Shown: positions 1-61,133 of the stretch, piece by piece
How the letters are laid out: every line of letters begins with the position of its first letter
Position numbering within the stretch: the first letter of the stretch is position 1
IMG/VR virus record: IMGVR_UViG_3300012950_000002
Location: 1-61,133 of that record
Source: a virus
Strand: one strand, 5' to 3'
Length of the DNA: 61,133 bases
Program-made: the position numbers and the translations under genes
Notes under the pieces: model-generated
Databases searched by the model: none
What the model was told of the DNA's origin: nothing
Seen by the model: the letters and a program-made list of their open reading frames with translations, nothing else

Positions 1-3000
1 AGCGAAGTCTCCTGTAGCAGCAACAGCAGCAGTTCCAAGACCAAGAGTGGTTCTGGCAGCAGCAGCGTCGGCATCATCAATCAGGGTGCCACCGAAGGTG
101 CTGACAGCAGATGCGTCAAGTTTCCCAGTGATACCAGTGGCGACACGAGCATCAGCACGAGCATCTGTGTAGTAAAGGTTAGTGCCCTCTGCCAAATCTC
201 CAGTATCAGCAGCAGCAATACGTGCGTCTGCTCTTGCGTCGGTGAAGAATATGTTAGTAGATCCTTCAGTAACGTTATCAGTATTGATATCTGCCTGAGT
301 AACACTAAGAGTACCAGCACTGTGTGTGATACCTGTACCATATGTGAAGTGACCTCTAGTTCTTGTAGCAGTTGTAAATAGGTTTGTGGAACCTTCAGTA
401 ACGTTGTCTGTGCTAATGTCTGCCTGTGTTACAGAAAGAGTGCCAGAAGAATGAGTAATACCAGTGCCATAGGTGAAGTGACCACGTGTCCTAGCAGCAG
501 TAGTAAAGAGGTTAGTGCTACCTTCAGTAACGTTATCAGAATTGATATCGACTTGAGTAACAGATAATGTATAAGTGTTTGCAGCGTCGTCATAAACCTT
601 AGTAACGCCAGTGCCAGCAACGATTACAGCATTTAGTCTGTCATCAACACGCTCATCTGTGTAGTAAAGGTTAGTACCTTCAGCAAGGTCAGCAGTGTCA
701 TGGTTAGACAGAGATGCAATAGTTGTTGGAGTTGTGTATGAGAAGTCACCAGTAGATGCATTGTATGCAAGACTACCAGATGCACTCAGATGTCCACGAG
801 TCCTTGCAGCAGTAATGAATAAGTTTGTAGATCCTTCAGTTACATTGTCGGTATTAATATCAGACTGAGTAACGGAAAGAGTACCACTGCTGTGAGTAAT
901 ACCAGTGCCATATGTAAAGTGTCCTCTAGTTCTTGTAGCAGTTGTAAATAGGTTTGTGGAACCTTCAGTAACGTTGTCGGTATTGATATCTGCCTGAGTA
1001 GTACTCAAGGTTAAGATGTTACCTGCGTCATCGTAGGTAGCAGTAATACCTGTGCCACCAGTAATTAACGCATCAACTCTGTCGTCAACACGCTCATTAG
1101 TGAAGTATAGGTTCGCTGATCCTTCTGATAGATCATCAGTGTCGTGGTTAGCAATACTACCAACCTGTGACTGACCGTATGTAATCGTACCAGTAATGGT
1201 TAAGTTACCCTGAACCTCAAAGTCAGTAGTTGATCTGAAGTTACTAACTGTTAGTCTGTTAGTAGATGGGTTATAGGTAAGGTTAGTAGAGTCTGTACGT
1301 ACCTCAGTATTACCTGTATTCGAAGAAACGAATGCAGGATAGTAAGTTAAGTTTGATGAGGTAGTGTCTGTAATACCAACTAGAGTTGCAGTATCAGCAT
1401 TACCAGTCAGAGCACCAGTTACATTACCAGTGATCTGTCCCGTTACACCGAGTGTGCCACCGATGGTGGTGTTGGTTGTTACGTCAAGACTATTAGTTGT
1501 GGTTAATCCAGCAGCAGTAATGTTACCTGAGGTGGATTGTAGTTCTACCTTAGTTGTACTAGAACCATTCTGAAGTTTTAATGTCTTAGTAGATCCTCTT
1601 AATACAACATCATCTTTAAAGAGTGATGTACTGTTCTGTGTGATAGTTCCACTGAAGGTGGAGTTTCCATCTACATTCAGAGTGGTATCAAAGTCAACTG
1701 CACCTGTTACATTAAGGTCAGCAGTGACTGTTGTTGCTTCGTTAACATCTAGAGTACCGTCAATAACTGTGTTACCAGTTGCACCAGCAACTGTGAACTT
1801 AGTAGAGTTAACGATAATAGAACCACCGACTGTTACACCAGCAGTTGTGGTTAAACTGGAAGCATTAACTGTGGTCAGTGTGGAAGTACCCGTTACATCA
1901 AGGGTTCCTCCAAAGTTAGCATTACCAGAAGCACCGTTTAGAGTGATAGTAGTAGCAGCGTTAGGTCCTAAGAATAGATCAGAACCAACGTATACATCTT
2001 CGTCAACAGTTACACCACCAGCAGTTACCATCAAAGCAGCATTACCAGCTAGAGATGTTGGGTTGGTGTTATTTGTAAGAGATGTAAGTCCTGTGACTCC
2101 TAATGTGTTGGTAACATTTGTTGCTCCATTTACATCAAGAGTTCCTTGTATATCTGTGTTACCTGATGCTGAAGCAACCGTAAATTTATCCGTGCCATTA
2201 TCTAACTGAATCTTAAAGTTCTTATTGTCAGCATTCAGTATAAGATTGTCTTGGAAGGTAGCAACACCATCTACATTTAATGTAGTGTCTAGATCTACTC
2301 CCTGTGTGACATTAAGTGTGTCATCTATAGTTGTAGCACCCTCTACATTGAGAGTTCCTTGGATGTCAGTATTACCATTATCAGTATCAATACTGAATAC
2401 TGTTGCAGCAGATCCAGTCTGTACTGTAAATAATTTGTTGTCTGCCTGAACGTTTAACGAATCAGTAACCGTAGTTAATGCATCAACGTCAAGTGTTCCA
2501 TTTATAGTAAGGTTGTCATCAATTATAGTCTCACCAGTATTAGAATCTAAAGTAAGAGCACCAGTGCTAGTGCTAATTTCAGATGAACCGTCAACAGCGA
2601 TCTTAATGTTATCAGCCGTGATATCTGTGGATGTAATTGCTTGGTTAAAGGTTACTGTTCCAGTAACGCTATGTGTATCACCAGAAGCAGATCCAATAGT
2701 AGCATTTCCATCTACTTGGAACGTTCCATCTACCTCAGCATTGTCTGTGATGTGTACTTTACCACCAGCAGAGTCTAAGACAAGGTTCCCAGTAACTGTA
2801 CTAATTTCGTTACTAGCATCCACGCCGATCCTAATATCATCAGCAGTAATATCTGTCGAGGTAATGGCTTGGTTAAAGGCAACTGTTCCAGTAACACTGT
2901 GTGCGTCACCAGAAGCATTACCGATAGTGGCATTACCATCAACTGTAAGAGTACCATCGACTTTAGCGTTTCCATCAACATTTAGATTGTTGTCTACGTC

Positions 3001-6000
3001 TAGATCATCGGTGATATTAACTGTACCACCATCAGAGTCAAGAACTAAGTTACCTGTAGTTGTGCTTATCTCATTAGCAGCATCAACACCGATCTTAACG
3101 TTATCAGCAGTAATGTCTGTTGATGTAATTGCTTGGTTAAAGGTTACTGTTCCAGTAACGCTATGCTGATCTCCTGATGCGTTACCAATGGTTGCGTTAC
3201 CATCTACCGCTAGAGTACCAGCGATTGCGGTGTTACCACTAGAGGCAGCAACTGTAAACTTAGCAGTATTAATTCTAAAGTCATCAGTTAGATCGAAATC
3301 TCCTGTGACATCAAGGTTTCCACCGATAGATGCATCATCAGTAACAACTAGGTCGTCTCCAACATAGAAGTCAAGACCAACAGAAGCACCACCACCAACA
3401 ATAAGTGTACCTGTAGCGGCGTTAGTTGCGTTAGTAGTATCAAATAATTTTAAACTACCAGCATCAATACCTGATCTAGTTCCATCAAAGACTTCACTAG
3501 AGTTAGTTGCATCGTTAAAGAGTGCAAAACGTCCAGCAGAGTTATCCCAACCAAACCAACCTACCTTAGCAGAACCACCATAGTATCTGAACTCAACACC
3601 ACGATCCTTTCCATCATCAGAACCAGGAGCAGTATCTCCACCCAAGGTAATGATAGGATCATCTAATGTCACCACAGTGCTGTTCACTGTAGTTGTAGTT
3701 CCATGTACTACAAGGTTACCATCTACAGTAGCGTTACCACCAACAGTAAGGTCAACTCCAGTAGCAAGAGCGACGTTAGCATTAAATGTTGGGGTTGCGT
3801 TGACTGTTAGGGAGTCTCCAGAGGCATCACCAATAGTAGTATTACCATCAACTACTAAGTCACGGTTTAATAGGGTGTCACCATGAACGGTTAGAAGACC
3901 AACCGTTGCAGAACCCAGACCGTTCCTACCAATTTCAGTGTTACCATTATCAAAATCAATGGCAAACTGTGTTTGAGCTGCATTGTTCCTTATGTTAAAA
4001 ACTTTATTGTCGCTTTGGAAAATAACATCATCGTAGATAGTAGTTGTACCATCTATCGTTACGGTGTTATTCAGATCAACCGCACCATCTACATTGAGAG
4101 TGGTGTCAAAGTCTACTGTTCCATTAACAGTGATGTTATCAGTGAACGTAGTGACTGAGTTAACAGTGAAGACATCAGTATTGGCATTACCAATAGTTGT
4201 CAAACCACCGTTAGCGGTGAAGTTGTTAGCGAGTGTAGTAGCACTAGTTACGTTTAACGTACCTTCTATAACTGTGTTACCATTTGTGGAGGATACAGTG
4301 AACTTATCATCACTTCCATTATTGAGTTTTAACCACTTACCAGTAGTATCAATGGTTATATCATTATGGGATACGATGTCACCATCTATCTCAAGGTCTG
4401 CGTTAAAGTCTACATTACCATCAACGTTGAGTGTCGTGTCAAAGTCAACGCCAAGTTTAACGTTAAGTGTCCCCTCAGTAATTGTATTACCATTATCAGA
4501 ATCGACAACGAACTGAGTAGTACCAGAAGCATTCTTAACTGCAAATTCTTTAGAGTCTGCTTGTACATAGAGATTGTCGGTTACTGTTGACTCTAGTTGT
4601 ACATCAAGTGTACCTTCGATAACAGTATTACCGTTATCAGAATCAACTGTAAACTTATCTACTCCAGCAGCAGTCTGTATATTAAATGACTTATTATCTG
4701 CCTTAAGTAATACATTATTATTAACTTCTGTCTGACCAGCAACAGTTACTGTGTCGCCAATATTTACTTTTTCTGAAATACCTACACCACCAGTTACTAC
4801 CAGAGTCCCCGACGTTGTGGAGGTGGATCCTGTGTTTGTTGTGAGTGCGAGGTTGCCAGCAATGAGAGGAGCGTCAGTGCCAGAGAAAACTTCAGAGGAG
4901 TTAGTGGCGTTGTAGAGGAACCTAATCCCGCCAATGCCAGACCATAGGTTAGCGTTTGTGTAACTCTCGTCCCAACCGAAGAATCCGAGTCTTGCTTGTG
5001 AGTCATAATATCTGAATTCTATACCACGGTCTTTGTTATCATCTGAACCTGGAGCAGTATCACCACCCAGTGTAAATATAGGATCATCAATGGTAACAAC
5101 AGTAGAATTTACCGTGGTCGTTGTACCATCTACCTGTAAGTCTCCACGAATCTGAACCTTACCTGTTACAGCGTCATCATCGTTAGGATCCAAGATCATG
5201 GTAGCAGCAGTGCTACTTAAAGTATCATCTTGGAATTGGAATCCTTCTACATTAACTCTATTACTTACATTACTAGCAGATATTGTAATATCATTTTCAG
5301 CAGTAATAGTAATGTTAGCATCTCCACCACCAGCATTGGTAGATAAGATACTTAGATTTCTAGCAGAAGCATTGTTTTGTGTTAACTGGAAGGTTAGGTT
5401 GCCATCACCTGTCTTGTCAAGTGTCTGTGCAGCAGCACCATCTAGTGTAATATCTGGGTCACTAAAGTATGACCTTACATTGATATCAATCTCTCCAGCA
5501 CCACCGTCACCAGTATTATTAGCACCGAATAAAAGATTCCCTGAAGTATCGTTAATCTTGGCATAGTTTAGGTAATTAAAACCTCTATAACCAGTAGTTG
5601 ATGTTAACTCCTGATCTAAATCGAAGTCTTCTTTAGTATTCCCATCAGCAAATGATACTCTACTGTTCTGTAACTGGTTATTATCTACACCAGCATCAGC
5701 AATCTTAACGAAACCACCTTCATTACTACCAGCAGACCAAGCAGTTACATCAAAATCTTCTTGATCAAATGCTGCTAGCCCTTTCTGAGCACTTAGAGCA
5801 GATCCGAGATATCTCCAAGAGCCTGTATCGGAGGTGTCCGTGTGACTCGGTTCACCGCCACCAGCGTTAATAGCAAGGATAGCCTGATACAAGCGATCAC
5901 TTGAGTTTTTGACCTGTGCATTTCTTGTATATACTGTAGCATTATCATAATCTGCTGCTTCTGTACCTTGTGTGGCAGTAGCAATGGCAGATGTATTGGC

Positions 6001-6810
6001 AGCCGTTAAACGACCATATCTATCAACCGTAAAGTTGGATGTGTTAACTGTCTCATCACCTGAAGTTGCTGACACCAATGGTGTGTCTAAGTTACCAACA
6101 GGGTTGTAGCTACCCACAACAACAGGGGTATCTGCTAAATCAATAGTTGGGTTAGCACTTTGTCCAGTACCATCAGAAACTAAGATACGAGAAGCACTAC
6201 CAACGACCTGTCTATTAACTAGGGTGTCATCTGCAGAACGTGATATAAAACCAAATCCCGACATGGATGACAGAGATGTCAACTCACCGTTTAATGGTTG
6301 AGCGTCAGCAATACCATAAGCAGTTAAAGTTGTTGGAGTACTACCTGTAACAACACGACCTCTAGAGTCAATTACTAATTGTGTATATGTACCAGTAGCA
6401 GATAAATTGTTAGGATCGTAATGAGGTAATCCAGGTTGGTAGTTTAATTCTGCAGTAATATTGATATTTGCTGATCCATCAAAGCTAGCAGAACCAGACA
6501 TGTCACCTGTTAAGGTGAAACTACGTGCAGAAGCGAGACGAGTTGCAGTAGCAGAGTTACCAACGAGTGAAGCAGTAATGGCACCTGCCTCGAAGTTACC
6601 GTCAGCATCTCTTTTAACAAGGGTATTAGCAGTATTCGATTCTGTTTCTAGTGGACGCTCATACTTAAGTGAGTTCCATGGGGTTACACCATCTCCTATC
6701 TTCAGTCGAGAAGTATCTAATTCGATACCCAACTCACCCTGAGCAAGGATTGGGTTGACGTTAGCCCACTGCTGTGCACCGTCACGTCTTAATTGTATTC
6801 TATTTGCCAT
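1..6810 (-). CDS. giant tail fibre protein, C-terminus off the window (at least 2270 aa)
   Basis: An uninterrupted reading frame runs from ATG at 6810 to the first base of the window, exactly 2270 codons without a stop, so the gene continues beyond the left edge. The N-terminus (MANRIQLRRDGAQQWANVNP, then ILAQGELGIELDTSRLKIGDGVTPW split over residues 21-45) has the pattern seen at the start of many phage fibre and neck-appendage proteins. The rest is low-complexity beta-repeat fibre. It has many 'NVDGNATIGNASGD'-like units, two copies of a block with 'TLGGDTAPGSDD...DRGIEFRYY' and 'GWFGWD' (about 3470-3710 and 4850-5140), and a distal part with five copies of 'NVTEGSTNLF'. The role inferred is a long trimeric receptor-binding fibre or its shaft. 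It starts a new transcription unit, with a terminator and a NATAAATA motif just upstream. The actual adhesin tip is probably outside the window. A fibre identity is well supported; which T4 fibre it replaces cannot be said. Confidence 0.9.
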   Translation of the reverse strand, partial: MANRIQLRRDGAQQWANVNPILAQGELGIELDTSRLKIGDGVTPWNSLKYERPLETESNTANTLVKRDADGNFEAGAITASLVGNSATATRLASARSFTLTGDMSGSASFDGSANINITAELNYQPGLPHYDPNNLSATGTYTQLVIDSRGRVVTGSTPTTLTAYGIADAQPLNGELTSLSSMSGFGFISRSADDTLVNRQVVGSASRILVSDGTGQSANPTIDLADTPVVVGSYNPVGNLDTPLVSATSGDETVNTSNFTVDRYGRLTAANTSAIATATQGTEAADYDNATVYTRNAQVKNSSDRLYQAILAINAGGGEPSHTDTSDTGSWRYLGSALSAQKGLAAFDQEDFDVTAWSAGSNEGGFVKIADAGVDNNQLQNSRVSFADGNTKEDFDLDQELTSTTGYRGFNYLNYAKINDTSGNLLFGANNTGDGGAGEIDINVRSYFSDPDITLDGAAAQTLDKTGDGNLTFQLTQNNASARNLSILSTNAGGGDANITITAENDITISASNVSNRVNVEGFQFQDDTLSSTAATMILDPNDDDAVTGKVQIRGDLQVDGTTTTVNSTVVTIDDPIFTLGGDTAPGSDDNKDRGIEFRYYDSQARLGFFGWDESYTNANLWSGIGGIRFLYNATNSSEVFSGTDAPLIAGNLALTTNTGSTSTTSGTLVVTGGVGISEKVNIGDTVTVAGQTEVNNNVLLKADNKSFNIQTAAGVDKFTVDSDNGNTVIEGTLDVQLESTVTDNLYVQADSKEFAVKNASGTTQFVVDSDNGNTITEGTLNVKLGVDFDTTLNVDGNVDFNADLEIDGDIVSHNDITIDTTGKWLKLNNGSDDKFTVSSTNGNTVIEGTLNVTSATTLANNFTANGGLTTIGNANTDVFTVNSVTTFTDNITVNGTVDFDTTLNVDGAVDLNNTVTIDGTTTIYDDVIFQSDNKVFNIRNNAAQTQFAIDFDNGNTEIGRNGLGSATVGLLTVHGDTLLNRDLVVDGNTTIGDASGDSLTVNATPTFNANVALATGVDLTVGGNATVDGNLVVHGTTTTVNSTVVTLDDPIITLGGDTAPGSDDGKDRGVEFRYYGGSAKVGWFGWDNSAGRFALFNDATNSSEVFDGTRSGIDAGSLKLFDTTNATNAATGTLIVGGGASVGLDFYVGDDLVVTDDASIGGNLDVTGDFDLTDDFRINTAKFTVAASSGNTAIAGTLAVDGNATIGNASGDQHSVTGTVTFNQAITSTDITADNVKIGVDAANEISTTTGNLVLDSDGGTVNITDDLDVDNNLNVDGNAKVDGTLTVDGNATIGNASGDAHSVTGTVAFNQAITSTDITADDIRIGVDASNEISTVTGNLVLDSAGGKVHITDNAEVDGTFQVDGNATIGSASGDTHSVTGTVTFNQAITSTDITADNIKIAVDGSSEISTSTGALTLDSNTGETIIDDNLTINGTLDVDALTTVTDSLNVQADNKLFTVQTGSAATVFSIDTDNGNTDIQGTLNVEGATTIDDTLNVTQGVDLDTTLNVDGVATFQDNLILNADNKNFKIQLDNGTDKFTVASASGNTDIQGTLDVNGATNVTNTLGVTGLTSLTNNTNPTSLAGNAALMVTAGGVTVDEDVYVGSDLFLGPNAATTITLNGASGNANFGGTLDVTGTSTLTTVNASSLTTTAGVTVGGSIIVNSTKFTVAGATGNTVIDGTLDVNEATTVTADLNVTGAVDFDTTLNVDGNSTFSGTITQNSTSLFKDDVVLRGSTKTLKLQNGSSTTKVELQSTSGNITAAGLTTTNSLDVTTNTTIGGTLGVTGQITGNVTGALTGNADTATLVGITDTTSSNLTYYPAFVSSNTGNTEVRTDSTNLTYNPSTNRLTVSNFRSTTDFEVQGNLTITGTITYGQSQVGSIANHDTDDLSEGSANLYFTNERVDDRVDALITGGTGITATYDDAGNILTLSTTQADINTDNVTEGSTNLFTTATRTRGHFTYGTGITHSSGTLSVTQSDINTDNVTEGSTNLFITAARTRGHLSASGSLAYNASTGDFSYTTPTTIASLSNHDTADLAEGTNLYYTDERVDDRLNAVIVAGTGVTKVYDDAANTYTLSVTQVDINSDNVTEGSTNLFTTAARTRGHFTYGTGITHSSGTLSVTQADISTDNVTEGSTNLFTTATRTRGHFTYGTGITHSAGTLSVTQADINTDNVTEGSTNIFFTDARADARIAAADTGDLAEGTNLYYTDARADARVATGITGKLDASAVSTFGGTLIDDADAAAARTTLGLGTAAVAATGDFA
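190..1010 (-). repeat. five-copy 'NVTEGSTNLF' repeat in the fibre gene
   Basis: Near-identical DNA segments encode the peptide NVTEGSTNLFTTATRTRGHF or close variants, usually followed by a 'TYGTGITHSSGTLSVTQ' stretch. The copies lie near 240-300, 370-435, 500-565, 820-880 and 945-1010. They are interspersed with related 'DLAEGTNLYYTDERVDDR' units. The nucleotide similarity is high enough that recombination between copies, or assembly collapse, is possible. Confidence 0.85.
2560..3220 (-). repeat. three tandem ~240-bp repeats in the fibre gene
   Basis: Three consecutive units encode 'GNASGDxHSVTGTVTFNQAI', then 'TSTDITADNIKIGVD', then 'EISTxTGNLVLDS'. The copies share long identical DNA stretches, for example around 2620-2690, 2850-2920 and 3100-3165. 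They look like recent tandem duplications that lengthen the fibre shaft. Confidence 0.8.
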
Positions 6811-6846
6811 TTGTAAGTAACGCTAGCTAGTCACTGGTCTCTTGTT

Positions 6847-6854
6847 TATTTATG
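6847..6854 (-). promoter_or_regulatory. late-promoter-like NATAAATA motif upstream of the fibre gene
   Basis: The minus strand reads CATAAATA, 37 bases upstream of the fibre ATG and immediately after the terminator hairpin. T4 late promoters use TATAAATA, and T4-like cyanophages are described with NATAAATA. The position between a terminator and a start codon makes a functional late promoter likely. Confidence 0.65.
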
Positions 6855-6858
6855 CTAC

Positions 6859-6882
6859 AAAAAAGAGTCCCAGAGGGACTCT
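6859..6882 (-). terminator. intrinsic terminator after the 2454-aa protein operon
   Basis: On the minus strand AGAGTCCC, loop TCT, GGGACTCT is followed by a run of T. The stem is 8 bp and perfect (6864-6871 paired with 6875-6882) with a three-base loop, and the opposite strand has six A from 6859 to 6864. It lies just after the stop codon at 6887 and just before the next promoter motif. Confidence 0.9.
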
Positions 6883-6886
6883 AGGT

Positions 6887-7114
6887 TTATTCAGTTGTGG
6901 TCTCAGCTGGAGTCTCCGCTGGAGGTTCCTCTGCAGGGGGATGTAAGTATTCCAAAGTTTCTATTGCTCCCAAGAGTTTTAGAGCAGTAGATTCATTATC
7001 CCGAATCTTTTGTTGTAATTTTTGAGTCTCCCCTTGGAGAGTGTTGTACCGATCTCTGAACTGTTGTAGTAGTTCATCTGGGGATTGTTGCTCCGTCACG
7101 TCAGCAGGCATCAT
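6887..7114 (-). CDS. small coiled-coil protein with Pro/Glu-rich tail (75 aa)
   Basis: The protein is not recognised as a named family. The central part (residues about 10-55, 'LLQQFRDRYNTLQGETQKLQ' onward) has heptad-like spacing of Leu and Ile and many charged residues, so a coiled coil is likely. The last 18 residues are Pro/Glu/Thr-rich (PPAEEPPAETPAETTTE) and probably disordered. The ATG at 7114 overlaps the TGA of the upstream gene (ATGA), which indicates translational coupling. It is the last gene before a strong terminator and lies directly between two giant virion or fibre genes. A role as a fibre or baseplate assembly chaperone would fit the position but is only inferred. Confidence 0.8.
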   Translation of the reverse strand: MMPADVTEQQSPDELLQQFRDRYNTLQGETQKLQQKIRDNESTALKLLGAIETLEYLHPPAEEPPAETPAETTTE

Positions 7115-7362
7115 TGTTTCTCCTTTACTAATTGCAATAGTAGTCCTTTTATGTCAGACATATCTGATTTTAGTCCATTCACTTCCTTTTGTAAAGAGGT
7201 GAAAAGAGTTTTAGATTTTTGTCTTTCATTATAAGACTGCATGTATTTAGAGTACTCATCTGTATCGGTCATTACGATAGCATTGGACTCTGTATCCCTA
7301 CAGTATCCTTTGTTTTCATCACCCTCGACGGGTACAAATCTTTTCCCAGTAAAAGCAGTCAT
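7111..7362 (-). CDS. small coiled-coil protein (83 aa)
   Basis: Function unknown. The N-terminal 35 residues contain a compact segment (MTAFTGKRFVPVEGDENKGY, with one Cys soon after at 'YCRD'). The C-terminal half (from about residue 48, 'TLFTSLQKEVNGLKSDMSDI') is amphipathic and probably a coiled coil. The start ATG overlaps the stop of the 2454-residue protein gene (TAATG), and its own stop overlaps the next gene's start. The three genes therefore form a coupled unit. Both small proteins being helical and adjacent suggests that they could pair, but nothing in the sequence proves it. Confidence 0.8.
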   Translation of the reverse strand: MTAFTGKRFVPVEGDENKGYCRDTESNAIVMTDTDEYSKYMQSYNERQKSKTLFTSLQKEVNGLKSDMSDIKGLLLQLVKEKQ

Positions 7363-10300
7363 TATGAAGCAAATGCAATGGCACGGAAGTCTTTAATAAG
7401 AGGGACTTTTGCTTGACTGGTAGACTTCATAACAATCTTAATCTGGAATGCTTGGAATTCCTCACCCTCTACAGTGTACTCAAAATCTTCCCACTCTTCC
7501 TCACCAATATTAGTAGATCCAACATCAGGAATAGGTATAGAAACAAAACCAATGTCACGCATTGCCTTATCAGATCCTGGTTTCTGTACTCTATAATAGA
7601 GTGATATGCTAGAGTCACCAAATCTCTGCATAGCAACCATCACTTTGATGGAGCGAGAGATGTTGGACAGTTTAGCAGTCTTAGTCAAGTAAACTGCTTC
7701 GTTCTGATCACCAGATGGGAGTAGAGAAACATTAGCAGTAGTATCAATCTCAGACTGAAGTCCTAAGACTTGAGAACCACCTGACCAATTGTTGATCCTA
7801 TTACTTGTGGTAATAGCAGACACACGGTCTAGATCAATAACTGGAGTAAGGTTTGTCTTCTCAGTTTGCATATCAACTCTCATGATGAAGGACTTATTAC
7901 CTTCTAATTTATTATCTTCATTGATCTGTGAACAAATAATCCTTGGATTATCATAGACATTCTCTTCATTAATCTGAATGATATCGTATGTACCATTGTT
8001 GATAAATGATGCTTGGTCAGCAATAGTACCACCACTACCGATTGATGTACCAGAAGTAGTATTAACAGATGCTTGGATGGAGGTCTCCTTAAAGTTCATC
8101 ACTTGGATGGTAGGAGTAATCAACTCGAACGGTACGTTCTGAGTTGCAGTAGTACCAGCACCACCTGCACGAATACCAACACTAGAAATAGAAGTAGTTG
8201 CTAATGTATAAGAGTCAAGTGTAGGATCATCTATAGCAGTATGAACCTTATTAATTTCAGTCAAAGGAATACCGTCAAGGTTGTAGCAGTAAACTACACT
8301 ACCTGATGGCCATTCTTTTGCTGTAGTTGATGCTGATCCTCTACCAGAGGTAGCAACAGTGATGGTAGTACCAGTGTCATTAATTGCACTGTATGCAATA
8401 ATTTCATGATCTGGTTCCCAGTTTCTCCATGCTTCAGTTGCTTCATCTTCTCCAGGGATAGCAGACATTGGAGTCGCTTCTGAAGCAGCAACGATCTTAA
8501 TGTAACCTTGGTTAGTGTTACCGATGTTCTGACCATTAATAATCTTATGGAAACCACCTGCTTCCTGAGTACTAATAGAAGTTGCTGTAGATGAAAGAGT
8601 AGATGTTAATGTTGTTGATGGTACTTCAGACTCAACACCAGTAATCGTTACATTGTTAGAACGATTGTGCATACCATGATTAGGATGGAAGATCTGAATC
8701 TTCTTATCACCAGTCCTAGGTGCAGGTGTTAAAGCGGGGTAGGCGGTATAGCTGTCACCACCGTAGGTAGCACTAGACAAAGTACCAGAAACTCCGCCAG
8801 GTTCTGATAGGGTGTCGTTTGATACATCAAACTGACTGTCAACATAATTCGCTGTAATAGTTGATGTTCCACTTACATAATTGGTTACGACTGCAGTTGC
8901 ACCAGACGACGAACCTGTGATTACATCACCAACCTCAAATACACCGTTGTTAACAGTGGACATGACTATGGTTGCAGTACCCTGTGAAGACTTAAGACTC
9001 TGGAAGGGGTCACCATTACCATCAATGAAACCTTGAGCAAACGTTCCGACAATATCTGTTGCCAGTATGGTCTGTGGGTTTGCAGCAGCATCAAATTCTA
9101 CAACAGTTGCCGAAGCAGTTGATGGGTTCTGAATAATACGAGCACCAACTGTAAAATTATAAGATGTGCCTGTAGGTAAGGTGATTAACTGTTTTGGTTT
9201 AATCGTTGTTACAGCATTATTTACCAAACTTAATATTCCGTCATTTGCCAGACCTAGTTTGGTGTTATTAAAGATAGCACGACCTGTAACACTCGTGTCG
9301 AACTGTGCTCGATATAAGGAGAATTTCATATCCTCATACTGGTCAGCAGTCCATGTAGATGCGTTCTGCGATTTAAACAGAACACCAGCATATGGCTGCT
9401 CAGATATAGTTCTAGTACCAGTGATATCAATATCACCCATCCTAGATATCCACACCTTATACTCGTTAGAGTCAGAGAACAGTACGAAACAATGCTCTTC
9501 TGATGATGGAATATAAACAGGAGCAGGGAATGTGAACTTAGTTGCAATAGAAGCGTTCTCAGATATTTCTATATTTGATGGTTCTATAGTAACGTCAGAG
9601 AAAGGTAAGATATCCTTAGTTGGATAACCATTCTCCATAGGACGTATCTGCATAGAGATAGGAATGTTACTATCTTTAGTACCGAAGTAGATATCTACAC
9701 CAGTAACAAATGTACCACCCTCTTCCTCAAGCAAGAATGATTGTGCAAGTGGATCCCACCAACCAACCTGTCTGACATTGGTACGAACAGAACGAACTGT
9801 CCGACGATCACTAACAGTATCTCTAACAATCTGTGCATTTCTAACAGCAAGTACGTTTTCCTGTACAGTATTAAGTGTACCTCTTGCTGTATATTCTGCC
9901 TCAGCAGCTGAGTCAACTGCACCAGGAAGTCTACTATCTGTGTCGGAAGACGATAGACGGAAGACCCTACTACCAGTTGCCCAACGTGGGTTAGAACTGT
10001 TCTGTGGGTTAGGTATAAAGAATATACCATTCATATTACCAGTCAAGTCTGACATCAGACGGCGGTCTTTAACAACAGCACGTGCACCTGAGGTCTGACC
10101 TACAAGGATCTCACCAATGGTAATGTTACCATAGTAATCAGGAGATACAGTCCTTGCCATCACTTCAGTATCAACGTTTATGATATCAGTCTGTGATGCA
10201 TATGAGTCAGGTAATAGACTATTTGTCTGACTATATGGATTAGTGCGTAATCCACTGTTAGGAGCAGAGACTTTAAATCTTGATCCAGATGTTACACCAA

Positions 10301-13300
10301 TAACTGTCTCACCAATAACGAAAGGTGTTTCGTTAGTTCTGGTGTCTTCTGTAGAGTTCTTAACGATCTCAATTAGTTTAGGTGTAATGTAATTAATTAC
10401 TTGATCACCATCAAAGAATGCATACATTCTTGTCTTTGGCTTAATTCTTTGTACATCAAATGCAACGTTCCTAGAACGAATCCATGGGATGAATGTACTA
10501 TCAATGATGCTATCTCCTAAGGATCTTCTATCAATCCTTGGTACAACACGAGTTCTAACACCACTCCTTACCTGACGACGATTAGTAGTGATAGTCTCAC
10601 CACGTAACACACGACGAGGTGTACCACGAGCGAATGTAGTCTCTCTCCATGCCCTAGTACCTGATCTACGAGTACCAGTCCATGCAGTTCTCCAACCTCT
10701 CCACTGTACAGGTGCAAAACCTTGCTGGTTTACACGCAATCTACGACGTGTTGCTTGGAAGTTACCTTCGATAGATGTTACTCTAACAGGAGCACGACGT
10801 GTATCAGTCCAGTCATCGGATGCTGGAGTTAGGTCAATACGACCAATGAATGTAAAGACGTTAAATGGGTTAACGTTCTCCATACGTGAAGCGTATGGTT
10901 GGTTAATAATAACAGATTCTATATATGGAAGTGTCAGAATATTAGCAACAGGCTTATTAATATTAGTTGATAGACCAGAACTCCACTCTAATGCAACGTT
11001 AGTTGTATAGTGTGAAGGACGTAGTACACCCTCAGTAAAGTCGAGAGAGCACTTATAGTCAATATTATCAGTATCTGAAGTACCATGATCTGTGAAATCA
11101 TCCACCATGAAACCATTCTTCAGACGGTCAAAACCATCAGCATCAAATGCCTTTACGTTTCTTGCATCATTCTCTAGTAGAGTAAGGGAAGTATAGTACT
11201 CAACAGACTGCAAACGCTTATCCATGTTACCGATGTCTTCCATCGTGTAACGACGTTGTTGGTGCAGTGAGATGAGAATATCTTCATCTACATCATAAAC
11301 ATAAGGAGCATAACGGATCTTTGCTATCATCATAGCATTGTCAAGATCATCTGCTTCTGGAGGATCTTCAGCAGGTACACCCTGTGATAGTTTCAGATCC
11401 CCATCATGGGTCATGAATAATTTGTCTTGCCTTGGTAGATAGTATTCATAGTCACAACGGAACTGCTCTTCTACCTTAGGTATATTAAAGATAGTAGAAC
11501 CACCAGCACCACCAGTACTAGTGAATACTCTTGAGTCAAAGTCTAAACTTACACAATTGACATAGTAGGGTTGTTCTACAGTACCAGATCCAGATGCTAG
11601 TTCACCAACAGCAGGTCTAAAGTCTATATTATCTGTAAGGACTTTACTATTATTTTCACCTCTCCATCTAGGAATTTCAGTGAAACTGATTCCAGAGTAA
11701 GATTGGTTAGAGAAATAGTCACCCGATGCTTCATGGATGAAATAGTCGAAGACAACAGCCAACTTTCTACGTGGTTCTGCTGTTCCACCTTTCCTAACAA
11801 GTTTCGAAACATTATAAAAATAAGATGTGTAGTTAGAATCTAAATCAAAATTCGCTGTAATATTTTTCGATCCTCTCTCTACTGAACCGTCAGCGTCATC
11901 AATAACACCAACCAGAGCATTGAGATCATCATCAAAACCATCAATGGTTTCACCTGAACTAAAGTTTCCACTACTTAATGGGACTATGTATAGTCTAAGG
12001 TTGTTAGAATTAAAGGAAACAACTCTACCACGAGCACCAGATGTTCTACCAACAACAACAGAACCATTATCAAAGAAGACGTTCTCTGTTAGTACAACAT
12101 AAGGAACCTGAGCATCAGTCTCATCCCCAGACTCAAAGACAGCATGAACCTTATATACATCATTCAGTGCGAATGAAATCTCTTCATCCTCAATACGAGT
12201 ACCATAAAGGTTACCATAAGTTAGACCATAATTCTGAACATCATTATTGTCCCTAGTACGAACGACTTTCATCGTTCTCATCTTAGCAGCAGTCTTAATC
12301 TTCTTAGAAACATTATTAACTGATACAGCAGCAGTAAGTGTTACTTCGGATATGTTCGCTGAACCACCAGCACCATCGTTCATGCCTGTGATCTGCATGG
12401 ATTGACGGTTAGCACCAAAAGATACACTAAGTGTTGGTGTCGCTTTCTCAGATTCTGCCTCTATATCCAATACACTACCCACAACCCATGCATATCCACT
12501 GTTACTGTTAGCACCTTGTGTGACCGTGAGGATATAGTTCTCACCATCTAGAGTTGAGAACTGTTCGTTCTCTGGAAGTGTGAATGTAACGTCACCAGAT
12601 GACAACTGCTTGTTAGCAAAAGTCTTCATTACGATAAATGATTCGTCAGAAATTGACTTAATTGCCTGCTTAGGCATGTCAATAACAAGTTCTCCATCCT
12701 GTACTGGTTTTTGAGTAAAGTAAGGACGTAAACGAACTACCTGACCTGCTTGATATTCAGCATCAGTTATAGATCCTTTAGTTAAACCTGTATCTAGTTT
12801 TGCATTTTGAGCAGCAAAATCAAATACTACAGTAGTACCAGGATCTCTTCTGTTAGCAGTAGTATATCCTATATCGGTATAGTCAATTCTCTTAATACGT
12901 AATGACTTGGAACCTTTATAATCTGTAGCAGTTGGAGATATAACCTCACCAGCACGAATGTCTGCTGATAGACGAGTACCATACCCTTCTATATCAGCAC
13001 CACCTGCCTGATCAATAGTAATAGTATTACCACTAAGTGACGTTACATCATTGAGAGTTAGTGATGCAGTAAAGATTACAGTAGCACCATCCTTACCTAC
13101 TACCTGACGAATGTCAGATTGCTCATAAGAATAGATTGCATCTAGAGTGTCTAGAACTCTACCATCTCTTAATAGAACTTCTCCGATCTGAAACTGTCCA
13201 GATATTTGATGAAGCTTTGCCCACTCACCAGTACCACTGTGAACAAATCCTTTAGCACCAGATGTACGTCCAATTAGAACCTCTCCAGCATTGACTGTCT

Positions 13301-14726
13301 GAGGGTTTGCAAAGTTAATCGCAGTAAACATCTGTATGTCAAACATAAACAGACGATACTTAGTACCATCAACCTCAAGTTGTAAACATCTTGATACACC
13401 AATCTGTTGTCCATGTACACCATTAGAGGCACCACCACCTGTCCAGTTATCACGTAGTTCTAATACCTGATAGCAGTTGGTTACACCTTCTCCAGAGATC
13501 TCTGGCCATCCCCAAACATCATATACCTCACATGACTGTGATAGGTCAATAGGAACAATTTGGTTCTGACGACCTAAGAAAGTACGAGGTTTAGGTGAGT
13601 CAACATAGTTAGTGGACAATAGTTCTGTACGATATCCTTTAACATATGCTTTACCTGGACCAACCTCCATCGCACACCATTCTTCACTAGCAACGTTACC
13701 ATCAGCAGATGTTACACCTGCTTTGTATACACCATTATTAAAGAAGTCATCTAAGTGCTCTCTAGCACGAACATCAAAGGTATTGACAACATAGTCACCA
13801 TGTGTTTCATAAGTACGACGAGCAATAGACTTCTCAATCTCGTTGTATGATGTATGATCAACAAAGTTTTCTACAATAGAGTTGTTTAGACGCAACAATT
13901 CGATGAAGTTCTTATCAGTATCATCAGCAATTGCTTTCTTAACAAGCTGTGTCTTAATTCTAAACCTATGTGAACCTGGAGCAGAGTAGTTAGATGATCC
14001 AATCGCATTATCCGTTAAGGATGGATCGTCTTCTGGGGTGATGATAGATTCTGATACCTCAAACCCCACCCTGTAGGATGGATTGTTGGTATACTGATCA
14101 AGAATAATATAAGCAGAAATGATGTCAACAAAGTGACCACGGATGAAATAGACTCCTTCATTGATATATGCTGTAGAACCAATTCTTGCAGAATTAACTG
14201 GTAGTAATTGTGACCATGGAGATCCAATCTCGATCAAAGTGTTACCAAATGTTAATTCTTCTTCACAAATTAACTGTTCATTATTTTGGAATACTTTGGT
14301 ACTAGTGTCGGAAGTAGTATCACCAGACTCAATATACTTAAGATAGAATGAAATATATCCAGCAGTTGATTCAGTAGCAGGTATAGAGAAAAGAATCTTA
14401 GCCTTGATGCCAGTGGTTAGACCCTCAACAATTTTACCATGCAGTTGAGTACGATAAGTCTCAACGTCAACTCCTAAAAATGCTTGCTGTATAAGAACAC
14501 AGTGTACATTAAGGTCATATCCAATTTGTCCAGGAATGACCATGGCACCTTCTTTAAACAGGTGCTGCCCCATTGCTTCGACCTGATTTTGCAGGATCGA
14601 TTGCATAGTGGTGAGTTCTCTTGCCTGGATTGGAAACCCTGGTCGGAAGAGAACTCTATAAAAGTTTTTGTCTTTACTGAAATCGTCAAAATATGGAGCG
14701 ATATTCAGATTAGTATTCTGTGGCAT
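7362..14726 (-). CDS. giant virion structural protein, DUF4815-like N-terminus (2454 aa)
   Basis: The N-terminal ~120 residues (PYFDDFSKDKNFYRVLFRPG, then 'FPIQARELTTMQSILQNQVE') match the pattern I associate with DUF4815 phage tail proteins. The middle is beta-rich with at least four copies of a turn motif, 'GEVLIGRTSGAKG', 'GSVVVGRTSGARG', 'GETVIGVTSGSR' and 'GEILVGQTSGARA' (residues about 480, 890, 1470 and 1535). Residues about 1313-1402 form a strikingly Arg/Trp-rich stretch. The C-terminus ends in a segment typical of structural beta domains ('EDFEYTVEGEEFQAFQIKIV'). The gene begins 4 bases after the gp8 stop, in the place where T4 has gp9/gp10, so a baseplate-peripheral or fibre-attachment role is inferred. 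The ATG at 14726 is the only sensible start. A structural role is firm; the T4 equivalent is not. Confidence 0.9.
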   Translation of the reverse strand: MPQNTNLNIAPYFDDFSKDKNFYRVLFRPGFPIQARELTTMQSILQNQVEAMGQHLFKEGAMVIPGQIGYDLNVHCVLIQQAFLGVDVETYRTQLHGKIVEGLTTGIKAKILFSIPATESTAGYISFYLKYIESGDTTSDTSTKVFQNNEQLICEEELTFGNTLIEIGSPWSQLLPVNSARIGSTAYINEGVYFIRGHFVDIISAYIILDQYTNNPSYRVGFEVSESIITPEDDPSLTDNAIGSSNYSAPGSHRFRIKTQLVKKAIADDTDKNFIELLRLNNSIVENFVDHTSYNEIEKSIARRTYETHGDYVVNTFDVRAREHLDDFFNNGVYKAGVTSADGNVASEEWCAMEVGPGKAYVKGYRTELLSTNYVDSPKPRTFLGRQNQIVPIDLSQSCEVYDVWGWPEISGEGVTNCYQVLELRDNWTGGGASNGVHGQQIGVSRCLQLEVDGTKYRLFMFDIQMFTAINFANPQTVNAGEVLIGRTSGAKGFVHSGTGEWAKLHQISGQFQIGEVLLRDGRVLDTLDAIYSYEQSDIRQVVGKDGATVIFTASLTLNDVTSLSGNTITIDQAGGADIEGYGTRLSADIRAGEVISPTATDYKGSKSLRIKRIDYTDIGYTTANRRDPGTTVVFDFAAQNAKLDTGLTKGSITDAEYQAGQVVRLRPYFTQKPVQDGELVIDMPKQAIKSISDESFIVMKTFANKQLSSGDVTFTLPENEQFSTLDGENYILTVTQGANSNSGYAWVVGSVLDIEAESEKATPTLSVSFGANRQSMQITGMNDGAGGSANISEVTLTAAVSVNNVSKKIKTAAKMRTMKVVRTRDNNDVQNYGLTYGNLYGTRIEDEEISFALNDVYKVHAVFESGDETDAQVPYVVLTENVFFDNGSVVVGRTSGARGRVVSFNSNNLRLYIVPLSSGNFSSGETIDGFDDDLNALVGVIDDADGSVERGSKNITANFDLDSNYTSYFYNVSKLVRKGGTAEPRRKLAVVFDYFIHEASGDYFSNQSYSGISFTEIPRWRGENNSKVLTDNIDFRPAVGELASGSGTVEQPYYVNCVSLDFDSRVFTSTGGAGGSTIFNIPKVEEQFRCDYEYYLPRQDKLFMTHDGDLKLSQGVPAEDPPEADDLDNAMMIAKIRYAPYVYDVDEDILISLHQQRRYTMEDIGNMDKRLQSVEYYTSLTLLENDARNVKAFDADGFDRLKNGFMVDDFTDHGTSDTDNIDYKCSLDFTEGVLRPSHYTTNVALEWSSGLSTNINKPVANILTLPYIESVIINQPYASRMENVNPFNVFTFIGRIDLTPASDDWTDTRRAPVRVTSIEGNFQATRRRLRVNQQGFAPVQWRGWRTAWTGTRRSGTRAWRETTFARGTPRRVLRGETITTNRRQVRSGVRTRVVPRIDRRSLGDSIIDSTFIPWIRSRNVAFDVQRIKPKTRMYAFFDGDQVINYITPKLIEIVKNSTEDTRTNETPFVIGETVIGVTSGSRFKVSAPNSGLRTNPYSQTNSLLPDSYASQTDIINVDTEVMARTVSPDYYGNITIGEILVGQTSGARAVVKDRRLMSDLTGNMNGIFFIPNPQNSSNPRWATGSRVFRLSSSDTDSRLPGAVDSAAEAEYTARGTLNTVQENVLAVRNAQIVRDTVSDRRTVRSVRTNVRQVGWWDPLAQSFLLEEEGGTFVTGVDIYFGTKDSNIPISMQIRPMENGYPTKDILPFSDVTIEPSNIEISENASIATKFTFPAPVYIPSSEEHCFVLFSDSNEYKVWISRMGDIDITGTRTISEQPYAGVLFKSQNASTWTADQYEDMKFSLYRAQFDTSVTGRAIFNNTKLGLANDGILSLVNNAVTTIKPKQLITLPTGTSYNFTVGARIIQNPSTASATVVEFDAAANPQTILATDIVGTFAQGFIDGNGDPFQSLKSSQGTATIVMSTVNNGVFEVGDVITGSSSGATAVVTNYVSGTSTITANYVDSQFDVSNDTLSEPGGVSGTLSSATYGGDSYTAYPALTPAPRTGDKKIQIFHPNHGMHNRSNNVTITGVESEVPSTTLTSTLSSTATSISTQEAGGFHKIINGQNIGNTNQGYIKIVAASEATPMSAIPGEDEATEAWRNWEPDHEIIAYSAINDTGTTITVATSGRGSASTTAKEWPSGSVVYCYNLDGIPLTEINKVHTAIDDPTLDSYTLATTSISSVGIRAGGAGTTATQNVPFELITPTIQVMNFKETSIQASVNTTSGTSIGSGGTIADQASFINNGTYDIIQINEENVYDNPRIICSQINEDNKLEGNKSFIMRVDMQTEKTNLTPVIDLDRVSAITTSNRINNWSGGSQVLGLQSEIDTTANVSLLPSGDQNEAVYLTKTAKLSNISRSIKVMVAMQRFGDSSISLYYRVQKPGSDKAMRDIGFVSIPIPDVGSTNIGEEEWEDFEYTVEGEEFQAFQIKIVMKSTSQAKVPLIKDFRAIAFAS

Positions 14727-14730
14727 CTCT

Positions 14731-16266
14731 TTAGAATTCGATTACGATCTTGATATCTTCGATTTGGTCACCAGCACGAGAAATTGCTCCCCTATTGTCT
14801 ATGTAGATAATCTCACCAGAGTTAGGTTGGATCTCAGGTTTGGCATATCCGTTGGTGAATGACATACCAAGGTCATATTCAGTGTTATTAATAATACGTG
14901 TGGAGGCTCCAGATACAATTGGGAAGTTAATATCTGGGTCAGCAGATGTACCAGAAGTAGCACCTACAACAGGGTTACCACCCTCAAAATCTGTTAGGTT
15001 ACCAGTAATTTCAGGGAATACACCATCAACTCTGTTCTGGTAATACTTTAGAACTTTAGTTGTGTCATTCCATGAGATAACCCGACCTCTAGCAGTCACT
15101 TGTTGACCACCAACAGTTCGGGACTGGGTTACAATTTCATCAGTTTGGAACTGTCCTGTGAAGGTAGGACTGAAGATAACAGCATTAGTTCCTGATAAGG
15201 TAATAGCAGAAGTAAGTTCTGTAGTACCATATTGCTTAGGATTGATTACCAATCCAATACGACGATAGTCGTTGTCTGTAGGGAAGTCACCTGATCCTTC
15301 ATCGTAGGTGAACTTCGTGTTAATCATGACTCTATAACCACCCAACTCGGAGTCTGGTTCAGCACCATGACCACTGTCAGGAGGAATAATAACATCGATA
15401 GAAGCACCAGTACCTGTACCAGCACCAATACCATTCACTTCATCAATAATAATTTTACCAAAGTTATATCCAGATCCACCAGATGTCACAGTAGCAGATA
15501 CAACTCTACCACCATCAACCACTAGTGATACTCTTCCACCTACACCGTCACCTTTAATAGGTACGTTCTCATAGGTTCCGTTGTTATATCCAGTACCAGA
15601 TGCCTGAATAACAACACTATCAATCTCACCACCAACTGCATCACCAGTAACAGCAACGTCGCTGAGAACAGGCATGTAGTCGTTTGAGAAGAATTTTAGG
15701 ACTTGACCAACAGGTATAGTATAAAGATACTTCCAACGATAGCCATCGGAGGTAGTAATAATACTTGTGGAAGTGCCTGTCGGCTCCACTGTCGAAGGTT
15801 TACCATTAGGGTCGGAAGGTGATGTGCCATTATATATGCACTTATACACTTGGTATTGACTATTAACTACGTAAAAGTCAGCATCATATAGTTTAGTAGC
15901 ACCAGACGATGCAGTCTTAGTAGAACTGTAGTCGTGACGATACATGTCATAAACATAACCTAAACCACCAGTAGTTTGTTCTGGGGGTGTCCAGTCGATA
16001 CGACGTACAACCTGAACTGTGTCGTTAGCTAGAACACGTTTCATTGATATCATATCAGAGAACGTGTCCGAGAACTCTTGGAATGAGTCCACAGGGGTCG
16101 GTGGTGCGTTCTCGTTATCCCACTCTTGTGGTCTACCGATGAAAACATATAACCTGTCCCTAGAGGTTCCTGCCAGCAGGTCGGACTGCGACGGGTCGGC
16201 ACCCTCTAGAGACTTAATAAATCTCTCCGCAGTAAAAATTCTAAATTGATCTGTGAGAAGTGCCAT
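14731..16266 (-). CDS. gp8: baseplate wedge protein gp8 with an inserted beta-repeat module (511 aa)
   Basis: Three blocks align with T4 gp8 by eye. 'FIGRPQEWDNENAPPTPVDS...VVRRIDW' corresponds to the T4 'FGRSEPW...PPYPTDS...IPRRDW' region. 'DGYRWKYLYTIPVGQVLKF' corresponds to 'DGYVWEYLFEIPP'. The C-terminus 'SGEIIYIDNRGAISRAGDQI' plus 'EDIKIVIEF' corresponds to 'SGEMIYMENRPPI...EEINILFTF'. gp8 is a structural part of the baseplate wedge that joins gp7 and gp10 in T4. At 511 residues it is much longer than T4 gp8 (334). The extra length includes residues about 215-290, which carry two 'GTGYNNG/GGSGYNFG' beta modules of the kind also found in the neighbouring structural proteins. Identification is by motif order plus operon position. 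Confidence 0.92.
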   Translation of the reverse strand: MALLTDQFRIFTAERFIKSLEGADPSQSDLLAGTSRDRLYVFIGRPQEWDNENAPPTPVDSFQEFSDTFSDMISMKRVLANDTVQVVRRIDWTPPEQTTGGLGYVYDMYRHDYSSTKTASSGATKLYDADFYVVNSQYQVYKCIYNGTSPSDPNGKPSTVEPTGTSTSIITTSDGYRWKYLYTIPVGQVLKFFSNDYMPVLSDVAVTGDAVGGEIDSVVIQASGTGYNNGTYENVPIKGDGVGGRVSLVVDGGRVVSATVTSGGSGYNFGKIIIDEVNGIGAGTGTGASIDVIIPPDSGHGAEPDSELGGYRVMINTKFTYDEGSGDFPTDNDYRRIGLVINPKQYGTTELTSAITLSGTNAVIFSPTFTGQFQTDEIVTQSRTVGGQQVTARGRVISWNDTTKVLKYYQNRVDGVFPEITGNLTDFEGGNPVVGATSGTSADPDINFPIVSGASTRIINNTEYDLGMSFTNGYAKPEIQPNSGEIIYIDNRGAISRAGDQIEDIKIVIEF

Positions 16267-16299
16267 TACGCTTTAATACCTTCCTTATATTTAGTAAAC

Positions 16300-18150
16300 T
16301 TATTCTGGTTCGTTTCTAACTAGGTTAGTGAACTCCTGTTTCCAGAATACAGCAGTTGCACCCGATCCTCCACCAGTAAGTGTGTCGGAGGTGGTAAACT
16401 TGTAGGTATTTCCATTATTAGTTAATGTATCTACCTCTAATTTGACATAACCAGTAACATAATCATTATCAAATGAAACAACTTGGGCAGTCACTCCAGT
16501 AGAGTTGCCAGTTACTGTTTCACCAATAGTGTAATTGACACTATTCCATGTCTTCGCAATGATAGTAGCAGTTCCACTGTGTGCTACACCATCAGCAAGA
16601 GCACCAGCACTTGATACAGTAGAGACTAATGGAACTAAATTGGAATCATATATCTGATCACCCTGTGCAAACAGAGTTGTGTTCTCACCACCAATAGTTT
16701 CCTCAATACCATATAGAGATGATGCAATACCACCATCTAGACTGATTTCATCAGCAAAGTCTGTATCAGTATTTACCAGGTCAATGATGCCATCACCATC
16801 ACCATCCAATTCATCGTCATCTTCGAAGACAAATCCAGTCAAAAGACCAATAGGATCTTCGAAAGTTATAATAACACCATTAACATCCTCAACTAGGACG
16901 TGTGGTGATTGACCAGTACCAGAAGAACTAGCAACACCAGCAATAAACTGAATAACAGCAGTCTTCTCATTAGAACGACCACCATCGATGAATGCTAATT
17001 CATCGACTTCGAACGTTACAAATAACTCCCTAGTTACAGGGTTCCAATCATATACTATAGCAACCTTATTAGTTTTATCTTCTTCTACTCTTCTGAGTCT
17101 GTCTGATACAGTAAAAGCATATCCAGATACACCATCATTATTATTTGCTAGAGTATCCAATACAACCCTTTGGTCATAACGGAAGTTAATACCTCTAGTA
17201 CATCCACTAAAACTATTAGCAGTCTTAGCAGTATATCTAACAATCTCTCCACCTATTTGGAATTTACCAGAACCTGAATATGCATTAGTTGTCTGTACAT
17301 AGAAAGTCTGATCTGATGCAGTAGCATCACGAATAAGACCTGTCAGGTTATATACTGTTCCTTCTAAGGAGGTTCTATTTCTCTGTGTCCTGATTAAGTT
17401 AGTATCTCTAGTAAAGATAACACTTGGTGGGTTAACGTACCCACCACCAGGATTGAGTATATCAATACTTGTAATAGCACCGAGGTTAATCTTAGCTTCT
17501 GCCTCAGCACCTGATCCACCTCCACCAATTAACTGAATAATCGGAGGTGTCTCGAAAAATTCTCCAGCATCACTGATATTGATATCGGTAACACTACCAA
17601 ACTGTTCTACCTCAGCAACACCAGTAGCACCATCTCCTCCACCTCCACCAGAAATGACAAGAGTAATATCTTCTGCAGTATAGTTTCTTCCTTTTGCTTC
17701 GATAGCAAGACCAGTAACACCACCAGTGACAGGAACTAATTCTGCACCAGATCCACCACCACCAGCAATAGCAGCAGTAGCACTAAAATATCCATCACCA
17801 GGTCGATTTACCTGTAGGTGGGAAAGTCCTCCAGTACCATCATCCTTAAGGAATATATTAGCATTCCCCTTTACAATGCCAGGATCATCACTCTCAATAA
17901 TTAATCTTAATGGATCATATCCTTCACCAGGATCTACAACATCTACTGATAGAAGATCACCATTAACACCAATATTTGCACGAAGTACAGCATCCCTTAT
18001 AGGTGTACCACAATTTCCGATACTAAGTCTAGGAGGATCATTTGCATCATAATCCTGTCCAGGGTTAGTAACGATTACATCCTTAACACCGTATACGCTG
18101 TTAAAGACTGGTTCGATTGTGGCTCCACTTCCAGGGACTGTTCTTGTCAT
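16300..18150 (-). CDS. Gly-rich repeat virion protein with GxGY modules (616 aa)
   Basis: No named family is recognised. Residues 1-270 contain about seven repeats of the form 'I-x-x-I-x-I-x-x-P-G-x-G-Y-x-x-P-P-x-I', with glycine runs such as 'GGGGSGAE'. These are the same modules that occur in the giant wedge protein, gp8 and the 1367-residue protein. Residues about 300-400 include 'GGEIVRYTAKTANSFSGCTRG', a pattern also seen in the giant protein ('VQYKEKSLNQFIECTRSK'). Near residue 430 there is an Asp-rich loop, DDDELDGDGDGIIDL, like EF-hand or thrombospondin type-3 calcium loops. The ATG follows the preceding stop by one base. It is probably a baseplate-associated decoration or connector. 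Function is inferred from context only. Confidence 0.85.
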   Translation of the reverse strand: MTRTVPGSGATIEPVFNSVYGVKDVIVTNPGQDYDANDPPRLSIGNCGTPIRDAVLRANIGVNGDLLSVDVVDPGEGYDPLRLIIESDDPGIVKGNANIFLKDDGTGGLSHLQVNRPGDGYFSATAAIAGGGGSGAELVPVTGGVTGLAIEAKGRNYTAEDITLVISGGGGGDGATGVAEVEQFGSVTDINISDAGEFFETPPIIQLIGGGGSGAEAEAKINLGAITSIDILNPGGGYVNPPSVIFTRDTNLIRTQRNRTSLEGTVYNLTGLIRDATASDQTFYVQTTNAYSGSGKFQIGGEIVRYTAKTANSFSGCTRGINFRYDQRVVLDTLANNNDGVSGYAFTVSDRLRRVEEDKTNKVAIVYDWNPVTRELFVTFEVDELAFIDGGRSNEKTAVIQFIAGVASSSGTGQSPHVLVEDVNGVIITFEDPIGLLTGFVFEDDDELDGDGDGIIDLVNTDTDFADEISLDGGIASSLYGIEETIGGENTTLFAQGDQIYDSNLVPLVSTVSSAGALADGVAHSGTATIIAKTWNSVNYTIGETVTGNSTGVTAQVVSFDNDYVTGYVKLEVDTLTNNGNTYKFTTSDTLTGGGSGATAVFWKQEFTNLVRNEPE

Positions 18151-18151
18151 C

Positions 18152-19651
18152 TTATGCTATTGTTATGGTACCCATCATTGCCGAATGTAATTCACACTGA
18201 TAGACATAAGTCGTACCAGCAGCAACGGTCATAGGTACTGTGTATGTTGTAGTGCCATTAGACATTGCGTTCACACCATCGGTAACTGCAGCACCACCTG
18301 AAGATACACGTAGCTTCAGTGGGTGATTAGCACCAGTAGTATTGTATAACTTATAAGTATGTCCTCTAAAGAGAACTAAACCAGGATTATCTGTCCCAGA
18401 ATTAACTCCTGGACCTGACACCCGATATACCGAATCGCTAGGTGCAGTAAATGAATAGAAGTATACAGGACCATCTCCCACTTCCCATGCATCATTCTCA
18501 CCATCATAATAAATCGATTTACCTTCCAAAGTATTTGATGGAAGCAATCTAGTAGAAGTAATGCTTAGTGTGGTTCCTGATACAGAAGTAGTAATTCCGT
18601 TAGAACCTTCTATTGCAACAGAAGCAGTTGCTGAATTGGAAGTATAAGTTCCAGTATTACCAGTAACTGTCTGTAGAACATTCTGTACGATGTTAGGTGC
18701 ATCGTTAGTGATGGTGATAGTATTGGTACTTAAGTTTGTACTAATACTTGTACCACCTGCAAGAGTCAGAGTGTCTGTAGCTACAGTAGCAGAAGTGCTA
18801 CCATTGTCTGCAGTGAAAGTTGAGAATAGATTCTGATCAGGTGCACCAAGTGCCCCTGTCATGTTTATAGTAAGAGTATCGCCAGTAAGACTGGTGGCGA
18901 TATTAGTCCCGCCAGCAACAATGAGAGTATCGTTAGCGGCAGAAGCAGTTGTTGTGCCAGTGTCGGCGGTAACTGTTTCGAATAGATTCTGTGTAGTACC
19001 TCCTCCACCTCCAGATCCTTGTTCGTCATTTGCTGGCTCCCACTTTGTAGTACTTCCATTCCACTTTAACACTTGCCCAGCCGAAGGACCACCGTTCACA
19101 GTGGTGTCTACGTCAGCAAGAATATTAATACTATCATTTACGTCTACTAATTGGATCCACTCAGCATCATGAGCGAAGTGTGCCTTTCCCGTGTCATGTG
19201 TATGTGCGAACATACCATGGTGGTTAGTAGCATTTGGTAGAGCAGCAGCATTTGCATATGGTGCATACCATTTAAAGTATCCATCAGCACCATCAACATA
19301 AGTATATGCCGAACCTGATCCACCACCCCAAAGTTTAATATCACCAGTACCAGTCTGCTTAACTACAATATCATCTGTACCGTCACAAATTATCTGATGA
19401 GCATTCGTATCTAAATTCGCACTTAAAAGATTAAAGTCTGCACCTCGGAATGCAGGAGTTGGTGTACTACTCCATTTAAGTACTTGTCCATCCGTTATAC
19501 CAGCAGTGATATCTATATGGATGTCCGTGTCATTACCTAATCTCTGATATAGTTCGTCAAAGTTGGCATTATACTTGATAGCACCGTCCCGCAGGGTGTC
19601 ACCTGTGCCATCATTTGCCGAAGAACCGATACCAACTAGCTGTTTTGCCAT
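18152..19651 (-). CDS. gp9/gp10-type connector protein with C-terminal cupredoxin-like domain (499 aa)
   Basis: The N-terminus (GIGSSANDGTGDTLRDGAIK, then YNANFDELYQRLG, residues 7-39) matches the short domain that opens T4 gp9 and gp10 ('DGTGDYLRKGGIKINENFDE'). These are the baseplate proteins that connect fibres. The middle has four related beta repeats around 'TFTADNGSTSATVATDTLTL' and 'TGNTGTYTSNSATA'. The last ~100 residues (about 395-499) look like a cupredoxin. They have 'GHTYKLYNTTGANHPLKL' followed by 'YTVPMTVAAGTTYVYQCELH' and 'SAMMGTITIA', giving a His, Cys-x2-His and Met ligand set in blue-copper order. The gene lies between the YHYH-Ig protein and the Gly-rich protein. Connector identity is moderately sure; copper binding is inferred. 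Confidence 0.85.
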   Translation of the reverse strand: MAKQLVGIGSSANDGTGDTLRDGAIKYNANFDELYQRLGNDTDIHIDITAGITDGQVLKWSSTPTPAFRGADFNLLSANLDTNAHQIICDGTDDIVVKQTGTGDIKLWGGGSGSAYTYVDGADGYFKWYAPYANAAALPNATNHHGMFAHTHDTGKAHFAHDAEWIQLVDVNDSINILADVDTTVNGGPSAGQVLKWNGSTTKWEPANDEQGSGGGGGTTQNLFETVTADTGTTTASAANDTLIVAGGTNIATSLTGDTLTINMTGALGAPDQNLFSTFTADNGSTSATVATDTLTLAGGTSISTNLSTNTITITNDAPNIVQNVLQTVTGNTGTYTSNSATASVAIEGSNGITTSVSGTTLSITSTRLLPSNTLEGKSIYYDGENDAWEVGDGPVYFYSFTAPSDSVYRVSGPGVNSGTDNPGLVLFRGHTYKLYNTTGANHPLKLRVSSGGAAVTDGVNAMSNGTTTYTVPMTVAAGTTYVYQCELHSAMMGTITIA

Positions 19652-19676
19652 TTTTCTACAGTTTGTACAGTGTTAT

Positions 19677-21275
19677 TTAGGTGGCATCGAAGGTGATACC
19701 AGTAGTATCGAAGGTAGCATTAGTACCATCGAAGTTCTCTGCCTGCTGACCACCGCCTCCACCAGTTACGGTGAGAGTAGCAACGTCAGTTGTTAGAGGA
19801 GAGTTTTGTGCAGCAGGTGCACCGATTGGTCCCTCAATTTCACATCTGAATTTGTATCCAGACATATATGATAATGCAGTGAAGGTAAGACTATTAGCAG
19901 TAGATCCTGTAAGAACAGCGAATGAATATCCACCGTCTGTAGATCTGTACCATTGATAAGTCTTAGGTCCATCCTCAGGACTGATAGAGACAGTAACCGT
20001 GAATGTAGCAGTTCCATTAGCAGCAACAGTAGCATTCTGTGGTTGTGCACCAATCAAGATAGTAGCAGGACCACCAGCACCACCACCTCCTCCATCTCCA
20101 CCAGCTGGTGGAGCAGCACCATCATTGTCTGGTTTATTAAGAGATTCACGAGAAGTAGTTCCCATCATATAAGGGAACTGGGGATCTAATGCACCTTCAT
20201 TACCCTCTTCAGTTGCTAAGAAGTATGCATATGTTCCTGTAGGAAATTCTGGTGTTACACCAAATCTTCCATTATGGAAATCAAGAACACCAGTACCTTC
20301 TGCATATTCCCAATCCTGCATCAATGATCCAGCAGGAGGGTTAGCAGTAGTATTACCGTAAGTAGGTCTACCTGGTGCTTCTTCGGATCTAACTCTATAT
20401 GAACTACTTGCTAAAACTTTAGATGATGAATTGTCCCATGGATTAGAGTAAAGATATGGTCCATATACAGGGAAACCATCAAACGCAATACCAATCAACT
20501 TGGAATGACCGTCTGGGTGTCTTAAATTATCACCATTATACTGACTAGAACCATAGTAATCATTATATCCTGCCATTACAGCATCGTTCTGCCAACACTC
20601 TAGGAAGTGTGTGTCATGATAATGATATTGTCCCGTATTCTCTGGGTGTCCACCACATGAATCATCTCCAAAATCTACAGGAGAGTCTTCATAATGTGCA
20701 TTCCACTGAAATCCTGTTGGTGGGTTACCACCTGCTCCAGCACTAGGATTAAAGATTGCTACACCATTAGCAGTAACACCAACAATACCTAAAGGTACAT
20801 TTGCTCTAGCATTTCTCTGATCAAAATACTCTAGAGTACCAGTATAACTGCTTCTACTATAATCTACAACCAACTCAAGATTGCTTGAGGTCTCTCTCCA
20901 GAACTCACCAGGAGTAACAGTTTGACTAGTTCCTTTATATACAAATACTTGCTTCTTCTCATTAGCAGTTCCCTTATCAAGAATGAAAAGAATCCTGTCT
21001 CCTACTTGGATCTCAACACCTAACAATGCATTGTCTGCTGTAGACAAAGGTACATCTATAAGATAACCATTCTGTGTGAATGAAGGAGTATCAAATGTAC
21101 GGGCAGTACCAAATGTGCCACCTCTATAATAGAAAGTATGCTCAAAATCCTGCTCTGTTACAGCATTAGGATTATTAGCATTAGGAAACGTGCCCATCAA
21201 CACTGGGGTGGGTAATCCATCCCCATCCACTGTGAGCATTTTTGTTCCTGCGTTGTATGACGACGTGGCAGTCAT
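19677..21275 (-). CDS. YHYH-domain and Ig-like virion protein (532 aa)
   Basis: Residues about 165-390 form a YHYH-type domain. They contain 'GVTANGVAIFNP', 'CGGHPENTGQYHYHDTHF' (the YHYH motif at about residue 215), 'LIGIAFDGFPVYGPYLY' and a closing 'TYAYFLATEE...FPYMMG'. Members of this family are secreted or virion proteins of unknown biochemical role with conserved His residues. After a glycine-rich linker (about 385-400), residues about 405-500 form an Ig-like domain ('ATFTVTV...YQWYRSTDGG...YKFRCEIEG'). Ig-like domains are common surface-adhesive modules of phage virions. The start ATG at 21275 is 11 bases downstream of an AATAAATA motif. The role inferred is a baseplate or fibre accessory protein facing the host surface. 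Confidence 0.88.
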   Translation of the reverse strand: MTATSSYNAGTKMLTVDGDGLPTPVLMGTFPNANNPNAVTEQDFEHTFYYRGGTFGTARTFDTPSFTQNGYLIDVPLSTADNALLGVEIQVGDRILFILDKGTANEKKQVFVYKGTSQTVTPGEFWRETSSNLELVVDYSRSSYTGTLEYFDQRNARANVPLGIVGVTANGVAIFNPSAGAGGNPPTGFQWNAHYEDSPVDFGDDSCGGHPENTGQYHYHDTHFLECWQNDAVMAGYNDYYGSSQYNGDNLRHPDGHSKLIGIAFDGFPVYGPYLYSNPWDNSSSKVLASSSYRVRSEEAPGRPTYGNTTANPPAGSLMQDWEYAEGTGVLDFHNGRFGVTPEFPTGTYAYFLATEEGNEGALDPQFPYMMGTTSRESLNKPDNDGAAPPAGGDGGGGGAGGPATILIGAQPQNATVAANGTATFTVTVSISPEDGPKTYQWYRSTDGGYSFAVLTGSTANSLTFTALSYMSGYKFRCEIEGPIGAPAAQNSPLTTDVATLTVTGGGGGQQAENFDGTNATFDTTGITFDAT

Positions 21276-21285
21276 AGTTTCTAGT

Positions 21286-21293
21286 TATTTATT
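21286..21293 (-). promoter_or_regulatory. late-promoter-like AATAAATA motif before the YHYH-Ig gene
   Basis: The minus strand reads AATAAATA and overlaps the stop codon of the giant gene. It lies 11 bases before the ATG at 21275. This is very close to the start for a promoter, so transcription from it would give a very short leader. Confidence 0.4.
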
Positions 21294-24200
21294 GGAATAT
21301 TTGAGTTGGTACGAAGTTAGAAATAACTGTTGCACCAGTCTGTACCGAAAGGATTACAGAGTTAGAGTAAACAGGTGAAGCACCAGCAGCGGTTATCGCT
21401 ACACGGAACTCATCACCATCGTCTGCCTGTTCAGCAGAGTCAGTAGTGTAGACACTAGACGTAGCACCTGTTATGTTTGCCCATATGGTCTCACCATACT
21501 CCTTACGCTGCCACTGGTAGTTCAGAGGAGTAGTTCCTACAGAACCATCAGATGCAAGATTAAACGTACCGAGTACAGTAAATCCAGCCATTTGACCTTG
21601 GTTAACTGTTACGTTAACAGGTTGAGCAGTTATGGTGATATAACCATCAACAATTACGATTGGGTCACCATTAGAGTCAGTACCCTCACCTGCGTAGGTG
21701 TCATAACCACCGTTCATAGCAGGTCCTGTAGGTGGAGTCCAATCATCCTCAACAGTGTTGTGGATAGAAACTTCTGGTTGTGCGTAACCAACACCAGCAG
21801 TCTTAACATCAATCCTCAAAAGACCCATTAGAGCACGGACACGACCATCAAATCCAGAAGATGATATAACATCAACGTTTGGACGTGAGGTGTAACCATC
21901 ACCAGGAGAGGTGATAATTGATGTTGTCATTTCACCAGAGGTTATTTCAGCAAGTGCTTCAGCACCACGACCCTTAACAGTTCCTGTATACTCGAAGGTG
22001 ATCAAAGAGTTAGAAGACTCAATTAGAGCAACTTCACGATTCTCTCCTTCTCCATCAATTTGTAGTAAGTCACCTGCCTCAATTGGAGGTACGACTGTTG
22101 CTGCAATAACGTCTGCGTCAGAACCAATGTAAGAGAATGCAACGAATGTTGATCCCGCACGAGGAACTTCAGCGAAGATGATACGTGAACCAACTAGCTC
22201 GTAACCTAGTCCAGGTTCCTGTATAACACCATTCAGAGAAACAATAATGTTGTTTTCTGGAAGTATAGTACTAGAAGAAACACCTTCAGTCAGTGTCAAT
22301 GAGTAGAATCCACCAGCGTACCTAAGGTTAAAGGATGAACGTAAGGAGTCAAACTCAAAGCTGATATCATCCAACTGTCTAAGTTTACCAACGTAGTATC
22401 CAATGAACTCAGAACCGACTGTAGGAGGTTCAGTGAACTGAATCTGGTCAGAGAATGCTGTATATGCTTGTGTACCGCCTGGAGGTTGTAGAACACCATT
22501 AGTGAAGCACAACAAGTGACCAGCAGGATCAGGGAAATACGCTTCTCCGTTATTTGTAGTAAGTTTAAAGGATGTCTGTGTGCCATCAAATCCTCTGAAG
22601 AATCTGTTGCAACGTCCGACTAGACCCTTAGATTGAGTAACACCAGCGTACCAACCAGCATCAGACTTAATTGTAATATTGCTTGGGAAATCTCCTACAA
22701 CATCTTCCAACCAAATCCTACCTGTGTCACCAGTAATCTCTTTACCAGAGACCCTACCATAAGAATTGTAGTCAGTAACTGTTATATTACTCATCTCAGC
22801 GAGGATAATTGGGAAGTTATTGAGGTTCTCAAACTTACCAATTGCAGTACCACCAGAAGTTAGATCATTAGGATCAGGTGTTACAGTCTCGAGCTGAGAG
22901 TTAGTTCCATATGGTCTGAGGTTTGCAATCCACATCTTATGTGGGATGTTAGGAGTAACACTATCATCAAATGCTTGATACTTAGTGACAACAGCAGTGA
23001 ATCCTGGTTCCTTAATGGTAGTACCTGCGAGGAGGTAAACTAGATCACCAGCAGCAAAGTTTCCTGCATATCCACCATCACGAATGAGGCTATTTACATC
23101 ACATTCTATCTGCGATTCTGCATGTACGTACTGGTTAAGAGTTAGTTCTTCGAATCCAGTAGCAGTGATGTATGCTATATCAAGTATCTTATCAGTGATA
23201 GAACCGTAGATAACGTCACCATCAGTAAAGTCATCTTGGATAGTTTCGATATCAATAGTGATACGTCCACCACTATTACCTACAAGAGCACCAGCGGAAT
23301 TTTCGTACTTAACAATATCTGCTTCAGCACTATTACCTTTGTTAAAGATCTTCTCATCTGTATTAAATGCACCTCTAGAGGTGTTAATCAACATACGTTC
23401 TGTAGGAGATCCATTAACAGCATTAGTGATTCCACTAGTTACACCCTCTAATACATCATTATCAGAGAATGTTCCATTCATATTCTCAACATATATCCAA
23501 CCTTCAGTGGTCGTATCACCTGTTAATACAGAAGTCTGAACAATAACACCGTTGTTAGTTGTTGCACCCTGTACTTGTACAGTTTCACCATTAGTAAACC
23601 TACCAGTTGCTGCGTCTATATTAAACTTCTTATAGAGTTTAACGATATCTGCTTCATTGTTCATTGTGCGAACAACCTCAGCAGCAGCATTAGAAGTAGA
23701 TCCAACCAGATAATCAGCAGTGTTAAATCCAGCACTAATTGGTTGAGAATTATCTCTTACAGGTTGAGTCAGTGCTGGCATAGAGATACCAGAACGTACA
23801 ACTGTTTGTAATCTTTGCTGACCGTCTAGAGACTTATCGAATGCGAACTGTTTATATCTTGCGTCATGACGCTTCTCACGAGTAACTTCGAAGTAGTCTG
23901 CCTCAGCATTAAGGACATAGTAGTATGTCTGATCTTGTAAACTAGGATCTAGATCCTGAGAAGCAGGAACGTATGCGAGAACATCACCACGTGAGAAGAA
24001 GTTAGGCTTATGTACTGTTACAGTATTCTCTCTTCTCTCAAATCCAACCTCAATAGTTGGAGTTAGTAGAATTAATTCTGGATCAGTATTATAATCTTCA
24101 CCTTCATTGTAAAGATTAGTCATATTGGTAATATCAGTGCTATTGATATAATCAATCTTATTGGTGGAAGGTGCTTGAGATCTATTCAGTGCATGATATA

Positions 24201-27200
24201 CAAGGTTAATAGAACTATCAATTGTAAATTCTGTAGATTCCTTCTCATACTCAAATCTATTGTTAATAGCAGCAGTATTGGATGGTTCTAGATATAGATC
24301 ATATCCTGCCCACTGTGCATCATTGTTGTAATCATATAGACCACGTTTGACATACTCACGTACACGTGTCACGTAGTAGAGTAAATGTTGTCTAACGACA
24401 TTCTCGAATGCTATGAAGTTACCTTCACCATCAAACCAAGAGTTAACCAACTTAAGCGTACCTTGGTTACCACCTGTATTCAGGTCATACATCAAAGCAG
24501 TTACGACATTCTCAGCAAATGTTATATCTGCTGTAGTGGTTGGATGGTTATTCTGAGTTCTCTCAAATGCCTTAGCAGTAATTGCATGATAATTAAAGAG
24601 TATATGACGTGCACAATGTTTATCAGAATTAGAACCACCACCAAGAGTACTTAACAGTACATCAAAGAGTGTGTCAGTTGCTGATGTTACGTTATAGCAT
24701 GTATATAACTGATAGTTATTGTTAAATCCCCATGGAAGTTCACGTTCTACAGCATCTAAATGACTACCACCACCACCAGATGCCAGAGATATAGTTTGGA
24801 TAACAATATCCATCAATCCTTCGATCTTATCTGCAACACCAACACAAGTGGTATTCCAGTCACCAGAAGTAGCACCATTAGTATCGAAGGTGATACCAAC
24901 ATCACGCATTACCATATCTGGAGCGTACTTAACTGGCCAAATATTTGGTAGGGTCTTACTAATAGTACCGTCAGTTAGACTTGCAGGTGTAGCAATTGCA
25001 TCAGTATACAGACCCATCAAAGATGTAATAGCAGATGCTACGTCAGCACACTTAGGATTAGCAGTATCAGCAGTGATTATGTAATCACCTTGATTGTAGG
25101 GATAGAAGTCAAGGTCAGCATAGAACTTCTGAGCGAAGGTATGACCACCTCTAGGATATGTCTTCTGAGCAGTATTGCCGTCTCTTGTACATGTGAATGT
25201 AAAGGAGTTAGGTGCCAACTTAACAGTAGTTCCTGTTGACAATCCGTGTGCACCAATTGTTAATGCTAGATATCCAGTTGCAGAATCGTATGTTGCATTT
25301 GTTGGAGTATATGTAACGATAGCAGAGTTGCCAACATCGATAGTAATAGTCTGACCAGACTTACCAACAATAGGAATAGGTCTATCGAATGATGGATCCT
25401 TAGCACGAGGATATGTATGATTAGTAGAATAGTTATCCTGTTGACATGTGAAGGTCAAAGAATTAGGTCTAACCATGACAGATTCACCTGCCTTATCAAC
25501 GCAACCATTAGCAATGCTAACCAGTGTATGAGTTGTTGTGTTGGTAGAAGGAACTGTATCTAATATCTGTACATCAAATGTATTTGTTTGTGCATTAGAA
25601 ACTGTTAACCACTTACCAGATGCAGGGTCAGTAACTCTTGGATATGAGTGGTTGCCACCACCTTGAGTACAAGTGAAAGTTAATCCATTATCAGCAATCT
25701 TAATGTATTCACCGTTAGCGAATCCATGACCGTTGATAGTAAGTGTAACGATACCTGTAGTGGGGTTGTAAGCGGCATCAGTAGGTGTTAAACCAAGTGT
25801 AGGACCTTGTAGACTATTAGACCCAATATCAAGTACTAGGTTGCCTGTACCAGCATCATAGGTAGCGTTGGATACGTTAAAGTTAACCTCAGGAGTAGTT
25901 CCTATGTTAGCAGTAAACGTATCAGTTGTATGTGAAATTATAGTTAAAGTTGTTCCTGCAGCAGGATCAGTTGATCTTGGATATCCATGAGTAGATGCAT
26001 TACCATCAAATTCACAAGAGAACTGTATTGCGTTGTTATCAAGTGTGAATGTATTGACGTTAGCTTGCAATCCATGACCAGCAACAGTCAGAGTTAAGCT
26101 ACCAGTTAGAGGGTCATAAGCAGCATTAGTTGGAGTTAACTGAGATCCACCAGTTACATTAACTGAGTTAGATGCAGCAGATATAAATGTATGCTCATAA
26201 TTACCACCAGTTACCAATGCACGTGGTGTAGCAGATACAAACTTGTGAGCATAGTTACCACCAGTAATCAATGCACCGTTAGCAGCAGATACGAAGGTAT
26301 GAGTATACTGATCATTAGGTCCAGAAGCACCAATATCAAGTGTTACTATACCTGAAGGATTCTGTCTAGTAATACCATTAGTGACAGCAGATACAAATTC
26401 GTGCGTATAGTCACCACCAGTGTGTATAGCACCTGTAGTTGCACTTACGAATGAGTGAGCATAATAACCACCACTTATCAGAGCACCAGAATCGGCAGAC
26501 TTAAATCCATGCCATGAGGTGTTAGATGAAGTACCAACATTCATTGTGATCCATCCGTTCTGCTTCTGTATAACACCTCTATGGATGCTATTAGATGCAG
26601 CAGATTGGAATACGTGTGTAGTATTATTAGTGGAAGGAATCTTCTGTAGTAACTGTACACTAAATGTGTTGGTAGTTACATCAGAAACTGGGATATAGTT
26701 GTTATGTGCCCAGTCACGTTGTTGTGAAAGACCATTAGCATCAGCAGATGCAAAGTTGTGTGTATATGTACCACCAGATGTAACTGCATTAGCAGCAGCA
26801 GAAACAAATGAGTGCGATGTAGTGTTAGCAGAAGTACCAACCCATACACTGATGGTAGTATCGGTAACAGCAACAATCTTAGCAGCACCGTTATATACTG
26901 GGTCAGCACCACCAGCAGCGTTCATTGCTGCTCTTGGATATGTGTGCTGAGTAGCATTACTATCCTTATTACATGTAAATGTAATAGAGTTTGCAGCGAT
27001 TCTTACAGAGTCACCAGATGTCTGGATGCAATTAGCAGCAGCACTTACGAAAGTGTGAGCATCAGTATTAGTAGAAGGTGCAGTAGTTAGAACCTTAACA
27101 TCAATCCAATCTGTACCAACTTCTCTAACTTCCATCCAACGACCGCTAAATGGGTCTCTAGTTTGGATACCATTAGATGCAGCAGATACGAATACGTGAG

Positions 27201-30200
27201 TAGAAGTATTAGACTGAGGTATTGAGTTTAGAACTTGTACATCAAATTCACTAGCAGTAGCATTAGAAATTTGTACCCACTTACCGCTCATTGGGTCATC
27301 TGCCCTAGGATAAGTATGGTTGCTATTGTCTCCGTCTAGACCACAAGTAAATGTCAAGGAGTTGTCAGCAAACTTAACCCAATCTCCATTGGTTAGGTTA
27401 TGTGCAGACGTAGTATTGATATGTAAGATACCTGTAGAAGGATCATGTGTAGTACCAGCAGTTGCTGTGTGACTAATAGTAGAAGGTCTTGGATATGTCT
27501 TCTGAGCACTGTGACCATCTAGGTTACATGTGAATGTCAGTGAATTATCAGCAATCTTAACGTGCTCACCTTCAGCAATATTATGACCAGCAATGGTCAA
27601 TCTCATGATACCTGTTGTTGGATTATATGCAGCAGTACTTGGAGTTAACGATGCACCAGCACGGAAACTATGAGCACCAATAGTCAGGTCCATAACACCT
27701 GTTGTTGGTGAGTAAGCAGCAACAGTAGGAGTCCATGCCTTCTCTATTGACTGACCAACATGAACTTGGAATGTATTTGTTTGTGTATTAAATACAGGAA
27801 TCCACTTGTCAGCAACAGGATCATCATGTCTTGGATACGCATGAGTAGTATCATAATTATCCATCGAGCAAGTGAACTTGATAGACCCAGGTGCAAACTT
27901 AACCATTGCACCATCACCAAATCCATGATTAGCAACAGTACATTCCATAACACCAGCAGCAGCATCATATGTTGCAGCAGTGATGGTAAATGTATCAACA
28001 GTACTTCTTGGATATGCGTGGTCTGAACCCTGACTATCTTCACCACATCTAAAGGTTACAGCACCGTCTTCGATCCAAATAGTATCACCATTCTGCATAC
28101 CGTGATCGTTAACGGTAAGAATCATCTTACCAGTATTAGGATCGTAAACAGCGTTGGTAGGTGTTAGATCAGTATTAGCAGCAAAGGTGTGAGTATAGTT
28201 GTCATTAGGACCAGAGAATCCAACAAAGATGTCAAATGTATTCTGAGCTACGTTAGTAACAGGTAACCACTCATCCCATGATGGGTCAGACTGTCTTGGG
28301 TATGTGTGAATAGTTGCATTACTATCCTTAGAACACCTAAATCCAATAGACTTGGTGCAAACCTTAACATGATCACCAGCATGAGTTAAGCAATTAGTTA
28401 CTGAATTGACAAATGTATGATCAGTCGTGTTAGAAGATGAACCAACGTTAACCTCAAATGTATTCTGAGTTACGTTAGTAACATGTAACCACTTGTCATA
28501 TGCATAGTCTTCTCCACCAGGTGCAGAAGAATTATAATTTCTAGGATAAGCATGGTTAGTTGTATGTCCATCCATACCACATGTGAATACTAAACCATTT
28601 TGATCAATCTTAACTCTGTCATCATTCTCGAATCCATGATTAGCAAGACTGATAATCATCTTACCAGTTGCAGGTGTGTATGCTACACCAGTTGGGGTAT
28701 GAGTAGTTCTTCCTTTAAATCCATGATTAGGAATAGTCACTGACATAACACCTGTTGCTGCATTATAACCAGCATTGGTTATATCATAAGTGTCTAAACC
28801 AATCTTATCAATTGATATAGAAGTATTATATCCTGCATCAGGACCACCAGGACCAGAAGCACGAGGATATGTGTGGTCAGTCGCATGACTGTCCATTGCA
28901 CATGTGAATGTTAGTGCACTAGTACCTAACTTGACACTCTCACCTTCTCTGAAGGTATGTGCACCGATATTAATATCAAGAACACCAGTATTAGGAACAA
29001 ACTTAGCATCGTGAATATCAAAGTTTGTAATGCCAGTAGTACCAACGTTAACAGTAACAGTAGTCTCAGTTATACCTACGATCTCAATTGGCTCATCATG
29101 TACTGGGTCAGTAAGTCTTGGATAGGTATGATTAGTAGCACCATTATCCATCGCACAAGTAAATGTGAGTGAATTAGGTTCGATTTTTAGGTTAGTTCCA
29201 ACCTTAAGGTCGTGAACTCCCACAGTCATTATGAGGTTACCAGTGTTCGGCTCGTAACTAATTGCTGTGGGAGTAAATTTCTTGATCCTTGATACTCCAA
29301 CATTGACTGTGAATGTGTCAGTACTTGTAGAAATAATTGGTAACCACTGCTGACTTACCTGATCAGTGAGTCTAGGATAGGTGTGATTACTGTAATTTCC
29401 GTCCATTGAGCAGGTAAATGTCAATGAATTGTCATCAATATTGACTCTATTACCCTCTGAGAAACCGTGACCAGCGACTGTTAAAGTCAATAAACCAGTA
29501 CCAGCATCGTAAGAAGCATTAGTAGCAGTGTGTTGAGTAGATGCAACAGATACAACAGGTACAGCAGTATCAAATGCAGGGTCTCTACCATAGTTAAGTG
29601 CAAGAGATTCGTTCCTCATTACCTGAAGAGCTAGATCTCTGGCGTAATTAGTGATCCAAGTTGCTTCTGTGTTATGTGTCAGACCTTCATTAACATAGTA
29701 TTCAGCAGCATGGAAGACCTTGTTGTTACCACCATGACGGAGGTTCCAAACCATAGAATCTAAGAAGTCAGTTAAGTCATGAACACAGTTGATGTTACCA
29801 CCAGGAATGTTAAGTGAAGGATATTGTACTAAAGCAGCAGCAATAGACTCTTCAGCAATCAGACGAATGTTCCTTTCGATGATATCAGCAGCGTTGATGA
29901 ACCTATCCTTAACAGCATTACGCTCATAGGACTCAACATCAACGTTATCAAGAGACTCATCACCACCTGCAGGTGTAGTATCGCCATCAGGATCTGGTTC
30001 TGGGTCAAATATATAAAGGTTCTCACGACCAAATGCATTACGCATGGTCAATATTGCCATCTCAGTAGCAAGTTTAAGAACACTGATACCAGCAGCGTCT
30101 TCGCCAGGTGCTACACCGACATTAACTGTAATATTACCAGTCTGTCTCTTCAGTCCATTAGATGCAAATGACACATATGTGTGAGCATTTGTATTTGTAG

Positions 30201-33200
30201 ATGGTATTGTTGATAATATTTGTATATCAAAAGTGTTTAACTGTACATTTGATATTGGTAACCATGCTTTGTATGCAGGGTCTTGTGGTCTTGGATAAGT
30301 TTTAGTAACTGCACCAGATCCCATGTCACAACTCATTGATAATGCATTCTCATCGAGCATTACATAGTCATTTGCCTTGGTTATGTTACTAGCAGTAGCA
30401 GAAACGAAGGAATGAACGGTAACATTACTAGATGGAATCTCTTTTAGTACCTGAACATCAAATGTATTAGTAGTTACGTTAAGTACAGGTAACCAAGAAT
30501 TGTATGCAGGGTCAGTTGACCTTGGATATGTGTGGTTAGAGAGGTCACCGTCAAAACCACATGTGAATGTTAGTGAATTTCCAGCAATCTTAACGCTATC
30601 ACCAGCAGCAAATCCATGACCATTGGATGTAATGGTGATTATACCAGTATTAGGATTGTAAGCAGCATCAGAAGTGCTCGCTGTAGTCTCACCAGTGAAT
30701 CCATGACCATTCTGAGTAAGAGTTACAATACCTGTAGAAGGATTGTATGCTGCACCAGTAGGTGTGGAGGAGGTTGTACCAACACTAGCGATGTTTACAG
30801 AGGTATTATATACAGGATCACTAATACGAGGATATGCATGCTCAGTAGCATAGTCATCTCTATCACATGTGAAGGTTAAAGCACCATCTCTGAACCTAAT
30901 AGAAGTACCAGGTTGCAGTGTATGAGCACCAACATTCATTACTAAGTCACCACTTACTGAGTTATAGTCAGCACTGGAGACATTATAGTTAACTATTGGT
31001 GAAGCACCAACGTTTACCGTGATTGTAGAGATTGTAGACTCTGTAATAGTAAGAGATTTGCCATATGCAGGGTCACCTTTTCTTGGATACAAGTGCTTAG
31101 AAGCATGCTCATCCATTGAGCAGGTGAATGTTAGTGATTCTTCTGCAATAGTAATAGTATTTGATGTAGTTAATCCATGATTAGGCATGGTAATAACTAA
31201 CTTACCGTCTCCAGCAGTGTAAACTACGTTAGTTGGAGTGAAATCATTGCTTCCATCATCTGTTACAGCGTTAGTAGCAGCAGTAATGAAGTTGTGATCG
31301 TAGTTACCACCAGTGTAGATAGCATCAAGTTCTGATCTTACATACTGATGAGTGTGTTGACGACCATTTAACTGGATAAGAGACTTATCTTCTTTATTAA
31401 GATAGAGACTAGCAGCATCCCAAGTCTTAGAGTTACCACCTTTTCTTATATCATGAACAACAGCACTTAATACATCGAGAACATCATCTACACAATTCTG
31501 GGAACCATCAGGAACACCGAAGTTAAGATACTTCGATAGATCGTTCATAGTATGAACTGCTTCCCAAGCAATGACGTTAGCATTACGCTCAAGCATATCT
31601 GCAGCGTCTAGCAGCCTATCATTAGAAGTTCTTAAAGCATTGTAACCTTCAGAGTCAATAGTAATGGTGTCATCTCTGTATACAGTCAATTCTGTATACT
31701 CGTTAACATGATAGTCATCTTGATAGTAAGAATCTGCACCTAGTTCAGCAGCAGTACTACCCTTAGTTACTAGAGTATTGTTGATCGCATGCTTACAAAG
31801 TTTACCAACATACTTGTATACATCTAATACAGCACTTAACTCATTATCAACAGAATAAAGTTCATCATTCGCATTTAGGAACTTGGAGGTAACGTTCCGT
31901 ATTCCAGAATTACCACCAGTAACCAAGTCAGCAATGATAGCTGGAAGTACATAAGTCTTGATCTCATGTGTGCACTTATTAGCGTTCGAATTGGGGTTCG
32001 TGTAGAAATCATAAACAGTACCATTAATATCCTTCGAATATGTTGCTTCTAACCAACCTACTGCTTCAGCAGCAATTACATCACGGTTCTTCCAGATCAT
32101 GTCACCACCATCTCTGAACCTCTGTCCAGTAGGTCCAATGATGTCACCAATCTCATCTGCAAGTACTGCAATCTCATCCTGAATAGTTTGAGATATAGGT
32201 GAAGAGAAGTTGTTAGGTATGCGAAGAATATTAGTGTACTTAATAGGATCACCATTACCATCAACACCATAATGCTCAAGATCTGTACTTGTAGTTGTTA
32301 GAACATAGTTACAGATAGGTGATAATTCTCTATATGTGTAGATTGACTGAAGTACTTCATTAGCAATATGCTCAAGACCTTCATAAGCAGTTAGATAAGA
32401 TCTAGCAGCAATTGTACTGTTATAGTTACCACCATAACGGATATCATCGATGATACCTTTAAGGATAAACTCTTGAGTGTCCCTTAAGCAGAATGTAGTA
32501 CCCTGTTGTGGACCAATGCCATCAACAGTATCACCTGGCATCAAGAGGTCAGGATACTTAGCCTTCATCTTATTAACTGCTGTTTCAGCAATCCATGCTC
32601 TATTAAGTTCGAGCATATCAGCAGCTCTACGATGCTCATCTCTAGAAAGCTGAACATCCTCAACAATTATTTCTTTAGTAGAGTAGTTAACCTTCTTGGC
32701 TGCAGCAGCAGAGTTTGTAGTACCAGTGAAGGTTGCATAACTATCCTTATCACTCATAATGATAGGATGCTCATTACTCATAGAGAATGAGACATCATCA
32801 TTAATAGTAAAGACAACAGAAGGAGTGAATGATGCTGTGTACTTGGATACTCCCTTAGTAATAATAAAGTTATCAATATGACCTTGATAGAAGTTGGTAC
32901 CATCTTGAGCAGCACCAATGGTTATCTTTCTTTCATAGTAAGTATTGGTGTCACTGTAGTCTGATCCAACCTGAACACCACCAACCCATACCTTAGTAAT
33001 ACCAGAAGTCTTAGATACTGCTACATGAGTCCATGTGCCAGCACTGATTCCATGGGAACCACTAATAACATCAGCACTATTATAAGCAAGCTTAATACTA
33101 CCACCATCAAGATATAGACTCAAAGATCCAGTTTCACTAAGTCCACTTGTACGTAAGTCGAACAAATACTGTCCACCAGTTACTCCCTTAGCCTTGATCC

Positions 33201-36200
33201 ATGTCTCTATAGTAAAGTTACCAGAACCAAATGCAACTACGTCAGATATATCATGAGTAAGGTATGCATTTGATTCTAATACTAGAGAGTTACTTCCACT
33301 ACGCTTATCGAGTGAAGTTAATCTTGCCTTCGCTGGATATACAGTGAAGGAGTTAGATACTGCACTTACAAAGGTGTGAGCATAGTCACCACCAGTGATA
33401 ATGGCATCTTCACCACTTACAAAGGTGTGTAAAGTAGTGTTAGTAGAAGGAGCACTACTTAGTACATTAACAACGATAACACCACCATCTTGCTTCGTGA
33501 TGTTATTAGAAGTTGCACTTACGAAAGTGTGAACTGAAGTATCAGGAGAAACACCAATCTGAACACCAATAGTATTAACATCAACTACTGAAACAGGTAA
33601 CCACTGATAACTTGCTGGATCAGTTGTTCTTGGATAAGTATGGTTTGTAGCATTATTATCGTTCGTGCAAGTGAAGGTTAATGAATTATCAGCAATCTTG
33701 ATCATCTCACCATTCGAGAATCCATGATTAGCAATGGTAAGATTTAAAGTACCCTTAGCAGGTTTATATGATGAACCAGTAACGGAGTACGTAGATGTAG
33801 CAATACTATCAATATTACATGAAGTATTATAGAATGGGTCAGAACTTCTTGGATAAGCATGGTTAGTAGCATTACCATCATGGTCACAAGTGAAGACTAA
33901 TGACTCTGGCTTAAATCTGATCTTCTCACCAACGTTAAGATTGTTAGGTCCAATGGTAATTGACATTGTACCTGTATCTGGTTGATAATCAACACCAGTT
34001 GGTGTGTAATGCTTAAGTGGAGATGAACCAACGTTTACAGTGAATGTACTTGCTGTTGTCTTAATGATAGGTAATCTAACATTGTTAGCAACAGGGTCAT
34101 TTGTTCTTGGATAATCATGGTTAGTAGCATTAGCATCCATACCACAAGTAAACCTAATTGCATTCGCAGCAATAGAAACTTCATTACCTGTAGAGAATCC
34201 ATGAGCAGAAACTGTTATTGTTAAATGTCCAGTAGCAGCATCATAAGTTGCGTTTGATGGTGTAACAGTAACGTTGGAAGCACCAGAAACATTTGTAATT
34301 TTTGAGTTAGTGATATACTCTCTATTCTGGAATGCACCAGTTAGGGCATTAGTATAAAGCCAACGTAGTCCAGAGTTAGCACCCTTACATGAGAAGTTTG
34401 CTCCAGACTTATTACCCTTAATAGTATTACCAGGAGTGAAGAATCCAAGTCCACCTCTATCCTTATAAGCAAACTTGTAAACCCTTATGTTCTCACCTTC
34501 CTCGTAAGTACCATCGGTAACAGTAGCGAGTGAATTGATATATGCAAGACCACCACCTTCAGATACTGAGTTAGTACCAGCAGAAACAAAGGTGTGTGAA
34601 TAGTTACCACCACTCTGTATACCGTTAGGTGTAGCAGATACAAATGTATGTGCATTGGTGTTAGTAACAGCACCCTGTCCACCGTTAACGTTAACAGTGA
34701 TTGTAGTGTCAGTCTTAGCAGTAATTTCTATAGCGGTGTCGTATGCATAGTCCTCACCGTCGCCAGTAGTTGCTCCAGTTGCACGAGGATAAGTTCCAGT
34801 TCCAACAGTACCACCCTGATCACAACTAAAGGTTAATGATCCAGTAGCAATCTTAATACTTTCTCCGACACTTAATGTATGAGCACCAACGGTCAATACC
34901 ATGAAACCTGTTATTGGGTCGTAAGTAGCACCAGTTACTGTGTGGTTAACAATAGGTGATGCACCAACATCAACAGTAATGGTTGTAGCACCTACAGCAG
35001 TAATTGCAACTTGCTGGTTATATGTTGGGTCACTAGAACGAGGATATGTCTTATTGGCAGTATTGCCGTCCATCGCACATGTGAATACCAATGAATTTGG
35101 TTCGATCCTAACAGTATCAGCAGTTGTCAAACTATGTGATCCAATAGTCAGAACTAAGTCACCATTAGAAGCAGTGTATGATGCAGCAGATGGTGTGAAC
35201 TGAGCACCTGTGAAGGAAGTAGTTGCAATATTTGCTAATGTGTCAATAGCAGTTGCTACGTTTGCACAATTGGTTCCACCTTGGTTACTACCTAAAGAGT
35301 AGTTAGGATCATAGTATTGAGCAGTAGAAGAACTGTTTAAATAAGGTGCAGAATATGTTGTAGGATCATTGAGGTTATAACCAGCAGTATTAAGTGTCTG
35401 GTCATACATAATATTCCTCATCGCATTCTTACACAGATCCTTAGCAGCATTAAATGCTGTAATTGCTTCCTGTGTTTCTGGAAGACCTATAGATACACCT
35501 TCAGCATTAAAGAACTTCTTAGTGAACTCAACCATGTAATAGTTACCATCACCATCTAAGTCATCAGCAATGGCATCGATGAAGTAACCAGTGTCACGAG
35601 TACACTTAGTTTCTAGTACTGTTAGTGCAACAGGTTCTGAAAGATCAATAAGGTCAGTTAAAGAAGCAGATAGTATTACCTCTGAAACATTAGTCCAAAG
35701 AGTGTTCAGTGCTGCTGTAACATCAGCACAATTATTAGCACCATTATTGGTGGCGTTAGAACCAGAAGTACCGTAGTTATCTCCTGGAGATGGGTCAGCA
35801 GTAATTCCTGATCCACCAGAACCGCCTGTAGATTGTTCATTATATTTCGTATATGAAACAGAATCAATTGTCTCAGAACCACTTAATGTGTTCGTAAGTG
35901 CTTCGACCATATGTTCATATGCCTTACCATAACCATAGTTAATCTCATTAGCTTGAGAATTAACGTACTGGAAGGTAGATCCATCTGGGAAGAACATATT
36001 ACACAATTTACGTGTATAGACTGTTCCACCCCATCCTGTGTCTCTTGATAGAGAATCGATGAAGTATCCAAGGTCTCTCTTACACTTAGTAGCACTAGGG
36101 ATAGAAGTACCAGGATATTGAGCAATCATCTCAGCATATGATTTAGCAATGATCCAATCCTTATTCTTCTGGATTAAACGATAAGCATCCTTAAATCTAC

Positions 36201-39200
36201 CCATTTGGGCAACTTCATTGTCACCAGTGTGGTAGAAACCAGGATAGTCAATTGCAATCTGTGATGTTGCAAAATCGATAATTTCTTGTCTATTATTTCT
36301 TATACTTCTAGCAGCATCCTTATATCTGTTAAGTGCGTCAGATACAGGGTTACCATAAGTTACGTTGATAGAACGGATAACATCGTTAACGGAAAGTGTA
36401 CCACCACTTAATCCACTATATTCGATCTCTGTAGAACGAACTTCTTCATAATCCAAGAAATCAGCGTTAATACGGTTCGCTGAGTTGTTTAACTCAACAG
36501 GACTGATTGTAGTCTCTGAAATGTTGTCTAGGATGACATTCTGGTTAGAAAGTGAAATAAGACGCTCAAAGACCAATCCAAAGAATGAAGAACCTTTGTT
36601 AATGATTAAAGTGTCTACAACATCTCCAAGTTTAGGTTCACCCGTTATAACACCATTAACCGCATTTTGGTTGGTTACTGTTTCTCCGTCAGTGAAATCA
36701 GCAACACTCTTCTTAACATAGTAAAGAACAGGTGGATTAGCACTTGCATCAAGTCTAACGACTTGTGCTTGAGCACCAGAACTTCCACCAGTGATTAACT
36801 GGTCTTCTTCGAATGCAACTGCTGCTGCAAGGTTAATAGAGGTAACTGGATCTCTATAAGGTGAAATTCCAGTTATTTGAGCTGCAATCTTCGATGATGC
36901 TGAATATATGACATCATTGAGTAAAATGTTGTAAGCACCAGTCTCAAACTCTGCAGTACCAGAAGTCTTAGAAAGTACAAGACTATTATCAGTATTACCG
37001 TCTAAGTCGAGGTTTGTCTCTTCTATAATTGCTGTATCGCCACCTAGATCAACTTTAGTGACTGTTTCATTAAATTTAAAGATAGTTGTCTGATTAACAT
37101 CATCAATGCTTCCAATGAACGCACTAAACCCAGTTCTGCTTACATCGACTCTAGCGTTGTTTACAAACGTTGTACCGATGATTTGGATGATATCAACAGT
37201 ATTTGTACTAGTATCAATGACCTTAGCACTTGAGTTAACGTTACCAAACTTAGATGTAATGACATCACCGATTTGTGGGAAAATACCACCAATCTGAGTT
37301 AAGTTAAGTCTCTTAATCGGTAAAACGGTAATATCGACATTTCTGTAGATAACTTTAGAATCAGGACGTGGTGCTTCAGCAAATACGATCTGATTACCAA
37401 CAATTTGATATGCTTCACCAGGAGATTGGATAACACCGTTTAAGGTGACCAACATCTGATTTTCTTTAATAATAATCTGTTCACCTTCTACAGTAAGGTT
37501 AAATGCCTTTTTAGCACCATCAAACTGATCAGAAATACTATCAATCTTCTTAACAATAGAAGTTAGGATTTCCTCGGAGTTTGTTAGTCTTTTCTTCCTG
37601 AATAGAACTTCAGAGTTGTTAAAGGTAGAATAGATTGGTTGAGCAGCACCAAAGGACGTAATTTGGTTAACATTCGTGTATTCATCTATGTTTACCTGCT
37701 TAGTAAACTCAGTACCAATTTTTCGGCCTGAGATATCCTTACCGCCCGTTAATTCCAGCTGACCGAACATATTAAACCCAGCTGGGTGGTTATTCTCTAA
37801 TATCTGTTTCTTCCAACGGTTAATCGGAATTTGGGACTTAATAACGTATGAGAAGTTCTGATAGAAGTAAGAGTCCTGAATCTTCTGTACAATCTCAGAA
37901 GGCTTACCAACGTCATCAATAAACCTACCAGAGGTCTTAGTGATAGCATCAATGTTCAGAATACCCTTAGCAATCTGTACATTATCGATAATACCAGATG
38001 CTCTAGAAATTACACCCTGAACCTTACCACCCTTGACGAAAGTACCAGATGGGTTAACAACCTTAAGAATCTTAGGTCCAATCTGCCAACCATCGTTAAT
38101 TGATACAGTACCGAAGGCATTTGCCAATTCATATGTCTCACCTTGGAATACTTCTTCAGATTCTAAGAATCTAGAAGTTTCTACGACTGCTTCTGCTTTA
38201 CCACCGAATACCTCGGTTAATAGCACCTGTCTACCATTACCTTGTGTCAAGAAGGTAATATAGTTACCTGATTCAGAGTCAGCAGGTGTTAAAGCAAATC
38301 TTAACTGGTCAGATTCCAAACCAGCAACGTTACCAGCAATAGCATAGTATATGGTGTTAGATGACAATGAAGTCAAACCAACACTACTTGGTTTTGGTAA
38401 TTCACCAACATCACTACCAATATCCTCTGCACGGAACTGAATAGCAGCACCAGTGGTTATACCATGAGGGAAGTTAAACTGTAAGTAATTAAGGTCTAAG
38501 TTGACAACATATGTAAATTCTGACTTAAGTAAGACAGTTGGTTGAGAACTATATCCTGCGCCTGGATCTTTAACAACAATCTCAGACAATCTGTTGTTTT
38601 TGACAATAGCTTCTGCATCAGCACCTGTTCCACCACCACCAGAGATGACTACAACTGGTGCAGAGGTATATCCAGCACCTGGGTCAGTTATTTTGATCTC
38701 AGAGAGGATTGAGGTGTTAAAGAGTTGTAAGTTGACTGGGAATGCAATCTCAGGACGTAAAGTATAGTCATGAGAGTAACCATAACCAAATTCATTGTTT
38801 TTAAGAGTTTTGATCTTACCAATCTCTGTACCAGTTAAGAATACAGAAGCACCAGTACCTTCATCAGGTATAACGACTTCTAATTCACCACCAGAACCAG
38901 ATAGGGTAGATCCTAGGATTCCTGTAATACCATCAACATCAATTATTCCATATGTGTATCCTTTGCCTGGATCAGTTAATTGGACTTTAGTTATAGTACC
39001 AGAATTGGTTTCTACATCAAGTTCGACTGTAATGACACAAAGACCGCCCTCTCCATCACCAATAATACCAACTTGATTATATACTCCAACAGCATACTCA
39101 GTACCACCATTCTTGATCTTAATCTTCTCAATTTTACGATCTGAAGCAATATCAGAAATAATTGGTAGCTTCCTATAGAATCCACCTGGAGAGATTAACT

Positions 39201-42200
39201 TAATAGTGTTAATAGGACCAATTGCCTTCGTAGACGTTGTAGAATAGTAGGAATTGGGGTTATCTTGATCATCTTCACCAATTTCAGCATTATTAAATTC
39301 TGGTTCGATTTCTAGTGGGAATCTGAATTCAGTCTCACTTACAACCTCAGCAATCTTAAATGTTCCGTCATATGGTGTCTTAATAACGTCAATGAAGGAG
39401 TTGGTGCCTACTGGGGAGTTAGAGGATAATGTTCGGCTTGGATCAAAATAGTACGTGATATTTGTAACTTCACCACCGATTGTAAAGTTGACTATAGGAG
39501 TCTCGGTGTTAGAAGACAAACCAGGAGTTCCAGATCTCTCAATAACGTTAAATGAGTACTCCAGTTTAAACTGGTTATCTTGAGAGAAGGATAGGTAGTA
39601 TCCAAAGTTAGAAGCATCACTCATGTCAAAGACATAAGAATGATTCCTTACCAACATCAATGTTGGGTGCTTGGATGATATCTTAACGTTAAATATTGCA
39701 TTATTATAGAATACTGGTTCACTATCAGCAGCAGCTCTCATCCTATAGAGGAAGTCTCTAGAAGAGAATACTTCTTCTACGAAGAATGAACCATTAAACT
39801 GTGTAGTAGTAAATCCTTCTACAAAGAGGATATCTCCAGCAAGGAACCTATGAGGAGATAGTGCTTGACAGTAGATAAGATCAGTACGAGTATTAGCACT
39901 TCTAATAATGTCCTTATCTAGATTTACAACATATTCTACTTTCTTAACAGTACTTACACCATTAATTTGACCAATCTTAGGATCACCATCCTTAGGACCA
40001 GTAGTTACAGATCCACCAAGTGAGATAACGTCACCAACGATAAAGTCAGATCCACTATAGACTTCTAGGATCTTAACTCTATAATCTTCAGCATCGTATG
40101 GACGGAATCTAGCATAAGCATGTATAGGATCGTATAGATCCTCCCATTGCCAAACTACAGTACCATCAGTAGCAGTACCACTAGTATGAGTAGGAGCAAC
40201 AGATCCTGTTACACCAGCAGTTGTACACTTATACTTTTGTCTACCAAAGTAAACTAAATCGTTAAGAGCATAAGATTTAGTTGCTTGCCATAACACTTCA
40301 GCAGGAGTTGGCCATGGATGATCTAATAGTGAAACTTCTATAGGACCAGCAGCACTGATGTATTGCCATATAACCGAACCGTCAGTTACATTACCAATCT
40401 CATGAGTAGGAGCAGTAGCACCAGAAGTAGCAGTATTGGTTGCTTTATAGATCTTACCAGCACTCCAAACCTGATCATCTGTGGTATATGCTGTAGCAGT
40501 TAACCATTCGGCCTGTGCCCGTTCTGGCTGGAAAATTACGTCTTTAATTATATTTTCTTCACCTGTATCGTTCTTAAAGAGATCGGTATCATTAAAGTTA
40601 CCAAACATCTTACCAATCTTATACTTGTTACCCAATCCTGGGTTATCTAAAGTACCAGTTGGAGTCTCAACGATAGTACCAAATGCTTGTACAACACCAC
40701 TCGAATTATACTGCTGTAGTATAGTTCCCTTAGTAAATAAGATATCTTGATTAAATTGGAATTCTAATACGTTATCAATCTTCTGGAATCCAGCATCTCT
40801 AACATAGTACTTCGGTATGACAATAGCATCTACCTTTAGTTTTACACCTAATGGTGAAGGTACTGTAGAGGTCTTAGAAGCAAATTGATGAGTTGCATTA
40901 GTAAATGTATAAGTTCCTGGTGTCAGAGTTGATATAGTATCTGACATGTCAAGGATCTGTAAACCAGAGGAACCTTCTGCCCAAACTGTAATTACAGGAT
41001 TAGTGAGACTATTAATATTGATTCCAGTAGTCTCTGTAAATGTTAATGCCTTAGTATGAGTTGTTGATGGGAATGCACTATAAGCACCTCTCTTATCATG
41101 TGCTCTATCAAATTTGATTAGATTAAGTTGAGAATTCTCAGAGGTAATAGCAAATTGAGTTGTTGGTAGTGTAAATGAAGCACCAGTAAAGACTGAATTA
41201 GGTTCGATAACTAAATCATCGATACTACCTAAGAAGCAGTTACCAATAGCAGGTGAAATCTTACTAGCACCAACATAAACATCATTAAGACCAATTTCAG
41301 TTGCAACAGTTGCTGTACAAACCTGAACACCATCAAAATAAACAGAATAGGTATAAGAACCAAGAGAAGGTGTCTCTTTAACTACTGCCCAATGGTGGAA
41401 TGCAGCATCTTGTAAAGTTGTCCAATATGTAGATCCAACAGAAGCAGTAGTTGATCCACCACCACCCTGAGGTGCGATGGTCATTTCGATCTTACCTAAG
41501 TTACCACTAGCAGCATTACCATCTACTGTTACTACTACAGCGTTTCCTAAAGCATCATCAATAGTGATCATCTCAACTTTAGGGTTGTTAGAAGCATGAG
41601 AAGCTTCCATCAAACTCCATACAGATGTAGTCCAATTAGTTGTTATACCTGCACTAGCATGCTTAATATAAGCTGGACCACCAGAGAACTTAATTGACCC
41701 ACTACCAAACTTATAGTCTGCAGTGTTATGCAGGACTTTAGTCACATCTGAGAAGGTAGTAGTTACATTTGCTTGCTTACTACTATCTTCTATAAGACCA
41801 CTAACATCTACTGCAGAGAGAATAGCACCTGTGGCAGTTCCACTACCACCGAAGTTGGTATCTAAGGTTACTGTGGTTCCAGTTGCTGTTAGAACTTTTA
41901 CACCAGCAGCAAGAGTCACAGATCCAGCACCGCTGGTTATTGAGACAATATCACCAGTAGCAAGACTAGTAGCATTACTTACATTAGTAACAGTTGCAGC
42001 ACCATTAGCAATATCACCAGCAAAGGAGATAGGTGCAGAATCAAAACGATTGACTACTGTCTGAATTGGTTTCTGCTTATTAGCAGCAATGATAATATCA
42101 CCAGAATTATCTACAACATGATTTCTTGTCTTAAATCCAATATCATCAGTATCCTTAATATTAGTGCTCTTAAGAAGGGTTCCATCGTACTTAAACGACA

Positions 42201-45200
42201 TAACCACTGCTTGTAGGTCATTATCACTGTACTTAACATCAGTAGCGATAGCAACGTTACCAAATACATCAATACTAATTCCTGCATGATTAACAGACTC
42301 ATAAGTTCCTGTAGGTTGGATAAGCTTAGAGAAATAGTAAGTAGGAGTTGTTGGGTTTGTAGAAAGTTGATTTAAAGCGATCTTAAGGAATGCACAACCA
42401 TAGAATTTGGTTCCATTCCACATATCACAGATAAAGAAGAGATCATTGTACTCATCAATCTGGAAACGAGGACGTTTTACGTCACCACCACTTATAGCAA
42501 GTCTCTTAACATAGTTGAGTTCGATGTTAGCACCATCGTACTCCATTTCACCAAATATAAGGTCATTATTGTCCTGATCAACACCACACCAGAGCATCTT
42601 GTTGTTTCCGATGTAATGGAGTTGCTCCATTCTCTCACCTTCACTATTAGAAGCGAATTTCCTCTTCTCAACAACATCACCAGTGTTATTGATCTGCATA
42701 ACCCAAATATCATAGGCATCTACAGCATTAGTGTCTGTCCAACCACAAATATAGACTCTTTGCTCGTCATCCATGTAGATGTCACCAGCATAGTCTCTAC
42801 GTGTTGCACCAGAGACACCAGCGATCTCTTTCTGCCATCTAACAATACCTTCAGGTGCATTAGCGTTATCATATCCAGATTCGTACTTAGCAATCAAAAT
42901 ATCTGGATTATATGATGCAGTACCTTGAGATTCGGTTTCACCGATCATATACAGAAGATTATTCTCTTCAGATGTCTCATCAAGGTAAATAGACTTCCAA
43001 CGTGCTTGCTTAATGGATGCACTAGGTATAAGGGTTCTATCCCAGACCATTACACCCAAATCGGTGAACTTAGCAAGGAATGCAGAACTATCACCATTAG
43101 TTTGAGTTAATTCACCACAAACATACATGTAACGGTCAGTTGCCATTACAACATCGAATATTTCTATACTTGCAGCGGCTTCATAGTACTCAGACAACCA
43201 ATAGTAAGTTTTCTTGTATTGCTGAGGATGTGAAACTCTAATTTGAGGTGGATTGTCTTCATCATACCCATAACCAGAGTTAATGATGTTAACTTCACCA
43301 ACTTTACCTGTAGTCTCGTCTAAGATGATATTAAAGTTAATATCTTGTCCCTGAGAGGTAATAATCTCATAAGTTGGTGGAATTTGTGTATTGTAACCAA
43401 TACCAATCTGAGTAACGGTAATATCTTCGATACCTGTTACAACAGACATATAGAAACGCTTATTCGTATTATCAGTGATAACTTTCGAATTAACGATGAT
43501 TTCATCCTGTGCAACTAACTCATGCTCAGTTGCAGTCGTAATTTTACCATATGGAATATCATTAATAACTTCTTTCTGATATCCGTTAATAGTACGTCCC
43601 TGAACAGACTCAATAATAGCAGAAGCACCAAAACCGTCGGTTCCTGTATTATCGAAGTATAAAGTGTCATTTACCTGATAAGAAGAACCAGCATTCTCTA
43701 CAACGAATCCATCAATCCTAGCATTCTCAAATTTAGTCGTTGTATCAACTTCGATGTCAACTCTTGACTCAGTAGAGACACTTGGGAAGTAATCATAGAT
43801 TTCTAGAGCAGCTTCTTCAGTTATAGCTTGCAAATCAGCAATTTCAGAAGGTGAAATGATAGCATCACCATCTATATCCTCAATTTCGAAGATAAGAAGG
43901 TCTCCTTCCTTCTCAGTTACAAATGAATCAGATTCTTGGTTAGGTTGACGATCAATATCGATATCAACGTTAGTATATGGATCTCTGAAACGTGCAACGT
44001 CTGCAGGAATGTTTTCCTGTACAGCACTAAGTGAAAGGTTCCATGTGTCAACAACAGAGTTATACTCAGGACCAATAACATAAGGGAATACTGGAACACC
44101 AGCATCTGACTCGTCAATCGTTACAAAGTATGCATATGTACCAGCAGGATAATCTGGAGTCTTACAAAAACGACCATTGTAAGGGTCTAGATCTCCTTGT
44201 TGGAAGGTGTACTTATAATCGTTGATAAAATTACCAGCAGGATATGAGGTAAGAGCTGGGCCGTCAGTTCTAGCTGGAGTGGGGTTGGTGTCAATATCAT
44301 ATACTACTTCTGTCTTAAGTGTGTAAGAAGAACGCATTCTTCTGATACCACTGTTCTGATCTGTTGGATCAATGTAACCATAAGGACCATAAATTGGGTT
44401 ACCATCAAATGCCCATCCAATGATAGGAGAGTGTTCGATATTTGATGGAACTTCTTGGAAATTCTGTGTAGCAGGGTTTAGGAATACATTATCACCAACT
44501 ACATAACGTAGTTCCTTAGGATCTGAGACATGAGCGTATTCGCCACCGTATTGGTTATTAAATCCCGTAAATACATATCCACGAGCAACGTCATACTTAG
44601 ATGCTAAGTCATACTCAACATTCTTTCTCCATTGGTACACATCAGCAGCAAATGTTGCTAACTGACCAATTGCTTCCATTCTAACGGATGTCATACCTTG
44701 TGTATAACCAACACCCTTGTTAGTAATGGATATAGAAATTACTTTACCTTTATCTTCACCAATTGTTCCGATAATAGCAGTTGCTTGAGCACCAAATCCA
44801 TCACCATTGATATAAACCTTAGGTGCTGATGTATAAGCATCACCAGAGTTAATAATAGCGATAGATACGATTCTACCATTAATAACGATAGGTTGTGCTA
44901 ATGCACCTTCACCAGAGTTCAGTTTAATGGTCGGTTTTGAGGTATATCCTGATCCAGCGTTAGATAGGGTCACTGCACTGATTGGACCTCTTACAGAGGC
45001 AACAGCGAGTGCACCAGCACCGTTTCCACCAGTGATTGATATAGTAGGTTGAGCAGTATATCCAGTTCCTGGGTTTTCTACAAGAATTCTTGTTACTCTA
45101 CCGTTAGTAACAACGGCTTGAGCAGTAGCACCAGTACCACCACCTCCAACAATCGAAATTAGGGGTTGTTCTGTATATCCAGTACCTTCTGTAGTAACTT

Positions 45201-48200
45201 CGACTGAATCGAGTGATCCATTAACAGTTACAGTCGCTGCAGCACCTGTACCGCCACCACCAGTGATTTCTAGTGCTGGTTTTGATCCAGCATCATAATC
45301 TTCACCACCACTACTGATATTGATACCAGTTAGAGGACCAAAAGTAACAAACTCGGAAGATTTGTAAGACCAGGCAGAAACACCGTTAACCCATGATCCA
45401 ATTGGACTATTTGGAGCAACTTCTGTTCTTGTGGAGATTGTAGAGACTGTTCTAGGGAAACGAAGCAGTTTACGCTGGTTTCCTGGAATCATAGCAGACC
45501 CAGTGAAAGGACCAACCTTATAGTTGGGCAATCCAGAGGCAGCAACGTAAACGTAATCGTTATTAAAGAAAGAGTTCTGTACGTTAGAGGTGAATAGTGA
45601 AATTACCTCATCAATAGTTGATACTGAAGACTTACCACGGTTCAGGTCAACAGAAAGTAGTATATTACCCTGTGGGACAATTGTCATTGGGGTAGGTATA
45701 CTATAAGAGAAGGAATAGTCGTCTAGACGAGCAGTAACCTCAAATGTACCGTTATAAACAGCAGGGTTTGCACCATAAATGGTAACTTTGTCTTCTACAA
45801 GCAAACCATGGGCATTACCTGTGATAACAGTTGCAGTTTGGTTGTTAAGACCACCAGGAGTGATGCTACTAACGTTAATTAACTTCTTAACGTTGTATAA
45901 CCATGACTGTAGACGCTCATCATCAGCAGTAGAACCTAAAGCAGCAACATTTAACTTATCTCCAGGCAAATAGTAGGAACCACTGTCTTCTAAGACGGTT
46001 GTACCCGCTTCTGCGATACCTAGGACACGTAATTTGACTTCCTCATCAGTTCCTTTGTTAGCATAGACAAAAATGTCCGAATAGATGATTGTACCAGGAT
46101 CCCAATCTTCTACAACGGCATTTTTGGACCTAGTACACTCAATAAACTGGTTTAGTGACTTTTCTTTGTACTGAACGATCTCCTGATCGTTAATAATGAT
46201 GGTTCCGTTCTTTTCGGGCCATCCAATAGTCGAGTCAACGGTAATTATATTCTCTGTAGTCGTTAATGGTTCTACAAGGTCTGTTTTATAAGGAATCTTA
46301 AAGTCACCTGTCAGAGTTTCTTCAGATATTGCTAATTCGTATATAACATCAATTCCTTCGATGATGGAAATGACATTTTCGATCAAAACTGATGCATCTT
46401 TAATATTCTGGTCAACTTCGTCTGCTACCTGCACCAATTGTGCGTTTGTGAGGTTAGCAGGATCACCAGAAATCAGTTGAGCACGTAAAATTGTGTCAAC
46501 AACCCAAGAAGCATCAGATGGTTTGATTAATTCGTCTCTAGGGTAGAAGATATCAACTTCTTCACCAAATAGAATCTTAAATAAGTACTGTGCAGCAGTC
46601 TTCGTACCTTTAGCAAGGTAGAAATCCTTAATTGTCTTAATAACCTGAATCGGATTGACTTGAGTGTAGTCAATATTGATTGTAGGCATGTATTGACGAC
46701 GGAACTTGTCAAATACCTTACTGATAATTTGAGAATCAAGGTTATAAACAACTGCACCAGCTGAATGATTACTTTGAGCAAGTTGTGACTCTTTTGCAAA
46801 GATCTGATTGTTGTATTTGTCAAAAGTGACAACATCCGATACTCCTCTAGAGCACCCATTAAGGGAAGAAGGTTCGTATTCCTTACCAGAAGACAAAATA
46901 GTGAATCCAGTGACTTCACCAAATCCAACATCACAAGATGCCTGTGCTGCTAATGGTTCTGCAACGTAAATCTTAGGTGGTTCAGTTTCTGAGTAACCAG
47001 TACCAAAACTTATGATGTTAATATCAGTAATTTCACCATTAAAGATAGTTGCTGCTGCTTGAGCACCAGTACCACCGATTGATTCACCCAATGAACCCTT
47101 ACGATCATCTACAATATAGACAGAAGGTGCATCAGTATAACCTTTACCACCAGTTAGAAGATTGATATTAGTAACACTACCATTTGCAACCGTAACGTCT
47201 AGAACTTGAGCACCAATTGGTTGTACAACTCTTACTCTAGGTGGTGTTAAGTATCCACGACCTCTATTTGTGATATTAACAGCTACAACTTCACCATCTG
47301 GAGATACTGTACAATCAGCAACAGCATCAATACCACCTGTAGGTGCAGCATCGATGTAAATTGTTGGTGGATTGCTGTATCCTATACCACCATCAGTGAT
47401 TGTAATAGATGCACCATTTAAACGACCCTCACCATCGATGGTGGGATCTGTAAGAATAGCACCACTTGGGTTTACAAAGGTAATAGCAGGTATGAAATCA
47501 TATCCAGAACCTGAATTAGTAATCTTAATAGACGAAACTGTTCCAGTTACATCATCTACCTCAATAGTAGCAATAGCACCAGATCCATTAACCAAATCAG
47601 ATGGTTGTGTGATCTTAACTTTCGGTGGGTTATATGAAGTATAACCTTGACCTCCATTAATTAGTTTTATATCTTTTATTCCAGCGACTAATGTCCTTGC
47701 TGCTGCACCAGTACCTTTTGAGGTGCTAGATGCGATAGCAACCTTAGGAGCAAAGTTCAGTTTATAACCTTTACCACCATCCTTAACGTTAATTGCCTCA
47801 ATTTCACCATTTACACCAACACTAGTAACTGCATGTGCACCAGTACCAAAGGAAGCAGACACATATTCGATAGAACGGATATGGAAATTGTCCTGATTGG
47901 TGATATTGACAAAAAACTTAATTTTACTATTGTTATCAGTTAACACATAGTCAATATATGGTTTCTGAAGGAGACCATTACGGTTGACAATCAAACCAAT
48001 TTCTGAAATTGGGGAATATGGAAGACTCTCATAGCTTAATGCCATGGAATCATCACCAGCAGTATCAAATACGTTAGGATAAGTTAATTCCTTAACGATA
48101 GCATCTGCAAAACCGATATAATATACAATCTGACATGATCCAACTGAGTCAGTACCAATCCTTGCTCTAGGTGGATTAGTAAATGTGATATCACTACCAC

Positions 48201-48744
48201 TAATTGAGTAATCAACACCAGGAATCATGCTGACATTAAAAACTGTAACTGCAAGGTGTTCAGCAGAAACAGGTGATACAGGGGTGCCTAGGAAATTAAG
48301 AGGGAATGTAGTTCTAACTCCATCAAATTCCTGAATTGGATTTTCTAGTTCTTGTCTTTTCTTATTAAATTCTTCTAATGATAGTCCTGGAGTGAGGATA
48401 GCATCAGGACCACGGACTGTGTTCTCGTAATATATTACTTCATTATCGATCATCACAGATCCATCACGATCCATGAATCCATCGATGGATTCTACTTCGA
48501 TTAATGTATTTGTTGTGTCAACTTCTTTAATTAAAACTGTAGTTGATGCTAAGACCTTCTGGTCATACTCATCTAAGTCCAAATAATTGAGAAGATTATT
48601 TAGAATATTGTATGGACGACCTGTCTTCTCTTGAGACTTGTAGTACTCAAATAAGAAATTGACAAATTGCTCATCCTCTTCTCTGATAAAGGCAGGAAGT
48701 TGATTCTCAACCCTATCAGAAATATTTACTGTTTTTGCAAACAT
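21289..48744 (-). CDS. 9151-residue modular baseplate wedge protein in the gp7 position
   Basis: One unbroken frame of 27.5 kb lies between gp6 and gp8, where T4 encodes gp7 (1032 residues). Residues 1-850 look like a T4-like marine-phage wedge protein ('VENQLPAFIREEDEQFVNFL', later 'KDFYLAKGTKTAAQYLFKIL'). In order there follow: GxGY beta repeats (about 300-640 and 1150-1350); a YHYH-like domain without the YHYH motif (about 1420-1560, 'IGWAFDGNPIYGPYGYID'); a propeller-like region (about 1838-2190); a LamG/concanavalin-like domain (about 2330-2530); two CBM5/12-like modules (about 2740-2870); more wedge-like sequence; helical Cys-pair modules; and 23 Cys/YPR modules (about 4540-7870) interrupted by a second LamG domain (about 5140-5320). 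A C-terminal wedge-like part ends in an Ig-like domain (about 9035-9151). It starts six bases after gp6. The virion role is firm. The host-binding role is inferred from the lectin-like domains. Assembly or annotation artefact is unlikely, because the frame stays open and the repeats diverge. Confidence 0.92.
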   Translation of the reverse strand: MFAKTVNISDRVENQLPAFIREEDEQFVNFLFEYYKSQEKTGRPYNILNNLLNYLDLDEYDQKVLASTTVLIKEVDTTNTLIEVESIDGFMDRDGSVMIDNEVIYYENTVRGPDAILTPGLSLEEFNKKRQELENPIQEFDGVRTTFPLNFLGTPVSPVSAEHLAVTVFNVSMIPGVDYSISGSDITFTNPPRARIGTDSVGSCQIVYYIGFADAIVKELTYPNVFDTAGDDSMALSYESLPYSPISEIGLIVNRNGLLQKPYIDYVLTDNNSKIKFFVNITNQDNFHIRSIEYVSASFGTGAHAVTSVGVNGEIEAINVKDGGKGYKLNFAPKVAIASSTSKGTGAAARTLVAGIKDIKLINGGQGYTSYNPPKVKITQPSDLVNGSGAIATIEVDDVTGTVSSIKITNSGSGYDFIPAITFVNPSGAILTDPTIDGEGRLNGASITITDGGIGYSNPPTIYIDAAPTGGIDAVADCTVSPDGEVVAVNITNRGRGYLTPPRVRVVQPIGAQVLDVTVANGSVTNINLLTGGKGYTDAPSVYIVDDRKGSLGESIGGTGAQAAATIFNGEITDINIISFGTGYSETEPPKIYVAEPLAAQASCDVGFGEVTGFTILSSGKEYEPSSLNGCSRGVSDVVTFDKYNNQIFAKESQLAQSNHSAGAVVYNLDSQIISKVFDKFRRQYMPTINIDYTQVNPIQVIKTIKDFYLAKGTKTAAQYLFKILFGEEVDIFYPRDELIKPSDASWVVDTILRAQLISGDPANLTNAQLVQVADEVDQNIKDASVLIENVISIIEGIDVIYELAISEETLTGDFKIPYKTDLVEPLTTTENIITVDSTIGWPEKNGTIIINDQEIVQYKEKSLNQFIECTRSKNAVVEDWDPGTIIYSDIFVYANKGTDEEVKLRVLGIAEAGTTVLEDSGSYYLPGDKLNVAALGSTADDERLQSWLYNVKKLINVSSITPGGLNNQTATVITGNAHGLLVEDKVTIYGANPAVYNGTFEVTARLDDYSFSYSIPTPMTIVPQGNILLSVDLNRGKSSVSTIDEVISLFTSNVQNSFFNNDYVYVAASGLPNYKVGPFTGSAMIPGNQRKLLRFPRTVSTISTRTEVAPNSPIGSWVNGVSAWSYKSSEFVTFGPLTGINISSGGEDYDAGSKPALEITGGGGTGAAATVTVNGSLDSVEVTTEGTGYTEQPLISIVGGGGTGATAQAVVTNGRVTRILVENPGTGYTAQPTISITGGNGAGALAVASVRGPISAVTLSNAGSGYTSKPTIKLNSGEGALAQPIVINGRIVSIAIINSGDAYTSAPKVYINGDGFGAQATAIIGTIGEDKGKVISISITNKGVGYTQGMTSVRMEAIGQLATFAADVYQWRKNVEYDLASKYDVARGYVFTGFNNQYGGEYAHVSDPKELRYVVGDNVFLNPATQNFQEVPSNIEHSPIIGWAFDGNPIYGPYGYIDPTDQNSGIRRMRSSYTLKTEVVYDIDTNPTPARTDGPALTSYPAGNFINDYKYTFQQGDLDPYNGRFCKTPDYPAGTYAYFVTIDESDAGVPVFPYVIGPEYNSVVDTWNLSLSAVQENIPADVARFRDPYTNVDIDIDRQPNQESDSFVTEKEGDLLIFEIEDIDGDAIISPSEIADLQAITEEAALEIYDYFPSVSTESRVDIEVDTTTKFENARIDGFVVENAGSSYQVNDTLYFDNTGTDGFGASAIIESVQGRTINGYQKEVINDIPYGKITTATEHELVAQDEIIVNSKVITDNTNKRFYMSVVTGIEDITVTQIGIGYNTQIPPTYEIITSQGQDINFNIILDETTGKVGEVNIINSGYGYDEDNPPQIRVSHPQQYKKTYYWLSEYYEAAASIEIFDVVMATDRYMYVCGELTQTNGDSSAFLAKFTDLGVMVWDRTLIPSASIKQARWKSIYLDETSEENNLLYMIGETESQGTASYNPDILIAKYESGYDNANAPEGIVRWQKEIAGVSGATRRDYAGDIYMDDEQRVYICGWTDTNAVDAYDIWVMQINNTGDVVEKRKFASNSEGERMEQLHYIGNNKMLWCGVDQDNNDLIFGEMEYDGANIELNYVKRLAISGGDVKRPRFQIDEYNDLFFICDMWNGTKFYGCAFLKIALNQLSTNPTTPTYYFSKLIQPTGTYESVNHAGISIDVFGNVAIATDVKYSDNDLQAVVMSFKYDGTLLKSTNIKDTDDIGFKTRNHVVDNSGDIIIAANKQKPIQTVVNRFDSAPISFAGDIANGAATVTNVSNATSLATGDIVSITSGAGSVTLAAGVKVLTATGTTVTLDTNFGGSGTATGAILSAVDVSGLIEDSSKQANVTTTFSDVTKVLHNTADYKFGSGSIKFSGGPAYIKHASAGITTNWTTSVWSLMEASHASNNPKVEMITIDDALGNAVVVTVDGNAASGNLGKIEMTIAPQGGGGSTTASVGSTYWTTLQDAAFHHWAVVKETPSLGSYTYSVYFDGVQVCTATVATEIGLNDVYVGASKISPAIGNCFLGSIDDLVIEPNSVFTGASFTLPTTQFAITSENSQLNLIKFDRAHDKRGAYSAFPSTTHTKALTFTETTGININSLTNPVITVWAEGSSGLQILDMSDTISTLTPGTYTFTNATHQFASKTSTVPSPLGVKLKVDAIVIPKYYVRDAGFQKIDNVLEFQFNQDILFTKGTILQQYNSSGVVQAFGTIVETPTGTLDNPGLGNKYKIGKMFGNFNDTDLFKNDTGEENIIKDVIFQPERAQAEWLTATAYTTDDQVWSAGKIYKATNTATSGATAPTHEIGNVTDGSVIWQYISAAGPIEVSLLDHPWPTPAEVLWQATKSYALNDLVYFGRQKYKCTTAGVTGSVAPTHTSGTATDGTVVWQWEDLYDPIHAYARFRPYDAEDYRVKILEVYSGSDFIVGDVISLGGSVTTGPKDGDPKIGQINGVSTVKKVEYVVNLDKDIIRSANTRTDLIYCQALSPHRFLAGDILFVEGFTTTQFNGSFFVEEVFSSRDFLYRMRAAADSEPVFYNNAIFNVKISSKHPTLMLVRNHSYVFDMSDASNFGYYLSFSQDNQFKLEYSFNVIERSGTPGLSSNTETPIVNFTIGGEVTNITYYFDPSRTLSSNSPVGTNSFIDVIKTPYDGTFKIAEVVSETEFRFPLEIEPEFNNAEIGEDDQDNPNSYYSTTSTKAIGPINTIKLISPGGFYRKLPIISDIASDRKIEKIKIKNGGTEYAVGVYNQVGIIGDGEGGLCVITVELDVETNSGTITKVQLTDPGKGYTYGIIDVDGITGILGSTLSGSGGELEVVIPDEGTGASVFLTGTEIGKIKTLKNNEFGYGYSHDYTLRPEIAFPVNLQLFNTSILSEIKITDPGAGYTSAPVVVISGGGGTGADAEAIVKNNRLSEIVVKDPGAGYSSQPTVLLKSEFTYVVNLDLNYLQFNFPHGITTGAAIQFRAEDIGSDVGELPKPSSVGLTSLSSNTIYYAIAGNVAGLESDQLRFALTPADSESGNYITFLTQGNGRQVLLTEVFGGKAEAVVETSRFLESEEVFQGETYELANAFGTVSINDGWQIGPKILKVVNPSGTFVKGGKVQGVISRASGIIDNVQIAKGILNIDAITKTSGRFIDDVGKPSEIVQKIQDSYFYQNFSYVIKSQIPINRWKKQILENNHPAGFNMFGQLELTGGKDISGRKIGTEFTKQVNIDEYTNVNQITSFGAAQPIYSTFNNSEVLFRKKRLTNSEEILTSIVKKIDSISDQFDGAKKAFNLTVEGEQIIIKENQMLVTLNGVIQSPGEAYQIVGNQIVFAEAPRPDSKVIYRNVDITVLPIKRLNLTQIGGIFPQIGDVITSKFGNVNSSAKVIDTSTNTVDIIQIIGTTFVNNARVDVSRTGFSAFIGSIDDVNQTTIFKFNETVTKVDLGGDTAIIEETNLDLDGNTDNSLVLSKTSGTAEFETGAYNILLNDVIYSASSKIAAQITGISPYRDPVTSINLAAAVAFEEDQLITGGSSGAQAQVVRLDASANPPVLYYVKKSVADFTDGETVTNQNAVNGVITGEPKLGDVVDTLIINKGSSFFGLVFERLISLSNQNVILDNISETTISPVELNNSANRINADFLDYEEVRSTEIEYSGLSGGTLSVNDVIRSINVTYGNPVSDALNRYKDAARSIRNNRQEIIDFATSQIAIDYPGFYHTGDNEVAQMGRFKDAYRLIQKNKDWIIAKSYAEMIAQYPGTSIPSATKCKRDLGYFIDSLSRDTGWGGTVYTRKLCNMFFPDGSTFQYVNSQANEINYGYGKAYEHMVEALTNTLSGSETIDSVSYTKYNEQSTGGSGGSGITADPSPGDNYGTSGSNATNNGANNCADVTAALNTLWTNVSEVILSASLTDLIDLSEPVALTVLETKCTRDTGYFIDAIADDLDGDGNYYMVEFTKKFFNAEGVSIGLPETQEAITAFNAAKDLCKNAMRNIMYDQTLNTAGYNLNDPTTYSAPYLNSSSTAQYYDPNYSLGSNQGGTNCANVATAIDTLANIATTSFTGAQFTPSAASYTASNGDLVLTIGSHSLTTADTVRIEPNSLVFTCAMDGNTANKTYPRSSDPTYNQQVAITAVGATTITVDVGASPIVNHTVTGATYDPITGFMVLTVGAHTLSVGESIKIATGSLTFSCDQGGTVGTGTYPRATGATTGDGEDYAYDTAIEITAKTDTTITVNVNGGQGAVTNTNAHTFVSATPNGIQSGGNYSHTFVSAGTNSVSEGGGLAYINSLATVTDGTYEEGENIRVYKFAYKDRGGLGFFTPGNTIKGNKSGANFSCKGANSGLRWLYTNALTGAFQNREYITNSKITNVSGASNVTVTPSNATYDAATGHLTITVSAHGFSTGNEVSIAANAIRFTCGMDANATNHDYPRTNDPVANNVRLPIIKTTASTFTVNVGSSPLKHYTPTGVDYQPDTGTMSITIGPNNLNVGEKIRFKPESLVFTCDHDGNATNHAYPRSSDPFYNTSCNIDSIATSTYSVTGSSYKPAKGTLNLTIANHGFSNGEMIKIADNSLTFTCTNDNNATNHTYPRTTDPASYQWLPVSVVDVNTIGVQIGVSPDTSVHTFVSATSNNITKQDGGVIVVNVLSSAPSTNTTLHTFVSGEDAIITGGDYAHTFVSAVSNSFTVYPAKARLTSLDKRSGSNSLVLESNAYLTHDISDVVAFGSGNFTIETWIKAKGVTGGQYLFDLRTSGLSETGSLSLYLDGGSIKLAYNSADVISGSHGISAGTWTHVAVSKTSGITKVWVGGVQVGSDYSDTNTYYERKITIGAAQDGTNFYQGHIDNFIITKGVSKYTASFTPSVVFTINDDVSFSMSNEHPIIMSDKDSYATFTGTTNSAAAAKKVNYSTKEIIVEDVQLSRDEHRRAADMLELNRAWIAETAVNKMKAKYPDLLMPGDTVDGIGPQQGTTFCLRDTQEFILKGIIDDIRYGGNYNSTIAARSYLTAYEGLEHIANEVLQSIYTYRELSPICNYVLTTTSTDLEHYGVDGNGDPIKYTNILRIPNNFSSPISQTIQDEIAVLADEIGDIIGPTGQRFRDGGDMIWKNRDVIAAEAVGWLEATYSKDINGTVYDFYTNPNSNANKCTHEIKTYVLPAIIADLVTGGNSGIRNVTSKFLNANDELYSVDNELSAVLDVYKYVGKLCKHAINNTLVTKGSTAAELGADSYYQDDYHVNEYTELTVYRDDTITIDSEGYNALRTSNDRLLDAADMLERNANVIAWEAVHTMNDLSKYLNFGVPDGSQNCVDDVLDVLSAVVHDIRKGGNSKTWDAASLYLNKEDKSLIQLNGRQHTHQYVRSELDAIYTGGNYDHNFITAATNAVTDDGSNDFTPTNVVYTAGDGKLVITMPNHGLTTSNTITIAEESLTFTCSMDEHASKHLYPRKGDPAYGKSLTITESTISTITVNVGASPIVNYNVSSADYNSVSGDLVMNVGAHTLQPGTSIRFRDGALTFTCDRDDYATEHAYPRISDPVYNTSVNIASVGTTSSTPTGAAYNPSTGIVTLTQNGHGFTGETTASTSDAAYNPNTGIITITSNGHGFAAGDSVKIAGNSLTFTCGFDGDLSNHTYPRSTDPAYNSWLPVLNVTTNTFDVQVLKEIPSSNVTVHSFVSATASNITKANDYVMLDENALSMSCDMGSGAVTKTYPRPQDPAYKAWLPISNVQLNTFDIQILSTIPSTNTNAHTYVSFASNGLKRQTGNITVNVGVAPGEDAAGISVLKLATEMAILTMRNAFGRENLYIFDPEPDPDGDTTPAGGDESLDNVDVESYERNAVKDRFINAADIIERNIRLIAEESIAAALVQYPSLNIPGGNINCVHDLTDFLDSMVWNLRHGGNNKVFHAAEYYVNEGLTHNTEATWITNYARDLALQVMRNESLALNYGRDPAFDTAVPVVSVASTQHTATNASYDAGTGLLTLTVAGHGFSEGNRVNIDDNSLTFTCSMDGNYSNHTYPRLTDQVSQQWLPIISTSTDTFTVNVGVSRIKKFTPTAISYEPNTGNLIMTVGVHDLKVGTNLKIEPNSLTFTCAMDNGATNHTYPRLTDPVHDEPIEIVGITETTVTVNVGTTGITNFDIHDAKFVPNTGVLDINIGAHTFREGESVKLGTSALTFTCAMDSHATDHTYPRASGPGGPDAGYNTSISIDKIGLDTYDITNAGYNAATGVMSVTIPNHGFKGRTTHTPTGVAYTPATGKMIISLANHGFENDDRVKIDQNGLVFTCGMDGHTTNHAYPRNYNSSAPGGEDYAYDKWLHVTNVTQNTFEVNVGSSSNTTDHTFVNSVTNCLTHAGDHVKVCTKSIGFRCSKDSNATIHTYPRQSDPSWDEWLPVTNVAQNTFDIFVGFSGPNDNYTHTFAANTDLTPTNAVYDPNTGKMILTVNDHGMQNGDTIWIEDGAVTFRCGEDSQGSDHAYPRSTVDTFTITAATYDAAAGVMECTVANHGFGDGAMVKFAPGSIKFTCSMDNYDTTHAYPRHDDPVADKWIPVFNTQTNTFQVHVGQSIEKAWTPTVAAYSPTTGVMDLTIGAHSFRAGASLTPSTAAYNPTTGIMRLTIAGHNIAEGEHVKIADNSLTFTCNLDGHSAQKTYPRPSTISHTATAGTTHDPSTGILHINTTSAHNLTNGDWVKFADNSLTFTCGLDGDNSNHTYPRADDPMSGKWVQISNATASEFDVQVLNSIPQSNTSTHVFVSAASNGIQTRDPFSGRWMEVREVGTDWIDVKVLTTAPSTNTDAHTFVSAAANCIQTSGDSVRIAANSITFTCNKDSNATQHTYPRAAMNAAGGADPVYNGAAKIVAVTDTTISVWVGTSANTTSHSFVSAAANAVTSGGTYTHNFASADANGLSQQRDWAHNNYIPVSDVTTNTFSVQLLQKIPSTNNTTHVFQSAASNSIHRGVIQKQNGWITMNVGTSSNTSWHGFKSADSGALISGGYYAHSFVSATTGAIHTGGDYTHEFVSAVTNGITRQNPSGIVTLDIGASGPNDQYTHTFVSAANGALITGGNYAHKFVSATPRALVTGGNYEHTFISAASNSVNVTGGSQLTPTNAAYDPLTGSLTLTVAGHGLQANVNTFTLDNNAIQFSCEFDGNASTHGYPRSTDPAAGTTLTIISHTTDTFTANIGTTPEVNFNVSNATYDAGTGNLVLDIGSNSLQGPTLGLTPTDAAYNPTTGIVTLTINGHGFANGEYIKIADNGLTFTCTQGGGNHSYPRVTDPASGKWLTVSNAQTNTFDVQILDTVPSTNTTTHTLVSIANGCVDKAGESVMVRPNSLTFTCQQDNYSTNHTYPRAKDPSFDRPIPIVGKSGQTITIDVGNSAIVTYTPTNATYDSATGYLALTIGAHGLSTGTTVKLAPNSFTFTCTRDGNTAQKTYPRGGHTFAQKFYADLDFYPYNQGDYIITADTANPKCADVASAITSLMGLYTDAIATPASLTDGTISKTLPNIWPVKYAPDMVMRDVGITFDTNGATSGDWNTTCVGVADKIEGLMDIVIQTISLASGGGGSHLDAVERELPWGFNNNYQLYTCYNVTSATDTLFDVLLSTLGGGSNSDKHCARHILFNYHAITAKAFERTQNNHPTTTADITFAENVVTALMYDLNTGGNQGTLKLVNSWFDGEGNFIAFENVVRQHLLYYVTRVREYVKRGLYDYNNDAQWAGYDLYLEPSNTAAINNRFEYEKESTEFTIDSSINLVYHALNRSQAPSTNKIDYINSTDITNMTNLYNEGEDYNTDPELILLTPTIEVGFERRENTVTVHKPNFFSRGDVLAYVPASQDLDPSLQDQTYYYVLNAEADYFEVTREKRHDARYKQFAFDKSLDGQQRLQTVVRSGISMPALTQPVRDNSQPISAGFNTADYLVGSTSNAAAEVVRTMNNEADIVKLYKKFNIDAATGRFTNGETVQVQGATTNNGVIVQTSVLTGDTTTEGWIYVENMNGTFSDNDVLEGVTSGITNAVNGSPTERMLINTSRGAFNTDEKIFNKGNSAEADIVKYENSAGALVGNSGGRITIDIETIQDDFTDGDVIYGSITDKILDIAYITATGFEELTLNQYVHAESQIECDVNSLIRDGGYAGNFAAGDLVYLLAGTTIKEPGFTAVVTKYQAFDDSVTPNIPHKMWIANLRPYGTNSQLETVTPDPNDLTSGGTAIGKFENLNNFPIILAEMSNITVTDYNSYGRVSGKEITGDTGRIWLEDVVGDFPSNITIKSDAGWYAGVTQSKGLVGRCNRFFRGFDGTQTSFKLTTNNGEAYFPDPAGHLLCFTNGVLQPPGGTQAYTAFSDQIQFTEPPTVGSEFIGYYVGKLRQLDDISFEFDSLRSSFNLRYAGGFYSLTLTEGVSSSTILPENNIIVSLNGVIQEPGLGYELVGSRIIFAEVPRAGSTFVAFSYIGSDADVIAATVVPPIEAGDLLQIDGEGENREVALIESSNSLITFEYTGTVKGRGAEALAEITSGEMTTSIITSPGDGYTSRPNVDVISSSGFDGRVRALMGLLRIDVKTAGVGYAQPEVSIHNTVEDDWTPPTGPAMNGGYDTYAGEGTDSNGDPIVIVDGYITITAQPVNVTVNQGQMAGFTVLGTFNLASDGSVGTTPLNYQWQRKEYGETIWANITGATSSVYTTDSAEQADDGDEFRVAITAAGASPVYSNSVILSVQTGATVISNFVPTQIFQ
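25130..35210 (-). repeat. 23 copies of a Cys/Asp/His-YPR beta module inside the giant gene
   Basis: I count 23 copies of a ~60-110 residue module. Its consensus is 'TPTxAxYxPxTG' (strand), 'TIxxHGFxxGxxVKI' (strand) and 'NSLTFTCxxDGNxxNHTYPR' (the hallmark). Most copies then have 'WLPVxNVxxNTFxVxVG' and 'HTFVSAxxN'. The hallmark F-x-C, Asp three residues on, His or Lys and Tyr-Pro-Arg is kept in nearly all copies, while the rest varies. They lie in three blocks: five copies at about 33330-35210, four at 30100-31320 and fourteen at 25130-29540. Helical Cys-containing modules and one LamG domain separate the blocks. Confidence 0.9.
29560..36340 (-). repeat. helical modules with a conserved Cys alternating with the YPR blocks
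   Basis: At least five related alpha-helical units of about 100-150 residues occur near 36340-35300, 32690-32300, 32120-31780, 31630-31390 and 29920-29600. Their shared pattern is 'RxxDAADMLERNxxxIAxEA', then a Tyr-Pro turn, a Cys in 'xNCVxDVxDxLxAxVxDIR' and 'GGNxxxxxAAxxYLN'. A further Cys-rich helical stretch lies at about 25130-24280. The units separate blocks of beta modules, like spacers in a long rod. Confidence 0.75.
32790..33330 (-). other. LamG/concanavalin-like lectin domain within the giant protein
   Basis: Residues about 5140-5320 contain 'FTIETWIKAKG', 'SLSLYLDGGSIKLAYNSA', 'AGTWTHVAVSKTSGITKVWV' and 'GHIDNFIITKGVSKYTASF'. This is the standard strand order of LamG_3-type domains. 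A related domain lies at about 41160-41760 ('FGSGSIKFSGG', 'HHWAVVKETP', 'FLGSIDDLVIEP'). These folds commonly bind glycans. A surface-binding role in the virion is inferred. Confidence 0.75.
40130..40530 (-). other. tandem CBM5/12-like carbohydrate-binding modules within the giant protein
   Basis: Two consecutive ~55-residue units read 'WLTATAYTTDDQVWSAGKIY' with 'APTHEIGNVTDGSVIWQYI', and 'WQATKSYALNDLVYFGRQKY' with 'APTHTSGTATDGTVVWQWE'. The aromatic spacing (W...Y..D..V...G..Y) is like small chitin-binding CBM5/12 modules. Such modules are frequent in phage tail proteins. Ligand unknown. Confidence 0.6.
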
Positions 48745-48749
48745 TTATC

Positions 48750-50840
48750 TTAGAAACACGTCGTGACTTCGGGATACGTAAATGCATCCACTGGGTATTC
48801 GATAATATTTATTGGGGTCCCACCATAGCTCCAACCGCTAAAGTTATTAGGGTCGAAGTTGCTGACAGTTGTTGGATTAGTAACAAAGTCAATAGGATAA
48901 ACTTCTGGGTTAAAGATCGTAGGATCAACTCCAGGAGGAATAATAATAGAATCAGTAGTAGGATGAACCACTACAGGAATTCTTGTCGTACCATCACCAG
49001 TATCTGCCACATTCAGAGGACCTACACAAACAATACCTTGACCGTAGTCAATAGTACCAATACTTGCATTCAGTACAACCTCTTTCTCATTACGAGTAGC
49101 AACTAACAATAAGTTACCTTTACCATCATCTCTGATATTTACAGGGACTAGAACCTCAGTTGTCCTTGTACCAGAGGAATAGATTACTTCGTCTGCTGGT
49201 GTTGCAGTTTCATATGCAGTCTCACCAGAAGCCACTAAGTCAGCAAGATTCTCCGTATATCCAGTAGCATAGAACTTACCAGACTTCATGGAAGAGAATT
49301 TAGGTGGACAGGTAGAATCTCCTGCGGAATTACCACCAGTATCACTTGGGTTAGTAATAGGATTACCAAAATCAAGACATTGGGTAAAGATGTTACCGAA
49401 AGTGAATTGATCAAGGTTTTGGCCCATAGTAAACTGTGTGGTACTACCACTAATGGCATCATCAGAAGCATCAACCATGGAATTAAACTTAGATGCTTCT
49501 ATACGATCACCAAATCTACCGTCTCTATTTTGTGTGTTAAATTTGTCAATTGATTTTAAGATTTCCGTTCCCAACTCATTCGCTGATCTAGAAGTCTCGT
49601 TACCATTAAAGAATGGATAGACTTTAGGTACAACATAGAAGATACGTGGGTCAACGATGACTGGCTCAATTGATGCCATCGAATACTTCAGTAGTTGGTT
49701 CTTAATACGAGTCTTAGTCGTAGTGTTTAGGTTTACACCTGACTTAGAACGAACTGCTATGTAAACTTTACCGTAAATAGGGGGATTTAATTTCTCACCA
49801 CCGTAAGCAGTTACAGCAGCTGCTTGGGGGTATAGGTCTGAGACGATATAAGCATAATCATCTTCCGTTACTGCCCTATTCTGGGTCGAGAATGACCTAG
49901 GAGCACGGAATTTGACAGATAATGCACTTTCTCTCTCAGCACCATCCTCCGAACTGTCTATAGTCCCTAGGGACATGCTAGAAGGGGATATAGGACGGTC
50001 TGAAGAGTCAGTTGCTTGACCAATGAAGGAGAATTTAGTACATCCATTAGCAGCATCACCAGATGTTACAACATACTTGAGTATGATGAACTCATTATCG
50101 ATTAATTTACGTCCAAGAACACCATCTCCGAAGATTACCTTGTATCTAAGGTCTTCAGTTTCCTCTAAAAAGTAGTTTCTGGAGGTAGATGTCAAATCTA
50201 CGACGTTTGTAGACAAAGAATACTCATCAACTTCGACTGATTGCTCTGTTGGCTTAACAGAAACGGTCAAAATCTCAGTATCTACGTTTTCTGCAGGTAT
50301 AACGAAGTCCTGTTTCTGAGTATCATCAACAGTATAGTGATATGAAAGCAAGTTTCCCTGATAAACGATCATTTTAGAGAAAGTTGCAAGACCAGTATTC
50401 TGATCAACTGATGTTTGAGTGTCTTTTAACAAGCAAAATGGATATGTGTCCGTATTATTTCTAGAAATGAAGACATCACCCTTCTTAATTGTTACAGTAT
50501 CAGGGTAAGTTTGTCCTCCAGGCAGTGTTGCACACTGTATTACCATTTGTACACACCCTCTTGCCGCTTTTATCGACTTGGGTGTATAATTTAATTGCTT
50601 TGCAATCCGAACAATGTTATCCCTTACGGTTGCAGACTCCAAAAATGCCTCATTCATCGCCATGTTAGCGTTAAATGAAGTATAGTAAGTATTATATGCT
50701 AAAGTATCGATCAAATATGACGCAGAAGATCCCTCAAAATCATAATCTGAAAACTCAGCACGTGTACGTAAGTAAGATTTGATCGATTCCTTGATCTCAA
50801 AGAAATCTAGCGAGGTTAATTCTGATGGAATCGCAGGCAT
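48750..50840 (-). CDS. gp6: baseplate wedge protein gp6, baseplate J-like (696 aa)
   Basis: The N-terminus is diagnostic for T4 gp6 and the baseplate-J family: 'LRTRAEFSDYDFEGSSASYL', 'DTLAYNTYYTSFNANMAMNE', 'AFLESATVRDNIVRIAKQLN' and 'YTPKSIKAARG'. gp6 dimers form the ring that holds the wedges together around the hub. Its length is close to T4 gp6 (660). Residues about 300-420 contain the conserved J-like region ('RAPRSFSTQNRAVTEDDYAY'). The gene starts one base after the gp25 stop and ends six bases before the giant gene, so all three are one operon. No unusual features are seen apart from a C-terminal extension after about residue 560 ('PVVVHPTTDSIIIPPGVDPT'). Confidence 0.97.
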   Translation of the reverse strand: MPAIPSELTSLDFFEIKESIKSYLRTRAEFSDYDFEGSSASYLIDTLAYNTYYTSFNANMAMNEAFLESATVRDNIVRIAKQLNYTPKSIKAARGCVQMVIQCATLPGGQTYPDTVTIKKGDVFISRNNTDTYPFCLLKDTQTSVDQNTGLATFSKMIVYQGNLLSYHYTVDDTQKQDFVIPAENVDTEILTVSVKPTEQSVEVDEYSLSTNVVDLTSTSRNYFLEETEDLRYKVIFGDGVLGRKLIDNEFIILKYVVTSGDAANGCTKFSFIGQATDSSDRPISPSSMSLGTIDSSEDGAERESALSVKFRAPRSFSTQNRAVTEDDYAYIVSDLYPQAAAVTAYGGEKLNPPIYGKVYIAVRSKSGVNLNTTTKTRIKNQLLKYSMASIEPVIVDPRIFYVVPKVYPFFNGNETSRSANELGTEILKSIDKFNTQNRDGRFGDRIEASKFNSMVDASDDAISGSTTQFTMGQNLDQFTFGNIFTQCLDFGNPITNPSDTGGNSAGDSTCPPKFSSMKSGKFYATGYTENLADLVASGETAYETATPADEVIYSSGTRTTEVLVPVNIRDDGKGNLLLVATRNEKEVVLNASIGTIDYGQGIVCVGPLNVADTGDGTTRIPVVVHPTTDSIIIPPGVDPTIFNPEVYPIDFVTNPTTVSNFDPNNFSGWSYGGTPINIIEYPVDAFTYPEVTTCF
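48806..48813 (-). promoter_or_regulatory. possible late-promoter motif before the giant gene
   Basis: The minus strand reads AATAAATA, 62 bases before the giant gene's ATG and inside the 3' end of gp6. The position is suitable for a late promoter, but the motif also encodes conserved-looking residues. In AT-rich DNA such an octamer is expected by chance several times per window. Confidence 0.35.
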
Positions 50841-50841
50841 T

Positions 50842-51264
50842 TTAGGTTCGTTCTAATAGGAACTCGATATTCTGGACTTGTGCTTGACCTACTATTTTAT
50901 ACTGAACAGCAACGTCAATGTCATTAGTAATTGATGAGCTCTCTGGAGCACTCACCACTACTGAAACAGTCTCAACACGAGGTTCCAGTCGTTCTATAGT
51001 ATTCTTAATTTCATCCCGAAGATCCTCTTGTAGGAACACATCAAACGGTTCGAATAACATTTGAGTAACCCTAGATCCAATTTCATTTTGGAAAGGTCTC
51101 TCACCGAAATTTGTAAGCACTAGGTTTCGGACGGACTGTTTTATGGCATTGTCATTAGTAACAGTGCTAAAATCCTTGGTGTTTGGGTTCGCTTTAAATG
51201 AAACAGCGAAGTCCTTAAACGTTCTAGAGAAAAATTTCTCTGACCTAAACCTATAAGCAGGCAT
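50842..51264 (-). CDS. gp25: baseplate wedge protein gp25 (140 aa)
   Basis: Length and motifs fit the gp25/W-like lysozyme-fold family. They include 'NDNAIKQSVRNLVLTNFGER' followed by 'PFQNEIGSRV' and the hallmark EPR motif in 'IERLEPRVETVSV' (residue about 94). gp25 forms part of the conserved wedge core with gp6 and gp53 and contacts the sheath. It is followed directly by gp6, the usual gene pair in contractile-tail phages. The ATG at 51264 lies downstream of a GATAAATA motif. No gp53 homologue is visible in the window. Confidence 0.95.
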   Translation of the reverse strand: MPAYRFRSEKFFSRTFKDFAVSFKANPNTKDFSTVTNDNAIKQSVRNLVLTNFGERPFQNEIGSRVTQMLFEPFDVFLQEDLRDEIKNTIERLEPRVETVSVVVSAPESSSITNDIDVAVQYKIVGQAQVQNIEFLLERT

Positions 51265-51293
51265 TATTCGTGGTTATTACTCACTTTATCTTT

Positions 51294-51301
51294 TATTTAT
51301 C
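51294..51301 (-). promoter_or_regulatory. late-promoter-like GATAAATA motif upstream of gp25
   Basis: The minus strand reads GATAAATA, 30 bases before the gp25 ATG. It overlaps the end of the SET-domain gene. The location at the head of the wedge operon supports a late promoter. Confidence 0.6.
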
Positions 51302-51593
51302 ACACTTTGTAGAAAGTATAGTTTAAGAACAGTTCTTCACCCTTCTTAATTGCTTTAATAGTTCTCATATGATATATCTTTCCCCAATCTTCTTCTTCAT
51401 AAACCTTGATACAATTAGGTTCTTCACTGTGATTCACAAAACCACCCAAAGGTGTCCTCATAATCTCTTCATCTACTACAACATGTGATATACCAAGATA
51501 CACATCATCTGGTATATCTTGTGTAGCAAACAAGCCCTGTCCTGCGACAGAGCTATCTTTCACATGTAAACAATATGGCAGTGCCTTGTACAT
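51300..51593 (-). CDS. minimal SET-domain protein, putative protein-lysine methyltransferase (97 aa)
   Basis: The three SET signatures are present in order. 'SSVAGQGLFATQDI' (residues 13-26) is the SAM-binding GxG strand. 'GGFVNHSEEPNC' (about 50-61) corresponds to the conserved NHS-x2-PN knot. 'GEELFLNYTFY' (about 85-95) supplies the catalytic C-terminal Tyr region. Known SET proteins transfer methyl groups from SAM to lysines. At 97 residues this is near the minimum for the fold and lacks obvious pre- and post-SET zinc clusters. Its ATG overlaps the stop of the 49-residue gene (TAATG), and it lies immediately upstream of gp25. It is therefore expressed with structural genes. The target is unknown; a virion or host protein is possible. 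Confidence 0.85.
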   Translation of the reverse strand: MYKALPYCLHVKDSSVAGQGLFATQDIPDDVYLGISHVVVDEEIMRTPLGGFVNHSEEPNCIKVYEEEDWGKIYHMRTIKAIKKGEELFLNYTFYKV

Positions 51594-51742
51594 TATCTAC
51601 CCTGCCCTCTGTACTTCTTTTTAGCACCATTTCTAGAAGTAGCAGCATACTTTGTGTTCTTACTAGTACCTTGCCGAGTCATCTTCGGTGTGGATACTAC
51701 GTAATTACCAGTTCCCCATGCGCCTGATGGTGATTTTGCCAT
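51593..51742 (-). CDS. small basic protein (49 aa)
   Basis: A short gene begins at ATG 51742 (MAKSPSGAWGTGNYVVSTPK) and ends in 'KKKYRGQGR'. It is rich in Lys, Arg, Gly and Ser, with no hydrophobic core, so it is likely disordered or nucleic-acid/protein-bound. The stop overlaps the SET gene start by one base, and the gene fills the gap after the PAAR-like gene exactly, both of which support a real gene. Function is unknown. It could be a substrate of the adjacent SET methyltransferase because it is lysine-rich, but that is speculation from adjacency. Confidence 0.75.
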   Translation of the reverse strand: MAKSPSGAWGTGNYVVSTPKMTRQGTSKNTKYAATSRNGAKKKYRGQGR

Positions 51743-51757
51743 AATAATCTCTAACTT

Positions 51758-52288
51758 TTAAGATGATAACACATTTGGACTTCCATATGCAACTACAGAT
51801 GAACAAGGATAACTAAATCCTGGGAATCCGATGCCCAATGGATCCAAAATTCTACCTATTGGTAGCTTGGTACAGTATGTAGCGAAGGTAGTGGCCCATA
51901 AGAACCTCATATGACCTATACCCATGTCCTCAATTGTCAATGCCGAGCAGGGAATTGGTGTTGGAATAGGGCACATTGCCTTTCCACAAGGACATATGTA
52001 TATGATTATGTTAGTACACGGTGATGGATGGTTAATAAACATATCACCGAAGGTCAAAGTCGGTAGAAAGTTTGTTAATACCGTTGCTTTGAGTGGACTT
52101 AATGTCCCAGTGAGTATCATTGGGAAAGGTGGCCACCAGCAAGTGAACTCTTTTATCCTAATTGTGTAAGGAATTGGTGGAGTTCCACATGCCTGTACAC
52201 TATGTACAGTAGATGGGATGCATATACCATGCCCTGAACACGGCAAGCCCGTGTAAGGTGCGACTGGTAGTAACATTCCATAAGCCAT
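51758..52288 (-). CDS. Cys/Pro-rich PAAR-like protein, putative spike-tip protein (176 aa)
   Basis: The protein is rich in Pro, Cys and His: 'CSGHGICIPST' near residue 17, 'TLTFGDMFINHPSPCTN' near residue 77 and 'CPCGKAMCPIPTPIPC' near residue 97. Gly-Asp and His-Pro spacing and small hydrophobic strands resemble PAAR-repeat proteins, which form a metal-binding cone on the tip of the central spike (T4 gp5.4). The stop of the 1367-residue gene and this ATG abut at 52288. The assignment is tentative because the canonical PAAR motif is not seen. A generic metal-binding virion protein is the alternative. Confidence 0.7.
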   Translation of the reverse strand: MAYGMLLPVAPYTGLPCSGHGICIPSTVHSVQACGTPPIPYTIRIKEFTCWWPPFPMILTGTLSPLKATVLTNFLPTLTFGDMFINHPSPCTNIIIYICPCGKAMCPIPTPIPCSALTIEDMGIGHMRFLWATTFATYCTKLPIGRILDPLGIGFPGFSYPCSSVVAYGSPNVLSS

Positions 52289-55200
52289 TATTCAGCATGC
52301 TCCAAGTTAGTTTCAGGTATTTTAAAGTTAGGATCGTATTCGTCTCGATCTGGATCAGAAGGATCCCATGATACCTTCGCAATCCGCTCTTTTCCTTGAT
52401 AAGGTTGAGGAGGATTGACAATAGATGTCATTTGACCGAAGACTAGATCACATTCAGTGAAGTAGGGGTTACCTACATTACGTACTGTATCACCAAATAC
52501 TATGGTTGCACCAGTATTGTAATTTTTAACGTCCATAGTACCATTAGTAGGTCCTAGAATAATCTCAAATTCAGTACAAAGTCTAGGGTTGACTGCTATT
52601 GCAGCATCAGAAACAAACTCCAATGCTAAGTTTGTACACAGAGGAGGGTTAGCTATGTAATTAACGTCCCAGTACCCTCCTGTAGCGGTTCTATCGGTGC
52701 CTGGAGGAGGATCGGATGGATTGTACCCACAATATGCATTTAATGGTCCATTGGTGTTAGAAACAGTTCTGAGGTAGGTGTCCCAACATTCATTAGGTGG
52801 CATGCCATTTACAAGACTTGTATTAACTGTAATGTTAGTATAAGTCTGAGTATACGACTGACCATCGGAACTGTCAACCCAAGTATATGATGTATTGGCA
52901 GTATAACCACTTAGATTATCACCCAACCATGTCTGGAACTGCTCGAATTCACTAAATCCTTGTCTATTATAGTCATAAGTGTTCTCATCACTACCCACAG
53001 GAACGAAAATGATGTCACTTGCATTGTTTGAGTCCCTATAACAACGTCCTTCGATGCTACCACGTTTGCATGGCCAACATTTTTTGTCACTAGAACCGCC
53101 TGGAGGGGTCTTTCTGGTCTCTGTAAGTTTAGGTTCGGGCAATCCCTTAAGGAAAGTCATGAATTCTTGCCCCTGAGAACCAGTTGTATGCCCTTCACAG
53201 ACCATTGATACTCTAAAACTAGCATTATCCGACTTAGAAGCACAGTACTTGTGTACCATATACCCAAATGCTCGGTTATCACCATCCTCATTGGTCTTAA
53301 TATACGGGCAAGGTATGTCGTAGAACCTAGTTGCAGAGTAAAATTTAGGTTGTCCTATCTTAACACAAGGACTTCCACCATTAAATCCATACAAACCACC
53401 CAATGCATCTGCTTTTCCGTCTGCATCCCTACTAGAAGCTAGTAATGTGGGATACTGATTGTCCATAAACTCAGAAAATTCATCACTACCCTTAACCATT
53501 CCTTGCACATCTTCTACTTTAAAGAGTGCATCCTCAATAGTTCTAGGGAATTCTATGTTAATACACCCTGCAGGGAGGTTATTACATAGAGCAGTTTCCT
53601 CTTCTTTGTCTACATCGTTCATTCTCAAGTACCCAACAGGGTATTGAGCAGTGAATCCATTCATTAAAGTGTTAAATCCACCGATAACACCGATGTCCAT
53701 AACGTCCATTTCCTCATCATTAGCAGATGTACTCTTCTTAAGTTCCTGCTTAAGACCTTTTGGATGCCTAATTGCTGTCTTATAGTCTTCTACTTGCGGT
53801 TGTGTGTTAGGACCTCTGATCTTATAGGTCTCTGTTTCCACGTCAACGATGTAAACTTGAGGTTTATTGTCGGGATCGAAGTCATATCCTGACCCTCTGT
53901 CGGTAATTAGTATCTCTTCTATGGTACCATTGTCATCGAATTTAGTGATTTGTAGCTTTGCTTTCCTAAATTCTGTCTTTCCTTTACCCTCACCAGTCTG
54001 ACGACGTAGTTTTTTGTTCTCTATACTTAATGATTGGTCAGTACCTGCGATCTGAACATCACTATTCTCCGAATAAGGCATCAATCTTTCTCTTTCTTGA
54101 TACGTTTCTTCGTTTTTTTCGTTTGCTATAGCGGATTGCTTCTCCTTAATGTCCTTCATCATGAAATTATTCTTATCACCACGTGGGTTATACACAGGAT
54201 CTTCAGGTTGTTCTAGTGTTTGACCACTCCAACCACCCATACCATGTAGTGTTTTACGTGATAAATCGTTAGCACCTAGTTCAGTTAGCACTGCAGGCTG
54301 CTCAATATCGATCTTAGGCTTCATATATCCGAAGCCACCATTGATAATATCGATAGATGCGACCTGTCCTTTGTTGTTTATGTTCGCAACTATCTCTGCT
54401 TTGTCCAAAGTACGGGTAGCAATCAGTTGTTCTGGGTCAATTTCTACTTGATAGTACTGAATTTTCTTCGGAAATTCGTATACACCAGCAAAGCCCGCCT
54501 TATCTGCTATACCAAAGCCCGCAAGAACTACGATAGCACCATTATCTGTAGAGGTAAATGCCTGATTATAACTAAAAGCACTACCTTCACCACTCAATTC
54601 CATGTATCCTACCTTGAGTTCATCACCAAAATATCGTAATTGAGTGATATCCCACCCATTAATCTGTTCACCAATGTAAAAAGAACCTGATGTAGTAGTA
54701 TATCTGAAGAGAATCCGACGGGATTCTGTATCAAAAACGTTATAAGACTCATTAATATTCTCTGATGCCATATCAGACAGTACTAATTTGGTCTTCATGG
54801 TCTCCCATGAGTCCTCTCGGATCTCATAGTACCTACTGTAGTACTCTATATTGGGATCACATATGTCATTACCGTTATTATTTGTATTATTAGGACAACA
54901 AGCAGAATCACTTAACGCAAAATTGATACCAAAAATTGGTCCGTTCCATGGATATGAGGTATCATACAGATAATAGATGAACTGAGAGTCATAAGATGTC
55001 TCAAAAGAGAGGTATCTAGGCAGTGCTGCCTTAACTGCACCATTAAGCCCGTAGAACCATTCGAATAATGCGTCAGTGGTATTGACACCATTGACGTTTG
55101 CAGGGTTACCCCAACCTTGTACCGCAGGTACACCGTTCTGTTCTCGTAAATATTTCTCTAAAGTCCACTCACTGTTCCACTGAAACCAGTCACTACGGTT

Positions 55201-56391
55201 AACGTTACACTCTCCAGTAGGACCAATGGCAGCAATATCTCTCATGAGTTTCTTTGCTGCTGTAGATCTGTCTAATGCAAAGACATACCCTACTATCCCA
55301 ACGTAAGTATAACTCTGATCTCGTGGATCTTTACAGTCTGGGACTCCAGCAACTCCTGTCTGTAGGTTCACTTCCTCTTGTGGAGATATCGTGTAGAAAG
55401 AATCCCGACGTGTAGTATTAGTATTCCACAGGTATTCGTATAAAGGAACGGGTGTCTCTCCAGATACTGCATATGCTTGTGCATTTGCCAATGATGTCCA
55501 TATGTGCCCTATAGTGCTTACTCGTTCATAATCCCCTGGATAACCAATGGATAGCGTTGCATTACAATCATTACCATGACCATCCTTAAAGCATAGAGTC
55601 TGATCACCATTCATTACATCAAATCCAGCAGCATTACCATTAGTAATGGTACAGTTGTATGTCTGACCTGCTGTTACAGTCGCTGTCTGACTTGGTAATG
55701 ATCCAGTTTGTACACCTGATGTCTGTGTGAAGGATATTCCAAGAGAACTAATCGCATAAGTTCCAAGTGCAACACCAGCAGTACTAGGATTATCATTCCA
55801 ACTAAATCTAAATTCTATAGTTTCAGTACCAGTACCACCAACAACTAAGTTACCAGATCCATCAAAGGTTGGAGTAACGGTAGTAGGTGAAGTACTCAAC
55901 ATCGTATCATTGATGTCGTTATTGTAGTAAGCCACCAATGGTGTAGTCTTTCCTACTATATCTGTTTTAGATAACCAAAAGACAGCACGTCCATCACGAG
56001 GTTCTCTGTTATATCCTCTACCTACCTTCTCTCTTCCACTGTTAGATTCACCTGGGAAGTCATAAGAGTAATCAAAGTACTTTGTATCGGTATACTTATG
56101 GTCTGTATATTTGCCTCTGTACCACCTGTATACTGCCCTCCTATACCCATCACAGGTTGCTCCTACACAAGTTTGTTCTTCATCACCAATATAATAGACA
56201 ATATCCTTTCCCATGACCATGGTACCAGGACCAAAATCATTAAATGTTATATTATAATTTGTACCAGGACCTGAGTGATAATCGTGACCACGATAATCTC
56301 CGCTACTAGGACGGTCATACGTGTTTGTATACGTCTGCTGAGTAACGGCATTTGGATATCCACGACCTGTCTCAAGTATGTAAGAAGGCAT
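52288..56391 (-). CDS. large virion structural protein with DUF5648-like and GxGY regions (1367 aa)
   Basis: No T4 counterpart is recognised. The N-terminal 120 residues are very rich in Tyr, Asp and Gly ('YRGHDYHSGPGTNYNITFND'). Residues about 180-270 form a beta domain. Residues about 310-380 ('VPLYEYLWNTNTTRRDSFYT', later 'YVGIVGYVFALD') resemble the DUF5648 lectin-like repeat. Residues about 690-710 and 845-865 carry the GxGY module ('ASIDIINGGFGYMKPKIDIE', 'EEILITDRGSGYDFDPDNKP'). Between them is a charged, probably helical insertion ('KDIKEKQSAIANEKNEETYQ'). The C-terminal part is Cys-containing ('CWPCKRGSIEGRCYRD'). The ATG overlaps the upstream stop (TAATG). Position just before a PAAR-like gene and gp25 suggests a baseplate or hub component; the exact role is unknown. 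Confidence 0.85.
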   Translation of the reverse strand: MPSYILETGRGYPNAVTQQTYTNTYDRPSSGDYRGHDYHSGPGTNYNITFNDFGPGTMVMGKDIVYYIGDEEQTCVGATCDGYRRAVYRWYRGKYTDHKYTDTKYFDYSYDFPGESNSGREKVGRGYNREPRDGRAVFWLSKTDIVGKTTPLVAYYNNDINDTMLSTSPTTVTPTFDGSGNLVVGGTGTETIEFRFSWNDNPSTAGVALGTYAISSLGISFTQTSGVQTGSLPSQTATVTAGQTYNCTITNGNAAGFDVMNGDQTLCFKDGHGNDCNATLSIGYPGDYERVSTIGHIWTSLANAQAYAVSGETPVPLYEYLWNTNTTRRDSFYTISPQEEVNLQTGVAGVPDCKDPRDQSYTYVGIVGYVFALDRSTAAKKLMRDIAAIGPTGECNVNRSDWFQWNSEWTLEKYLREQNGVPAVQGWGNPANVNGVNTTDALFEWFYGLNGAVKAALPRYLSFETSYDSQFIYYLYDTSYPWNGPIFGINFALSDSACCPNNTNNNGNDICDPNIEYYSRYYEIREDSWETMKTKLVLSDMASENINESYNVFDTESRRILFRYTTTSGSFYIGEQINGWDITQLRYFGDELKVGYMELSGEGSAFSYNQAFTSTDNGAIVVLAGFGIADKAGFAGVYEFPKKIQYYQVEIDPEQLIATRTLDKAEIVANINNKGQVASIDIINGGFGYMKPKIDIEQPAVLTELGANDLSRKTLHGMGGWSGQTLEQPEDPVYNPRGDKNNFMMKDIKEKQSAIANEKNEETYQERERLMPYSENSDVQIAGTDQSLSIENKKLRRQTGEGKGKTEFRKAKLQITKFDDNGTIEEILITDRGSGYDFDPDNKPQVYIVDVETETYKIRGPNTQPQVEDYKTAIRHPKGLKQELKKSTSANDEEMDVMDIGVIGGFNTLMNGFTAQYPVGYLRMNDVDKEEETALCNNLPAGCINIEFPRTIEDALFKVEDVQGMVKGSDEFSEFMDNQYPTLLASSRDADGKADALGGLYGFNGGSPCVKIGQPKFYSATRFYDIPCPYIKTNEDGDNRAFGYMVHKYCASKSDNASFRVSMVCEGHTTGSQGQEFMTFLKGLPEPKLTETRKTPPGGSSDKKCWPCKRGSIEGRCYRDSNNASDIIFVPVGSDENTYDYNRQGFSEFEQFQTWLGDNLSGYTANTSYTWVDSSDGQSYTQTYTNITVNTSLVNGMPPNECWDTYLRTVSNTNGPLNAYCGYNPSDPPPGTDRTATGGYWDVNYIANPPLCTNLALEFVSDAAIAVNPRLCTEFEIILGPTNGTMDVKNYNTGATIVFGDTVRNVGNPYFTECDLVFGQMTSIVNPPQPYQGKERIAKVSWDPSDPDRDEYDPNFKIPETNLEHAE

Positions 56392-56639
56392 TACTTCTCT
56401 AATTCTTTAATACGACCCTCCAACATATTTAGTCTAGTATACAGATCGTCAAAGATTTGCGTGAGATTAAGATAGTCCTCATACTCAGGTGGTTTGTACT
56501 TAATCATATCTGCACCAGGTTTAGGTATATGCCCAAACGCTTCTTCTATGCTCTTCTGACGCTCTGCTAGGTTTTCTATTGCCTTGCTGATCATCTCCAT
56601 GTGTTCAGCATAGACCTCCTCAAATGATTTTTCACTCAT
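56391..56639 (-). CDS. small coiled-coil protein (82 aa)
   Basis: ATG at 56639 (MSEKSFEEVYAEHMEMISKA) is preferred over an in-frame TTG nine bases upstream, because it gives an ATGA overlap with the preceding stop. Residues 5-38 and 60-80 ('DDLYTRLNMLEGRIKELE') are amphipathic helices. The central loop contains Pro and Gly ('FGHIPKPGADMIKYKPPEY'). The stop overlaps the start of the 1367-residue gene. This is probably a small assembly or scaffold protein. No family is recognised. Confidence 0.8.
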   Translation of the reverse strand: MSEKSFEEVYAEHMEMISKAIENLAERQKSIEEAFGHIPKPGADMIKYKPPEYEDYLNLTQIFDDLYTRLNMLEGRIKELEK

Positions 56640-57340
56640 AATAAACAACTTAAATTCATTGAGTCCTCAGGATAGTTCTCTGACATGTATTCCATTGCTT
56701 CATTAGTGTAGATATCCCATGCTAAGGAATATCTATTCTCTTCGCAATGGGGTACAAAATGTTCTACCCATGAAGGGAACCATGTCAGAGAACCACATTT
56801 TGCCTCAGGTTTAAAGTTCCCACAGTATGTACTATAGTGTGGGATTAAATATTCTGTTCTTACATCACTGTCGTGGAGTAGGATGTTACCAGATAAGAAT
56901 GTATTCTCATGCATCGAATGAGAATGGATAGGTAGTTTCTCTCCACTCTTTGTACAATGCATCCAACCTCTGATCCATAATTGGTCGGAAAAGGTTATTT
57001 TTAATTCGTTACCAAACTCATACATGGACTCCTTTATACGCTCTTTTAACTGAAGTGCTAAAGGGTGATCAGTTAAGAAAATGTTATAGGTCGTCCAATG
57101 ACCAACTTTTATATTTTGTAAGCCCGTAAGAATGGTATTACATATCGCAGTGTCTACCGTATCACTATACATTGGACAATCCCAAGTAGGAGCGAATGGT
57201 GTTTTAGGTTGCCAACTTGACCATCTATACAACTTCTCGTTGTTGGATGGTTGGCGACCTGGGCATGTCTCTATGACATTTTCCCCTTGCATATCGAATC
57301 GTGCTGCTGTTGCAGCACACTGAATACAGATCAAGTCCAC
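56636..57340 (-). CDS. 2OG-Fe(II) oxygenase-like protein (234 aa)
   Basis: The C-terminal half carries the double-stranded beta-helix dioxygenase pattern. 'LPIHSHSMHENTFLSGNILL' provides the first metal His region with the following LSG strand. 'TWFPSWVEHFVPHCEENRYS' provides the distal His and the Arg-x-Ser that binds 2-oxoglutarate, followed by 'LAWDIYTN'. This resembles the 2OG-FeII_Oxy_5 type common in T4-like cyanophages. These enzymes hydroxylate proteins or small molecules; the substrate here is unknown. The N-terminal ~60 residues contain three Cys. The annotated start at 57340 is GTG with no clear ribosome binding site, so the true start may be further in (an ATG lies about 16 codons downstream). 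Confidence 0.75.
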   Translation of the reverse strand: MDLICIQCAATAARFDMQGENVIETCPGRQPSNNEKLYRWSSWQPKTPFAPTWDCPMYSDTVDTAICNTILTGLQNIKVGHWTTYNIFLTDHPLALQLKERIKESMYEFGNELKITFSDQLWIRGWMHCTKSGEKLPIHSHSMHENTFLSGNILLHDSDVRTEYLIPHYSTYCGNFKPEAKCGSLTWFPSWVEHFVPHCEENRYSLAWDIYTNEAMEYMSENYPEDSMNLSCLL

Positions 57341-57364
57341 GGTGGTTTTTTCGGGGGTATTTTT

Positions 57365-57550
57365 TTAGAGGTCTTCCTTAACAGCATCATCATCTGACTT
57401 CTTAATAATCAGACTACCGTCATTCTCTTCCACATATTCTACCACATCCCCAACCATCCAACCTAGATCTTCTAATAAAAAATCAGGGAATGTAATAAAG
57501 AGCTCCCCATGTTCATCAGAATCAATCTGAAGTGTATAGCGATTTGACAT
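57365..57550 (-). CDS. AbrB/MazE-like swapped-hairpin protein (61 aa)
   Basis: The sequence has the SpoVT-AbrB layout: 'YTLQIDSDEHGELFITFPDF', then 'LLEDLGWMVGDVVEYVEEND' and 'GSLIIKKSDDD'. In this family the segment 'P..ll..LGw..GD.ve......g.i.i' forms a dimeric beta-barrel that binds DNA or acts as an antitoxin. There is no toxin-like partner next to it, and it lacks the basic N-terminal loop typical of DNA-binding members: the protein is very acidic, with Asp/Glu throughout. A DNA-mimic or protein-binding role is therefore possible. It sits between the NlpC/P60-like and oxygenase genes. Confidence 0.7.
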   Translation of the reverse strand: MSNRYTLQIDSDEHGELFITFPDFLLEDLGWMVGDVVEYVEENDGSLIIKKSDDDAVKEDL

Positions 57551-57567
57551 AGGTATTACTTCTCAAT

Positions 57568-57585
57568 AACACTTTATATAGTGTT
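57568..57585. promoter_or_regulatory. palindrome between the NlpC/P60-like and AbrB-like genes
   Basis: AACACT-TTATAT-AGTGTT forms six-base-pair inverted arms around an AT centre. It starts at the stop codon of the NlpC/P60-like gene and lies 17 bases upstream of the AbrB-like ATG. It could be an operator or a weak transcript stem. Evidence is limited to symmetry and position. Confidence 0.35.
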
Positions 57586-58073
57586 TACTTTTTTCTCAGA
57601 ACTAGTTCTGTGTTAGTGATATACCACGAACAATTGTCGTCATGTAGATCGACAATATCAGATTCGCACTGGTAAGGGTGGTGTAACATCCATCCTTCTC
57701 CTAGGTATATACCGATATGGTTGCACAAACGCTTACCATCGACCCTGTAACCCCCCGCCAATGGGTCGATAAACAGATGCATGATCATTACATCACCGAA
57801 CTCCATTATATTCATATCGAAGGTCTCATCGTTTCTACCAGTGTAGACGACATTACTCCCTCCCTGACGTTGTGATTCTGCTTCGATGTACTCAGGTTTA
57901 ATTAGATATTTCTTCTCTGATGAATAATCAAACAACTCCATCCCGAACTGTTCCTTATAGAACTTCATGATGATGTCATAACAACCTCCGATTGCCTTCT
58001 TCTCTTTCCACCACGGAATGCCTATGTATTCCTTCCATACCTCGTAAACTTCGTCGTAACGTTTTCTTGCCAT
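57585..58073 (-). CDS. NlpC/P60-like cysteine hydrolase (162 aa)
   Basis: The expected order of the papain-like NlpC/P60 fold is visible. A Cys at the start of a helix in 'IGGCYDIIMKFYKEQFG' (Cys about residue 31) is the likely nucleophile. 'FGDVMIMHLFIDP' is the central strand. 'NHIGIYLGEGWMLHHP' (His about 117) supplies the catalytic His and the following strand. Phage members cleave cell-wall peptides or act as tail-assembly proteins (lambda K-like). The usual Asp-Cys before the helix is Gly-Cys here. It precedes structural genes, so a tail-associated peptidoglycan hydrolase or assembly protease is plausible. Confidence 0.8.
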   Translation of the reverse strand: MARKRYDEVYEVWKEYIGIPWWKEKKAIGGCYDIIMKFYKEQFGMELFDYSSEKKYLIKPEYIEAESQRQGGSNVVYTGRNDETFDMNIMEFGDVMIMHLFIDPLAGGYRVDGKRLCNHIGIYLGEGWMLHHPYQCESDIVDLHDDNCSWYITNTELVLRKK

Positions 58074-58126
58074 GATGTAGTAGTATTTTCAGGAGTGCAT
58101 ACGATGTTATCACAATATATGAGAGT

Positions 58127-58285
58127 TCATGTCTTATCATTCTCAGACTTGTGCTTCTTCGTGCGGCGTTTAATAAGTTTAGCATACCTCACATCCTCTT
58201 TGGTATAATAACTTGGATGTTCTTTTGCAACTTTGATAATTTTCTTAGCAGCTTTCCTATCTGCTTTTCTTTTTTGTTCGTCCAA
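58127..58285 (-). CDS. possible small basic protein with TTG start (52 aa)
   Basis: A frame ending at 58127 encodes a highly basic peptide. It begins with TTG at 58285 (LDEQKRKADRKAAKKIIKVA), followed by 'KEHPSYYTKEDVRYAKLIKR' and ending '...HKSENDKT'. The in-frame region upstream has a stop in an A/T homopolymer tract and no ATG, so the start is uncertain. The peptide looks protein-like: a helical basic N-terminus, then Tyr-containing residues. It occupies an otherwise empty gap. It may be nucleic-acid binding. Function unknown. Confidence 0.45.
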   Translation of the reverse strand: MDEQKRKADRKAAKKIIKVAKEHPSYYTKEDVRYAKLIKRRTKKHKSENDKT

Positions 58286-58443
58286 CCTCTGTGACCTTTT
58301 TTTATATTGTAAAATTTTTTAAATACAGTCTTAATATAACAACCGCTCTGGGATACGTTTATAGCTTAGCGTTAGGTACTTTTTTAATAACGCCCTATGT
58401 AATAAGCACCAATGATGATTAACCAACTGTCGATATCAATTAC
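58286..58443. other. AT-rich non-coding gap
   Basis: Between the possible basic protein and the 66-residue gene I see no convincing start codon or reading frame. It includes TATAAA-like stretches (for example TATAAAC and TATAAAAA on the minus strand), which could be promoter elements. None matches a full consensus well. Confidence 0.5.
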
Positions 58444-58464
58444 TGTCCCTAATCGTCAGGGACA
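58444..58464 (-). terminator. stem-loop over the stop codon of the 66-aa gene
   Basis: The minus strand reads TGTCCCT, loop GACGATT, AGGGACA, a perfect 7-bp stem with a seven-base loop. The TAG stop lies at the junction of the loop and the 3' arm. No T-run follows, so it may act as an RNA-stability or processing element rather than a classic terminator. Confidence 0.5.
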
Positions 58465-58649
58465 TAGTAACACAAACCCTCTGCAACAAAGTAATCACAT
58501 AGCTGTTGATATTTGCCATGTAAAGTATCATCGAGACCACAGTCAATTAGCCCCTGAGCTAACTCAATCTGTTCATCTGCTGGTAGAGAACCAACGTCAT
58601 ACATTTCCATTAAAAATGATAACGAACGGGGGATAGATTGTGTGCTCAT
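58449..58649 (-). CDS. small conserved-looking phage protein (66 aa)
   Basis: The peptide (MSTQSIPRSLSFLMEMYDVG...) has a middle segment 'EQIELAQGLIDCGLDDTLHG' with 'KYQQLCDYFVAEGLCY'. This follows a pattern frequent in small uncharacterised phage proteins: 'xQxLIDTGxxxxLQGxYxRxAxxLIxxGxC'. It is acidic and helical. It starts at ATG 58649, overlapping the stop of the preceding disrupted frame (ATGA), which marks it as part of a coupled gene series. A biochemical role cannot be given. Confidence 0.8.
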   Translation of the reverse strand: MSTQSIPRSLSFLMEMYDVGSLPADEQIELAQGLIDCGLDDTLHGKYQQLCDYFVAEGLCYYVPDD

Positions 58650-58814
58650 TTGTTACTATACTCCTGTGCATCTTTCAGACATTGTTGATAAGAACCGAAT
58701 GGACCGTTCTTATTACATTGTGGGTAATCATACGCCCAAAAGTGTTTAGAACCCTTTGCCCACAGTTTAACACTAACTGGGGGTGAAGTTTCGAGAGTTA
58801 AAGTTTTAGTCATG
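58646..58814 (-). pseudogene. small gene with an apparent one-base frameshift near its start
   Basis: A 51-residue frame (LTLETSPPVSVKLWAKGSKH, then 'FWAYDYPQCNKNGPFGSYQQ' and 'CLKDAQEYSNK') ends in a TGA that overlaps the next gene's ATG, exactly as a genuine coupled gene would. It has no start codon of its own. An ATG at 58814 is in another frame and meets a stop after 13 codons. Removing one T from the TTTT tract at about codon 5 would join them as MTKTLTLETSPPVSV. It is therefore a real gene with either a true indel, a sequencing or assembly error, or recoding. The product would be a 55-residue aromatic-rich protein of unknown function. Confidence 0.65.
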
Positions 58815-58888
58815 AGAGGCAATTAGAGCAAGAGAAATGTAAAGAATTGACCTGTATATTATCTCTACTATCTTACACTGTATCCAAA

Positions 58889-59068
58889 CTAATTGTCATC
58901 ACTATGTGAATTAAACTGTCTGGTGGGTTTGTGATACTTTTCCACATAGTCTGTGGAAAAAGTGTCATTGTACCTGGGACGATTGCGACTCGATTGTTGT
59001 CTCTTTTCCCGAATAGATTTCGGTCTATTTGACTTGTACGTGTCGTTGCGTTTGTATGTCCTACCCAT
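58889..59068 (-). CDS. small basic protein (59 aa)
   Basis: ATG at 59068 opens a 59-residue frame starting MGRTYKRNDTYKSNRPKSIR and ending 'PTRQFNSHSDDN'. The first 35 residues carry about 13 Arg/Lys and the rest is polar, so it is probably disordered and RNA- or DNA-binding. A consensus sigma70-type promoter lies 42 bases upstream. An inverted pair of DnaA-box-like nonamers falls inside its coding sequence, at codons for 'TFSTDYVEK'. No family is recognised. The clear promoter makes expression early in infection likely. Confidence 0.75.
   Translation of the reverse strand: MGRTYKRNDTYKSNRPKSIREKRQQSSRNRPRYNDTFSTDYVEKYHKPTRQFNSHSDDN
58938..58960. promoter_or_regulatory. inverted pair of DnaA-box-like nonamers
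   Basis: TTTTCCACA (58938-58946), a five-base centre and TGTGGAAAA (58952-58960) form a perfect 9-bp-arm inverted repeat. TTTTCCACA is, to my knowledge, the DnaA-box form described in cyanobacteria; the E. coli box is TTATCCACA. Both copies lie within the 59-residue gene. Confidence 0.55.
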
Positions 59069-59109
59069 GGGTAATTGGATTACGTGGTTGTAACTTTGTA
59101 ACTGTACCT

Positions 59110-59138
59110 ATTATATGTAGTATTCGGTGAAAAGTCAA
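59110..59138 (-). promoter_or_regulatory. near-consensus sigma70 promoter
   Basis: On the minus strand TTGACT (-35, 59133-59138) and TATAAT (-10, 59110-59115) are separated by exactly 17 bases. The elements match the consensus at 11 of 12 positions. The promoter points at the 59-residue basic gene and the genes beyond it. It is the strongest host-type promoter I see in the window and implies early transcription by unmodified host polymerase. Confidence 0.8.
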
Positions 59139-59204
59139 CCCCTATCTAACAGTTTGTGATGTGTCCCCTAAGTGTTGACAACTCCTACATAATAGAGTAC
59201 ACTC

Positions 59205-59336
59205 TAAGACAACAACAGTCAGCAAGATTAACTCATCTATCTAACACTTAACCATATTAAATTAAACATTTAAAATAATACCGTAATACTACACAATGCT
59301 GTGGAAAAGTGTTAATAACCTGTGGAAAACTCATTG
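59205..59336. other. AT-rich non-coding segment with tandem DnaA-box-like repeats
   Basis: This gap between the 84-residue gene and the promoter region has no plausible gene. Bases 59251-59280 contain only three G or C in thirty. Next to this come two direct copies of TGTGGAAAA at 59300-59308 and 59321-59329, 21 bases apart, about two helical turns. The layout, an AT-rich unwinding-like stretch beside tandem boxes, resembles a small bacterial-type replication origin. Confidence 0.5.
59300..59329. repeat. two direct DnaA-box-like nonamers, 21-bp spacing
   Basis: TGTGGAAAAGTG and TGTGGAAAACTC share the nonamer TGTGGAAAA in the same orientation. Together with the inverted pair at 58938-58960 and a further copy at 59561-59569, this makes five exact nonamers within 632 bases. 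Confidence 0.7.
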
Positions 59337-59591
59337 TTAATTAGTGTACAGACTTGCATCTGTTGTTAGATATCTTATATGCTCATCTGCAAGAAATAGG
59401 ATATCATCGTAAATTGCGGAATGGTCATAATTGTTTGCAACTTGTTTAGATAATTCAGCAATTGCGTTATCATCTAAGTCAGGATATTCATGTGCTAAAG
59501 TGTTATTAATTGATGCAGTGATTGTGTACTCAATTGGTGTAATAACAAGTGACATAATGTTGTGGAAAAGTGTAAAGAACTGTTTAATCAT
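59337..59591 (-). CDS. small acidic helical protein (84 aa)
   Basis: The first ~28 residues are hydrophobic and amphipathic (MIKQFFTLFHNIMSLVITPI) and may associate with membrane. The rest is acidic ('HEYPDLDDNAIAELSKQVAN' with 'NYDHSAIYDDILFLADEHIR'). No family is recognised. The ATG overlaps the end of the 40-residue gene by 8 bases, indicating coupling. A DnaA-box-like nonamer lies in its 5' coding region at codons for 'TLFHN'. Confidence 0.75.
   Translation of the reverse strand: MIKQFFTLFHNIMSLVITPIEYTITASINNTLAHEYPDLDDNAIAELSKQVANNYDHSAIYDDILFLADEHIRYLTTDASLYTN
59561..59569 (+). promoter_or_regulatory. fifth DnaA-box-like nonamer
   Basis: TGTGGAAAA, followed by GTGTAAA, sits within the 5' end of the 84-residue gene, in the same orientation as the tandem pair. 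It is part of the cluster described at 58938-59329. Confidence 0.5.
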
Positions 59592-59706
59592 TTAATATAC
59601 TTAATTTACGTGATTTAGGGGGATTGTATACACTTTGCGTTGATACAGGTTGTTGATACTTAGTAGGGGATGATTGGGGTTTAGTTGTTGTTGGTCTGGA
59701 GTGCAT
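59584..59706 (-). CDS. very small Pro/Ser/Gln-rich protein (40 aa)
   Basis: ATG at 59706 opens a frame MHSRPTTTKPQSSPTKYQQP ending '...KSRKLSILND'. Its TAA overlaps the start of the 84-residue gene by 8 bases, and it fills the space between that gene and the terminator at 59744-59774. The composition is disordered and basic. Coupled overlap is the main argument that it is real. Function unknown. Confidence 0.6.
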   Translation of the reverse strand: MHSRPTTTKPQSSPTKYQQPVSTQSVYNPPKSRKLSILND

Positions 59707-59743
59707 GATTGTGTTGATTTAATGATATTTAGTAAAGGACAAT

Positions 59744-59774
59744 AAAAAAGAACTAGATGTTAGTCTAGTTCTTT
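59744..59774 (-). terminator. strong intrinsic terminator
   Basis: The minus strand reads AAAGAACTAGA, loop CTAACA, TCTAGTTCTTT and continues into T residues. The stem is 11 bp and perfect (59747-59757 paired with 59764-59774). It follows the 107-residue gene's stop at 59783 directly, closing the transcript that enters from the right edge. Confidence 0.9.
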
Positions 59775-59782
59775 AATTAGTG

Positions 59783-60106
59783 CTAGATAAGTATCATTCC
59801 ATCGATGAAAGATTCTGTTTGATTGTTGTAACTAACGAACCAATCAAAGTTCTTTTGGAATACTCTAGCACCATACATTACCTCTTGTAAAATAGCATTT
59901 AGTCTGCTCTTTGTGGTCACTGTTTCATATCCACATGAATCAAGTTTGATTGCTTGAGTGTTATGATCGTATGATGCAATTTGGTGACCATGTAATAAGA
60001 CTTGAGAGCAATTTGTGTTTTCATTGTATCTAACAGTGGTGTTAGAATTGCTCCAATTGTTCTTACTAACTAAAGCACGATTCATTTGCTGTTCGATCTT
60101 ACGCAT
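59783..60106 (-). CDS. conserved-looking phage hypothetical protein (107 aa)
   Basis: The protein begins MRKIEQQMNRALVSKNNWSN and continues with 'TTVRYNENTNCSQVLLHGHQ', 'CGYETVTTKSRLNAIL' and a C-terminal 'VFQKNFDWFVSYNNQTESFI'. I recognise this layout as a recurrent small protein of marine cyanophages: an N-terminal helix, a 'V.LHG..IA' strand, 'T..T.SRLNA.L' and 'QK...W.V'. No function is known to me. Its start overlaps the end of the 60-residue gene by 8 bases, and it ends at a strong terminator. Confidence 0.85.
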   Translation of the reverse strand: MRKIEQQMNRALVSKNNWSNSNTTVRYNENTNCSQVLLHGHQIASYDHNTQAIKLDSCGYETVTTKSRLNAILQEVMYGARVFQKNFDWFVSYNNQTESFIDGMILI

Positions 60107-60281
60107 TTGGAATGTGTTTTGTTTGGTACTCTTTAATTATAGTCGATGCGAGGGCACAATGGGAACTGGGTGTGACAGTTTGTGGATTGGTTCGTTGACG
60201 CATGCGTGGTTCTATGGTATTAATGTATAAGTTGGTTGATGAAATTACAACCAACAAAGTTAAACAAATGTCCTTGTACAT
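60099..60281 (-). CDS. small secreted or membrane-anchored protein (60 aa)
   Basis: The N-terminus (MYKDICLTLLVVISSTNLYI) has a short hydrophobic core after a Lys, consistent with a signal anchor. The remainder is polar and basic ('RMRQRTNPQTVTPSSHCALA') with one further Cys. It starts five bases after the stop of the 64-residue membrane gene and overlaps the next gene by 8 bases, so the operon has no gap if it is real. No family is recognised. Confidence 0.6.
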   Translation of the reverse strand: MYKDICLTLLVVISSTNLYINTIEPRMRQRTNPQTVTPSSHCALASTIIKEYQTKHIPNA

Positions 60282-60286
60282 ATGGT

Positions 60287-60481
60287 TTAATAATATCTAA
60301 TTTGATCTTGTAATTCTATCTGCACTGCATTAAACAAACGATCTAATGTATCAGCGAATTTGTTATATCTACTTGCTACTAATATTTGACCTGATACAAC
60401 TGAAACTGTGGCAATTCCCCAAAATAGGTAATAGAAACGTGATTTAACTTGGGCACGTAGTTTCTCTTTATCTTTCCCCAT
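60287..60481 (-). CDS. small single-pass membrane protein (64 aa)
   Basis: After a charged N-terminus (MGKDKEKLRAQVKSRF) comes one membrane segment, 'YYLFWGIATVSVVSGQILVA' (residues about 17-36). A helical tail with Asp, Arg and Gln follows. The positive-inside pattern places the N-terminus in the cytoplasm. A GGAG ribosome binding site precedes the ATG, which overlaps the previous gene by 14 bases. The pattern is familiar from T4-like marine phages, but the function is unknown. Confidence 0.85.
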   Translation of the reverse strand: MGKDKEKLRAQVKSRFYYLFWGIATVSVVSGQILVASRYNKFADTLDRLFNAVQIELQDQIRYY

Positions 60482-60815
60482 TTATGATCTCCAAAGTAAT
60501 AGGTTCTTGTATATATTGTAGCACATATTCTTTACATCGGCACACTGTATCTGCATGATAAATCTTTTCATACACATAGCATTCTTGGTTGGTTGTTGTT
60601 AACTTTAATCGTTGCATTACATGATACACGTTATCAACGGAGTTGATGGTAAATGCAGGACTAAGTGTTACATTGTCACCATGAATGTACAACTCTTCAT
60701 GATATCCAGGAATGTCTAATCTCTTACAATCTTTAAAACAATCTCTCCTAATGATTACCTTACTATCTAACTCTGAGTTAGTAGCATTTGGATTTGCTCG
60801 TTGATAATAATTCAT
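60468..60815 (-). CDS. hypothetical Cys-containing protein (115 aa)
   Basis: Not recognised. It opens MNYYQRANPNATNSELDSKV, followed by 'IIRRDCFKDCKRLDIPGYHE', then a mixed alpha/beta body with 'HVMQRLKLTTTNQECYVYEK' and 'DTVCRCKEYVLQYI'. Five Cys occur, two in CxxxC spacing (about 26-30) and two in CRC (about 93-95), so a metal site or disulfides are possible. The ATG overlaps the preceding stop (ATGA). It is cytoplasmic in appearance, between two small membrane-protein genes. Confidence 0.8.
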   Translation of the reverse strand: MNYYQRANPNATNSELDSKVIIRRDCFKDCKRLDIPGYHEELYIHGDNVTLSPAFTINSVDNVYHVMQRLKLTTTNQECYVYEKIYHADTVCRCKEYVLQYIQEPITLEIINGER

Positions 60816-61033
60816 GCCCAGATTGATGTTAGTTTGGTCAGTGAAATAAGGATTAAGAATGATAACATTATTACTACATCATGTGCCTTAGTTCTTATAA
60901 AGAATGGTATGCTTATTATGTTAGCAATTAGATGCATAAATGCCCCAACGGTTGCTGATACATGTAACACAATAAAATAGGCAGTAACTATCAAGAATGA
61001 TCCGATAATTCTGCCTGTGGTTAATAGTTTCAT
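60812..61033 (-). CDS. small multi-pass membrane protein (73 aa)
   Basis: ATG at 61033 (MKLLTTGRIIGSFLIVTAYF) is chosen over an upstream in-frame TTG, because it gives an ATGA overlap with the partial gene before it. Three hydrophobic segments span about residues 9-25, 27-45 and 53-69 ('HDVVIMLSFLILISLTKL'). This layout resembles small phage-encoded inner-membrane or transporter-like proteins. No specific family can be assigned from the sequence. Confidence 0.8.
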   Translation of the reverse strand: MKLLTTGRIIGSFLIVTAYFIVLHVSATVGAFMHLIANIISIPFFIRTKAHDVVIMLSFLILISLTKLTSIWA

Positions 61034-61133
61034 TGGCAAAGATCCTCGAAACGTTGATAAACAATGGACTCAATCTCTTTTTGTGTATACATTGAGATGT
61101 TGCCTGTTTGTGTTGCTTCATCGATGAATTCAT
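61030..61133 (-). CDS. C-terminal end of a gene entering from the right edge
   Basis: An open frame enters at the right border with 34 codons in the window (EFIDEATQTGNISMYTQKEI then 'ESIVYQRFEDLCQ'). It ends in a TGA that overlaps the next gene's ATG. The overlap and amino-acid composition support a real gene truncated by the window. It is too short to identify. Confidence 0.7.
   Translation of the reverse strand, partial: EFIDEATQTGNISMYTQKEIESIVYQRFEDLCQ

Follow-up and report, generated by a model that had tools for sequence, protein, structure and literature searches.

A reading frame of 9151 residues, which fills 44.9% (27,456 of 61,133 bases) of the window, the 61-kb linear virus record analysed here, can be recognized as a homologue of T4 gp7, the baseplate-wedge protein, in a marine cyanophage of the T4 type. 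The best reading of this giant, a gp7 core to which a modular arm for host contact has been added, is one that we regard as probable. The class has in part been named gp7 already; new here are the opened core, a repeat-counting rule for gene length, and six helical modules of ~105 aa that appear as detectable phycobiliprotein homologues. The window carries the wedge operon of such a phage, in the gene order PAAR, gp25, gp6, the giant, a 532-aa product, a fibre-connector (phrog_677), a 616-aa product, gp8, the VrlC-position gene and more structural genes:

50842..51264, minus strand: gp25 baseplate wedge homologue (phrog_261 'baseplate wedge subunit', E 5.2e-49; the slot is likewise annotated gp25 in P-RSM6, S-WAM1 and P-TIM40)
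48750..50840, minus strand: gp6 baseplate wedge homologue, directly upstream of the giant (phrog_219, E 3.5e-197; tblastn reaches T4-like gp6)
21289..48744, minus strand: giant gp7-family baseplate wedge protein (9151 aa; 985 kDa and pI 4.66, computed)
14731..16266, minus strand: gp8 baseplate wedge homologue (phrog_438; the slot is annotated gp8 in S-WAM1 and P-TIM40)
7362-14726: VrlC-position gene, a separate gene downstream of gp8 (phrog_358; identity also from the P-SSM4 annotation)

The single open frame that had been predicted at 21289-48744 is confirmed on the minus strand, with an ATG start and zero internal stops, and its predicted proportions, about 45% of the window and roughly nine times T4 gp7, agree with the computed share given above and with a ratio of 8.9 to the 1,032 aa of T4 gp7. 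At the base composition of the ORF, 9,151 stop-free codons would arise by chance with a probability of ~10^-265, and each of the remaining five frames holds 398-1,302 stops over the same stretch. A frame of 9,152 aa recurs in two IMG/VR records, G001 and G006, at nucleotide identities to the window of 94.3% and 91.0%; dN/dS in these comparisons is 0.22 and 0.18 overall and 0.10-0.36 for each 500-residue bin (the final bin being 151 residues), and the frame is under purifying selection along its length. Because the frame recurs with low dN/dS, a misassembly or a chance ORF is very unlikely. From at least 599 relatives in IMG/VR, 80 loci were kept and 40 records were searched, of which 24 hold the frame in full, at 6,721-9,581 aa between stops, whereas a contig end truncates it in the other 16; one row, L157, was left out of alignment A4 on account of a stop codon. 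The longest of these complete frames (G031, 9,581 aa) exceeds that of the window, which is thus not the largest gene of its kind.

The giant ORF begins five bases past the gp6 stop codon and occupies the slot of the gp7 family, directly after gp6/gp25 and upstream of gp8, from which three genes separate it in the window's clade. In P-RSM6, the nearest isolate by core and C-terminal block, the gene in the same place encodes 8,573 aa, and the same gene is found in P-TIM40 (7,351 aa), P-SSM4 (7,312 aa), S-SSM4 (6,932 aa), S-WAM1 (6,737 aa) and S-SZBM1 (6,619 aa). The giants of P-RSM6, P-TIM40, P-SSM4, S-WAM1 and S-SZBM1 combine the slot after gp6 with the gp7 core, as in the window, and the last 951 residues are 54-79% identical to P-RSM6, S-SZBM1, S-WAM1 and P-TIM40. 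In GenBank such giants are named gp7 (P-SSM4, P-HM2), 'baseplate wedge initiator' (S-WAM1, S-SZBM1, ACG-2014f), and otherwise 'virion structural' or 'hypothetical'. The giant cyanophage gp7 family, phrog_701, is matched by all eight pieces covering the giant, from position 3 of the profile in the first piece to position 6134 of 6136 in the last.

Homology to T4 gp7 was traced by hhalign to three core pieces, which two insertions hold apart:

48565..48726, minus strand: gp7 core piece I, residues 7-60 (probability 90.6, E 1.3e-6, to the compact gp7 profile)
46732..48564, minus strand: insertion 1, residues 61-671, with GxGY beta repeats and an FDG..LNGV..P beta module
46297..46731, minus strand: gp7 core piece II, residues 672-816 (probability 98.2; the DFYxAKGT...LFKILFGEEV motif aligns with T4 gp7 733-758)
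37972..46296, minus strand: insertion 2, residues 817-3591
37741..37971, minus strand: gp7 core piece III, residues 3592-3668 (probability 96.6; HPAG..FG-type motif, T4 gp7 ~860-897)

The three matches of the giant to the compact gp7 profile, which was built from six sequences, are co-linear, and the compact profile in turn matches T4-family gp7 (4 sequences) with a probability of 97.1; reversed and column-shuffled controls reached 0.5 or less. Set directly against T4-family gp7, the core II profile scored 92.5 and the core III profile 65.4, the latter made from 8 of 12 proteins after omission of P-TIM40, P-SSM4, P-HM2 and ACG-2014f, which are without the exact motif. A comparison with T4 gp7 of the kind that the original prediction had proposed, run by hhalign, gave 54.5 for a profile of residues 1-870, and the single giant sequence gave only 6.8; the case for gp7 depends on compact intermediates or narrower core profiles. 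In PDB-wide sequence searches T4-type gp7 was the top match for both gp7 profiles (E 3.7e-4 and 4.3e-8), and nothing besides T4-type gp7 was better than E 0.5. The predicted gp7 position and gp7 homology are thus supported, by the slot after gp6 as well as by hhalign, BLAST and PDB profile searches with controls.

The compact intermediates are part of a wide range of sizes. The product of the gene after gp6 has 503 aa in Ps15, 631 in Ochrobactrum OC, 867 in a Rhizobium phage, 896 in Melnitz, 1,016 in HTVC008M, 1,032 in T4, 3,411 in S-RIM32, 4,225 in ACG-2014f and 4,454 in P-HM2, and pf16 has a gp7 homologue of 523 aa amid unnamed neighbours. Pairwise BLAST connects gp7 proteins of different lengths in register: residues 7-311 of Ochrobactrum OC match Aeromonas Riv-10 gp7 635-912 (E 9e-9), its residues 92-311 match T4 gp7 733-923 (E 1.6e-6), and against the giant the matches lie at 8-44 (E 0.004), 703-815 (E 3e-12) and 3567-3757 (E 7e-11). 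In the compact gp7s (Stenotrophomonas Ps15, pf16, Ochrobactrum OC, Melnitz, HTVC008M) the same core is contiguous or nearly so and, except in pf16, lies directly after gp6; these proteins are without beta repeats and without phycobiliprotein-like modules. In the giant, insertion 1 enters the core at one point and insertion 2 replaces ~115 profile columns, so that ~610 and ~2,775 inserted residues separate the core pieces and ~5,480 residues come after the last. T4 gp7 (Pfam Gp7_helical/Gp7_5th/Gp7_6th; PDB 5IV5, 5HX2) shares with the giant the slot after gp6 and two helical core motifs in the same order, but has residues 1-640 before the core as well as domains V and VI, whereas the giant begins at the core, has it broken twice and continues for ~5,480 residues more at its C terminus. 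No counterpart of T4 gp7 residues 1-640 or of domains V and VI was detected in the giant. Pfam Gp7_5th and Gp7_6th were found in none of the eight pieces covering it and likewise not in the 896-aa and 867-aa homologues or S-RIM32; they may be additions of the T4 branch, and because they were not found, the claim of homology is limited to the gp7 core and does not extend to the full T4-gp7 architecture.

The rest of the chain holds other domains. That these are inserted into the gp7 core, giving an expanded wedge protein as predicted, is supported by Pfam and PHROG matches together with hhalign:

44113..44553, minus strand: YHYH domain, residues 1398-1544 (Pfam PF14240, E 9e-29)
40417..40509, minus strand: CBM_5_12-like carbohydrate-binding module, residues 2746-2776 (PF02839, E 2.2e-5, 24.8 bits, just below the cut-off of 26.2)
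32860..33249, minus strand: Laminin-G/concanavalin A-like lectin domain, residues 5166-5295 (PF13385, E 2.2e-13, above cut-off)
21730..23823, minus strand: C-terminal block, residues 8308-9005, conserved with other giants and not gp7-like
21343..21651, minus strand: putative C-terminal Ig-like domain, residues 9032-9134 (phrog_613 'head protein', E 2.5e-11)

Residues 9032-9134 also match phrog_4069 'Hoc-like head decoration' (E 2.9e-4), and 'Ig-like' is our tentative interpretation of the two PHROG matches. Wedge-like sequence had been expected at both ends and in the middle of the protein; it was found at the N terminus and in two further stretches, 672-816 and 3592-3668, and not at the C-terminal end, where residues 8200-9030 reached a probability of 0.1% against T4-family gp7 in hhalign and a C-terminal gp7 domain was rejected. 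A C-terminal match of 21% to the compact gp7s coincides on the profile with columns matched by the GxGY repeats of insertion 1, and a beta module recurs at ~130-205, 3730-3800 and 8740-8850 of the giant (tile matches), which may have given the impression of a gp7-like C-terminal end. As for the interior blocks, the predicted lectin-type (PF13385), helical and beta-repeat parts stood, whereas no profile supported the beta-propeller (~1860-2230) or the first lectin-like domain (~2317-2515), both putative and read from the sequence alone. A PDB search with residues 1101-2300 as a single sequence had no match at E 0.1, and NCBIfam gave one match, below its cut-off.

Much of the arm consists of a beta repeat of ~85 aa with a YPR motif, present in 23 copies by motif between residues 4565 and 7861, in three blocks:

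33538..35187, minus strand: YPR beta-repeat block 1, residues 4520-5069 (5 copies by motif)
30196..31233, minus strand: YPR beta-repeat block 2, residues 5838-6183 (4 copies by motif)
25051..29523, minus strand: YPR beta-repeat block 3, residues 6408-7898 (14 copies by motif)

With a repeat HMM trained on 19 window copies, which also counts partial copies (27 matches in the window vs 23 motifs), gene length in 29 near relatives with 0-32 matches, sequences that are themselves related to one another, follows ~6,766 + 88.6 aa x repeat matches (r = 0.996); nearly all length variation in the clade therefore goes with repeat number. S-WAM1 and S-SZBM1 have no repeat matches and P-RSM6 has 21, in contrast to the 27 of the window, hence the ~2,500 residues by which the window's protein exceeds those of S-WAM1 and S-SZBM1. 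The beta repeat matches 294 phage records, by name all Synechococcus, Prochlorococcus, cyanophage or marine, and a sample of 60 of these shows it also within genes whose annotation is tail fibre or short tail fibre.

A host-facing role of the giant may be suggested on three grounds: it has sugar-binding-type domains, its beta repeats and helical modules recur in other cyanophages in genes that carry the annotation tail fibre or tail protein, and its closest isolates reportedly have no long tail fibres. In the portion of the S-SZBM1 study available to us, the long tail fibre is described as absent by TEM and genome, with S-WAM1, P-RSM6 and P-TIM40 reported likewise (PMC9146016); these four phages are the closest isolates of the window. 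The same source reports that the 6,619-aa 'baseplate wedge initiator' of S-SZBM1 was identified by mass spectrometry of CsCl-purified particles from 71 peptides at 13.5% coverage (PMC9146016), and an accessible part of another describes the 1,937-aa product of the gene after a gp6-like one in virions of S-CREM2, with 91 peptides (PMC10665884). The S-CREM2 product would be gp7 as well. Coverage of 13.5% in S-SZBM1 is also compatible with a cut chain, and the tabulated mass is probably computed.

Could the giant then be a polyprotein that is cut during assembly into separate virion proteins? Its size would fit, as would the probably computed mass that is listed next to the sequence length for S-SZBM1; gene length, however, varies through internal repeats, and the core pieces flank the 2,775-residue insertion, where cutting would split the wedge core, so we consider this improbable. 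Earlier reports, in the sections we could consult, state that gp7 is absent from these phages and replaced by VrlC (PMC7029224) and list gp7 in the core of non-cyanophages, outside the core common to all 26 genomes (PMC3037559). That the giant is an unrelated structural protein, gp7 having been lost in favour of VrlC, would agree with the former statement, with the failure of Pfam to detect T4 domains V and VI and with the score of PF23786 (Baseplate_wedge) in the giant, 19.3 bits under a cut-off of 27, but is extremely improbable, given that the gp7 core was detected with controls, that PF23786 passes its cut-off in Melnitz, which is clearly homologous, and that the VrlC-position gene is a distinct gene. 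Our results contradict the statement of gp7 absence in that article (PMC7029224).

The phycobiliprotein-like modules lie between and beside the repeat blocks:

35890..36330, minus strand: helical module a, residues 4139-4175 (half copy) and 4182-4285
35413..35724, minus strand: helical module b, residues 4341-4444
32296..32652, minus strand: helical module c, residues 5365-5483
31777..32136, minus strand: helical module d, residues 5537-5656
31318..31629, minus strand: helical module e, residues 5706-5809
29611..29919, minus strand: helical module f, residues 6276-6378
24343..24621, minus strand: weak seventh helical module, residues 8042-8134 (E 1.6e-8 to the module profile; without the C-x-x-D/E motif)

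The six modules and the weak seventh form one family. The window supplied 6 and seven isolates 22 of the 28 modules in a profile that was searched against 177,635 PDB sequences and found phycocyanin first (E 3.4e-6); among the best 60 of 142 rows at E 10, the names of 58 denote phycobiliproteins or phycobilisome components, and the other 2 read 'bacterial fluorescent protein'. With a matched profile of 10 rows, the best 60 PDB rows comprised 54 phycobiliprotein or phycobilisome entries by name and 6 fluorescent proteins, including smURFP, an engineered derivative of allophycocyanin, and the same profile reversed had no match in the PDB at E 10. Aligned by hhalign with phycobiliproteins from cyanobacterial genomes, the modules reached a probability of 94.6 (E 6.4e-8, 71 columns), against 0.8 at most in 11 controls; the phycobiliprotein alignment took in 60 of the 119 distinct ORFs, selected by a C-x-R/K-D motif, a filter that the PDB searches did not have. 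The modules align with phycobiliproteins (PF00502; phycocyanin, allophycocyanin) over ~70 columns, which include the bilin-site Cys, the following Asp and a Gly-Gly turn, and differ from them in their length of ~105 aa, in a match that mostly starts at about profile position 24-34, a point that bears on the N-terminal helices of the globin-like fold, in being repeats embedded in a virion protein and in that bilin binding is putative.

By module profile, the family was found in 10/10 cyanophages (15/15 with five added later) and in 0/10 non-cyanobacterial T4-like phages; seven of the ten had contributed to the module profile (A5), which leaves Syn30, ACG-2014f and S-RIM32 as independent positives, and S-CAM4, S-WAM2 and ACG-2014e/h/i were picked because the beta repeat falls, near 22-23 kb, in a gene with a tail fibre or tail protein annotation. 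Of the 10, eight carry the modules within gp7, P-HM2 having them in another ORF as well, and S-RIM32 and ACG-2014f carry them only in other giant ORFs, not in gp7. PF00502 at E 0.01 matched 14/15 cyanophages and 0/10 non-cyanobacterial T4-like phages, the sole matches of ACG-2014i and ACG-2014e being in another ORF and perhaps due to chance; among 14 control genomes Synechococcus elongatus was the sole match. Taken singly, 11/28 modules match PF00502 at E 0.1, and its cut-off of 22.2 bits is reached in three phages, by modules of S-WAM2 alone (26.6 and 22.2) and by those of S-WAM1 and S-SZBM1 with neighbours. Among the matches listed from the open-licence literature, no title or abstract opening speaks of phycobiliprotein-like modules as parts of phage virions.

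What the modules do can be explained in more than one way, and we rank structural packing first, bilin binding second and convergence last. We lean slightly towards modules that derive from phycobiliproteins and are purely structural, self-associating so as to clamp six arms around the tail or together. The homology extends over ~70 columns of the phycobiliprotein sequence, and phycobiliproteins form trimers and hexamers; moreover, the modules of P-SSM4 persist without the C-x-x-D/E motif (0/3). The column aligned with the bilin-attachment site is Cys in 25/28 modules, however, and a Cys is unneeded for packing, although ~ten modules (by eye in the module alignment) have a second cysteine and disulfides are possible.

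The same cysteine suggests bilin acceptors that would be loaded by phage CpeT and bilin reductases, the virion tail being then a biliprotein, a possibility that we hold tentatively and consider unlikely. In phycobiliproteins the aligned Cys, Asp and Arg serve the bilin site; the Asp three positions on is kept in 26/28 aligned modules, but the Arg in 15/28 only. The C-x-x-D/E motif is present in 6/7 modules of the window and in 52/64 over 11 giants (one of which, G001, nearly repeats the window). CpeT (PF06206) was found in 13/15 cyanophages (8/10 and 5/5 of those added) and bilin reductase (PF05996) in 5/15, including S-SSM4, which is without CpeT, and each in 0/10 non-cyanobacterial T4-like phages; the distributions of modules and bilin genes are nevertheless both confounded with host type. 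In the part of one review that we could consult, CpeT occurs in 31/153 cyanophages, and cpeT and the bilin-reductase genes are explained by host light harvesting (PMC10452541). CpeT matches in the window's clade are weak or divergent (best E 4e-7 to 8e-4, vs 2e-38 to 3e-42 in six phages with the fibre gene described below), and 2/7 IMG/VR fragments of the clade, which are incomplete, have one. Both enzymes are present in P-SSM4, yet the motif is in none of its three modules, and ACG-2014f has modules and neither gene at threshold.

Modules and cpeT were seen as neighbours at one fibre locus. In S-RIM32, cpeT lies near a module-bearing fibre gene of ~4,000 aa, with two or three CDS between; in 5/5 further phages chosen for a related fibre, cpeT again lies upstream, as the CDS directly before the fibre in ACG-2014i, ACG-2014e and S-CAM4, whereas two or three CDS intervene in S-WAM2 and ACG-2014h. 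The count is 5/5 and not 6/6, as S-RIM32 itself suggested the link, and it left out the fibre genes of, e.g., S-RIM44 and S-SCSM2R. These ~4,000-aa genes carry the same helical modules as the giant (C-x-x-D/E in 28/31 modules of the six) and, in 5/6, the beta repeat (none in S-RIM32), but they are separate fibre genes and not extensions of gp7. The neighbourhood is also not general: the module-bearing ORFs of 3,682 aa in P-HM2, 3,505 aa in S-RIM32 (its second) and 3,973 aa in ACG-2014f have no adjacent cpeT, nor do the module-bearing gp7 genes of P-RSM6, S-WAM1, S-SZBM1 and P-TIM40.

A convergent helical bundle that matches phycobiliproteins by chance is highly improbable. It would accord with PF00502 scores below the cut-off for window pieces (15.5-19.6) and module f (17.0), with S-SSM4, where PF00502 finds no match, with a single-sequence PDB search of residues 6240-6800 that gave two matches, a phycobilisome chain (E 0.89) behind another protein (E 0.19), and with Foldseek, in which none of the 375 matches (E 10) of a low-confidence model of 6240-6690 reached E 0.001; against it stand the nearly uniform PDB rows with a silent reversed profile, the cut-offs reached in three phages with none of the ten non-cyanobacterial ones matched, the profile-profile probability far above its controls and, as weak support, the 13 of the best 50 of the 375 Foldseek rows that are phycobilisome or phycobiliprotein entries. 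AlphaFold gave this segment (10 sequences) a mean pLDDT of 57.5, with ~45-56 in the helical module, and residues 1-870 (30 sequences) a mean of 53, with the gp7 core mostly <50; because these models are too uncertain, our claims on fold and function rest on sequence.

Putting the gp7 core and its arm together, a mechanism can be proposed. The T4 baseplate contains six copies of gp7, packed with gp6 and gp25. Each wedge would contain one copy of the giant, with its core pieces packed against gp6 and gp25 in the T4 manner, and the inserted domains and C-terminal arm would project from the baseplate and contact the host. The arm of ~5,480 residues, with its sugar-binding domains, may stand in for the reportedly missing long tail fibres, and the copy number of the beta repeat would set its reach. 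The helical modules would descend from host phycobiliproteins and either pack the arms together or still bind bilin. The fullest form of the latter proposal, in which cyanophages have built host-derived phycobiliprotein modules into their adsorption apparatus, baseplate gp7 or giant tail fibres, and phage CpeT attaches to them bilin made by phage enzymes, is rather doubtful.

With the gp7 reading, a class of very large genes in T4-like cyanophages is explained, as gp7 genes in which the core has been kept and opened in two places. One gene slot spans ~500 to >9,100 residues, and growth in the window's clade has proceeded by a counted repeat. Modules that mostly keep the Cys, together with an upstream cpeT at one fibre locus, suggest a new target for the cpeT and bilin-reductase genes of cyanophages; if this is true, the target of the phage bilin genes would be the virion tail, which would then be coloured and possibly light-responsive or photoprotected.

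Two distinct genes of the window correspond to gp7 and to the VrlC position; VrlC is regarded as a substitute for gp7 in PMC7029224. The VrlC-position gene lies downstream of gp8, and two further genes are located upstream of gp25:

7362-14726, minus strand: VrlC-position gene, 2,454 aa, phrog_358
51758-52288, minus strand: PAAR-motif gene
56636-57340, minus strand: 2OG-Fe(II) oxygenase gene

Within the giant gp7-family protein, residues 2241-2317 (about 41794-42024), a stretch of ~75 residues, are left unmatched when the co-linear BLAST chains are drawn to the isolates S-WAM1, S-SZBM1 and P-TIM40 and to the records G031 and G011, and they would represent a small cassette that has been gained or lost. 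At the DNA level, a 54-bp tandem repeat (2.5 copies, 26174-26307) falls inside the third block of beta repeats and possibly reflects their recent growth, and another one of 129 bp (2.3 copies, 263-564) belongs to a structural gene, 2,270 aa long and truncated, with which the window begins on its left side. All 23 of the 23 beta repeats (giant residues 4556-7852) carry a cysteine a few residues ahead of the YPR motif, and these account for 23 of the 65 cysteines in the entire giant.

The C-x-x-D/E motif is absent from all three helical modules of P-SSM4 gp7, and despite this the phage encodes both CpeT and a bilin reductase. A phycocyanin gene lies on contig L191, binned as Chloroflexaceae (MAG SM1_2_4), an assignment that is probably a binning error. 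S-MbCM7_011 of ACG-2014h / S-MbCM7 (L164, 1442-4339) is annotated as gp7 / wedge initiator, probably wrongly, and it occupies the position of the hub-lysozyme in relatives.

The giant is followed by another gene:

19677-21275, minus strand: 532-aa gene

This gene and the giant have matches to phrog_708, phrog_2885 and phrog_2576 in common, and its C-terminus matches the same Ig-like families as the giant. Since other PHROG matches are common to the 616-aa gene as well, neighbouring wedge genes seem to exchange modules.
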